DNA of 64,000 nt. Origin: Allacma fusca (Eukaryota; Arthropoda; Collembola; Symphypleona; Sminthuridae). Where the stretch lies: positions 47,443,415 through 47,507,414 of the forward strand of contig OX359249.1 in assembly GCA_947179485.1 (NCBI GenBank), written 5' to 3'. Shown in pieces: positions 1 to 64,000 of the stretch. The notes under the pieces were generated by a model. That model ran no database searches, was not told the DNA's origin, and was given only the letters and a program-made list of their open reading frames with translations. The translations under genes were made by a program, and so were the position numbers. The number at the start of each line of letters is the position of its first letter. Positions within the stretch are counted from its first letter, which is position 1.

Positions 1-167
1 TTGATCCAAACCAAACAAGATAATAATTGTATTATAAAAGTCAGGAAACAACTTTGTGATTAGTCTTCATCAAAAGTTTCCCAGGCATTCATTACATCGT
101 AACAATGTCCAATTCCACATTAGAGCTCAAGATTTTAAAGGTTTTTAGTCCCCTAAAACAATAATGT

Positions 168-170
<3 letters not shown>

Positions 171-221
<51 letters not shown>

Positions 222-230
222 CCTCCCTCC
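171..230. repeat. (CT)n then (CCCT)n microsatellite
   Basis: Uninterrupted CT from 171 to 217, then CCCT units to 230. Arg-Glu repeat frames read from it on the - strand are artefacts. Confidence 0.97.
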
Positions 231-3200
231 ACACTGAACAACCTCACAAAAAGGCTCAATTTGAAAAGGGATATCAAGTCGGAATGCTCGCAAATATAAG
301 TTCCCACTGAGGCTTGAAAGCTTAGAGCAAAGACGAAAATGCTCCAAGCATTTCCTTTCTATCAGAGATTCATGCTATGTATATACCCTGACGCAGAAGT
401 AAACAATACCACAATGAGAGGGTTCGTATGGGAGGTGTACTTACCATCCGAGCTTTTATTAGCTGTCAGATGACACACAGTCGTCCCTGAGTTTGAAACG
501 TAATTTTAATTAAATCAATTTAGTTAAATTGGCAGAAGCAAATACTTTTTCGACAGGGGAAACTTCTCCTCAAGTTATAACTTCCCCCCTGAACATACAT
601 ATGTACATACATACATCCTTAATTATCTAGGGACTCCGCCGTCCTTACACTAGCCGCACAGCTCCTATCCCTACTATCTGTAAATGTGAGCAGAGCAGCC
701 GGAGACATTTTCGAAACCTAGCAAAGTTTCCTACCTTTTTCAATTAATTACACCGCAGTTCACAACTGTATTATTATAATTTGATAATAAAGAGAAAATT
801 CAAATGTAGGACGACTGAGTGAGCAGTGACTCTTCCGTTCCTTCTCTACACTTGAGTTGAGACTATTGTAAATTTTCCTGCTAAAATCATAATTGGCTAT
901 GAGATTGATAGCTTGGGTGGAAATGCAGGATGGGACAAAATCCAACTACAAAATTTTATAGGAAACTCGTGTGCACAGCTGGAGAGTGTACTATTAAGGG
1001 CTCACTCAAATATAGTAGGGTGAGAATTGAGAATGTCTCTTGGGTGTGGGTATGGATAAATATATAAGTACATAGGTCTGAAGGAAGGGAGTGAGTAGGG
1101 ATGGGAATGTGGACCCCCTTAGAAAAACCATGAGGCCGCCAATAATTACCATTGTGATGATAGAGGAGGGCCTGCGAAAACGTCTGCGGTTTAAGGTAGG
1201 CAGGATGTGAAAAAACTGAGGGGAAGGTGTGAGGAGTTTTTAGTCCTGTATTTCCATGGGACTCATGAGTCTATATTGGAACGAGCCCTAATGAACATAT
1301 GGGACGCTTCCCTATACATGATGGAGAGATGTATAGGATGTATTGTAGATATAGCTGGAGAGAGGAAAAGGGGGGAGGAAAATAAATTGTGGAACGTAAA
1401 TAAAGAGAAGAGTTGGGGCAGGTACTCGCTCTTCCTTATCGCCATTACTATGTATTCATGCACTCCATACCTTTTTGGTGGGGACTCCAATGTAGAAACT
1501 AGAAACGTATACAGATGATAGAATAATCGATCCAATCTCAAGTTTTATTAGGAAAAGCTAACTTTGAACTTGGAAATACGGGGAATACGTCATGTGCCTA
1601 TTACTCCTCTCCGCTCAAATACTGTCATGTGCCTTCTACATTTTCGCACCAATACATATGTATGTCTCAGTATGCATAAATGTCCTTACAGGTATATCCC
1701 AGTCCTCAAAAAAAAAATATTAGCATCTCTAAGACCCCTCCGCTTCCCATCCTCCTCCCTACAAATTCCGTCCACAGGCTCCACTCATCTCTTCTTTCAG
1801 AAATGATAATAGAGCATTTCCATATCGAATTAACCTTATGCTCCAGAGTCAACCCATGCCTACACACTACACAACGATTATTCAACTCATCAAAATGAAG
1901 GAATTAAGCTGATCCTTTACAAATTTTAAGTATCTTTCGTGGATCTATGATGGTTCCGTTTTCCTCTAAATACTTCTTCAACGGTAGTCTTCCTTTACTC
2001 TATTTTTTTTTTTTTTAAAAGTAAGACTTTTTCCCTGTAACCTTAATATTCAGAACCTTCCCCTGAATAATTTTCCACGTCAGTCGAAATCAATTTTCCC
2101 ATTTGTTTTTTTTTTGTTTTTACTTTCTCACACTTATTATTATACACAATTGTACAGGAATTTCTGCAAGAACTGTAACATTAAAAATAGGGATTCGATG
2201 AAGGGAGAATACAGTAGAAAGACTGGTGAGAGTGGAGTTACATATTGCTATGTAATTGCACGTCTGTTCCTATGCATCCGTAGGGGCTTGACTTTGTTTG
2301 GGTGAAGGAACTAAATAGGAAGGAATCTTATATTGTGTACTAAAAGCCACTGTGAGCATAGCATCTGTTTAGGGACTGGATTTCCTGTTTTACACTAAAA
2401 GTCTCAAGTTGGTACATTTTGACATTTTACAAAGATCTCCTTTTTCGTGGGTTTCTGTTCCTGGGCGCCTGGAATGTATAAGCTGTGGAGCTACTACATA
2501 CTGTGAGTAGATATGTATTTATAAGGTCCCAGGGAATTTCTGTATTATGCACTGCACATGTATGCACATTGTATGGACAAGGACTGAAACTGAGGGGAAG
2601 AGTGATTCGGGTGTGATCAAGTCCGTACATAAGGATAAAAGAGGGAAGAAACTGCATTTGCCATCCTTAACGTCCGCCTCTCTTTTTCCTCTCTCTGTCT
2701 CTCTCTCTATCTTATCATGTTTTATTTCATTACGTTACACATATTTCGTCCTGATGTGCAAGTTTCTAATGTAACTTCCGTGCCCTTTGTCTATATCATG
2801 CCGAGTGACAATTTCGTAGTAAATGTCCCATGTGTAAATTGCTGGCTGAAGAAATGACCAATTTTTTCCCTCCTCCTTCACCTTTCCCAACTTAAATAAT
2901 ACAAGTCTTTATATATATACGTGTGGGGTTAATGGTTGATTGCGGGAGAAAAATCCAAGTCTGATGGAAAAATTAAATGGAAGTTCAGAAGGGGAAAAGT
3001 GGAATTACCTTCTAATATCCTACAGCTATTATCAGGAGCCTAGCGTACCGTAGTACAGGGCGGACGTCAAAAGTAAAACCAACTGTAGTCCCTACGCCAG
3101 TTGAGGGGACCCCATTTTACACGACACGAAATAAAATCCGATTATTTTTACGATTTCAACTTCTACACATTGATTCAACTCACACATACATTAGTACACA

Positions 3201-4635
3201 CTATATAGCTATAGCTATCTACATATATATGTATGTACATACATAGGTCCACACATATACAATATACACACAACCTGCCAATGCCACCTAATTGCAAGTT
3301 CCTATCAAATACACTCATGGTCATATTTGGCTATAGTTAGACATATACACACAAGTAACTCTATGCTGAAACCCCTACTATACATATTTACATGTCAAGT
3401 TTACATTCATTTGACTCGTTCGAGCTTTAATGGAAGGAAGAAACCAGTATAATAAACATACTTGCTCCCCTACGATTATAATTATATACTCTTCCAATTT
3501 TATGATTTTTTTTTGAGCCACTGTCTCGTCCCCAATATCAAAATTAAAACTTAACTGTAGGATATTTAAAAACAAATACTATCATTTAAGTAGGCTCATG
3601 CAATGTAAACATATGGTAATGTACTGAACGGGGCTCATTTATTTTACAAATAATTTGACTTAAATATCTTGTTTGAAAAACGGCTCAGGAATTTATCAAA
3701 ATAGACAATTGAAATTGTTCTAGTTTTGAAAGCTTGTAATTAATTATTAAATATGAACCTGTTCTAAATTAAATACATAATCGATATTTCAATAAACGGG
3801 TTCTTCTTGGATGGGGAGACTCTCTTCACAATAAGAGTCTCTGTTGAGTAATTAAGTGTCGAAGGTTGTTCTGAGGCTTTGTTAAAATATTACATGGACG
3901 CTTTATAGTACTACAGTACTGCCAGTGTATAGTGAGACCCATTGATTGCTCAATTGTGAGGAGTCCTACTTAAAACACTGGGGAGAGGAAAGGCGGAAAA
4001 ACAAACTGATGTTTTTTTTTTCAAGTGAATGACAATTGATAAGCACGGGTTAGGTTTGGAGATAACCATATACCAAAGGGAGAATTGCAAATTGTGGCCG
4101 TTAAGTGGGTACCTATGGATTGGGATCCTAATATACAGTATTTTGCATGGGAAATGTTCGGCCAGAAAGCAGCACGACGGAGGTATGGGAGGGCAAGAGG
4201 AGCTATGAGCTATAACCTGTAACGTTATACATTTTGTTTGTAAATGTAATTACTAAAATGTTTGGAATATGTTTCAAGTTTAATAATAGTGCTACATAGG
4301 ACAAAGGAATGGGATAAACAAAAGCTACTAAATAAATTCGTATGAGCACAAAAAGGTTGCATGCTCAGCCTACATAGGTTTGCCAAAACCTATGTATGTA
4401 GTCGACTGGGGGGATCCAATATGTAGTCCTGCATAAGTGCATATAATAAAACCATATGACATTCAAGTTCTGTACTTGTGCATATATGTAGGCATCTATA
4501 CACAGAGCCGACCAACTTGCACAGTTCATGGCCAGGCATCAAGTTTGATTTGCAAATTGCAAATTACTCAACAGTCAATATAGTCAGTTGTTTTTGTTCG
4601 CCGACTTTTAAAGGTTATTTTTCATGTAACATTAG

Positions 4636-4655
4636 CACACACACTCACACTCACA

Positions 4656-4700
<45 letters not shown>

Positions 4701-4720
4701 ACACACACACACACACATAC
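4636..4720. repeat. (CA)n microsatellite, interrupted
   Basis: About 85 bases of CA with CACT and CATA interruptions. The Thr-His frame across it is an artefact. Confidence 0.97.
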
Positions 4721-5673
4721 ATGCTTGAGGATACAATTACCTCTGAAGAACATCGTCACAGGAAAATGAAAAACTCTGGTGAATCTTTACGCTTCGGAAC
4801 TAATCTAGTCCAAGAGAAGTCCAAACGCGTTTAGAAAAAGAGGAAATTTTTCTTGTACTGTTAAATGTACCCATATCTGTGAAATGGCTGGGATGCTGTG
4901 CAGTTGTAAGTAGTATAAGTATATTCATGTACATCTGTAATATGTAACGTACATATTTACATATATAAATATATGTATCTACCTGGAATTTAAATGGAAT
5001 CCTGGCTTGCTTCACATGAATAGTTAGACACAGGTGAATCTCATGAGTTCCTACACTCGCCACATTATGCATTGGAGCACGTCTCTAACCCAAATATGAC
5101 TTGAGTAAATAATCCGCATTTAAAATGATGCAGCAGATAGAATTAATACCTAGGTAGGAGAATTAAATTAATTGCTATCATCATCATCTAGTCTCATTAG
5201 CGGGAGCATTGGTTCCCTCTGTTGCAAGAGGTGAGGTAGAACTTGGGAAATTATGTTTTAATTGCTTAACTAACAAGGCTTGTAAAAGAGTATGGCATTA
5301 GCTTCTCCACCTCTCAAGTCATTTATATTTTGTGGGCTGAAAAGAAACAAAATATTTTATTCTATGTCCTTCTCCTCTGTGTATGTATGTATGTATGTGC
5401 ACACTTCGGGATTTCCAGAATTTAATCTTTTATAATTAATATTGTCTGCGTGTGAAGGGAAATCATCATGGTTAGGTTATTAATGTATGGATCCTTGTAT
5501 GAAGGGAAAAAATGTGCATATTTCGGAATCATGTATCATCAGCCATAGGAAATAAATTAGAGTGAGCTGAAAGGGGTAACAGGAGTTAGGAAAAAGCTGG
5601 ATTAAAACTTGATAAGAAAAACATGAGCAGTAATACCTACGCAGCAAAACTTTTTTTTTACCCTATGAGCTGT

Positions 5674-5725
5674 TGTGTGTGTGTGTGTGTATCTGTGTGT
5701 GTATGTGTGTGTGTGTGTGTGTGTG
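5674..5725. repeat. (TG)n microsatellite
   Basis: TG repeat with ATC and TAT interruptions. Confidence 0.95.
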
Positions 5726-6443
5726 CTAGTGTGCAGTGGAAATGATGTAATTTGTTTTGTTTAATGATAACCACAAGGGCAAAAGTTGCAAGTTTCTTGA
5801 TTGGAAATATTTTTTTTCTCGCTCCAACCCATCAACTTCTCTCACTCCATACCATATGAGAGAGCATTATTTAATTATTATCGTTTCGAAAGTCAAAGGA
5901 AACTGTTCGTGTGAACGTGATTATGTACATGTAATTACTAAATACTTAATATTTACTCTCCGTTTCCATACTGTCATGACATGGACGACCCACTGGGATT
6001 GGATTTGAAACTACTAAAGATTTAAAATAGAATATGACATGGTGGATGAATATAGACGGACCAACATCAAACAAAAATAAACCTCCAGTTTATACTTCAT
6101 CAATGTTTAGAAACTTGTCCCGTGTAATAAAAATCATAGAAACGTATAAGAGAGTATGTAGACTCCTATCGAGAGTACCCACTTAAAGCTCCAGATCAAA
6201 AGAAATACGCTCGTGGTTTTCCACTAACATCCGTGAGAGTATATTATAAAACCTATATCTAATTATATTAGAGAGCTAAAAACAAATGTAGCAATCATAT
6301 CCGTACATTAAGTCGTTTCCGCCCTGCGCTCTTAATTTCACAGTACGAAAACTTGTTTCCCCCAAGTATATCCATTGAATTTAGAGTGGATGCTGTAAAG
6401 TTAAGTTTTCTGCAAATTTTTTTTTCTACGTATGGTTTAAAAT

Positions 6444-6448
<5 letters not shown>

Positions 6449-6484
<36 letters not shown>
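6449..6484. repeat. (GA)n microsatellite
   Basis: Pure GA repeat. Confidence 0.96.
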
Positions 6485-6489
<5 letters not shown>

Positions 6490-7543
6490 CGCACCAGAGA
6501 TTGTAAATATTTTTTTGTCCGCTGCTGCCATTCCATGAACCAACATGGAAGGCATTTAGATCGGCATTTACATAAAATGAGGTTGGGTATATGATTTCCA
6601 TTTCATTAGGTCAGGCCTGAGCAACTGTGAGTTATATCGGATTTCAGATCCTAATGCCTAATGCGCTCAACAATTTTATAAATCTACATAGATACAAACT
6701 CGGGCCTATTAGGAGATGATACATATCCCAGGACACAAAACCCTCATTACACTACAGCACCGTAGCATATAAGTATAGAGAGCCTGAGACCAGAAAACGT
6801 TTCTTTGTGCTGTAATTACTGCATACGTAATTTATTATTCGACACATTTATCGTTTCTCTTCAGAACCACTTACATAATTTCAGTCGCTTATTCCACTGT
6901 TATTAATAGCAAGCTCAGCTCTGTAATTCCCAAGAAGTCCCAATCAATCAGCAACAGTGAGCTTTCCGTACCCTGGGCCCTGTCATATACACACAGAACT
7001 CCGCTCACACACATATACATTGTATATACGTAATTATAGGTATGCATATAATCACTCAGCTATATCTCTGAGGGTCTGGCGTATAGGGAAACATTTTATC
7101 TAAATCATTTGACACTTAACTCCCTCAAGTATCTACATATAAAGTACAGTCATACTAAAATAATTATAATCAAAAAATACTAACATGACTAATAATTCGG
7201 AATGATTCTGAAGGAACTGTGGGATTTTTTTGAGGAACTTATCCCTTCCATGACCAGACGCCATCCTTTTATGCAACATGACTCTCTTCAATACATAGTG
7301 TCATAATTTATTGCTAAACAGCCAAATTGTCCATAAAGCCCAATAGTACAGCCCAAGGCCTATTTCTCACACGCAGGCTGAAAGTAATGACTCCGCTCCT
7401 CGAGCGTCCGTCCCCATACATACATAATATAGTGGAACCATATTTGGAAACATGTCAAGATCCTGTCAGATTCTTAAATCCTATAGGAGTGCAAACTGAC
7501 AAAAATATGGTAAGCCATGCATTAAAATACTCAGGACGTAAGC

Positions 7544-7562
7544 AAAAAAAAAAAAAAAAAAA
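7544..7562. repeat. Poly(A) run
   Basis: About 19 consecutive A. No retrotransposon body is visible upstream. Confidence 0.9.
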
Positions 7563-8403
7563 GAAAGTAAAACCCTCATAGTTTGAAAATATCAACCTTA
7601 TCTACGTCAACCATTTTGATTTGAACAAAGGGGGAAAATGTAAACCCCAGTTAATGACAACGTTATAAATAAAAAGAGGGCCAAAGAAAACATGGGATGT
7701 AAACGGCAAACAATATAGTACCTCCTTATATCTCTCCCCCAAAACGTCAGGACACAAAAACATGCAATTACTCCTCTATATATAAGTATATGAATACTAT
7801 ACGAAAGGGAAAAAAAAACTACAAACGATAATAAAAGACAGAGACCAGGCTTAAACGAACTTGTGAACTTTCTTTGAATGTTATTAGTTGGTTTTTGGTT
7901 TGCTTTAAAATCTTTACGATTCTTCTGGGGTATATGTAGACTCTATGCTACTATGTCTAGAGACCATTCTATAGGACCTCCATGGACTTGAAGAAGAAGG
8001 AGGGAATCGGGATGTATAATAGCAAGTTTTTGGTAGATTTGGGACTCCTGGGTTTTCCTATATTTGCTCCTTAATATTGTGGCAACTAAAATCGAGGGTT
8101 AGGGGCAGCGGGTGAAGGAAGTTTCTCAAGTTTTAGAAGCATTGGGAAAAAAAAAGAAGGGAAGGAAAATGCGGCATATATTCAATGAATTCACTCTGCA
8201 CAATATAACCACATTCAAAAAGGTATGTAGATATTCCCATCAAATTATGGGCTCTCGGCCTGTATAAAAACCCCTCGATATAATGCTATAACCCTGTGTA
8301 TTATATACCCAGAGACACACGCACATGCACAGAACAATTTTGTATTTGGGTTGTTGGGAGAGCTGAGAGCGGAGCATTGGATGATGGTGCGAGTTGAGTG
8401 AGA

Positions 8404-8428
8404 AGAGAGAGAGAGAGAGAGAGAGAGA
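8404..8428. repeat. (GA)n microsatellite near candidate promoter
   Basis: GA repeat about 50 bases upstream of the initiator-like TCAGTA. Confidence 0.95.
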
Positions 8429-8475
8429 CGGAACTTTATAGGAATAGCATAGGAACCCTCCCCAGCTCCCAACAT

Positions 8476-8481
8476 TCAGTA
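8476..8481 (+). promoter_or_regulatory. Initiator-like TCAGTA downstream of a GA tract
   Basis: TCAGTA fits the arthropod initiator TCAGTY closely. A 25-base GA tract ends about 50 bases upstream. At +18 to +27 the sequence CGAGAGAGAC matches the motif-ten-element pattern at 7 of 10 positions by my count. A DPE at +28 is not seen. Suggestive only. Confidence 0.22.
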
Positions 8482-9058
8482 TCCACTGAGTTTTCGAGAG
8501 AGACGCAAGAAAAACGGTCTGTGTGACGCTGATCTTTCGTTGAGGGAAATAGCGTGCTCCATCCTGCTATATATGAAGCAGTCTCTCGTGTCTTCTGTCA
8601 CTCTCCCGTTCCTTCATATAAGCAGCCTTCAACTTTGCTTGAAGGCCCTGTATGTTATTACAATTATATTTATAGGAACACAGTGAGAAAGTTTTTTTTT
8701 TTTTTCGCTGGCTTTGACATTGAACTCTGTATATGTGTTTGTGTGTGTGTATTTGTGTGTGTGTGTGAGTGTGTATATCATTTGAATACATTTATTCTCC
8801 ATACAGCCAAAAATTCTGGAATTGTCATTAGTGAGCTAACGGACGGTAAAATGAAAATAATTCATTCTGGATGCTAATAAATACCAAAAAAAAAACAATT
8901 TGAGCTATTTACGGGGCAAATTATAGAGATAGAGCCCTATCTCAAAAAAGTGCACAGTGAACTTGTGGAATTCCGAGGATTTATTCCGACAGTTTGATAA
9001 TTTACATTATTTATGAAGAAGCAGCAGTGAAGCCAGACTTTGGGAAGGAAACATTTTC

Positions 9059-9062
<4 letters not shown>

Positions 9063-9100
<38 letters not shown>
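9063..9100. repeat. (GA)n microsatellite
   Basis: Pure GA repeat about 130 bases upstream of the acceptor at 9229. Confidence 0.96.
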
Positions 9101-9103
<3 letters not shown>

Positions 9104-9229
9104 GATCTTGTTACTTACTCAACATCAAAATAAATTTTTAAAACATTTCCGCTCATTCATGCTGACTCGAGGATGTGGTGGAACGTAATGTGAGATTATA
9201 AATAATAAGACTAGCCTTTGTTTGATTTT

Positions 9230-9445
9230 GCAGAATTTAAACAAGAAGAAGAAGAATTGGAGGAAAAAGTAATCAGTTTTTCGACCAAGACGATATGCAT
9301 GGTAGGACCCGAAGATTTGGTAAATCCAAAAGGAGCAGAACTGTTGCTCTCACAGAGTCAACGAAGACGACGACAGGAACAAAGAAAAGTTTCCCTGCTA
9401 ATGGCCCTCAAATTATATTACAATTTTGTGACAATAGATTTGTGA
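9230..9445 (+). CDS. Possible exon or leader segment with a 71-codon open frame
   Basis: A pyrimidine-rich tract ending TTTTGCAG is followed at 9230 by a frame open to a TGA at 9443-9445. The frame starts with an acidic run (QEEEELEEK) and later has a basic run (SQRRRRQEQRK). I recognise no family. The acidic run comes from a GAAGAAGAAG repeat, which lowers its weight and could instead act as a splicing enhancer. It lies about 1.8 kb upstream of the ARID5 start codon on the same strand. It could be an untranslated 5' exon of ARID5, the last exon of an unknown upstream gene, or chance. A transcript would decide. Confidence 0.2.
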   Translation, partial: AEFKQEEEELEEKVISFSTKTICMVGPEDLVNPKGAELLLSQSQRRRRQEQRKVSLLMALKLYYNFVTIDL

Positions 9446-11011
9446 CTCATTGTAAGCCTCTCAGATTGTGAAGAAAATTCGTTCCAATTTCAAGACCAGT
9501 GCTGAATGTCAACGTGATCACATTATGAGAATTCCTATCCTTCCTTCCTCTCGTATCGATACTACTACTACTACGTCCAGGCTGAACCTTACTCGGACAA
9601 CTACAAAATATTATTTATGTAGCCAAAATCCCACGAGGGCTATAGTATTATTACACGGCTCCGTCTGAGTTTTTTCCACTCCGGGTTTCTCACACATATA
9701 TATATACTTATATATAATTTATATAGTCCGTGTTCCTTGAGGGAGCTATACCGTCTCAACACCCATCATGTGATTGCTGGTTGTGAGACTCTCAGGATAT
9801 ATATATATAATTATCTATACGAAATAAATACGCATCGTATCTCTTCCCAACGCAATTGGATCCTCTTTATGTACGGTGGAGAGGAGATCTGCAATATTAA
9901 TAGAGGAACTCCACACGGACTCCAGTCCATTCCTAATTGTTAGTGATTGCAAGGTGTATTTAGACCTATCAATGGTGGAGGAGTGAGATCACAAGTTCAG
10001 AGACGCAGTAGATTTATGCGAAGTTTTTTTTTATTTACAAACTGTCAAAGTGAAGTGTCGTGTCACTACCACTACCTGTCCTCTACTCCAGTGTATTGTG
10101 ACTCGGGTACTGCATCGTCAAGCACATGCTGAGAGAAGTTAAGAAACTCTGAAATTAGCAGTTGAGAAAGAGCCTACCAAAGGACGCTCCTGTCATCAAC
10201 AAAAATTAGCTGGGGGATTATCTATTCATGGGAGATCAGGATTACTTCCTTTGAACAATTATTTGTGGAATAAAAAAAGAGAATTATTATTATACCGTCT
10301 GAAATTTCTCTCTTTCAATGGTTCTTTCTAACAAATTTCAATTAAGCCGGTTCCCTTTCAATTAGATCATTTGGTCCTTGATTAATTCCGATCGGTCGAG
10401 GGAATCAGTCCGGTTGAGAAACTTTCCTTTTAGCAATTTGGAACAAAGGAATCCCATTCCCCTTGAGCTATCCTATTTGTAGATATGTACTCTGTGTTTC
10501 GGATGATCTTGAACTGAGAGCCCCGAGTTTTTTTTTCGTCCAACAGGAAATATTTATGGAAACCTGTGCAAGTAATAATTATAATTACTGCAAGTGCGGA
10601 TGACAACCAAAGAACAAAGTTTGAGGGTAGTTCCCAGTTAGTTCTTTTTGTGCTTATGATTGTAACAATTACATAATTATATGAACCCACATTGTTGAAG
10701 TTTCTGCGAAAATTATTCAACAAATTCCAGCCCCATCGGAAAGGGACTTTTTCCTTCCCTTTCATTCCTCCTCTTGACGTGCATGTCACAGTCGTTATTA
10801 CATACAATTAGGAGGACAGTGTCATCAGACTTGGTAATATATAGTGTGTAGTATAGGGATCTATGTAGGAAATCTTTGCTAAAGCCCGAATTGTGTGTGA
10901 GCACAAGGTGTTATCCTGTTCAGCTCGAAACCAGTCAAGTGGAACTCAACGCAGTGCTGTCCTATTTTTTTGCCTGCATAGATATTTCCTGGAAAATTTT
11001 AAACATTTCCT

Positions 11012-11019
11012 TATATAAA
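11012..11019 (+). promoter_or_regulatory. TATA-box-like motif upstream of ARID5 exon 1
   Basis: TATATAAA lies about 30 bases upstream of a GC-richer segment (GCGGCTGCTCTGCTG), which would place a start near 11042 and give a leader of about 205 nt with no ATG before 11248. TA-rich octamers are common in this AT-rich DNA, so position is the main support. Confidence 0.3.
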
Positions 11020-11041
11020 TATATATACAAGCGGCTGCTCT

Positions 11042-11271
11042 GCTGTTGGAGGAAGCTGTACCCCAAGAATTACTGAGGAAGAGCTACGGACGAAAATCGG
11101 CAACCTCCCCCTACTTATCTCCCTCAAATACTGTCACATTGGGAGACAGTCTTGAAGCCCTTCTAATCCCATTTCCCTCTAATTTTCACACCAATTTTGG
11201 ATTTCCAAACGTACAAGATTGCCAAAGGAACCAATAATCATTTCCACATGGGGTCGAACAAAGAAGTTCAG
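11042..11271 (+). other. ARID5 exon 1 (leader plus eight codons)
   Basis: The 3' border is well supported: CAG/GTAAAG at 11271/11272 is a near-consensus donor. The 5' border is only a guess, from the TATA-like motif at 11012. The leader has no ATG before 11248 and an in-frame TAA at 11164-11166, so 11248 is the first usable start in its frame. A second frame (11046-11237) is open but lacks an ATG and stops before the start codon, so I do not call it a protein. Confidence 0.5.
11248..11271 (+). CDS. ARID5: ARID5 coding exon 1 (start codon, 8 codons)
   Basis: ATG at 11248 opens eight codons, MGSNKEVQ, ending exactly at CAG/GTAAAG in phase 0. Exon 2 also begins in phase 0. The join reads MGSNKEVQ-LMGLLGRHGSY, which matches the layout of vertebrate ARID5B as I recall it: a start Met, about six variable residues, Gln, a hydrophobic pair, Gly, then HG-x-Y. 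In vertebrates too the first coding exon is very short. The alternative is that another first exon is used and this one is coincidental. The matching phase, conserved spacing, strong donor and ATG-free leader together make it the best candidate. It cannot be found by ORF length and a gene finder would probably miss it. Confidence 0.72.
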
Positions 11272-11929
11272 GTAAAGAGTTTATTTCATTTTTTTTTGTC
11301 ACTATCACAAATGTCATTACACATAGATTTCCATAGTTGTTGCAATCCCCCTTCTGTAATTTTTTTTCATTTGTTATTTCAGTAATGATAACATATGTCA
11401 ATATCACATGCGTTCTGTGGGATGATAATCTCTTTGTGGTATTTTTTTTAATCAGAACAGCTCCGTCACAAGTGGGTAGAGATAAAATAAGCTTGCAATA
11501 ATATTAATCTGTTGTAGTTTGCATGCAGGATGGATGGTCGAAACTGTGAGCGACTCAGGAGGAAATCATAATTTAAATATAAAGTTTTTTTTGTTTCTTC
11601 TATTGTACTGGATACGTACATTACATGCATATCTGCAGAAGGCTAGTGTGTTTGGTGGGCGGTGGTAGTCTATCTGGAAAGTGGATGGGACATTTAAAGG
11701 GAAAATTTGTTTTATATATTATATCTGGATAATTGAATGAAAACTTGAAATTGTTGAACATCTGCTTCTTCCTTCCCCCTTTTTGCCCTGTAATTTTTGG
11801 TCCCAGCCAAATGGGGTTTCATGTACAAAAAAATGCATACACTGAATTGAGTATACAACATGTCGGCCATTAAATTGATCATTTGATGACCATGACGTGT
11901 CATGCATTCCTTTTCTTTTTTGTTCATTG

Positions 11930-11930
<1 letters not shown>

Positions 11931-11967
<37 letters not shown>

Positions 11968-11970
11968 CTC
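11931..11970. repeat. (TC)n then (TATC)n microsatellite
   Basis: TC repeat passing into TATC units. Confidence 0.95.
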
Positions 11971-14900
11971 CGCCTGAAAAGTCATCATCATCATGTATAC
12001 AAGTATTTGAATTTATTTTACCTTTGTTTCACCATATATGCTCACAGTTGACGGGATTGATTTGAGATGTGTTATATATCTTGGCGGTGGTACAGTTCTC
12101 TGATTTTTTTTTCCCCCACAATGAACTTACACGCTACGCTATAGTTTAAATTGTCAAGGGAGCTTTTTATTGTGTTACTCTACAGAATTCCCTTAAACCT
12201 CTCATCATTAAACTATATTTATTATGATCATTATAGTTAAGGAGAGAGCCCGACGGGATGAAATATTATCTTGACCGTAGTGTATGGGAGATCTCTTCCA
12301 AGTTCAGATTATTTATTAATTGCGAAGTTTATTTTTCATGTCGTAACTGCGGTCACGTTGAAAAATATGTTTAAATTAAATAATGATTAAATGATTACAT
12401 GTTTATGTAATCGGTCGTACCATGTATGTATGTGCGCTAGGAGAAGGAATAATAAAATCAGTGATAATTGATTGTGTCACAGTGTCTCCAAAATTAGTAC
12501 ATGACAACGTGTGCAATATTCTTGTGAAACACTTGAGCTCTCTTGCACAGCCGCTATGTTTCCTGAGGTTAAATTAAAATAAGTAGAAATTATTTATTCG
12601 TGCCGTTGTAAAGATCAAATTAAATTCATTCATGCTCCTGTCAGCGACACTGTAGTCAGTGGATATCAGCGTATAAAAATCCAATATAAATTTAAGAAGT
12701 TCACAAATGGGGGATAATTACAGTGAAACATGTTTTTTTGTCATTATGATGAAAATGTATCCCAAACCAGATTTTTGGACTGTTAGTGCACATGAGTTTG
12801 TTCAGGACTGTAGTATAAAATAGGGAAGGATACAGTATGTTTTTTTTATTATTATAAATGAACCCCCCAACAATCCCTGTAAATTTTGGCGTACCTAGTA
12901 CAGTACTCCAAATCTCATGCATATTATAAAGTTGATTAACACATGTCCGTGCTATCAACTGATAAGGCTTTCCAGATATGCTACCCCTACTCTGATGTAT
13001 ATGGTTACTTTTAGTTGACTGTATAGTTTTAGTTTCTTCCTCGGATCTTCAAATGTGGCTTTTTATTCACAGGCACAACGTCCACATTCTCTCAGACCGT
13101 CTCAGAGTTGAGAGTATGACTCTGTTAAACAGTTGTTGAATGCATGCTGTTGTAACGCTGCAAGGGCTGCCAGTGTAGCAAGCAGGATTGAATATAAACT
13201 TGAATCAGCCAGTTTTCCTATGGGTTTTATATGCGTCGTTATTTATTAAGCACGTACGTAGTTGAAGCTACACACGTATCCCCGCACATCTGTTTAGATA
13301 GAACGGTTTAACTTTTTGAGCACTGATTGATACACCACTGCAGTATGGGATGAAAACAAATTGCCTCTGATTTCTCACTGTGAGCTATATCAGGGTTGTC
13401 CACCCATTGATTTTGTCATAAGTATAGACGGATGATACTTTTCTCATGTACGAATTTTTCCTCCATAAAGTTACATTTTTTATAAGTCTTGAACCATTTT
13501 ATGCCCGTAAATGTAATTAATCGGATTAAATCGATTACGACTTCAGAAGAAAATCTGCTGAGCAAAGTCTTTCATCAGCCTCAGCCCGTCCTAAGTGTAC
13601 TTTCATTCTCTGAATGAATGGCTGACCTGGATTTATTATGCTTGCCCAACAGTTTTTATTTTTTATAATTTTTTTTTAAAGTTTCATTTTAAAAATTTAA
13701 CCGGAGTTTCCCCAGCCATGAGTATATAGTGGCTGGCAATGAAATTAGAATATGAAGTTATGAAATTGATTTTTTTTTACAAAAAATTGTGTTTTAATAT
13801 TATATCGTCATATCTAGTAACATTGGATGTGGTGTCTCTAAAATGTTTTACTGGACTTGAAATTCAGTATTGTCTGTTGAGGATATATTTATTTTACATT
13901 TAACATTTCCATAGTCCAATGAGTCTTTGTGATCAATCCAAGACTGTACAATCCTGTGGGATTGGCTGGATTCAGCTAAAATGCCTTTTGCGAGTGCATT
14001 CGTGCTTTATCTACTTGTTCGCGGTTGAAGGTAGTAATTGTTAGTGGCGTATAGTACATAATATGATGACATGATCTGAAAACAAAAATGGTTTGAGAAT
14101 TGGATCCTCTGTCTATGTATATTATGTCTTGGTACAGGCTAAAAACATAAGTCGAGATAATGACTAGGTTTTATTTCAACTTCCACATGAATCTGAGCAA
14201 GGTTTTCCTTTGGAATATTTTCCCTTGGGTTGAGCATGGTCTCCTCAAATAGTTTGCTTGAGTTTACTTTATGTACCACTTACTTCCAATACTTGAGCCA
14301 CTACTTCTTGTACTGCCAGTCAAGTAAATTTTGTATGTAGTTATCACCAGACCAGGGCTCACCAATTTATGAGGAAAATAAAATAAAGTAAATATTTTTG
14401 AGGATTGTGAGGAAGGCGTACTTATATGTATATATATATCTACTTAATTATTCATATATTTATACTGTTGCTCCCAGTACGTGTACAGTATATACATATG
14501 TATCTACCTATAGGATGTGCACATGCACGGACGGACTAAGCTACTCTCTATTACCTTGTGTATGGCTTCCACACCATTCTATGTATGTAAGTATCTAGAG
14601 TCAGTGAGACTAATGGAAAACCAGAAAAGGTTATTTTATAGTACAATATTTATTAACTTGATTTTGCTAGAATTGTCCCTAATAGTTCTACAAATGAAGG
14701 GAAAAATCCTCAGTCTCAGCCCATTAGTGTTCCTTCTAGCCTGTGTTTTCTTGTAGCCCACCGACATTCCGCATGTAGAATTTGGCAAGTCATGACTTTT
14801 TTTCCCCACAATTGATGTATCCTTTTTAGGTTATTCGTGCCCTGGTAAGCCTTGTTTTTTTCCTCCCTATATACTCTCTGAACTGAAGAGATATGGGCAG

Positions 14901-17900
14901 TTGACAATCGTGTCTCATGTACTGTATGTATGTACGACGAGGCTTTGGAGTGGTGCTGCAGATATGATGAGCAGTGTCTGACGGGTGACATCTCCGTTAC
15001 TAACATTCGAAAAACTAATTTAAAAATCCTCTTATCTTATCACATTAAAGCTGCAGTTCAGTTCGTTCGATACAAGGAAATACAGACTAGATGAAATTAT
15101 TACTAGTGGAGGTTCAAGTCATGTAATCACATATAGGTATAATTATATATATATATATGGAATTATGATAAACGTTTACTATATAAATATATACGTTGTG
15201 TGTAATAACAACATCTAAGCATCTATCTGTACATACTCTGGAATTTGAGCAATTATTATGCAATCGTAATTTCTTATCCATCCTATTATTAGTAGTGCTC
15301 GGGCGATTATTATTTTGACAGCAATAGAGAAAATGTGAGGGAAGGATTATTGGGATGTACACATCTCTACACGGTTATTAATATTTAGTTACTGTGCCAT
15401 TATACATTTTTTGAATGTAAACCACATGCATTGTTATTTGAGAAATTCTCAATGGAATTCATAGATTTTGTTTTTTTTTAGCACTTGTACTTACTTACAT
15501 TTGCTTGAGGTTTCGTTTTGTGTCTTGCGCAAAAGAGGAATATCTAGTACTAGAGAGCCCCCCGTATGTGTACCTCTGCAGTATGTATGTATGTACGTAT
15601 ATAAAACTATTTTAATAAGTGGTGTGGTAGGATGTTAAACTGTATAAACTGACGCTCAGTTGAGAGTGTGTTAGTGGAAGGGAATTAAAAAGTCATAAAA
15701 AGTAAGAGGCAGTGTTAATAATGGCGAGGCTCATACCTGATGACAGTTGGAAACTTCTTTGGGCTGTAGTACTGTAGTAATCAATGGTGGCCTTCACGCC
15801 GCACTAAAATATCCACTATATAGAGAAATAAATTAATGACAGATGAATGATGGGAATCGTTAGAAAATCGAGGTAACGTAATGATTATTATTTATTGTCG
15901 TCCCCGGTATGCACGTCCCATGAAGTGCACTGCATTGTCTGACAACTCTCATTTTTTTTCCATTGCCTCTAAAGGTGTCTTAATATGTACACATCACACA
16001 TATGTATCCACCCTGATCTTCCCTTCCATTCCAAGCCCTACTGGTGCTATAGGGAATTTATTTTTTGTATTTATTTTCACACCAACCCATGAACTAGTAC
16101 ATATACTACAATAGTACAGGAAAATAAAGGAGTGGTTTTAGCCTCTTCTATACGCACACCTGACAACTGGTGAATTGAGCCACTTTTCCTCCTAATTGTA
16201 ATCCTTGTTGGCGGAGAGTGAGAGCAAAGTACAAGTTGACTGTTTTCAAGTCATATAATCACTTTTGGACCAAATTTTATTTCATATTTGAATGTCCATT
16301 CATTTTATGTGACTCACGTTATCCTATTTTTCCGAGCGCGTGTGTACATATACGTAGTAATTACATACATATACACACGAATGTTATGGTGTGTAAGTAA
16401 ATGTACAATTTTCCTCTATTGACAATATTCCCTAAGCAGCACAAAGGTGCAATAGTTTGGCTCAAATCTAATTTTAGGAGGGGTATGATAAATAATACCC
16501 CGTAAAACTTGAAGCGAAAACATGTGATTTAATTACAAGTTGTTTTCAAACATTTATTCCTTGAGGGAGTTAAGATTTTCTCAACAAGTATATTTCCTGT
16601 GAATAAATTCGTTAGCACTTATGTGTGTACATATGGGCTCGTAATTATAATCATGTACCTATAAGTAAGTACAGAGGAATAAATGTGTTTTTGAGAGGGT
16701 TTGTGCCCAACAATTGAGCTCGTTTTTTTAGTTCAGTCAATATAAAGGTAGTATATAGTTTTTTCTCAAGTACTCAGATACATTTATAAGCAAATGGGAT
16801 GGGATCTATGCATGTACATACTATACATATGTACGTATTATATCTTTCCATGCTTTTTGTGCCCGATGACCTGATTCCGTAGGAGATATTCTGCAGTCAG
16901 ATTTTAGTAACTTAATTTTTTGTCAACGTGAGGAGTTCTTTTGGCAAAGAAGTTCTTTCCTTTTTTTTTTTATTTAGTCTCATGAAAGATCAGTCTGTGG
17001 GAGAACTTTCATGAGGATTTTTCTCCTCCTCAGCCATGCACAGTAGTCCCTGCATGATTTGATTTTCAAGACCAACTGAGCCGAACAAGGGGGGGTTGGA
17101 TTTATGTAATTATGTATCTCTACAGTAGCTAGTGTGCGTGTACTTGGGAGGAAAGAGCAAGTATAAGAATATAAATTCCATCCACTCGAGACCATGACAG
17201 TAACAATAAACAATTAATGGCTCGCTAATTATCTAGTGCATCTAATGTATATATAATTATGTACATACGGATTTTGCAGAGTCATTAGTATTTTATACTA
17301 TTTCATTTTTCAAACTCAAGATATTATTTTGAAGTCTGAGCCAATCGGGAATTATTCAACTTCAATTAATATTCAAGTTGACAACAATGTTGGGATAATT
17401 TAAAATACAATAGTTATTTACATACTTATATACATATAACATATAAACAGATGCCTGAAGCTTTGTTTCCTTTGTGTTGCTTTGTTGTGTGGATATAGAG
17501 ATATAAGTATAATGTAATTATATGTATTTAATTGGAGGATACTCACATGCCCATAGAAAGCTTTTGTGGGCTAAATATAGAGACAAGTTATATTATTATT
17601 TGAGATGTTATCATTGAGGACTCAGGATATGAGGAGTCACTATTGAATAATGTTATGAGTATCTACTGCTCTGGCTACATCTATGTAGCTGAGAAAAATT
17701 AGCATAATATGCCTGTAATTATATATGTAGATACTTATCCATGTGTCGCTCCTACCACGATGTGCTCTATGGAGGGCTCTTGTAGTACCTCTATCTGAAG
17801 GTGTTTTTGAAAAATATGTTTAGACTCAACTCTATTATCAATCATTAGTATTTAAGTACCGTCAGACCTGATTTACGTCCTCACAATTACTCAGTTTTAC

Positions 17901-18914
17901 CATGTCCAATACTTTTGCTCAAGTGTGTACTTTGTGAAGTATCTCCTAATAACAGGAACGAGGCTCATGAGTATTATCAATCATTACCATTCCTAAATAT
18001 AAGGTAACTACACCAAATGTATGTAAGTATCTGAAATAATTCCAGGGCTTGGAATCAAGAATAATTATATTTTTATGACCCCTGATAAATAAATATACTC
18101 TACGTATATATACTTATATATTTTTTTTTTCTGGCTTATTACTCCTTGTACTTCAGAGAGGGGATTATGAGGGGAGAAACTTGAATATTTTGTATGGAAC
18201 GGTAAATTTGTTTTCTTGAAAGCATACATACATAGATACATAAATTCTTCAAGGGAATGCAGTTGATGTTAAAGTATCCTTGATTAATTTAATTTTGCGG
18301 TTCCGTTGTCATGTTGGGCATTCATGTGGGAGGCATCAGGAGTAGAATCATAAATACATAGATATACTTACGTACTCCGCACATACACAGTTCCCATTTA
18401 CATAACCACAAGGCAGGACGTGATGAGAGCATGTACAATATTATTCATACATGAAAAAAAAATTTAAGATAGGTACATATCATAGGTACACTCCGTGTGA
18501 TAAATTTATGTGAATATCTCGATCGGAACTTCGCTAATTTATACATGAACAGACTCGTTTTTTTTTTGTGTGCAGAAAATAATAATGGCACATAATAATA
18601 ATACACCTCCAAAAGTTCTGGTAATATTGATGAATGATGAAATAAATTGGAATTTTCTGTGTGAAGGAGTGACTCTGTAAAATAATTGTGTACGTTGACG
18701 GTGGATAGATTACAAGCGGAAACCTTACATATGTATGCAGGGATACATTTACTTGTTATTTGCTACGTTTAGCATCCTATTATCTTTAAAGGTGTAGTTA
18801 CTGAATTTGTTCTGTTTACGCACTATAGACACACACACACTGGCGTTTATAATGTAATGTAGGTGTATAATGTAGTCTACCTGTGCCAAGGGATTTTCCT
18901 GTTGTTACTAAACT

Positions 18915-18939
18915 TCAGGTCTCACATAATGAGACCTGA
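18915..18939. repeat. Perfect 10-bp inverted repeat with a 5-nt loop
   Basis: TCAGGTCTCA - CATAA - TGAGACCTGA forms a perfect stem. It is within intron 1. No further element around it was seen. Confidence 0.7.
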
Positions 18940-20230
18940 CTACATACATACATATATGTATGTGACCGTCATCAGTATCATGACCCGTTGTTATTGCACT
19001 CAGAGCTGACAGTATAGAAGAGCGCAGTGTGTATGGAAATAAGCTGAATTTGTTTTCTACATAGAAATGCCTCCACTCCGTTGCATTAATAATAATTGTA
19101 TATATCTATATATACACATATAGGAAAGGTATAGGTGAATATACAGGGATGACCCCGATTTAAGTCAAAACAATGGTATCTTGGAATATCATTCATTTTC
19201 AACTTTTATACATGCCTTCAGTTTGACCTCATTACGTGTTTATTGGTTTTTCTCACTTATTCAAGGAAAAAGCGTACAATAGGTTCATGGGGAGTTGAGT
19301 AAGTACAAGTCTCTATATCTAGGGTCTATGAATTTATGTATGTATATATGTATGTACGTATGGTGTATCCATAGGGAAGGTATCCACTGATAGGTCCACG
19401 GAGAGGAAACCATTTTTACATGTAGAAATGGCCTGTTTTCCCTACATGCTGCCGGGATTGCATTTTGTGATAGGATCGAAAGAAAATTTGAAATTGATTA
19501 GATTTTTTCCCCCAGATGTTACGACGAGGCCTGAGACACTCCGCGTCGTCTGTATAGGGAGTGCAAAGGAATATCTAATTACTTATACATAGAATAAAAA
19601 TATTGTATTTGTTGGATTATACGTTGTAAAAGGAAATTTACATTTATTTATTCTCTGTTGAGAGAAACCCCTTTGGAATGGAAAGGTCATTGCATGAGAC
19701 TGCTTTTTATTCACTTCACAATCTTCTTATTTGGCGCTAATGAAATAATGAGTCTAATGTAATGTCGCCTTGTTTTTTACCCTCTTCTACGTATGTACGT
19801 GTAGTAAGTAAGTATTATCACCTTTCAGGTCCGTATGTTTTATATGTGTGCGGATCTGTGGAGAAATTCCAATGTGTTTGCATATTTATGGTGTGGTGGT
19901 GGTTGGGATGGATGATAAAAATCCCTTGTACGAGCTGACAAACCCACAGTTTTATTGGTAATTTCATGATTGCTTCTGAATTGAAGCGGGCACATTTTTT
20001 CAAGCAATAAAAATAATAATAATGAGAGCTTGGGTTTGTCAGGTTGTCCAAGAAATGTTATCTCGGCCTCCCCGCAACCATATAAATTTTGCTGTCTGAA
20101 CATACTCACATAGGTATATATATATGCATGCCCAGTGTTCAGAATACAAGGAGGAACTTAGATGTGTATTGTATAGTTGGATGTTAAATACTATAACTGG
20201 CTGAATGTTTTGTAGGTGTATGTAGTTTTA

Positions 20231-20251
20231 TGTGTGTGTGTGTGTGTGTGT
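20231..20251. repeat. (TG)n microsatellite
   Basis: Short pure TG repeat. Confidence 0.93.
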
Positions 20252-20636
20252 TTGGAGAGAGAGATATCTACAATCTACACTTTTATTTGTAATAATAAGG
20301 AGAAACAAGAAATAACCCGACACTGCAGCAATGTGTATATGGGAATCATTATTTTATTATTATTACCAAAAATGGATATAATTTCTATCCTATAATATAT
20401 AAGGAACCTATTGATTTTCATGTGAAGCCGAAGCATGATTATCCTGTCAAGAGCAGGAATGTAGAGGAATTGCGAAATAGTAGATATGTAAGTACGTGGT
20501 TGAAATGGGATGCGAAACAGGATTTTTTTTCTCTCTTGCAAAATATTCTCGTACGGGGAGAGATGGGAAAATAGATTTGTAATCGCATTTTACATCTATG
20601 TAACTCTACACTCATTACTCAGTTATTTTTGTAAAA

Positions 20637-20704
20637 ATCCCCACTCCTGAGTATCTAATCTAGTAAACTTACTCACACTACAAGATTAGATTGAGTGTGG
20701 GGAT
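20637..20704. repeat. Imperfect 68-nt hairpin in intron 1
   Basis: ATCCCCACTC at the left and GAGTGTGGGGAT at the right pair with a 2-nt bulge, and TCTAATCT (20654-20661) pairs with AGATTAGA (20683-20690), leaving a loop of about 20 nt. The size is in the range of a pre-miRNA hairpin, but arm bulges and lack of expression data leave this open. Confidence 0.4.
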
Positions 20705-22060
20705 ACGTCCTGCCCTCAGTGTCTGTTAATTACTCTCATGTGTATGAACGCCTGTGTGTATGTGAAGGGAGGACGTCAATGATGTATTTGCTGACGGTGT
20801 GAAAGAGAATGAGGAAGGGAGATGATTTGTCTTATTCATACGGTTTCCCCCTTTGGTTCTCCAATCCTATTGTTACCCATGTACTATTCTGGCGTTTGTA
20901 GAAAAGTGGAGGATTCATTCATTTTGTAACTGTAATAATTATATGGGGCTTGTTCAGACCCGTCAAATACAGCAAGAAAAATTACAACATATGCGTTGAG
21001 TGTGTGTGGAGAATATGTATGTATCTAATAATATCTGATTTTGCTGTAGATACCTGCCTATCCGTATATTTTTCCCACATTGTACGTCCCTACATAATTT
21101 ATATTAGTTACAGGCTTTGGAAGGAACATGAAGTGATAATGACTTCACTGCAGCCAGTCTTACTGACAGGGATTTTGTTTGGCATGCTCAGCATCTAATT
21201 ATTCCTCTTGAAATTATCTATAATTTAAGTAAAAGTTGGAAATTCAAGGAAGGGGATTTAAAAATTATTGCCTTGATGAGACCCTACGTCAGAGCAAAGG
21301 TCTTCTCTCCCTTTTCCGGTATTTATGTGTCTTATGATGTTGAGTCATTATATGTATTGATGACAAGAAGACGTTTTGTTTGGCGCCTGATTATAAATAA
21401 TGTTGCTTCCTTCATGTTGAGGTCTCTATAAATTAATATTTATCTAATTTATTGTGCTTCAAGAATATACATATAGACAAGCTTTATTTATTTGGACGGC
21501 ATTAATATCTGGACGGGTCTATAAATCCCAGCCAGGTTGTGAAAACCAAGGGTATGAAATAAAAATTAAAAATTACTTATCATCTGGAAAAAGTAATAGT
21601 GGAGTTGTGGAGTAGGTCTCATTGTGACCTCTTGTCTCAGCCAGTCTCATCATGACAAATGCTGGGGTTATGGAGTCTCCTTGCTGCTACTACTACTACT
21701 ACTTCAATATACCATTCTGTGTATTTTTGTGGAAGAAGTGATATTTGTAGAAAAGACCCTTAGAAATGGTGGCTAAAATATACCTATCTGTGAGTCAGTC
21801 CAACTGATCCGTACTAGTTTGTACTTTCGGCACCACTACAGTGGATATACTATATTGCTATATAACATGAGCTGGTTTGGAATGGCCTGGGAACAGAAAA
21901 TATAGCGTCAAAAGACGATGGAACGAAAGCGTTACGTGAATTTTCCATGGTTTATGTTCCTTCACAGTATGTACGTCCATGTACTAGATATACTCAGACT
22001 TACGCACAGGGAAGGGGGGGAGAAAGACAGAAAAACAGTAACAATGCTGTATAATACGGT

Positions 22061-22061
<1 letters not shown>

Positions 22062-22113
<52 letters not shown>
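22062..22113. repeat. (GA)n microsatellite
   Basis: About 52 bases of GA; open frames over it on both strands are artefacts. Confidence 0.97.
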
Positions 22114-22115
<2 letters not shown>

Positions 22116-22864
22116 AAGAGAGGCTTTTCAGAGTGATCGTAAAGATAGGGAAGGCGTGTAATATGTACCTGCACAGTTACTCTTATGCAGGGCGTTCATG
22201 TAGATTTTTCAACCAATAAAGTATCCTGTCATTATTGACTAGCACACAATGCAAATAATAGCTCATGTACAGATACTCGTCTAAGTAGCTTAAAATTTTA
22301 GCCCATTATAACTGACGCAATGATTGCAAGTTTAATAATTAATAGGAAATTCTCCCCTTATAATTTCACTGTCATCACAGACCTATGTCTCAAGATATGC
22401 AGAACGTGAGGGAAAATGTACTTTTGTGAATCTATAAGTAGATTCTTATGTACATATGTACTTACTGTGAGTACATCCTGTGTAGATAGATATAAGTAAG
22501 TAATATGTAGATATATATAAGTATATATATATATATGTAGGACCAAGACATCAAGATAATACATGACTACATATATACTACTAACGTAGAGCTCCCCCAG
22601 CAAATACCCACTCAAATGTTTATTTCTTATGTATTCCTTATCCACCATCTATCTACTTAGGTATTCTTGGACCATTACTTACTTTAATTTTGACATTTTA
22701 ACTCGTTCCTTTCATTTGTCTCGCTTGCTCCGTCCCTCAGCCTGATGGGATTATCAATAGGGAAATGGTCTTTCCGAGTAGGAGAACTTTCCTAGAATAA
22801 TTCCGCAGAATATTAAATATGGGTAAACATAAGATGACTTATTAAACTTCTTTTATATCCATAC

Positions 22865-22894
22865 GTATGTATGTATGTATGTATATATGTATGT
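22865..22894. repeat. (GTAT)n microsatellite
   Basis: GTAT units with one TATA interruption. Confidence 0.9.
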
Positions 22895-23019
22895 CCCTGG
22901 CTATGGACATAAAAGTATCTACATTCTATTATATTCAATTGTCGACTGCAGGGACTCCTACTTGATTCCTTTTGAATCCAACTCTACACATTGTATGTAT
23001 GGTTCGGAACTCTCTGCCT

Positions 23020-23069
<50 letters not shown>
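23020..23069. repeat. (GT)n microsatellite
   Basis: About 50 bases of GT with one TAT interruption. Confidence 0.97.
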
Positions 23070-23075
<6 letters not shown>

Positions 23076-26000
23076 CTAGATACATTTAAGCCGTCGTGCT
23101 CAAAGCGCAAGGCTGTTTATAAACTAAAGTAAATAATTTGCAGATGCACACGCATCTCACATCTGGAAACCTTTATTTTTTCTATCGAGAATGAGCCAAG
23201 AGGAGTGTTCCTCAAAATAATAATAATATATATATGTACTTACGTCCACATTCACAATTTGATCCTCACTTGACGAGCGTGTAGTAGTAGTGCAATAGAG
23301 GGGTTTTACAGTAGGAGCTCTCTCAACGAGCTTCTCTCCTTTAGAGATATACCCAACTACAGCCCTACTCTATGATGTACATAGCGACAGTTTTATTTAT
23401 TAGAAGTCAGAGCATGTCCAACTCCGTCCGTATACCTCAAAAGAGTACAGGTACTAGCACTTACGCTAAATATGATGCTCTTCTGGGCTCTCCGTCTCCA
23501 CTCCACCGACCTACATATGTATGTATGTAACTATAGTATGAGGATCCCGATATATGGAGTAAAGGAGGATCGGGGCCCTAAATTTCCTACTAACTAAATT
23601 ATCCCTATGTAACTACTACTAGGCGTGTAACTCCCTGTATTTATTTATAAGTAGATATATGAGGAGACTCTTCGAGTATAAGTCAAACCGGAATGTAGAC
23701 TGTATAAATGAGTTTCTAAAGAGTAATAATAATGCTTTTAACAGTAGTGTGTATACAGTGGAGTATGCTTATCCCAGTCCTGAAAAAGCTACCTCTACAT
23801 TTATTTAAAAAAATACATACAGGGAACTGGTATTACCCAAATACTAGACTAGACTGACGAGGAGGCAGGTGAGGAGTTTCAAGCTTTCAAGTTGGGATTA
23901 TTAGTCCTCTCCTTATATTTTTATATACTTGCATACTTATATCTATATTTCTAATAATCTGATTGTGAGTGTAAAAAATTCCTGAGCAAAAAATAAAAAC
24001 TAGGCACAAGGCTGCTCCTTCATGGGCGTTTGTATTACATAGTTTTATGTGTACATATGAAAGTACATATAGGAGGAGTACCTAGATTAGTTTGCAATGC
24101 TCAGGACAAAAGTGAGCCGGAAAAATCCATGATTTTAGTTTTATTTAACGGCTTTTATATAGATATTGATTTTACTTGTTTTTTCCCCCCAGGGGATAAT
24201 ATAGGTACATGGATTCGAATTAAATTATTATAGAAAATGAACATGTAGTAAAAATATACTCGTACAGTCCTATAATTTATTTTGGTGAGTGTAGGTATAC
24301 TAACATATGTATGAGGTACATAATAACTTGTAATTTATACAGAATGTCTGCCCTGCTATATGGGGATGTCTTGATTTCATAATCAATCTCCATTAAATAG
24401 CGCTCTGCTTATATTAGTCCCAGCATTTTGAAAAGCCTGCTCCAGAAGGCAGTGTGGGCAAGCTTTTGAATACAGTTTCCAAACCGATCGACATAATTAA
24501 TAAAGGTAAAATTAAAAATCCAAGAGGAAAACAGGATCTAGCTTACAATTAACCCTAAAATATACCTGTAAATTCTGGGATTGTAACAATTCTATGGGGA
24601 GGAAAAATTCCCATGAGGAAGGGAAAACGGATTTGATGGGGCCAAAGCCATTATGTAATGATAATAACTGAAATTTTACAAGGTGTTTGAGGAAAATGAC
24701 ACGTCTCAATGACGGAATGAACCGTTGACGCCAAGTGGTTACTGTATTTTACGAGATATAAGTATGGCAACTGCAGATTTTTTGTTTGTAATAGATCTAG
24801 GTATATGGGTCTTAATGCCTTTATTAGGTAATGTGTATATTTTATTCTGCTCTGCGAGTGTAATGTTAATTATTCACCAGCACGTTTACATATACATATA
24901 TGTATGTATGTAATATTTAAGTACTTTTACATGGAAATTGGGAACGTGAGTTTGGGGCAGAGTGGACTCTTTTGAGGATATAATGTATACATGCAAGACC
25001 ATAGCAATTTATATATTCTTTGAATATTTGAGGAGCATTTTGATTCATTCTCATACAGTTAGATAGCTGCTCGTAAATAATTTCCATGAGTTAATACAGT
25101 ATAATTAGGTAATTTCCACAAATCTTTCCAGAAATTAATGCTCATTTGAGCTGCAAAATAACATGTTATGAGGGGATTCTTCCACAATGACAATAAGTGT
25201 GAAGGGAATGAGAATTAATGTAATAAATTATTGTTTAATTTTTACTGAGAATGTCTTGTTTCAATTTTATGAATTGTAAACATCATTATAATTTACTCAT
25301 TATTTATTTGCTAGGACAAAACCCTGGTGACACATACAAACATACTTGGCATATATGTTTTTTTTTTATTATTATTATTGTAGTATCCCACCATTTTGAT
25401 TAATTACTTCACATAAATTCTACTCATTTCAAATCTTTTTCAAGGGCTTGGATTTGGAAATATAATTTGGAAATTGATTTCATCATACATACGTCTAAGA
25501 TTTGCTTTTTGAAACTGGATATGATGAATGTAGTGGAGTTCCACATTGACTCCTGATTTGTTGGGGAAGATGTATGTACATGGGATTTTTCTGAAATAAA
25601 ATAAAATATTTTTTATAATAATTAACTGTAGGCATGTCCTCTCAAGGTCTGCCCAGTCATAAAATTCCCTCATGTTGTATCGGCACCTACATATGACATG
25701 AAGTATATTTGAGTGGGGTGACAAAGGCGTAAAATTAACAAATAATAAATACTTGAGTACTTAACTACAAACCAGTTGGGAAACCAGTGTAGGGCTTCCA
25801 ACAGCACCTCTGTACGTGGAACCTTATCTTTGAGAATCTGATGGTATTTTGAAAGACGGTCTATGCTATTCTTATTTATCTTCTAAAATGATTCTATGGT
25901 TGAGCTTTCACAAGACAAAATGTCTTACACATTCCTTCACCTCGACTGAGGTCGGATTTCGACAGACAAGTTTTTAATCATAATAATTGTGTATACACAA

Positions 26001-26270
26001 GGTGAAATTTGTAGGGAATTGTAAAAATTAGCCAGACTCATGTATTATAATTTAGTAGTCTGGGGCTAGTATGAATTATGAGAAAAATTAGGGCTACATT
26101 TTCATGTTGAGAATCCAATTCATCAACGATTACGTGATTACAAGGATTGACAAGATTTTTTGAATCTGTAAATTTCCACCCTCATACTCTCCTCCGCTGG
26201 AGTTATTAGTACGAGAGTTAGAAATAATTATACTAATTTCTGATTCTCATATGCGTCAGGGATTTGTGAA

Positions 26271-26292
26271 GAGAGAGAGAGAGAGAGAGAGA
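26271..26292. repeat. (GA)n microsatellite
   Basis: Short GA repeat. Confidence 0.94.
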
Positions 26293-26832
26293 ATTTGTTC
26301 AGTCTATTCTTCCCCTATTTAATCGTAATAGCAGCAGTGTGAAGAATTAAGGTTAAAAAGATAAATGATTATGAATACGTTTCTCTGCATTTAAATGGGG
26401 TTATAAAATTTTAGACGGACAATATATTGAACATTCCTCAATTGCTATTGTGTTAAAATATTGTAGGCTCACATGTGTATGTATGTATATATATCCAACT
26501 ATAGGACATAAGTGTAATCAAAGGATTTTTTTTTTCACTCTCTGCTATAAGTACAGTGTCTTTTTACCCACCATGCCATACAGTATGTGAGTATGTTGTA
26601 GTAGCCAGTCTTGCTCTTTCTTTGTGCTTGCTCATGTGTGCCTGTACTGGATGTTCTTACGTGTTTTACTTGATGGAGGGAAATATAATTATACACATGC
26701 ATATAACTGACAACTGTATCTATATAATGGTTGGAGCTGCCATAAAAATTTTTTGTCGATTTTCTCTCTTGCCATTTGGTTGGGATGGGATGTAGGGCTA
26801 AGCTATTGGATGCATAACGAACGTAGATTCTG

Positions 26833-26834
<2 letters not shown>

Positions 26835-26870
<36 letters not shown>
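26835..26870. repeat. (GA)n microsatellite
   Basis: Pure GA repeat. Confidence 0.96.
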
Positions 26871-26873
<3 letters not shown>

Positions 26874-27140
26874 AGCTTAACTGGGTTCACAGTACTTACA
26901 ATAAAAGTTGTCTTGGTTGTGGTATTATGTTTGTAGGCACGTTTTGCAGGGTCTGAATATGTTCATAGGATGGTGACTGTGGATTGGAGCAAGGGAAAAT
27001 CCTATGCCCTTACACTGTACTACTTACTACTACTGCTCTGGAAAGGGAGGATGACGGGCAAGAAGAGAACCCTCACTGTTTTGATTACCACAGCCTTGTA
27101 CCCATACACTGTTTTAAAATCTCACGATTAGAATATTTTC

Positions 27141-27159
27141 CCTCTCTCTCTCTCTCTCT
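27141..27159. repeat. (CT)n microsatellite
   Basis: Short CT repeat. Confidence 0.93.
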
Positions 27160-27773
27160 TCAGTTTAATTTTAGTTCTTGTTTTGCTTTTATTTTTTCGG
27201 AACACATGTTCTCGTTTTTTTGCCCTTTTTTATGGGGAAATCCTACACTTGGTTTCTTTTGTCAGTCTAAACTTATGGGATTTTTTGAAAACTTTTAAAT
27301 GTCAATCGAACTTTGACTAACGGAGAGAGAAACCTTTCCACAAGAATCCTCAACTACAAAAAGACATAATTTTCATATTTTTTTGGGGGGATAAGTTCCC
27401 TAATACGACATGAGACCCTCTGCCCTCTGGAGTTTTTTTTTCTTCTGTCAGTATATGGCGTTCCCTTAATTTTCTGGTACTCTCTACGGTTTTTATTGTT
27501 TCTGGGTATCTTTGTAGCTTTGAGTGTGCTCAGTCCTTTAAATTTGGAACTGTTCTATGACTGAGGCTGGGAAATGGAAGGGAAGTTAAAATGAGTAGAG
27601 CACTTATTGACACATTTGTCTGGAAGAGAAGTATGCAATTTTTTTCCAGGGAAAGAGGCCCATGGTGTCGTTGTGTTCAGGATACAGCAGTGGTTTTAAT
27701 ATTTGAGGAGGCAACACGTTGTACAAGTTAAACTGTTGGCGCAATTTAGAGCTACATATATCATGTCGTCGAG

Positions 27774-27774
27774 T

Positions 27775-27809
<35 letters not shown>
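27774..27809. repeat. (GA)n microsatellite with an interruption
   Basis: GA repeat interrupted once by AAA. Confidence 0.95.
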
Positions 27810-28079
27810 GAAGAAGTCATACCCGAGAATCGGAAAGTTACTAGTCCGCACATATTGTAATTTACTTTTGTCTACAGGAGATTATCCTGTTTGGGTGTGC
27901 GTTGAACGAGTGTCATGTACTTACCTTGCCCTTGTCATCTTTCGCAGCAGTATATTGCGGTAATATTGTACGTGTCACTGCGGGATTATATGTAACATAT
28001 GTATGCATTCACATATCTCGTACTCTTGAAAGGAACCTTTCAATTTCCTGCAGTTTTCGATTCGTCTGTTAATATCCTC

Positions 28080-28081
<2 letters not shown>

Positions 28082-28123
<42 letters not shown>

Positions 28124-28187
28124 GCCCTTTTTTTCTTTCTCTCTCTCCCTGTGTTCTATGTGTGTCTCGCTCTCTCTGTCTGTCTCT
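28082..28187. repeat. (CT)n-rich polypyrimidine tract
   Basis: About 105 bases of mostly CT with GT, CGC and TTT interruptions. This is the longest degenerate pyrimidine tract in intron 1. Confidence 0.95.
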
Positions 28188-29184
28188 AGCACTGCCTCTC
28201 ACTGTCTCACTAAAAGTGTGAGGAATATTATTATTACACACCACATGAAAATTGTTGTTGTAGGATTGCTGAATACAATGACGTTCTCGGGTTGATTGTT
28301 CGGAGCAAATATGTGCTAAAATGATGACAGTAGTGTTTTTTTATCTGTGTTATACTCCTGGTGCAATAAAAAGAACGAAATGCCTTTCCTGTACAGGCAC
28401 TTAATAGATATTATTTTCATATATAGAAGCACAAGAGTAATTTCATTTTGATTGTGTTTATTACTATTCAAGAGTAATGGGAGAACAATGGAAAATTTTA
28501 GTGTTCACGAATGTGAAAGTTATATGCATCTTAAAATTATTTGTATTTAGAAATATAATAATAATTGTTCCTATAATGCTGCGGCTCTTGGATTGAATTT
28601 AATGTGGAATATGCATTCCCAATAAGAATGATATGTCAGGAATAATGATATGTGTAATTATTTATTTGAAGGATGTGACGGAGAGTAGAGTTTCATATGA
28701 GTAGACTCAAATGTAAGGGATTGTAGGGAATAAATCCTTCTGTATTTTTACACTTATTTCGGGAAATATGTGGACCCATCTGGTATGGAGGGAATTTACA
28801 GTAATTGTAACCAGCTTGTACTGGATGGGAAGAATAATAATTATTGTTGATTGGATGAAAATGTGTGGCAGTATCGACCTGTTGTGGGTATGAGGTTGAG
28901 TTGTCATGGAATGTTGAGAATATTCCAAGGACTTGTCATGAATGACTTTAGCCATAGATTTCGTAGCTCCACAGATAATTAGACTTGACGTGCTCTTGAC
29001 GTTGATTTAATATTTTTCTCAGGTAATCGACTTGATCTGGCAAACTCTCGGCATATGTTTTGTCTTCCAATATTTACTTCAAGGGAATAAGTTTAGAAGT
29101 AATTATTTGCCTTCGACAGGAGTTGACTTAGTAGGGATGACTTTGGAAGCGAGTTGGGAAAAGGGCTAGGTCGTATGGAAGGAT

Positions 29185-29193
<9 letters not shown>

Positions 29194-29226
<33 letters not shown>
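29194..29226. repeat. (GA)n microsatellite
   Basis: GA repeat flanked by short GT and GAGT runs. Confidence 0.95.
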
Positions 29227-29229
<3 letters not shown>

Positions 29230-31132
29230 GTGAGAATATACATACACAATATAGTCTTTCGTAGATGTGAATGCCTGTTTGAGTGCCTGTTACAAATACA
29301 TATGTACGTGTGCGTGCTTATGTTTTGAGGGGACAAAGAGAAGGGAAATTTCTTGATAGGAGAAGAACTCAACGCAGAAGGTTAATGCGTAACAGTAGGC
29401 TTTGACTCTATGGCATTTCCCTGAGAAAATGCTGAAAATTCAATTTTTTCAAATATGATCAACCTACAAAATGAATTTCCATCTCACTCAGTTGGCTTTG
29501 ACGAATATTGAATCTACGGATTTGTGTATGTATACGAAATACGCCTGTCTATGTATGTACATGACTACTCTTTTTTCTGTGTATAGAATCACAAATTCTA
29601 TACTGAACTCCTTACAGAAAGATATCTATAGCTGAATGATTTTGAAAATCCTGAGCTTGATATTCATTATACTGTCTCTATATACATAATTTTGTATAAA
29701 TTCAAAAATTTGTGTACTTAAGTTACGGTGTGCTATTTCTACTGATACAGGGTTGCACATTGGGATATTGTAACGGAACTTGCGGAATAAATTGCATACA
29801 AGATGTTCCGAAGCACGTATTATAATGTATGCTTGTCAGGAATTACAGTCAAGCAATATTAGTACATATTTTTTTCCTACCGTTTACTCATTTTTTCTTC
29901 TTCTTATGTTTATGCATTAAATAGTCAGTAAAAATATGCTCCTTGGAGTAGTTCAACAGGAGCAGACACATCTGTTGGGTAGGGAACATATGGAATGGGG
30001 GAATTTGTCTCCACCTTGTTCGCACTATTCCCTTCTCCCTTACTAAGATTTTTTAATATATATACATATAATTATGTATACTAATTATACTAGGATGTAT
30101 CCATGCATCCATTATAGAAGAGTTGGCTCTTTAAAAAAAAAATATTTTATTACAAACAACAGCACAGGATAAAATTGTTGACACGTCTTACTGTAAATTT
30201 CCTTCCCCGTTTCACCTATGTATGTATGTATATGTATTTCCGTTACCCCGTAAAATTAAAAATATAACCAGGGCTTCTCTCCTTTTTCTGAAGCAAAGCC
30301 TCTGGATACGTTGGAATCCCATAGGTATTTGCAGAATTTTTCTTCTTAAAATGATTCATCTGTGATGACTTTTAGTCCGCATCGACCTAAAGTTCACAGA
30401 ATTAAGCCATTCGGACATTGAAGTACCTGTAAATTGAAACTTTTTATTATTTTACTCATGTCGGCTTAGATCTACCAAAGACTTGTATGAAATGTTTTTT
30501 TTTCTGAGATTTTTTAAAATAATTTATTTGGGTTTTTGATCTACCGCACTCTATACTGCGTGACTGGGAGTGAGGCGTAAACAAGTGAGTATCTAATCTT
30601 ATGATCTGTGACTCATCAGCATCACCTTGTAGTCACACTGACCAGTAATTACTTGAAGAGATGGTTTTAACTTCAAGATGAGGGATTTGTTTTTTTTTGT
30701 GTGTGAGTTTTTTTTTGTGTCTTACTATTATTTTTTGAAATGATTGTTTTTGCGATATCCCAGTCCCTGGAATTCGTTCTGCTACTAATTCGTAAATGTG
30801 AAGTTAATTGGTAGTTAGCTCACTCATTGTCAGTGAGTTCTCTACGGTCCCTAAGGTTGAGCATTAGTCAGGAGGAGAGAGGGGGTCACACATGTTAAGG
30901 ATGGTCCGGAAAAAAGGGTTAAGTGGAGATATTTAAAAAAGAGTGAAAAGACTCCCTACCTTCAACTCCGAGTGAATGAGGATGGGAGGAAAAGTAAATT
31001 GACCGAAACTCAACACGTCTTCTTCAGGTTTTAGTCCTGTTTGGCAACATTGTGATGGAATTCCAAGAAAATCCATAAATTACAGGATAGCTTTTACGAT
31101 TATTCCATCACATGTTTATAGTTATACATCCA

Positions 31133-31157
31133 CTCTCTCTCTCTCTCTCTCTCTCTC
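31133..31157. repeat. (CT)n microsatellite
   Basis: First of the crowded same-oriented CT tracts in the second half of intron 1. Confidence 0.95.
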
Positions 31158-31586
31158 CTGTATATGGGCAGATATTCATATGTACTGTCAGGATGCACTT
31201 ATCTGTATATGTATTGAGAAGGGACCATACTGTACATACTCTTGTGTCTATATAAACTCCAATGGAAATTCCATCTCATTGATTTATGCGTGGGAGACTG
31301 TTTTCAGGGCAAACTTTGGGTTTCTATATCCGGGCAAGCACTTTTATACATAAGGACATATCTCCACATTTATATTTACATACTCGGGATACGGACTAGG
31401 AACACTTTTGATGTGTACCATCATCATCTTCTTTTTCTACCCATCTAGCAATTTCTGCCCCTGGTTATGTTCCCCTGTATCTATATACTTACCTATTTAG
31501 AGAGCTATGCATATGAACATAAAATTTGAAAGGAAACTTTTGTTATATAAGTTTAGAGGAGTTCAAATTCGACACTGAGAGTATCT

Positions 31587-31587
<1 letters not shown>

Positions 31588-31643
<56 letters not shown>
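31588..31643. repeat. (CT)n microsatellite
   Basis: About 56 bases of pure CT. Confidence 0.97.
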
Positions 31644-31644
<1 letters not shown>

Positions 31645-32453
31645 ATCTCTATGTAAAGTGAACAGACGGAGGGAACCCTGTCGTTGGTAGAATTGCACTG
31701 CACAATCTAATTTTATGCAGGAAAAGTTGTTTCTTAACTTGGATTTTATTATTATGGTCTTCTATTTCTAGTTGATACTCTTAAAGATTTTAATAATCTT
31801 TTCAATAAAGATCCCAAGGAGTTTTATGACATTTGATAAAATCCATCTATTCAAAATTACTTGAGATTTAATACAAATGTGACAGCATCCGAGCCCTGAG
31901 CCTCATCTCAAATGAAATTTACATGAGCATAACATATATTCTCTCTATATATATAAGTACACAGATATCTATATTACTAACGTGTCATAATGAAATGTAT
32001 TGAAAGGACTGGCTCCATATGAAATTCTTAACTGTTAGTCCGTTTGAAGAATTTAATAGCATTTTCTCCCAATTGGTTGCTGTTGTCAGTTTGGAAGCTA
32101 TCAATTCCATTTGATTGTATGTTTATATTAATAATACATGGATGTATGTATGTATATATATATATAGATATCTATGCATGTATGTATGACTTAGGTCCTC
32201 TATAGATCCACTGGGTTTGAGTGATAGTTTTTGAATGATTTTGGAAATGTGTTTTGAATTCCTTGTAAATGGATAATAAAATGGTGGAAAGGGATCGAAT
32301 GGGTAAAAGGCTTCAAAAGTGTTTTATAGCTTACAATGATCTAATGATGTATCCTTATAAGGATTCCCTGGGATATGAAACTAGTTTATAACTCTTTGGT
32401 TCATGTTTAATTTCAATTTAAGGTCTCATATTGACAGGGTTGCTGCCAGCAAG

Positions 32454-32456
<3 letters not shown>

Positions 32457-32491
<35 letters not shown>
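32457..32491. repeat. (CT)n microsatellite
   Basis: Pure CT repeat, followed about 30 bases later by a C-rich pyrimidine run. Confidence 0.96.
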
Positions 32492-32495
<4 letters not shown>

Positions 32496-33331
32496 TAAAG
32501 GAATCTTCTCACTCTCTTCCCCCTCCCTCACCCCCCTCCCTGCTCTTCCTCAGCTCTTTTCTGTTGCGAATACACTTATATTTATATACCTATAAGTATA
32601 GCTACATAATTACATGTGGTCATCGTATTCAGGCAGGGGGAAATAAACACGAGGGGAATGTCGTTATGTAATTATTACCCCAACACACTGCATGTACACA
32701 TTTTTCATTACTCATTGTTGTTGATACATGTAACCATGTAAGTTGATATGTCTGATGCATTGTGGGTCTCTGTTCACTTATACATATATACTTACTATTG
32801 TATGTCCTTACCTATACTACACTATTTTATGTGTGTACAGGGGAAGGCTGGAAGTGCGGATATAATTTTTTTCATTTGGAAAAATAATGAATATGATATT
32901 ATATTATGCAGACAGAGGCCTATGGGTATCTGTGGGTATTAGCGGAATATGTACATAGTACCCTGCATACCTGAGTGGATGCTTGCTTGTTAGTATTATT
33001 ACTCATCCTTTTGTATGCCTGGGTTCCCGATGGGCGTGACTTGTTTAATCCTTCCACATTTAATACCCTTTTATCTGAACGTGCAGAGAGAAACGAGTTT
33101 TGTTTGTATTTTATTTCAAGACATCAACCACACTCTGAATGAGAATCTGTGCCAGGATCATTTCCCTCTCTCCTGTATTAAACACAACTGCCCTCGCATA
33201 TACAGATGCCTCTATGAGCTTACTATCCCAGGCGACTACTCCGAGTCATGGAAGGGAGGAAATAAATAATCATGCAATTATTCAAATCCGAAGGAATATT
33301 TTGTTTTTTTTTAATTGTCCCTCCCCTCGGC

Positions 33332-33373
<42 letters not shown>
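33332..33373. repeat. (CT)n microsatellite
   Basis: Pure CT repeat. Confidence 0.96.
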
Positions 33374-33376
<3 letters not shown>

Positions 33377-34050
33377 ACACACAGTTAGTTGTCTCATCCA
33401 AAAGTCCCTGCTCTTTCCATTGGGGGAATCTGTAATAATAATTATTACATAATTATTATTATTTCTCTCCATATGGAAAAAAGTTTTCGCAATATGACAA
33501 AAGTGTCCGCTTTTGTCCCTTTTGCCCGTTACTCAATCTGGAAATCATTTAGCGGATTCTCTACTCCCTACTCCAGTCAGAGTCAAGCCCTGGGGTTGAT
33601 GTCGTGTTTTCAAGTTCATGAGCAGGAACAATAGAACCATGTGTATGTACATATATGGTTCGTGTGTGTAGGCACTCTAATGAGTCTATGGTTGGACGGG
33701 GAGCTTAGGAGCTTGTAGGGATAGGTACATACATATCTATGTATGTACATACAAGCGTATGTAGGTGTAGGTAGCGTTATGGCTGAGAGTTGGATCTTGA
33801 TAAGGTTCTCTTGATAATTTCCACAATTTCCCTCATTACTTTCCCGTTTAATAGCTGATTACTGCCGGAGGAATTATATTTTAGATATGGTAGGTGAGCA
33901 TTTCTGCCCACTGCACGACGTTCCCATTTTTTTATGAAGATGCTTTTTTTGTCCAATACTCTTGTATGACTTGCAAGATAGGGAATGGGATGAATTTTGC
34001 CCATTAGGTACGTATATGTAAGATTAATAAAAATGATTATTGTTTTCTCT

Positions 34051-34054
34051 AGAG

Positions 34055-34086
<32 letters not shown>
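34051..34086. repeat. (GA)n microsatellite with CAGA units
   Basis: GA repeat with three ACAG units inside; the only GA-oriented tract within the CT cluster. Confidence 0.95.
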
Positions 34087-34952
34087 CAAAATTCCTGAGG
34101 GATTGAAACATTTTGTCACATGATAGACATGTACCCCAGTCATTGAGTGGGGAGATGGGTATTTGTAATGATGGAGGATGGGAATGAATCACTGGACAAA
34201 GTAGTGAGTATGATGAGTAAGAAAAAAATGATTCCAGTTAATTATAATGTCTAATGGTTTCAAGAATAATTATCCTGACTACTGAATGGAGTCAGTTTCG
34301 AGGGAGGACGGAAGATTTCCAAGAACCTCAAGAATATCTAATGTGCTCAAAGGACGTCGCACAATAATAATTTCCCCTCACTTTGGTCACGCTTTTTTAA
34401 ACCAGGATTTTACATTGGAATGGATTCAAGTTACTCATGTACTGAAGTATCTACATATGATTACATATTATGTGTGTTTGTGTGTGTGTGCATACATGAG
34501 ATGGTATTGAGATCCAAGGTTAAATTCTTGGACAAGAAACATCAGCAGAGACCTGTTTTTTGCTCAAAAATTGAGCCAAAGGAATAAAAAGTGGAGATGG
34601 AAGGAATGCATTGGAGTGGTGTGGTTTGTGCCAAGTGATTATTTGGAATTACTTAAGCTCCAAAGTGATCATTTCCTCTGGGGAGAATGTGCAGTATTTG
34701 GGTTGATTAATATTAATAGTGTGACTTGCTCCTCGCAACAATGACTATAGGTAGATACTACGTGTGGAGGGGCTTGGAGAAATATAGCATAGCTATAATT
34801 TTTATATAAGCATTAAAGGTCGTAATAAAAATTTAGCAAGTTAGTAAATTTTAGTATTTAAAGCAAACACAAATATATATCTGATATTTACATATCAAGG
34901 TATATGATACGATAGGGGATAAAACCTTGGTGGTTGGATTAAGTATAGTTGG

Positions 34953-34954
<2 letters not shown>

Positions 34955-34991
<37 letters not shown>
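34955..34991. repeat. (CT)n microsatellite
   Basis: Pure CT repeat. Confidence 0.96.
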
Positions 34992-34993
<2 letters not shown>

Positions 34994-35647
34994 TGTGAAA
35001 ATCTTTCATAAACCTCCATAAGTAAATATTGTATTATTACAATATGGAGGAGAGACTCTTTTGTGGAATATTGCCGTCGACATGTAACTCATGCTGTTCT
35101 CAAGCTGTTAAGTAGGAAAATGGAAAATCCTCATGGAAGGTTTAAATCCTTGAAGGCCATGGCATGTGCCCTCGAGTCATAATTTTTGCAAGCAATTTTT
35201 TTTATTTTCGTCCCCGTAGCGGCACGTATACTTTCAATTAGAAATAACAATTTGATTGTTAGAAGAATACGTTTTTTTTAATTGTATCACTCTACCATGG
35301 TGTAGTAGTAGTCAGGGATGGAGGCAGTTATTTAGCCAATTCATTGAGTATCATCCCTAATCATCATCCTTGTTTCAATCTCATCCTATATAATGTCTGA
35401 ATATCAGCCATATTGTATTTTTTCTATGGATGCTCAGGGGAATGCATATGTGCCAATTAATTACGTTTCGTGTGGCTGATGTGACAGGGAATTAAAAAAA
35501 TATATACGGCTGTAAATACAAGCAGTTAGGTACACCTTCAACTGGTTTCACAATAACCTGTCTCTGTGAAACCATTTTTGGAAGGCATGCGTAGAGATTC
35601 ACTTGTATTAACTCACTTCTAATAATTATTAATAACTTTTATTTCTT

Positions 35648-35666
35648 TCTCTCTCTCTCTCTCTCT
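35648..35666. repeat. (CT)n microsatellite
   Basis: Short CT repeat leading into a T run. Confidence 0.93.
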
Positions 35667-35820
35667 TTTTTTTGTTTGTTTGAAGATTCCTCTTGAAGAT
35701 TCTTCACATATTTTTTTTTCTGTCAACATCAAAATGTAGATATGCGTGTACAAAACTCCCTGTACTGTACTGTATGCCAGTGCCTGTTCCGCTGCTTGTA
35801 TTTAACTTCCATAATTTGTT

Positions 35821-35872
35821 ACGTACATACATACATACGTACGTACGTACATACATATGCATATGTACGTGC
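35821..35872. repeat. (ACAT/ACGT)n palindromic microsatellite
   Basis: TACATACATACGTACGTACG-type units running into ATGCATATGTACGT. It is nearly self-complementary and could extrude as a hairpin. Confidence 0.9.
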
Positions 35873-35956
35873 ATTAACTGGTGTTAGCAGATAGGCGGAA
35901 TAGCTGGCACTCACTGATAAAAATGCAACTCTATTGTAATCATGTTTAAAAGTATG

Positions 35957-35979
35957 TCTCTCTCTCTCTCTCTCTCTCT
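35957..35979. repeat. (CT)n microsatellite
   Basis: Short CT repeat. Confidence 0.94.
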
Positions 35980-36315
35980 GTAAGAATGTACTTGTACTTT
36001 ACTATGCTATAAACTTCTATTCTTCTTCTTTTTGAGAACACTGCCCTGTGCAAGGTTTTGTATTATATGATGCGTGTGTAAGGATCTATGTATGTACATT
36101 ATCATATATGTACTGTACATGTTAATGTATATTCTTGATAAACCAAAGCTTCATCCAAGCTAAGATATTTTTTTCCTTTAAATTTAAATCCAGTTTGACT
36201 TCAAAGAAAGTCATAACAAAATGGAGTGAAATTGTTCTTTGAATCATCTTGAAACAGTTTCCTTCCAACCACCATTTTAGGTATTTATAATGTTATGATG
36301 ATAGAAAATGTCTTA

Positions 36316-36346
36316 TCTCTCTCTCTCTCTCTCTCTCTCTCCCTCT
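36316..36346. repeat. (CT)n microsatellite
   Basis: CT repeat about 75 bases upstream of a GT repeat. Confidence 0.95.
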
Positions 36347-36416
36347 GTAAACTTTTGAATATTTCTGCCCTTCTCTTTGACGCTTTACTTTGTGAGGATG
36401 TTTGTATGTTTTTGAT

Positions 36417-36418
<2 letters not shown>

Positions 36419-36452
<34 letters not shown>
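36419..36452. repeat. (GT)n microsatellite
   Basis: Pure GT repeat. Confidence 0.96.
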
Positions 36453-36453
<1 letters not shown>

Positions 36454-37546
36454 ATGTGTATGAGTGTCTGTGTTTGCATGGAAATTCATGAGAATTGCAA
36501 TTATTGTGGTTATAAATAGGGACAGGAAATATTTGAGGTTATCTTGACTTGTGCTGACAATGTTGCCAAATCCCAGTGCCCCAAAGGACTCAAAGCATGC
36601 TCTTCCTGTGAAGACAAGTCGCAAATTAATTAGGATTCTTTTAGCACATATGTGATGTGAATGAGTGAGTTGAGTGAGTGAGTTAGGGAGAGAGAGAGAA
36701 TAGAGGAAAAATGTTATTCCCCCAATTGTCCTAAAGATTTTGATACCTTGAGAGAACAAGTTGTGGCAGTAAGAAAACCATTACCGCTCTTGACGAATCC
36801 AATTTTCGATTTCACTTTGCAGCTGATAATGATTTATTCTCCTCTCAATAACGACGTAAGAGATTGGGAATGGTAGATCCTTATTTTTTTTAATATGTAA
36901 AAATGTTCTGGCATGCTGCGAATACTAAATGGCGTATTAAAAACAGGAATGCGGAAAAATTGGGAAATTGTTCGCGATTTTCCTCCACCCTTCCAAATTC
37001 TGCTTCGACCTCTTCAAGTAGAACTGATTTTTTTTTTTTAATTTGACTCCATCCTATAATCCATGATAATTATTATTGATCAAATTACAAATCGCAGTCA
37101 GGGTAAAATAAAAGCTTGAGATTATCAAGGTGGATATTTCTCAAGCTTATTATGTATCTACATACAGGCTTACCTCATTGCTGTGTATTATTTGAAAATA
37201 AAAATGAAATAATTGTGTGTGATGGAATGTAGGACTGTAATTTGGACACTCTCAGGTTCCCAATGTAATGTAATTTATGATGTTGTCTCTATCTACATAT
37301 ATGTAGGTATATTCTATATGATTCCTCACTAATTTCTATGGAATAGTCGTGAGAAAAATTGTCGCATTTTGTAAGTTCCTTGAAAATGGTTGAAGTTATT
37401 GTGTACTCCTCTTAAAACTAAGGGTAGTGAAGAAGTTAGGACCTATAGTGGCTGATCAAATAAGTTGATAAAGATAATGCGACTATACAGAAAGATTTAA
37501 TGATTGTGTAACTTTATGCTAGGGGCAATAATAATTATTATTAGAA

Positions 37547-37601
37547 GGACTGGAGAGAGATGAGGGACGGACTGGAAAGAGTAATGGAGAGAGATGAGGG
37601 A
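37547..37601 (+). repeat. Imperfect tandem duplication
   Basis: A 21-base unit beginning GGACTGG and ending GATGAGGGA (37547-37567) recurs at 37569-37601 with about 12 extra bases inserted after GGACTGG. Confidence 0.65.
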
Positions 37602-37751
37602 GAAAACTTCAGTGGGTTTTATTGTTATTAAAACTGCCATTTCCAGTTTCCCAATTTTCCATGCTTATAATGCATATGTGTATTTTATACATATTAAAAT
37701 ATATATATAGTCAAGATCTAGCCTACAGGCATACCTTCTTTGCTCTGTAAA

Positions 37752-37753
<2 letters not shown>

Positions 37754-37812
<59 letters not shown>
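37754..37812. repeat. (CT)n microsatellite
   Basis: About 58 bases of pure CT, the longest perfect CT tract in the window; last of the crowded set. Confidence 0.97.
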
Positions 37813-37816
<4 letters not shown>

Positions 37817-38553
37817 GCTCTCTCACAGTATACCTATGCATTTGTTTGGTTTTGAAACTAATACTTATAAATGGTTGACTGACTACGAGCTTTAGGGGTT
37901 CGTTCATAAATTACCTTTTGATCCTCCTTTTTTTTGTGAGGAGAAGCATTTTTTCCTCGACTAGGTCTTCCATAGGAATCCCTGTAACTCTGTATATGTA
38001 TATAGATAGATATTGTATGTGTATAGTACTGGGGAATGGGATTTTACATTGTGGGGGAAGGGGAAGCGAAAAGTTATTTGTCCTCTACTACTTTTACTCA
38101 TATTCAGCCTTGATTGTGTTTTCAAATGTCACGATTTTGCTACTGCATGCTTCCTCCATGTTTAGTACTCCTCAAATCTGAGTCTTAAGTATTTTTTTTA
38201 TATCCAGGAAAATTCCTAACTATTCTATGCTAAATTATTTTTTTCCCCTTGAAAGGAGCGACACTCACTTCAATAACAGAGTATATTAATAGATAATAAT
38301 AAGTATGTATCTTTATATGTATTTTTAATAAATGCGTATCAAGAAATCAATAGTGAAGAACGTAATTTAAGATGACTAATTGTAAGTATCAATTTCCCTT
38401 AAGCACTAATAATTATCATTGTAAGTCCCTCTTACAGTCTTTTTAATGATGTATTTTTTCTAAAAAAAATTATATGGGCATGTGTTAGTCATTCACCAAT
38501 CAATTTCCAAATGAAATCATTTAAATCGTAGAGGAACGTAATCCTACTACCTA

Positions 38554-38580
38554 GTATGTATGTATGTATGTATGTATATG
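38554..38580. repeat. (GTAT)n microsatellite
   Basis: GTAT units. Confidence 0.92.
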
Positions 38581-40145
38581 CATGTATTTTTCCCTGGCCT
38601 ACCCTTCAGCTTGAGACAGTGAAAATGCTCTGTAAATGCTATAATTATTATTACTTTTGATAGGGAAGGACAATTTATGGTTTGTGTAACTTTAAACTCT
38701 ACATTGTATGTAATTATATATGTGCATATAGGATTATATCTGTATATAGGAAATTGCAGATCCCATATTATATGTGATAATAAAGGAAAATGTGTAATGG
38801 CAATAATAACCCTAACATTGGAACCATGATGTCCAATCTGGGGAAAAACTCCAGGGCTTCCCTACCTACCCCTACGACTCTTATATACATATATGCACAT
38901 GGACTTGTATAGAGATGGAAATATTACGTTAAAAAGTTTCCCTCAAATTCTTACCACCGACCTTTCAGCTCTGAACATTTGAGTCCCCGACCCTCCCGGC
39001 TGGAGGCATGGATTGAAACTTTAGGGAAAAATGTTTTTTTTTTCAACTTACAGGGACGGGATATTTTTTTTTTGCAGATCACGTCCACGTCCTGTGTAAA
39101 TTTTTAACAGGGCATGGTTTGTTTATTTCTGGGTATTCTCTTTGCATATATACTGTGGCTACACTTGAGCATGTTGACTATGAGATGTGTGAGTGTTATA
39201 GCGAGATATTTATCTCTGAGTACAGTGCATTGTGTGGATCGAACTAAGAGCTACATAAGTATCTATTCCTATATATGCGGAAAGTTATGATGGGATAGTT
39301 TACTCTTTTTTCTTTTTTTTTTTGAGGAGGGTTCTATTCTCTGGCAGCAGTCTTTGAGTCCGGCTCTCTCATGCAATACGATACGATGATTTAGCTAGGA
39401 AGCACGTTGTAGATTTTATTTATTTACTTCCATTTTGGTTTTCTCGTCGATTTCAAGGGAAATTGAAGAACTGTTTTGATAGAATTATTAGAATTTGTAA
39501 CTGTATGTATGTGTGACGGGTTTGGTATGGAAGTCAAGGAACTGTTGCTACTTCCATGGTATTGCGATATAATTTTGGTTGAAAGGGTGTGAGATGTAAA
39601 GTTTGAATGGATTCTTCTGTTCTCAGGAGAGAATATAACGGAAGGAGCTAATTTCCTCATGGCTGGCCAGATTATGGGAAGTAAAGCTTGAAAATTTAAA
39701 GTTTTACTAAAGTAATTTAATACTGTTGTGGAAAAGGCTGGAGATGAGAAGAGTGAAGTAGAGCTTTTATTCAAATGAAAACTCTTACCCTTCTGTTCCT
39801 GGCGGAATTATTGATGACACAGATGGGGGGAGGAGGGAAGGAGAGGAGAAGGATGACTTTCATTCTCTTTCATTCCATTTTATTTCCTCTAACGACCATC
39901 TTCCCTCTCGTAATTCTCGTCTCGAAAAATATATACCTATATATATATATTTAAAGGTTGCAATTTTAATTCGACACAGAGCTTGCTCCTGTGACTTATG
40001 AAGATGCCTCTGGGCATATCTATAATAATTATTTATACAAGGTGTGCACTGTTGTGCAGGACGGGTCATAATTAAAAAATGTAAGGAAAGTTGTGGAGAT
40101 AAAAATTCGAAAGTATTTTCTAAGAACGTTACGATATATAGACTA

Positions 40146-40166
40146 AATAATAATAATAATAATAAT
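40146..40166. repeat. (AAT)n microsatellite
   Basis: Seven AAT units; the Asn run in an overlapping frame is an artefact. Confidence 0.93.
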
Positions 40167-41039
40167 GGGCATTATTTTGTGCACTTATGTACCTCCAGTT
40201 TCTACTTACGACTGGTTACGGTTATTGCAGTATCTCTTTGGATTATCTACTGCTCCTCCAATGCAATGCGTCATTCTCATTTTTGTATGTGTATCTATTT
40301 AGCATGGCCTATGTAGATGTTATAATTACATACATAGATACATATAATTACATATGTAGATAGTAGTACTCTGTCCATGAGGTTGTGTAAATGGAAAAAC
40401 CAAGCTCGGGAATGCATTAAATAGAAAGGAGTGGAATGAGTTGACAATTTTGTCGCCTCCGTTTTTCCGACTGATTTCCCCCTTCCTTGAATGTATCTCC
40501 CAAGTACAAAGGTACATGATATATCTTTGATCTAAATGGCTCCTCACACTTGGGAGGATCTTTGGAAGCCGTGTGAACTACTCCAGCTGCACTTCCTACA
40601 AAACCCAATGTAATTAATTCAATACAGGAAAAATCGATTGTTTTCTGTTTACATTCAATTCAATTTAAGGATTTCATTGGAGGAGGGACACACTTCTACT
40701 CAAAATCCCTTTTGATAAAAATCCATCGGAGTCATAGAGTGGAATTTGGAGCATTTAAAATAATTGCGTCAAAATGTAGTAATTACAGAGTAATTACGTG
40801 AAGCTACCCCCTTACTGCCTCTCTGATATTGTCAAGTCTCTGCCTTTAAATTCTAATAATTATTCTAAGAAGAGAAAAGAAAGAATTTCAGGAGGATATT
40901 TGCTCTTATATGTAATTCCCTCTGTCTGTTATATTGTCAGGTTTCTACCTCATATCTTTCGTAATAATATTATATACATACATAGGTTTGATCTTTTGGT
41001 ATATCTACTTATATTTTGATTCTTTTTATTAAATTACAG

Positions 41040-41276
41040 TTGATGGGTCTGCTGGGGAGACATGGCTCCTACTCTTTCTTCAAATCCATTAAGATCTGTG
41101 GTAAAACGTACACAATTTCTTCCCATTTCCCTGTACGGATCTGGCCTGACTCGGCCATACTGAGCATTGCTGAAATACAACTCCTCTGGACGGATCGGAA
41201 TGAATCACTGTGCAGTTTAAAATTGTATTTCTTACCCGAAAATACACCGGAGGGACGGAGTCAGCATCATGGAGAG
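41040..41276 (+). CDS. ARID5: ARID5 exon 2: conserved N-terminal domain of an ARID5B-like regulator
   Basis: This 79-codon exon encodes residues 9-87 of an ARID5-family protein, nuclear chromatin and transcription regulators that bind AT-rich DNA through an ARID domain farther downstream. Visible family blocks are HGSYSFF (residues 16-22), FPVRIW (38-43), IAEIQLLW (51-58) and KLYFLPENTPEGR (69-81), ending HHGE (84-87). Vertebrate ARID5B has near-identical blocks in the same order (QLLW, then KLYFLPEDTPQGR, then HGE). The LYFLPE block recalls BAH-type domains, so a BAH-like fold is an inference. Borders are TTTTTATTAAATTACAG/TTG and GAG/GTAAG, both in phase 0. The frame is also open upstream into the intron, where a TTG at 41016 could be mistaken for a start. 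The family's Gly-acidic pair before the FxVR block appears here as Ser-His (residues 36-37). The ARID domain itself is not in this window. Confidence 0.93.
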
Positions 41277-41385
41277 GTAAGATTTGAACAGGATATTTAC
41301 ACGTAGATATAAGTATTATAGAAAGCATCCTCAGCATATACATATATAATTACATACATACGTAAAAGTCAGTACTACTTGTAGG

Positions 41386-41403
41386 CATGTATGTATGTAT
41401 GTA
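41386..41403. repeat. (ATGT)n microsatellite
   Basis: Short ATGT run just inside intron 2. Confidence 0.88.
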
Positions 41404-44400
41404 GGAAGGGATACATTTTGAAAGAAAACATGTATGGGATGGTAATGTGCATACAAAATAGAAGAATATCTGTAAATGTTGAAAAAGAGATATTATTGTG
41501 TACGTATAGCATCCTACAGTTACGTCTTCCTTGTCTACGGCATACAAATGATCTTTAAAAACTCCTCCAGTGGAAAGGTGCACCATACAGGGAGATTGAT
41601 ATCTACATATGTATCTATATGTAGATATAATTATATGTAAGTATAGTGTGAGTGGGGGAAATTAGTTTTTTTATTGAAATAATAATAATTATTGGTGTTG
41701 TCCCTTGAAATTACGACCTGCTACAAAAGGTATTGTTCCTCTCCGACCTTGCTCTTGTACTAAGAGATGGGTTGAGGCGTATGTGGTCTTTTCCATGACT
41801 CCTTCACGACAAGACCCTTCGGCCTAGTATCTACTTTTATCTTTACCACTATGTTTATATGCATGTATCTATATATTTTTCTAAAAGGGCCTAGGCCTTC
41901 AAGTACCTATTGTACCTATTTCGTGGTTCACGTAAGGTCCCTTCTCTGAGGGATATGTTCAAAAGTAGGCGCTGTCATCCCCAAAATGTGGATGTACATT
42001 AGATAATAATATGAACTTGACAAAAGTTGTTTCTCTCTGATATTTTTAATCCATTTGGGAGGATGGGACAATTGGCTCTTAATATGAATCGCCTGGTTTT
42101 ATGGTTCATTGTTGCTGTTTAGTGTTTTGGTGTGTGCATATAAATAATTGTATCCTTATAAAATATATATATTTGGAGGAGTGTAGTAATGTGTGGAAGT
42201 GGGCCACAGACTCCGTCCTTCTGAAGCTGCTTTAAGACAATCAGGCTATTTTCGTAAATCAAAGGATTCTCATGGCTACGGATTTTTCCCTTGTTTTTTT
42301 CCCTCCCCCCTTGTAAGATTCTTCAAAGAACACAAACCCTTTTTTAAATTACAAAATCCTTTTTAGAAAATCCTTTCAGTCATTGTTATCTCCCTTGCTG
42401 GATCTTGTGTCTTGCTAATGGTGGAGTCGGAATGCTTGAGGGGATTTTTTCTCCCTATAATTTCTTCCAGGAATTTATGCCTTTCAAAGTGGTGCACACA
42501 CAAGTAACTCCGGTGTGTACCAAAACTGAGGGAAAATAAACTGAGGGGATTTTCTTATTTTTTAGAGGTTATTCCAGGACCTACAACATACACTTATTGA
42601 CAAATATTGCTACTACTACTACTTTTAATACAAAAAGAGTTACATAGTATAAGTAGTATTTATGGGAAATATTTAAATTTTGAAGAATTGACTGATTTCT
42701 CCTTCCCCTAATCCCAGCATTGTTTCGGAAGTTGTGTACAAGTCATGATGAGATGCTGAAGGTCAAGTTAAGTTATTTAAAAGAAGTACATTTTTTAAAT
42801 ACAAAAAACAATTCGTCCCCATGGAGGAAATTCGAATTGGAAAAATTGTCATTGATGACATAATGTAACAAGAATATTTAACAATGTACATAATAGTAAT
42901 GGAACAGTAATCTTTAGAACCATTTCCGTTTAAATGTGTGAAAATAATTTCCCATTTATTTAAATTTGTCTTCCTTTTGCACACGCACACTTTCAGAGTC
43001 TCGTGCACGGCCGAGGGCACGATTATAGATTTAGTAGGAATGTACTATACAGCGGACTCAAGGAGATGTGATGTGTATATGTACATAATTGGAGAGATAC
43101 ACTTATGTATGTACATATGGAAAGTAAACCAGGATTTTTCTCAATTGATTAGATGAAAAGATGAAGGGGTGCTTGTGTTCAATGTAGCTAACAATAAGTG
43201 CTAAGGAAGAGGAATAGAAACTGAATTGTGTGTGGGGGGGTTGAATGAATGTGCATTTGGCATCAAGAAAAATGTGCTTCTATTGTCTGTGTACACATCC
43301 ATGGCTTCAGGTCTGTCGTCCATTTATCTCATGAGTTGTAGCCGTATGATTCCGAGCATATGTATATTACATATAAGGCTAGGTTTAAGGAGATTTCCAA
43401 TCCTCTCTGGACATTTCTACAGAAATTTTATGTACATACATAGGACAATTCCAATAGTCCCTTTTATCGTTTTATCCCAAGGCAAACTACGAGATTTCCG
43501 ATGCGATTCGATGCGATATCTCACCCGGTAAAATATCCAATTGAACCCCACTCAACGTACTTGGATCAAAATAATTAAATATCTTTTGGATAATTATTTG
43601 GAAGTAATATGGTACAAATTGAGCTTGGGTCTCAAGGTGTATTTCAATGTAATTAATTCAAAAATCATCAATGAAGTACTGAAGTACATCACACTTTGAC
43701 CACACTTACAATATACATATATTTATGCGTATTGTCATTAAAGATATTTAAAGGGATTCAATTCTGGCTCTTAACTTGAGATGAGCCTGTCCTTATATAT
43801 TTATATGTATTGTTACTAATGCTCGGAAACCCGGGATGTGTTACGCATGTTAGGTTGTGGAAGCTCCCTTTTATAATGTCTTGTATGTATTTAAATTGCA
43901 TCTTGTGTACAGAGTTATAGGCTTGTATGAATAGGGTAATTAAGCATAAAGAATCTAAAGGGTTGCATTTTAGTGGATAACGTATGGAGGTGTAGCATTC
44001 GTGAGAAAGAGGATGTAAAGTGCATGTTAAAATTACGAAATGATCGTATTCCTGGCCTTATGGGAGTATTAAAGAAGATTTATAAACTCACATATGTATA
44101 TCCGTATATACCTATATAACATCCTCATACCATATAGAGTCTCGCCCATTATACTGCACTTGATCATCCTATCTAGAGAGGGGAGGTATGTTAACAAAAA
44201 AACTCCTGAAGAGCAGTAGGTGGGAAAAACGCGGGACTCTCAGTGCAATTTCCTATGTTTAATAGTACCCATCATGTATCTATACTATTTTATAGTGTAG
44301 TAAGTGTAAAGTGCAAATTGTGAGTCTCAGAAAGCTCTCTCTGCAATCCGAATACATTATATTTATTCTGCACGTAGTATCCATACCCCTTCCTATAACT

Positions 44401-44778
44401 TGCAGGTTAATAATCTCGAAGCCATGAGAGACCTGGGGTTGGAAGATGGGAATTGACAGAGTGAGATTCTATGCGTGTGGAAGTTTCTGCAGTCTGACTG
44501 CATATACAGTAGAAGGATACCTGTTTCCATTACGCTAGCGTACTGTTTGTTGCTGTTGCTGCTGCTCTTTTTCCAATTTCTCTCGTACGCACAGCGTTTC
44601 CAAGGTGTAAATATAGGGCTCGTCATGGATTGTATTCTCCTACAGTACTACAAGAGTTGAGTTGGATATGAAGCTCCATTTTCTGACTGGAGGGGTTCAG
44701 ACGTATATAGAAACCGTAGGATTTTTCCATAACAAACTGCACTTCTATGCACAGATTGAGGCGCATTTGATTTCCTAT

Positions 44779-44786
44779 GTCAGCAT
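44779..44786. repeat. Left 8-bp target site duplication of the hAT element
   Basis: GTCAGCAT, identical to 45204-45211 on the other side of the element. Confidence 0.88.
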
Positions 44787-45203
44787 TAGTGCTGTCCAGT
44801 CTTGAAGTTTATCAGTCTCAGTTTTTTAAAGTCTTTTACTTACAGTCAGTATTGCTTACAGTCAGTCTTTATGCTAAGCATATCAGTCCAACTCAGTCTC
44901 AGTCCCAAGGAAAGTCTTGGTTCAAACTCCCACTCAGTCCCCAAGGATACAAAATGGCGCTAATTTCCATCCTTGGGCTTTAATAATGGCGCGAAAATTT
45001 AAAATTGCTTAATATTGTATACGCGCGTTGTATACATGAGTCTTTTCATCAGTCTCAGTCAGTCTTTTTACAAAATGTAACAGTTTCACTCAGTCTCAGT
45101 CTCAAAAAACGCCTTATTTTAAAGTCAGTCTCAGTCTTTTAAGAGTCAGTCTTTTCGTTTTGCCACTCAGTCTCAAACTCTCACTCAAGACTGGACAACA
45201 CTA
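44787..45203. mobile_element. Complete 417-bp non-autonomous hAT-type transposon (MITE)
   Basis: The ends are 19-bp inverted repeats, TAGTGYTGTCCAGTCTTGA (44787-44805 and the complement of 45185-45203), with one mismatch at position 6. An identical 8-bp sequence, GTCAGCAT, flanks it (44779-44786 and 45204-45211). An 8-bp duplication plus ends fitting YARNG is the hAT signature, and the duplication fits the Ac-like pattern nTnnnnAn. The inside has no transposase; it is filled with CAGTC words, 17 by my count, all on the + strand, plus a middle part with ATGGCG words and a TACGCGCG segment. It would need a transposase supplied in trans. Clean ends and an intact duplication suggest a fairly recent insertion, into intron 2 of ARID5. 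Confidence 0.9.
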
Positions 45204-45211
45204 GTCAGCAT
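45204..45211. repeat. Right 8-bp target site duplication of the hAT element
   Basis: GTCAGCAT, identical to 44779-44786. Deleting the element and one copy would give the pre-insertion sequence. Confidence 0.88.
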
Positions 45212-45542
45212 GTCTCAACTATCTATATGTGGAATGGTGCGAGTGACGAGGAAGGTATATACCTTGTAGGAGCGTTTTTTTGTACAGTCCTGTATTTCCA
45301 CCCTCGTCATATAACTAAGTGAGGATTGAGGCCTGTATGTACTTTGAGAGTAGAGTAGTAGGGAAGAAAGTATAAGAGGAGAGAGGAGGCGGAAAAAAAC
45401 GCAAGTGCATTCTGTAAACTGCATCGACCATTCAGCATGCATGCAACTCCTACTATTTACTACAAAAACTACTACCTCACCATGCACGAGGATACGCACA
45501 TGGTTCATGTCGTTGGGTTTGTCAGTGTTTTGTATGTGAGTG

Positions 45543-45546
<4 letters not shown>

Positions 45547-45574
<28 letters not shown>

Positions 45575-45618
45575 AGTGTGTGTGTATTTGTTGTGCGAGT
45601 GTGTGTATGTGTGTGTAT
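45547..45618. repeat. (GT)n microsatellite, interrupted
   Basis: GT repeat with GAG, ATTTG and CGAG interruptions, about 340 bases after the hAT element. Confidence 0.96.
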
Positions 45619-47554
45619 GCAGCTTTTTTCCTCTCTTCTCTTTCTCTTTCGTTCTTGCATCACACAAGAGGACCTAACCTAGAGGCATGCTCAGGCTTTT
45701 GTAGCTTTACGGCCAAAGCTTGTAATGATACTTGCTTGTCCTATCCATCCATAATGTGTAATATACATATGTGTATGATGATGTCTGAGGACATATACAA
45801 GGATTCTCTCGTTCAAGGAAAAGCTCGGGAGGAGATACAGTACACTCAATGTATGATTTCATCCCTACATGGAGCTCAAGACTCCATGCTCTTATAAGGA
45901 GAAAAATAAATACAGTCCTACATGGGAATACAATATGAATATGTATAGTAAATACCTTCAATTATAATTTTTGTCCCTGTGTAAGGGGGGGGGGAAGAAT
46001 ATCCTCATTGTAAAAGGAAGTCTCTCATAAGGGAAAGGACGTAGGGACGCCTGGTCACTGTGTGTACATAATGATTTATGCTCTTTGGCCCGCACTCCCT
46101 GACTTGACTGTATCTTCTTGACTTCGGAGAGCACAGCTGTATGGGAGCCCAGGGTCTGGGTCTTCTTCAATGGCTGGGCATTAATTCCGTATAATAATAT
46201 TTGTAGAGCGTTGAATGTTTATGGTGGACGGGACTGGATTGCATAACTTGACGCACTAGTGTAACTAGTGTGTAGAGACTCTTGTGGTACTCCCAAGTAA
46301 AACTGCAGAGCAGATATGGAAATATTGACTGACGAGTGAGAAGGCATATCATTAAGTATTCCGATCCTCTCACGTTCTCTCTTCTGGGCTCTCCTGGTCG
46401 ATATACTTTTTATGCGTATGTACTCACGTGTGGGGGGACTGGGTGCATGTGTTTACTCAAATGCAGTGTGATTTCCTTTGGTTCGTCACATTTTCTTGTG
46501 GGCTGACGATAGATAGGATGCAGTTGGGGAGACTTGGATTGCAGGACCCTTGGACACCCTCTCCACAAATTTGAAGGATCAATAATAATTGTTTCCCTTG
46601 TATACATACATATCTATATCTACTGATTTAGTATTCTTGCCATAATAATTATATTTAAAAGTATGGGGTAGGATCCATATATAAGATTACAATTAGTATA
46701 GTTGTCTAGAGATATGACAGTTAGGTAGTTTTTGGGAAACGTGCTATTGCATAAAAAGCTTTGACAATTACTTTGAACAAGACAGGCATCCAGAAAGTTA
46801 ACACATATTCCCAGCCATGCCATTGGCTTATTGGTGTGTAGTAGCTTTTGGAATTTTTAGCATTCATTAGAGTATTGCAAGGATGTGTGGATGTGTGTGT
46901 GTGTGTATCTATATATAGTATCTAAATATATATATCTCTCTCTCTCTCACCCTGTGTTTGGAATCTATGGAGAGGATAATATCCATGTCTATACATACAT
47001 ACGTACATACATATGTAGATATTGAGTATCCGGTTGTGTAAATTGATAAAGCATAAAGAGGTGTGTCTCTTTGTGAGTTTCCTCACACGAAATGGTTGCT
47101 GGTTAAGTTTAAATTAAATTAAATTCTTGTTTTTATGGGTCCTTGTACTCCTGCTCCTGTTGTGTGAGAAACAGAAATGGAATAGATTGTATTGAAGTAC
47201 AATGAGAGAGAGTGTAGGAGGAGAATTCCCTGTGTGTAACACAGAGTCAATTTTTGTTTTTGCAGGGAGAGAGTGAAACATTTTAAAAGTTGGTTCCTTC
47301 CTCTGTCTACTGTATGTATGCATGGCCATGAGTCTCTCTCACTCTCTTCCCGCTTGCTCGTGTGTGTGTATGTGTGTGGAGTGTTTTGTATAGAAAAAGG
47401 AGGGTTGTTTGTAGATTGCGCAGGAACAGGAATCCGAAAAATGATTTTCAATGCATTCACATTGCATAGAGCGGTTTTTCTGCTCGCAAAACTAATTTAG
47501 CAGATCCCATAAACCGAAGGGGACGAGGATTCTTCTAGGGGTTGTGTGCGTGTA

Positions 47555-47557
<3 letters not shown>

Positions 47558-47592
<35 letters not shown>
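47558..47592. repeat. (GA)n microsatellite
   Basis: Pure GA repeat. Confidence 0.96.
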
Positions 47593-47595
<3 letters not shown>

Positions 47596-50500
47596 TCCCA
47601 CACTGTGTATAGTGTTCAATGAAGAAACTTCTTTCCAGGGGTTTTCCAACTCTCCACCATAATGCCCCAAAATACGTATACATATATAGATACTCTCGGA
47701 ACTGAGAAAATAAATTACTTAAATTGCTCAGTTGAGTAGAAATATTCAGAGCGTAGTGTATAAGTGGAAATAGAGCCTAGGAGGAAAATTTTAACAAATT
47801 AGTTTTTCTCTATATATGAAGTTTATAGCTATATATGGAAGTTAAAAGGGACTATATAATTTTTTGATTATATAGTTTGTGTGTTTTTTTTCCCTGTGTT
47901 TTTTTTTTCGTTTGTTTTTATATGCTATCGTCGCTCTTGAAACTCCTTCCCGTTCCTGGTATTGATTTTTCTATCCGATGAAGGAAAAAGTCTCCTTGAC
48001 TGAAGTTTCATTTTGGAAAGATATCATTATTTGTCTATAATTTCTCCAAACATGACAAATTAGAAAATATATGTTTTTCCCCTATTATTATTTCATTCAA
48101 GTATTTAGATGTGTGATTCTATTTTTTTTTGGATGGGGGGGGGGTTTAAGTTTGTCTGCTCATAATGGATTGATTATTTTATGTAGAAATTAAGTGCGTT
48201 GGAGTCATTAGAGGGTAGAGTAGTGAAGGACTTTGAAGAATTTGAGGTTAAAACCTCTGAGGTTGGGAGTTTCTGAGAACCTCATTATTATTACTACTTA
48301 TATGTGTATAGAATGTACGTAGTCACTCAAGTGTGTAGACATTTCCCATCGCTATTGATTATGTAATTATATTTTAATGAAGGTCTATTTCTCTGGAAAT
48401 TGACGAGAATTTTGAATACAAATAAGACTCTTAATTTTCCCCTGGCTACTATCTGTATTATTATTATTACATTTGAACAAAATGGAGCACCAGGTTACTT
48501 TTGGTTATTGGAAATACCTCAAGACATGCGGCCTCTGTTAGTTTTGGGTATGCTTGAGTGTACATACATATTGTTAAGAACAACTATTTAAATGATTAAT
48601 TTTAATATTTTGCTTAATCTTTCATGCAAAATGGGCTATTGGAATGGATTTGAGGGGCATATATGTATAATAGTAAGTGGTAAAGGAACTCCTATTATAG
48701 CTATGTTTTTTTTGTAGTATGTGTTTGTCTGTAATTATGTGTGTTTGTGTGTGCGTGTATGTATGTATATATATATATATAAGTATATATACGTATGTGT
48801 GTCTGTGTATAGTATGGAGTGAGGAGAAAATCGGTAATAAATGTCAAGAGGTTGTGAAGCCTTGGTAGTAGTGCAGAGGGAAGATATGAAGGAAGGATGG
48901 AAATTACGAAAGAATCTGATGGGATGAAAAAAATTAAATTGCCCGCAGAAAAATCTCTTGAGTAGATTATTCACATGGCAGGATATTGCGAAATCGATTT
49001 TCCTTTGCCTCTCAACTCCAGCCCGGTCTCAAATGCTCCTAGTCCTCCTTCCCATATGTACACAGAGCTCTCATGAGTACATAGACCCTGTGTCTGTGTG
49101 TGGATAAAGGCTCGCGGAAGAGCCAAATGGTGCACGGTAGTCTACAAGATATTCACAATTACTGGAGGCAGACTTTTGGAAATCCGCTAATTAGTCGGTT
49201 ATGCAAAGTTTTAATTAAATGAAAGTTTTTGAGCTTTTCCCATTGAATCTTTTTTTTTCCTACAGACGTTTTCCCTACAAAGGATTTTTCCCCTGTAATT
49301 AACTATCGTAAATGATACGGAAACCACCAAATGGGAATCTCAATAAAGTACACTAGATTTCCTACTTGGTATAAAAATTTAACTACGTGTGCATACATAC
49401 ACACAAACATACATGCATAATTACTTATGACCATAGAACCTGGAAGAATGCCATATTAGATTTTATAATAATTATTTTTTTTACATGTCAGATACATACA
49501 TATATTTATTTACGACTCTGGGGTTTCAACATTTGAACTAATTTATGCTTGCTAATCGGGAACTCGGCAGCTGTAGGGTCTGGCTTTACAAGTGAAGTAA
49601 ATTAAATTATTATGGATGTACATACATACTACATACATAGTATGTCAACATTTATGGAGTTTCACACGTTTAATTTTCCCCTTTTCAAATGTATAGGTAG
49701 ATATAATATAATTATGTATGGATATGTCTCTATCTATCACATACTGTAAATGTCTCTATACTTATGGTAACTTCCCGAGTTTTTTTTCTTCCGGAATTGA
49801 GTTTAAATGAAATTAAAATCCAATTAGAATTATTGCAATAATTTAGCCTGAAATAGATTGTAATACGTACGTAGGCTTTTAAGCTTATTAGTAATTACTC
49901 AATATTAAAAAAGTTTTGACTTGTTTGGGTTCATTTTGACCTGATTTAAAAAAAAATAACAGAAACCTGGGATAGGACATGTGTTATAGTAGTTGTGTTG
50001 TGAGTCCCGTCTCTACTTCACTTCTGTAAGGCCAGGATTTTATTTAGCAGATAATAATGGGAGTTAGGAGGAGAGGGACGGTTCAAAATAACATTGTCTG
50101 AGTACACTGAGAGTGTTTTGGTTAAATTTTATTCCCTCCCGCTCTCTCATATAGCCAGTCATTTCCAACTGTTCGCCATAGTTTTTTTTCCATGTGTTCT
50201 TGCATTTAACTGATGCTATCTGTGGAGGAAAAGAACCTTAACTGTTTTCTGTTTCGGGTATCAGTCCCAAGCATAAAATGTGTGTGCGTGGTGGGGACGA
50301 GAGAGAGAGAGAGAAAAAAAAACTGGAAAAGAGTAAAGTTACTTGGGTCTGCTTTAATTTCAGTATGGAGCAAAGGAGAGTGTAATAGTATCGTGGAAGC
50401 AAAGGAGAAGGGAAGGGCAACTGGATAATAGGGATGGAAGTTATATAGATATGTGTGTGTGTGCATACATACACATAGTAAGCCACCGATTCCATTTGGA

Positions 50501-51680
50501 ATCTAGGACTGACGAGGAACAAGTATTTTTTGGTGACTCGATCCCTCCTCATCGCTCCCACTCTACATCTATAAATATGTACAGGTATAATTAGGGATTA
50601 TTTTTCAAGACAGCAAGTCTTTGAATCCTGTGGTCTGTAAATAATATCCTTATATGAAAGTTTATATCCATTGGGCTCGTCTATGTGTATGTATAGCCAC
50701 TCATAAGTGGGTGAGGGCATTGACTATATCTGTCTGAATTCACGTAGTAATTATGTGGAGAGGAAGGTTTAAAGGTTGACATCAAGAGAGCAGATGAACA
50801 GCGAATAGAACAGTATGTACTTATCCATGTATAGTTGTACATAAGTATCTACTATTAAAATACTTCCTAACTGTACAATGGGCAGGGCTTACGTACGAAG
50901 ACGCTTGTCCAGATTGATTTTTTACCCCTCCCCTCCTCCCCCCTCCCTGAAAAACTAAGCAAGGGAATTCTCACAAGTGAGGTTTCCATATTTTGCTGGT
51001 ATGGATATTAAAAGTATTTAAAAGGGGGGGGAGGAGAGGGATAAGAGAGGGGGAATAGTCTTAGTTTTTTTTCCAGGACTTTACTATTTTATAAAAGGGT
51101 ATAATTTATATAGGAGCTACTTATGAAATGGAGGACATTTTATGGTTATTACTCACACAGTGTGTACTCCCATAGCCTGGTGGATGGAGTTAAAGTAATC
51201 AAATATTATATGCGTTTTGAACATGCGATTCTGGCAGCTTGACTCGTTTAATTCCTTCATATTTTTAATGAATGATTCTTTTTTTTTTGGTGATAAACTC
51301 CTGGGAGGTTTGACTGGAACTACGTATATACGTGTATAATTACATGTGTGTACACAGTACACAGCCCATCAGAATTGATTCGTTCGGAAGGAATGGATAT
51401 TCGTTTATATATGTGTATTGATATTTAACGGCCGTCCTGTGTCTGTGTGTCTGTATCTTTCGTGGTGTTTGTTTTTGCTCCATGTTGCGTGTACGCAGTC
51501 CTTTTCCTATCTCATCGTCGTTTAGTACAAATAAATTCATACAAGATTATTCTATTACTTTGTTGTTATTTGCTTATTTGCTCTTTGCATCTTGATTGAA
51601 CCCTTTGAGGAAGGCCTTGAGTTTCGATGTTTTGAGAAGCGAGAGAGAAAGAGAGGAGTGACATTTCTGCCCTTTCCCGT

Positions 51681-51683
<3 letters not shown>

Positions 51684-51723
<40 letters not shown>
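51684..51723. repeat. (CT)n microsatellite
   Basis: Pure CT repeat. Confidence 0.96.
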
Positions 51724-51726
<3 letters not shown>

Positions 51727-52101
51727 CTCTGAGTCTCTGTACAAGATCTATATGTACATCCACTTGAATTGTAAAACATACAAGGCCTAGTATAGTAAAC
51801 TTTATTTCCAGGGATGGACTCTGAGAAGTGTTTCTGCAGTGACATGGAAACCTTTGACTCTTACATAATAGTGTCCTGTGTGTGAGTCTGTTGAAGTGTA
51901 GGAACATATTTTGATGAAAAACACCGTATATCCCTGCGGCTTATTATCTTTGGAGGTAGCATTTACATTAACATGAGTCAGAGCATTTAGTGAAGCCAAT
52001 AGAAAATACTGTATTGATCCCCCGTCCTTATTCATGTAGTATCAGTATGGCTCCGTTGTTGAGTATTTCTACTGGAACGAAGGGAGACAAATTGACTCAA
52101 A

Positions 52102-52134
<33 letters not shown>
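52102..52134. repeat. (AAT)n/(ATT)n microsatellite
   Basis: AAT units switching to ATT units, so self-complementary. Confidence 0.93.
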
Positions 52135-52560
52135 TACACTTTTAATTTCTTCCTCAGCCATAAAAAAAACGGATTTTATTATTTTGGAGCTGTTGTAACG
52201 AAATGATCAACTATTGATTATTTTGATATTCTTGAAGGCATTTTATATATTGCACATTGCTCATGTTCCACTGAGGAAGTTGTGATTCGTGGGATTTTTT
52301 CCCTGTCACTCCCTCATACTAATATAATAACTGTTTATCTAAATTGTGAGTAAATCCGTTACTTGTAGAGATAAATTTTTAGGGGAGGGAATTAATTGAA
52401 AGTGATAAAGAATGAAAAGTTAGATTGTCTACTTGCTGTATTTACATAATGGGTGTATAGTCTATGGGAGTTAAAAAAAAGAGGAAATAGTATGACAGGG
52501 TGATGTGCTAAAATGAAAGTTTGGGAAAAGACATTAGATTTTGGGTATGAATATTGAGTA

Positions 52561-52590
52561 GTGTGTGTGTGTATGTATGTATGTATGTGC

Positions 52591-52622
<32 letters not shown>
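52561..52622. repeat. (GT)n/(GTAT)n compound microsatellite
   Basis: GT, then GTAT, then GT repeat. Confidence 0.96.
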
Positions 52623-52626
<4 letters not shown>

Positions 52627-54249
52627 CTGACGGGTCGGGATTGAAAAGGTAGGAAGGCATGTGAGTATGCCTTTAAATATAGAGTTACATATAGAATGTG
52701 TATAGATGCGTATGTTCTTGATAATATGAATGATCCAAATTGAATGGAGGCGGATGAGCCAGATGGAATATATAATACATAGCCTTTGGATACCCTTTGT
52801 CTGTGTAATGGGAGAGAGTGGTATATAAGTTTTGGAGGAGAAAAGAGGGATATGTATATCTATATGAAATAATGGTTGAAAAAGGATCGATACAGAGAGT
52901 TTAAAGTAATAGGAAAAGGGAGACACGGAAGGTACATAAAGCCCTCTGTAATGTACTTATCCGACCGTCCTCGTTTGTATGCAGAGAGTTGTCATGGAAT
53001 GGCTTGACTTCCTAATAACAAATCTCCATCCTATAAGTAATACAAACACTACTATCATATTAACCTCTGTGGATACACTTTTTGAACCGTTCCTATATCT
53101 ATATACCTGCATATTTGATATCTTCACAATGACAAACATGTATGTCATTAGGCATGTTGAAGTATTTTGTGTGTGTGTATGAAGCTCGGGATGTCCGGAC
53201 CTGTTATACTTTTGTAATCTTGACTACTATACATATGTAGGTATCTATCTACATATGTACTTATCTATATATGTAGATATATTTGCACCCAATTATATAG
53301 AAGTGCGTAGAAGGGAGTCAGTTGGGTCAAAGAGGGTTTTAGGACTTTTTCAGTTAAACTTTATAGTCTTGAGTATCTCCGCCTTCTATTATTAATCCAT
53401 GCTTATCTAAGAATCTACAAAGCATTTAGATGCGAAAATGTGGCAACAACAGAAGACTCTCGTTTAGACTATTCAACTTTAACTACGACTGTAAAGGCAT
53501 ATCTCTATCTCTGTTGTGTGTATTTGTGTGTGATGATGGTGGGATGAGGAGAGTAGTGTGGCAACAAGTTTTTCCTCCTTTACTATCTACATCTACTACT
53601 ACACAACTACACACTCGACACACCAGTCATAGGAGTATTATATAGCAATTCATAAAGCACTAAATAGTCCTCTTCCTTTTCAGTTTGCATCACCACACGC
53701 TTTTAATCATGCAGGAATTTAAAAGTTTCCGTCTCTCCCCACTATATACTCTCTACTCTAAATATTAATTTTCACTCGGATTCTCTCTCAGCATATGTAC
53801 TTAGTACGAGAGGGACGTAGCTCCCCGGGTATTATTATATACGGAGGTATTTTCTTTCTACACATTTCTCCTAGGTCCAGTTACATGGGGGTAGTAGTGT
53901 CCCCATCTCCTATTAATGTACGGACCCATGAACAGTGCCCAGACATTCGGGAAGAGAAATAATGTGGGAGTAGTAGAGAATCATCCGACTCGGGGAAATG
54001 TGACAGTTGTGAGGGGCTACAAATATTTGTAAATATTTGGAAGGACAAAACCTACAGAAACTTTATCATTTAATGAAATCTTTTAATATGATCCATTTAA
54101 AATTCAAGAGTTCACAAAGCCCAAGGAAATATCAATACATAAATGCGTATGTGGAAATCCTATGGATTGGAAATTATTTAAGTAAATATGTACGTATCTG
54201 TATAAAAATAAATCCTCGTACTTTTCCAATCTAGAACATACTTGTGATA

Positions 54250-54279
<30 letters not shown>
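54250..54279. repeat. (ATT)n microsatellite
   Basis: About ten ATT units. Confidence 0.94.
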
Positions 54280-54282
<3 letters not shown>

Positions 54283-54574
54283 CTATTTTTTTATCGTATT
54301 TCTGCCTTATATGTGTGTATTTCAAAAATTAGGGAACAGGCTACAGCAGTTTGATGAGTGACACAGAGAGAGGCCTTATGATAAGGATTTTTTGTTACAC
54401 CATGAGGAACTTTGTCTGACGTACATTGGCGCTTGAATTGCAGAGGATTAATGATTTTCGTGTATTTTTTTTTATTTGCCAATGTATGTATGTTTGTATG
54501 TACTAGAAGTAGTCAGTACTGATACTTAGACTGTAGTTAATTCTTACAATATCATCCTTCAATGATACTTACAG

Positions 54575-54636
54575 GATTTTCCGGAATGTGTGGAAGATCT
54601 GTATCCGATGGGATCCAAAGTGTGGGCTCTACAAAT
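54575..54636 (+). other. Unrecognised 62-nt segment with splice-like borders
   Basis: ACTTACAG at 54567-54574 is followed by an open frame starting DFPECVEDLYPMGSKVWALQ, then GTATGT at 54637. Residue composition looks protein-like and the entry phase (0) fits ARID5 exon 2, but the residues do not resemble the family at that position. It could be an alternative cassette exon or chance. Confidence 0.15.
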
Positions 54637-55067
54637 GTATGTACATATATGTATAATTATATACATATGTAGTGTTCCAATTGAAACTCATCTCCTCAGT
54701 TCTTCCCAGAGAGACTTGAGTAGGGCACACTATACATGTAGTTATGTGTAATTACTTTTAATTACTGAGGAGTTGTGGAGCGGCCACAGTGAATGTAAAC
54801 AAGGGTTTTCAACCTCATTTAATCTTTCCATGTTTTGTGTTTGTTGTTCCTGTTCGTTTTGAAATTATGCATGGATTGACATGCTTCTGGAATATTGCCG
54901 GCAGTGTAGTGTAATTTCAAAATGGAGGGATGTAGTTCCGTCGTACTACAGTACTGCATTAAATATCCTTAATTTACGCGGTTACGATCCCTGTTCCATG
55001 GCTTATTTAAGATGATACCTGGGACTCGGTTCCTGAGACCCAACCCAAGGTTTTTCTAATAATTATT

Positions 55068-55088
55068 ATATATATATATATATATATA
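55068..55088. repeat. (TA)n microsatellite
   Basis: Pure TA repeat. Confidence 0.92.
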
Positions 55089-56889
55089 AAAGTAATAATT
55101 AATTATTCCACGTGCATACGACCCCTCCGTATATGGAACTGGTAGAGACTTGGAAATATACTGGAATGGCAAGTATGTATATACATAATTATATATAGGT
55201 ACGTAGGGTATATACACTCCTACCATTTTATCTTATGGAGATAACCTGTCCCACAGTACTTTCATTGGACACGTAGCAAATCAGAATTAAATAAAATACA
55301 TTTGTTTCACCATCACAGTGGGATTTTTGTGTTGCTCCTAGAGTCCTCCCTGTTGTGTATCTATACTTATATGTAGTTAAGGCAAAAACAGAGACTGACT
55401 ATGGTTTTCAAAGAGCTGAGACGTGGAGGTTTATTTCACCATCAAGACTTTGCAAGTTGACCCATCAGATTTGAGTGTGTACACCAGAATGGAAGGAAAC
55501 AAAAGGTTACATGAGCACAAACACAGGCACATAAATTATGGTTCTTTTTGTCGCTGTAGTATTATAATGTGATAGGGATACATAATAATAGAATTTGTCC
55601 ACGATAGTGGTTCTTGTGGTCTTAACAAGTTATGTATGTGTGTGTTTTTGTGTATTCATTAAGAGTTTTTTAAACAAGTCTACATCAGAGGAATAAAGCA
55701 GGGGAACAATGTTAGCATAATTACAAATTTTATTCCTCTAGGATCCACAACCTCTGGGTCTTTTAGGAAAAAGTTATATGTTGTCCCTCTTTTTGTTGTC
55801 CTATCATTTGTGGTCGTCGGGCTACAACTCCACTACTCTGCTGATAACTACCATAATAATTTTTTTTCCTGGCGAAGATTCGCAAGTCAGGTTTTGCCCA
55901 TGCATAATGTTACATACTAAATAAATTATTATCTACTTTTATGGTGGAAAATATTATTTCTACTGGTTGGATTTTGTCTCTTGAGCCAACCACCGATATG
56001 TCCACCTTTAAATTGACAAATATTCTCAAATTATGCATACTTTTCATGCACTATGCATTTACAATCCATTATAATAATTTATGTTGCAAAGAAAACCTTC
56101 TTCATTCGAAAAAACAAGTTGGGACTCCATATAATAATGTGTCTTCATCTTCTCCTATGGGAAATGACATTGCGGGGATTCGTCTGTGGAGGATTTGACA
56201 TAGCCAGACTGCTTGGCAGTGGTTGATTTTTCAAGTGTTTTCCCTGACACTGTAAGAAAGTACGAAACAGGAAAAAGGAGTATGTGGTGTGAAAAAAAAA
56301 CGAAGCTTTTGAAAGTTAGCAAATGAGGAGTTGCATCGAGGTACAAGTTGGTGGCTCTCCTAGTTTGAAATTAACTTGGGTCCATGTGTAGTGGATGTGA
56401 GATAGTTGTATTACAATGAAGTGTAAGATATACTTTTATTTACATGTAGATACATATATAATTATAGAGATGTATAAATACATATAAGTAGACATATGTA
56501 ATTACATGTAGATACATATCTCACCTTCAACTCTGTGGTAAGTTTTGGATACTACCTGGAAGGACGGAAGTTATTGTAGAACGTGCAACGGCTTTTCCAC
56601 GCTCCACTACCCACCATGCCTTTATACTTTTATGTAATTACGTATATATGTACGTTATATAGGTATGTATGAATGTATACATATATGTTTACTGGAAGTA
56701 TAGAAGTTAGGATTTTCTTCTTGACGGGTAGTACGCAAATAGTTCGGAGGAAGTTGGGTGCTTGTGGGAAAGATTTTCCTACTTTTACTTCTCTCGAGTT
56801 CGACTTAGTTAGCCCTGGGTTCTCTGTCTCACTCTTCAGTATGGTTAAAGTTTTTGCAAGTTTCATTAGAGAAATAGTTGTTGTGAAAG

Positions 56890-56890
<1 letters not shown>

Positions 56891-56938
<48 letters not shown>
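56891..56938. repeat. (GA)n microsatellite
   Basis: About 48 bases of GA. The frames at 56630-57091 (-) and 56673-56948 (+) owe part of their length to it. Confidence 0.97.
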
Positions 56939-56940
<2 letters not shown>

Positions 56941-58782
56941 GAATTTGAATTGAGTTAGTACATTTCAGAACGATTCTCCTGTCAGAGGAAAATATAGATC
57001 TTTCTAACCTTCTTATTAAAACTTCCAAGACTGGGACCAAGTACTTATAGATAATTACTTGAGAATAAATATGTAAAGTTGAGAAGAACATATTTATATG
57101 TTACTCCATGTTCTCCGGATCTGTAGCAATACGTGAGGGATTTAATTGTAAACTTTTAATGTATCTATTCTTTTAGTAATGTCAGCTGAATTTGCATGAG
57201 TCTAAATAAAATGCTTACTTGCTCTTATTCTCACAGATTAATGATGTCCTGGGTGCATGTACTAATAATTGTATGTATGGGGGAGTAGTGTGTAGTAGGG
57301 ATTAGGGATGAGGAGAGGAAATAGGATTTAGTCATGCGTATAAGTTTTTAAGGAAGGAACGAATTTAAAAACTTTTACATAACAAAAGAATCAGATATTT
57401 GGAGGGTGAATATACATACATATCTATATGAAGCTATAGTATAGCGTGTGGATGCTCATGAAGCTTTCAGTTATTTTTTCCGTGTGAATGACATTTAGAA
57501 GAATTGAATGTGAATGTTATCAAATGAACTCTGACCTTTTTTTTCTGAAAGGTTCACTCAAAGATGAGATTCCATATGGTACCAGTTGGATGCGTGTTGC
57601 ATACATTTATTGAGTCAAGAAAAAGTTCAAGTTTACTTTTCTTTCCCTGGACTTGTGTATCTATCTATGTATGTATGTATATGTAGATACCTAATTGTAC
57701 GTATGTAATACTGTTTACATGAACGATGCATATGTATAGATATCTCTATAGGTATATAAATATATACATAGAGGGGTATCGTCATCATTGAAGAATCCTG
57801 CTAAAATATTGAACAGGCTGGGATTCTTATTTTTCCTCAAACTTTTAAACCATTGCGAAAATATTTGTCCGTACCATTGTGTGTCCCAGAAGGATTTTCC
57901 TAAAGCTGGAATGTCCTCTCCAAAATATAAATAAATAAAGGCAATCAGCATTTTCTGGCCGCCAGTTCCAATCCAGACTCTCAATCATTCTTTCTGTCCT
58001 CCATACAAAATACTTTGGAAACTGAGAGAGATTAAGGGACGCATACATATTGACATGTATTTACATGTAGGGAGTGCATTGTGGTTTGATTGAAGTAAAT
58101 TGGAACCATTTTTCAAACGTTACCATATTTTTACTCCCTCAATAGAAACAAATATCTACGTATAGATGTTACCATATACAGCATCTACTTTTGTTGATGT
58201 GCTCATTTATTTTTATAAGTCGAATTTTGTGCTTGAGCAAGCTCTATATACATAGTCATTGTGGTCCATTTTTTGACATCGTCACATAAGCAGAGAATAT
58301 TTTCATGGAATTCACTGTTGTTGTAAACATAATTACATATAATTGAATCCGTACATTTGAATATTTTTGTCTGTACATACATAGGTACATTTGTGTATGT
58401 ACTATTCTCAAGAGTTGTTTTTTTTTTATTGTTGTTGTTATTGTTCCAATAAATTTCCTTTTGGATAATAAAAGCAGAAGAGAAACTCTGGGATAATTTT
58501 GAGTGTCAAAAGCTGAAAGGATATTAGAAATTTATTTGAGATAATTACATCGTTGACAAATTGTTTTGAACATGCATTTTTTATTCTCACTTTATCTATA
58601 AAAAAATTACTTTTTAACTGTCAATGGTAGTGAGTTTTTAATGATTAGAGAGTCTTCAAAACTAATTGCAGCTACCTTTGTATAGATATATAGTTTAGTC
58701 ACACAAGGGACGACGTGAAGGATTTAAATAGAATTATTTGTACTCTAATGTGATGGCGTGTGTGTGGATCCATGCCTGTGTA

Positions 58783-58803
58783 TGTGTGTGTGTGTGTGTG
58801 TGT
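58783..58803. repeat. (GT)n microsatellite
   Basis: Short GT repeat. Confidence 0.93.
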
Positions 58804-59153
58804 TTGTAGTGTGTGGAGATATTTGGAGGGGTTATTATTGGATGGAGCAAGTTCCTCAGATAGAGAGACGAAAGGAGAGGAGAGAGAATTTAATTACTTT
58901 TGTTTTTCAGGATGCATTGTACATAAGTTGGTAAAGTTTAGTATGTGGAGATAATTATAGCTATGTCGGCATTACCATATCCGTCCCAGTAGCACATCCA
59001 CCAACATAATAAACCATTATGGCTGCATAGGTTGGAGGTGGAGGGCGGGAGAAATAAATGCAAAATGTGTCTGAAAACGGGGGAAGCGATAAAAATATAA
59101 AGTAATAAATGCACATGTGTAGCCCAAGGCAGAGATAAATGCAGGAGAGTGGA

Positions 59154-59156
<3 letters not shown>

Positions 59157-59186
<30 letters not shown>
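59157..59186. repeat. (GA)n microsatellite
   Basis: Pure GA repeat. Confidence 0.95.
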
Positions 59187-59190
<4 letters not shown>

Positions 59191-59248
59191 TTGAAGATAG
59201 TTTTGTGAGGGTAGAGCGGACGACACCATATCACAGAATACTGCACAA

Positions 59249-59280
59249 ACACACACACACACACACACATACACACTCAC
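59249..59280. repeat. (AC)n microsatellite
   Basis: AC repeat with ATAC and ACTC interruptions. Confidence 0.95.
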
Positions 59281-60508
59281 ACTGTAAGTTGCATTGAGAC
59301 GATAGTAGTCTTAAAAGTTTTTTCCCTTTTATAGCTTAATTTTCTTTTCTATGTACGGAGTATTATTATATAATAGAAAAGACCATCAAGTGGAGGGAAT
59401 GGCAGTGTCCTTCCTTCTTCATAAGTTGAAATTTGGGAACATGTATTTTGTGATGGGTCTTCTTCCCACACTATGGTATGTCCATGCGTATGCGTATAAT
59501 TATATGTGAGTACATACTCTCACAGACTAGGACTTATAAATGTGTCAGGGGAGACTAGACCGGGGGTTTTTAGTTAGAAATCCTGTGCCAAGTCCAGGTA
59601 TACGACAGGACCATGGCTCACTGTTTTTAAAGTATGTAGATATTTTTGATATGGCAGGGCAGGACTGTCCGTAAAAGTCGGTTTCTTTCTATCTTGAGTA
59701 TTTACTCCTAGTCCCTCCCTATCCATACATATGACGTCCAAATCCAATAACGTGTATGTTTTTTACCGTGATATACTGGGCACAAAGATGAAGCAGGGGA
59801 CGAGTGGAGGTCTCCATATATTTTATCCTCTATTTGTGTGTGTGCATGTGTACAGGCTGGGACTAAATACTTCTCCCCTTTTTTCCCTTCCCAGCCCCCA
59901 TGGAATGAAGTGAGCTGGAAAATGGGGCATAAGGACGTATAGCCTATATACTTACATAAACAGAGTCCCACATTTTGATGGGAAATTTCCTTTTGTGGTA
60001 ATTTAAAAAAATATTTTAAATTACTGAATTGAATCTGTACAAATTCCTACTTAGGATATTAAGCCCAGTCTATCAGGGACCATCTGAGGGACATTTAGTC
60101 CAAGTCAAAAATTGTATCATTGAGGAATATATGTATAAATAATGTAGATCAATATTTTAGGCTCTAGTCACTTTAGAGGGAAATAATGAAGTGAAACTAT
60201 GTATTTGTAATAAATCCCGTATGGAATAACAGTAATGTAATTTCCAGCTTGGCTACGTCACTACTGTAGATTAAGCGTATTTGGAAATATTTCCCCATCC
60301 CCTGGATAAGGCATGGAGTGATGGAGTAGTGGGTCGTGTAGGGAGAAATATAAACAGGGATCAAATTGAAAACTTCACGCACAAAATAAGTACATCTCAG
60401 CTTTGGTTTTATTTTTGAAGGCCTGGATGGTCGGGATGTAAATATGTGGGGGTTTTTAAACGTTTTATATTCTCGGGATAAGTCTATCTATGTATATATA
60501 CATACATA

Positions 60509-60721
60509 TCTATATATAAAAGACTTGCTCAGTTTTTTCAACTCTCTGATCCGTCCATTCGGCCATCCCTTTCTCCGGTCGATTTCTCCAAAATGGTAAT
60601 TCAGAAATAAGGGTTGACAGAAAATGTGGAACCATTCTGATTGTTCGTCCTTTCTATGCGTGCCCTGTTCCAGGACTCTAGAGCCATTTCACATCCTATG
60701 TGTATTCTACACATGCCCTGG
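60509..60721 (+). mobile_element. Possible short Helitron-like relic
   Basis: The left edge reads A/TCTATATATAAAAGAC, similar in style to Helitron 5' ends, and is followed by a GC-richer run (CCGTCCATTCGGCCATCC) unlike its neighbours. Near the right edge is a perfect 7-bp stem with a 3-nt loop (60698-60714), then CTGG (60718-60721), which fits the CTRR end. Against it: the base after CTGG is A rather than T, the stem is short and close to the end, and TATATA words are common here. There is no coding sequence in it. Confidence 0.25.
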
Positions 60722-62194
60722 AAAATACCAACTGGTGCGGGACTTAAAGGCTCTTAATTGCATTTAAATTCATATTTGTGTAAGGGAATTCCTTTTTGCC
60801 GAACAATTATATCACTACTATTATATTTATCAATCCTGGAGCGGGAGAGTCCGAAATTTTTGATTACTTTTCCTAAATAGTGTCAAATATCGTATTTCAC
60901 AGATGGTGTATCAAAAATATTGAGATAAAAAATATAATTTGAATAAATTATTTGTGATTGTTTCCTCAATTCGTATGAACTTATTCAAGGGAGCTAGCTG
61001 GTGAAGGAATGATAGTAATAAAAAAAAATAGTATCGGAGTATCGGTGACAATAGAACTGTAAAATGAATATCGTTACTTTCGTTTCTTTTGAACTTTGAC
61101 GACACTGGAATTATTACTCAAGTATGGATGCTTAAATGACTGGGCTTCAGAAAGCATTGTGTTTGTGTATCTAGATGTACTTACCTATGGGCATATCTTA
61201 AAATGTGTCTCTAAAAAAATTAACAAAAGGAGTAAGGCTAGAATTTCGAGGGCAATTTTTCCTTTACCTTGATATATCTCATCCTTCAGTCATAATTTAT
61301 TATAATAGTAATGCACATACATACATAATATATAAGTATCTATCTATATTTATTCATAGCCATTTATAAATATTACCGAAGTCATTGTAGTCTCAAAAAT
61401 CCAACTTGACAATATCACAATCATAACAATATTCACTTATTTTTTTTTTGTCTATCCTCACTTGCAATGCATCATGATGCATTCAAATTGTGTACATGGT
61501 CACTCCATCCCATCATCATCATCATTCCTAAGATAGGAGTTTGGAGGTATGTAACATTCTACATATACTTTGAAGGTATGAGGAGTCCTCATGGCCTGTA
61601 GCCCTATACTTACATTTGTATTTGTGGGTCTATGTAGTACTACTCAAGGGAAGTCTCGGCTCTCATACATACCTCAGACTAATATTGGACTCATGCGGGA
61701 TTGGCTCCTTCCTAACAAAACAGTCTTGCGGTTATTGATGGCGGTATAGAGAAATGCATTCTTTTGCCTCCTTAAGATTCTTTCGAGGAATTCTGGGTCA
61801 TGTGTTTATTATTTTTATTCTGGGTTCCGACAGTTCCCGTCCCTTCCCCCAAACGCTGTTCGCAATCAACCCGTAATTGTTTATGTACCGCCTAGACTCC
61901 GTGTAATTATATTTATCCAGGGAATGTTTTAATAATTTACGTTTTGTTAGCGGGATTATTGTCCACATGAATTGGATTTCGTTGTTCCTTAAAATAATAA
62001 ATTTGTTGTTTTTTTTTTTTTAAAAAACACACACATTGAAGTGTTAGAATCCTCCCTGATGGTTTTAAATTGCCAGGATATCTCTTGTTGTTACAGTTAC
62101 ATTACTGGAACGATTACTGGGCCTGACATGGTTATTTGACTGGGATTGTGTGGTAGGGAGGGGGTATATATGGAGATCTGACAATGTTAGTCAA

Positions 62195-62224
62195 ATGAGC
62201 GTTGAAGAGACTCCGGGGATTTTT
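62195..62224 (+). other. Unrecognised ATG-to-donor segment, possible alternative first exon
   Basis: ATG at 62195 opens MSVEETPGIF and runs in phase 0 to a strong donor, GTGAGT, at 62225. A TATATAT word lies about 30 bases upstream of the ATG. An ARID5 isoform that starts downstream of the N-terminal domain would need such an exon. The signals are short, so chance is likely. Confidence 0.12.
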
Positions 62225-63159
62225 GTGAGTGAGGATAGAGACTAATAAACTAAAATGTCCTTCCTGCTTTGATATGTAGCACAGGGTTAGGAGTCTATGT
62301 GTATCTACTTCTCAGTGTATATGGGAAGTTATAATAATAATTATAATAAATTTGAAGTCATTATGTTGTGAACTATATACACACATATACATAGATACAT
62401 GTGTACTAAGTATTCGCAATGTCGAGTGTCTATAGAATTAAAATGACATTAATTTGTGGCATGGAAGGATGCTTCCCTAAGTATCCATTCTCCTCTCGTC
62501 TGAGCCCTTAATAATTATCTTGAAATCTTTCCAACTCCGAAACAATCAACTGTCAAGTGTGTCCTTAGAGAAACTAACGACGGATTTTCTGAGAAAGGAA
62601 GACTCATTAATCATTATATTTTGATTCAATCCTCACTACTACAGTATAGAGGGAGTCTCATATACTTACAGTATGAGAATAATTAGTATTATTTATAAAT
62701 ATTTACGTTATTAAATTTGCTGGAGGGAGAGGGAATGAACACCTGGTGGGGTAATGTATTTTGCAATATCTATATAATTATTGTATATATGTATAATTAT
62801 ACTTATATATTCGTTTATATTATCCGACACTCCTGATATTGTTTTTCTTTTGACGGGTGTGGGACAGGATGATTGGAGATCCATGTAATGTTTGTATTAA
62901 TTTATTGTTGTTATGTGTGAGAGGACGGAAAGAAATATAAAGTACTTTTTGTCTTTTGGTGGTCCCCGATCGATACACCATCGTCGACTTGTAAACTAAA
63001 CTTTGTGAAACCCTGTGGAAAACGAGGGAAATCTTATTATATTCGAAGGATCGTATGCATGGGTCCGGGCAGAGGTACATCTTAGGTATATCTATAGAGG
63101 TATAATCATCCCTGTCTATATTTAGGGATGGGAAAGGGTTCGGGAGCATTTGTAGGGGA

Positions 63160-63180
63160 ACACACACACACACACACACA
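63160..63180. repeat. (AC)n microsatellite
   Basis: Short pure AC repeat. Confidence 0.94.
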
Positions 63181-64000
63181 GCTCAGTGTTTTACATAGTT
63201 ACCTCTGATACAGATAATGATATATATATATACAAGATCCATATATTTTGTTGGATTCTATGAGGGAGAGCCGTGGAGCAAAAGTACAAACAGGAAGGAT
63301 GTAGCTAAATGTTTAAGTTGAACTTGCTTTTGTGTCAAGATGTACCTCTCTTCCTAACACCTTATATACATATACCTGTCTCTCCGCATCTCCATAGAAA
63401 ATATTTATATATATCTATAATTACATATATGTGTCTTCAAAGAAAGTTGGAGTAGAATGTGGCCTTTGGAAGTTACACATAGTATGGGGATATATATATA
63501 AGTATAGATACATTGATGTTACCCTCTATGACGGCGGAAGTAGGGAAGGAGAGATGGTACCATGGATACTTGGGATACCCCTCTGTCCTATATGAGGACC
63601 TACATATACATACATACATAGCTCCGGATAGTACAGTTTTTGATGTGGAAGCATCCCGTGCGAAATTTATATTCAGTGGGGAAGGAACTTTTTTTTCTAT
63701 TTTTTTTTTTAGATGCCTGCATTCATGCAATTCGGATATATGTGTATATAGGTAAAGTGGCTCTTACATTCTATTTACAAATCTGCTGGCTCTAAGCCGG
63801 CCTTCCGGGCTGGTGCATGGAAACCTTAAGGAATATTTATTTACATATAAGGGTCATGCATGCTATGGAAAAATGCTCGTCCATGTATGGATTTCCTCGA
63901 GTCCAGGAGCTGGGTGCATATACATACATGGATACCTATATTTTAGGTATATGAGTGTGCGTAAAAACTCTATTGAAAATTGGTTTGTTCCTTTGCAACT

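Follow-up and report, generated by a model that had tools for sequence, protein, structure and literature searches.

Vertebrate ARID5B is the closest described relative of the gene considered here. Its N-terminus is predicted to adopt a BAH fold, and conservation of this region is reported in a subset of vertebrate species (PMC9077328, in the excerpted text). Mouse ARID5B binds HDAC1 and HDAC2 via the BAH domain, and a short isoform of ARID5B is made without it (both in the available part of PMC13284713). An invertebrate ARID5B gene is not reported in the partial texts of the matches listed from our literature searches. The present locus, from the collembolan Allacma fusca, looks like such a gene: it would keep the HDAC-binding front part of ARID5B, seemingly without the ARID domain.

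The window analysed is a stretch of 64,000 nucleotides (47443415-47507414 of its contig, C5). Positions are counted from its first letter, and the same count is continued beyond its end as extended numbering. The sequence was read 120 kb further downstream, within a total region of 264 kb that contains zero N; genome-wide searches cover the 393-Mb assembly of 91 contigs. The content of the window is best explained if a + strand protein-coding gene, 84 kb long, has its 5′ end there; for this gene we propose the following features:

10863..11247, + strand: ATG-to-ATG gap, ATG-free inside, the longest on this strand; the putative 5′ UTR takes up its 3′ portion from about 11040 on
11012..11026, + strand: TATA-like stretch (TATATAA at 11012, TATATAT at 11020), possible core promoter with a presumed start near 11040
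11248..11271, + strand: coding part of exon 1, MGSNKEVQ, donor CAG/GTAAAG, phase 0
11272..41039, + strand: intron 1, 29,768 nt long, showing an excess of T and G, the bias beginning at about 11,408
41040..41276, + strand: exon 2, 79 residues, front of an ARID5B-type BAH region, acceptor TTACAG, donor GAG/GTAAGA
41277..64000, + strand: first part of intron 2, which continues to 88916, beyond the window
88917-89121 (extended), + strand: exon 3, from homology, E = 0.009, weak singly
from 91220 (extended), + strand: exon 4, from homology, E = 4.2e-7 in a whole-genome search
from 91797 (extended), + strand: exon 5, from homology, E = 3.3, weak singly
up to the stop at 94727 (extended), + strand: exons 6-8, from open frames and splice phases only

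Exons 3-8 span 88917-94727 in extended numbering, that is C5:47532331-47538141. The assembled model has eight exons and seven introns, all GT-AG and with fitting phases, and reads as a single frame of 920 residues up to its stop.

The human sequence used in the comparisons is presumed to be that of ARID5B. Its residues 318-424 match PDB 1ig6, and its numbering agrees with the published one at C53, L75, F77, D81 and E100 (PMC9077328) and at N87, S88, D89 and E92 (PMC13284713), as far as the excerpts of both papers name them.

Exon 2 follows a TTACAG that ends at 41039; it encodes LMGLLGRHGSY...KLYFLPENTPEGRSQHHGE, ending in HGE, and is followed by GTAAGA, whose donor score ranks 3rd among the 4147 GTs of the window. 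It has a single match across the genome. Against residues 14-92 of the presumed human ARID5B it is 48% identical (38 of 80 aligned positions, E = 2e-12). The resemblance continues downstream: residues 14-277 of the model align with human residues 14-296 at 34.7% identity and E = 4e-40, in a two-sequence comparison with no composition correction, where the last part of the alignment, beyond APKLKGKPKK, is of low complexity. Like the long isoform of vertebrate ARID5B (isoform 1), the predicted protein starts with Met and a short stretch ending in Gln, after which comes the BAH region. The two share HG-x-Y, AE-QLLW, KLYFLPE-TP-GR and HGE/DEVIA in the BAH region, and VL-Y--Y-R-R--LKR and AP-LKG-P-K in the extension that follows it. 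The model shows no detectable similarity to the tail of the human protein, the next-best stretch scoring E = 0.94. The first ~250-280 residues of the modelled protein are homologous to the vertebrate N-terminal BAH region and its extension.

Contrary to BAH proteins of other families, neither this protein nor residues 1-425 of the presumed human one is recognised by PF01426; the matches to this profile listed for the genome number at least eight and lie all away from the gene. Exons 1-2 yielded no useful hit among PDB sequences or in Pfam, and AlphaFold2 returned a poor model for exon 2 alone (pLDDT 53.7). No relative of exon 2 was seen in the viral contigs scanned, and neither Rfam (at gathering thresholds) nor ARAGORN (with the bacterial code) found a match within the window.

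The 920-residue model matches zero Pfam families up to E = 10. In the same search, residues 1-425 of the presumed human ARID5B give the ARID domain at 3.9e-22, at about residues 321-406. Where vertebrate ARID5B proceeds to ARID, the modelled protein continues after APKLKGKPKKGRRRR... with a tail that matches no Pfam family. No convincing ARID match was found in 124 kb around this part of the gene (60001 to 184000 in extended numbering; best E = 0.16).

In the whole assembly, PF01388 gives ten matches at seven loci, the search scoring the best candidates. They are of the ARID1, ARID2, ARID3, ARID4, JARID2 and KDM5 types, the last with two loci; none of the seven is of the ARID5 type. Six of the loci were compared with solved structures and the seventh (C1, 14.85 Mb) was judged by eye. 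The best structural relatives of the six are ARID4; JARID2; ARID1, with ARID3 close behind; ARID3/dead ringer; KDM5/lid; and ARID2, the last assignment being weak (32 residues, E = 0.0039). The ARID3- and KDM5-type fragments score higher against Drosophila dead ringer and lid than against other ARID3 or KDM5 chains. The KDM5-type loci, at C5:42.60 Mb and C1:14.85 Mb, are nearly identical to each other, and the other five loci fall one per class. With residues 93-425 of the presumed human ARID5B as query, the ARID4-type locus scores best in an ARID region, with 30% identity; the ARID1-type locus has a short stretch at 45%, with E = 0.32.

The gene therefore appears to encode an ARID5B-type BAH/HDAC-binding module without an ARID DNA-binding domain. 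Since no ARID domain is found in the modelled protein, we regard it as a homologue of the ARID5B N-terminus and not as a complete ARID5B. The original prediction had linked the gene to ARID5B on the basis of its exon 2: this match holds and extends through exons 3-5, but the identity does not reach as far as the whole of ARID5B. Judged by the defining ARID domain, the modelled protein falls outside the ARID family, and we would class it as a BAH protein of ARID5B type that lacks ARID.

It is unlikely that the gene is instead a complete ARID5B, whose ARID exons were missed in an assembly gap, in a distant exon or in an alternative transcript; this would concern the lack of ARID and not exon 1. 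Introns of this gene can run very long, the genome searches score best candidates only and the reading stops at 184 kb in extended numbering, while exons 6-8 are placed by signals only. Nevertheless, the modelled frame runs on through these exons to its stop, across the three short introns that follow exon 5 (216, 344 and 296 nt). The 264 kb read are free of N as well as of any convincing ARID match in the 124 kb searched, and among the ten PF01388 matches not one is of the ARID5 type, though six other types are present.

The 5′ end of the gene was predicted from sequence signals alone. On the + strand, positions 11248-11271 read directly as ATG GGG TCG AAC AAA GAA GTT CAG, followed by GTAAAG. 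Joined in phase 0 through the junction 11271/41040, they give MGSNKEVQ-LMGLLGRHGSY. The sequences and coordinates that the original prediction had given for both exons proved exact when re-read from the DNA, as did the phase of the join. Its further claim, that this eight-codon exon lies 29.8 kb 5′ of exon 2 as the first coding exon, is also the best reading: the leader, the strand bias, the donor and a single genome match, which the prediction had not cited, back it. We put at about 85% the probability that 11248-11271 is a genuine first coding exon spliced to exon 2 at 41040 in the presumed transcript. The N-terminus proposed here is one that gene finders could easily truncate.

An in-phase ATG, a usable donor and a leader without upstream ATG are found here in one place. 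The frame of exon 1 is shut upstream by a TAA at 11164, so the ATG at 11248 is the sole ATG start of that frame; its context is middling, with C at −3 and G at +4. The donor at 11271 is the only usable one nearby: with a score of 4.39, it is the one GT out of ten in 11026-11300 to exceed −4, and it ranks 14th of the 2535 GTs of 1..41039. The sequence at this donor, CAGGTAAAG, has its sole occurrence on the + strand of the window there. Across the genome, 10863-11290 is matched only once, hence no repeat is detected at that place. As for promoter signals, the + strand of the window holds 173 TATAWAW matches, which makes the TATA-like stretch at 11012 weak alone, and no CpG island is seen near 11 kb by CpG content.

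The gap that ends at the 11248 ATG measures 385 nt and is the longest of the 1559 ATG-to-ATG gaps on the + strand of the window; the − strand has zero gaps as long. In the 264-kb region, gaps of at least 385 nt number five out of 5836, that at 11248 being the shortest of the five.

Phase-0 joins of an ATG to a good donor are common in themselves, and the rare part is the leader context. Loosely defined, such candidates number 32 within 1..41039. Under a strict definition (donor score of at least 4.38 and at most 12 codons), the real 41 kb contain two candidates vs a mean of 4.0 per simulated 41-kb sequence. In 1000 order-4 Markov simulations, a strict candidate with a leader of the 385-nt type never occurred, and a Gln-ending candidate whose leader measured 217 nt or more occurred in two, in a leader test selected post hoc with the sequence already seen.

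The original prediction had also put forward a vertebrate-like layout of the start. An M...N...Q resemblance to the presumed human start is indeed there; it is weak alone, however, as three of the 32 loose candidates end in Gln, exon 1 included. The sequence for a short, Gln-ending first coding exon in phase 0 is present here; the corresponding exon boundary in vertebrates is presumed.

A separate line of evidence comes from strand composition. We took together the excess of T over A and of G over C along the + strand, with microsatellites masked, and located the change point. In the window it falls at 11,408 with a statistic of 79.8, a value reached in none of 2000 block shuffles at each block size of 200, 500, 1000 and 2000 (the closest shuffled statistic, with 2000-nt blocks, is 77.8). 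Without masking, the change point lies at 11,265; with the leader and exon 1 zeroed, it remains at 11,408. Taken separately, T/A changes at 10,283 and G/C at 14,884. An excess of T+G is seen in six of the first eleven 1-kb windows vs 51 of the remaining 53.

When 80 kb are added upstream and the region is cut off at 94,861, the change point is again 11,408 (interval 10,189-12,052). Upstream, T+G minus A+C nets 0.002 and −0.015; intron 1 has 0.071 and intron 2 has 0.081. The 91 kb before the step carry no net strand bias, while single 4-kb windows there show bias in either direction. On its 3′ side the biased block has no sharp limit (85,167; 82,283-109,923), and the stop at 94727 fits this. 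A bias of equal sign recurs farther along, as at 136-160 kb in extended numbering, where it presumably belongs to other genes.

Strand bias is described as a sign of transcription in human and other vertebrates, with a direction that varies by lineage (PMC10030826; PMC2927911, in the excerpts available). Here intron 2 sits between two homology-backed exons and so calibrates the sign of the bias for this very gene, as an internal control. A T/G bias of the transcription type sets in at ~11.4 kb, with about equal strength in introns 1 and 2, a line of evidence separate from the leader. The ATG-free leader, the single donor and the step in strand bias suggest that signs read off the DNA alone can locate a first exon at a distance of 30 kb.

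Exon 1 could be non-coding or different, with translation from the in-frame ATG at 41043 in exon 2 (MGLLGRHGSY...), reached for example via the acceptor at 40941. This codon has a G at +4 and the stretch from 40941 to 41043 is ATG-free; on a simple matrix, the acceptor at 40941, 99 nt upstream, outscores that at 41040 by 3.5 vs 0.2. The acceptor of exon 7 scores −3.2, and the other six in the model lie at 0.0-0.83. Splicing exon 1 to 40941 would place stops after MGSNKEVQVSTSYLS, between exon 1 and exon 2; moreover, 40941-41039 is T-rich and has a TGA at 40989 in the frame of exon 2. A start at 41043 would also turn into coincidence an in-phase ATG that ends the longest ATG-free stretch, eight codons 5′ of the only usable donor. 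We consider such a start improbable as the sole one, although the same ATG could yield a slightly shorter form through leaky scanning. An additional small exon inside the 29.8-kb intron, with a start near 11 kb and 11271 not directly joined to 41040, is very improbable: the intron is long and short exons may escape a reading of sequence alone, but 11271 and 41040 already share a phase and reproduce the M...Q/xxG layout presumed for the vertebrate protein.

If 11248-11271 is the first coding exon, the gene may be expressed as follows. Transcription would start near 11.04 kb. Exon 1, made of a ~200-nt ATG-free leader and eight codons, would be spliced across 29.8 kb to exon 2, and exon 2 to the six exons outside the window, in a transcript that would encode the 920-residue protein. 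The eight residues of exon 1 would complete its N-terminus. The BAH region could then dock HDAC1/2 and, because the protein has no ARID of its own, a partner would have to bring it to chromatin.

The BAH region as a whole is conserved. For this docking, the conservation of the contact residues named in the accessible text of PMC13284713 differs between two places, by our count on the alignment. In the helix of residues 181-193, named as an HDAC1 contact, seven of 13 residues are kept; the putative HDAC-surface helix within modelled residues 1-280 reads YERYIRLRTVLKR. In contrast to the ARID5B BAH domain itself, three of the four HDAC1 contacts named there (N87, S88 and D89) differ, and one, E92, is kept. 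We give about even odds to a role of the protein as HDAC-corepressor adaptor, with its BAH region docking HDAC1/2. If it is truly devoid of ARID, an HDAC-docking module would exist here naturally separate from DNA binding. A homologue in an invertebrate would make the N-terminal module older than the vertebrate subset in which its conservation is reported, and its function could be tested apart from DNA binding.

ARID5A, of the same vertebrate family, presumably has the ARID domain but no BAH region. Together with the short isoform of ARID5B, it is the mirror image of the present gene: ARID without BAH, as opposed to BAH without ARID. Tentatively, the corepressor module of ARID5B may once have been a separate, ARID-free HDAC adaptor that persists in at least some invertebrates; vertebrate ARID5B, whose short isoform has no BAH, would then be a fusion of it with an ARID5A-like gene. 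The alternative that this lineage lost ARID and kept the BAH module has equal standing.

The window is rich in long GA/CT and CA/TG microsatellites, which occur in many places. Downstream of it, open frames at 106731-108094 (extended numbering) probably mark the next gene; they look like parts of what is tentatively an RMND5-type gene. Further on, a 978-codon open frame at 116904-119837 (extended) looks like that of a protein derived from a transposase, presumably of the hAT type.
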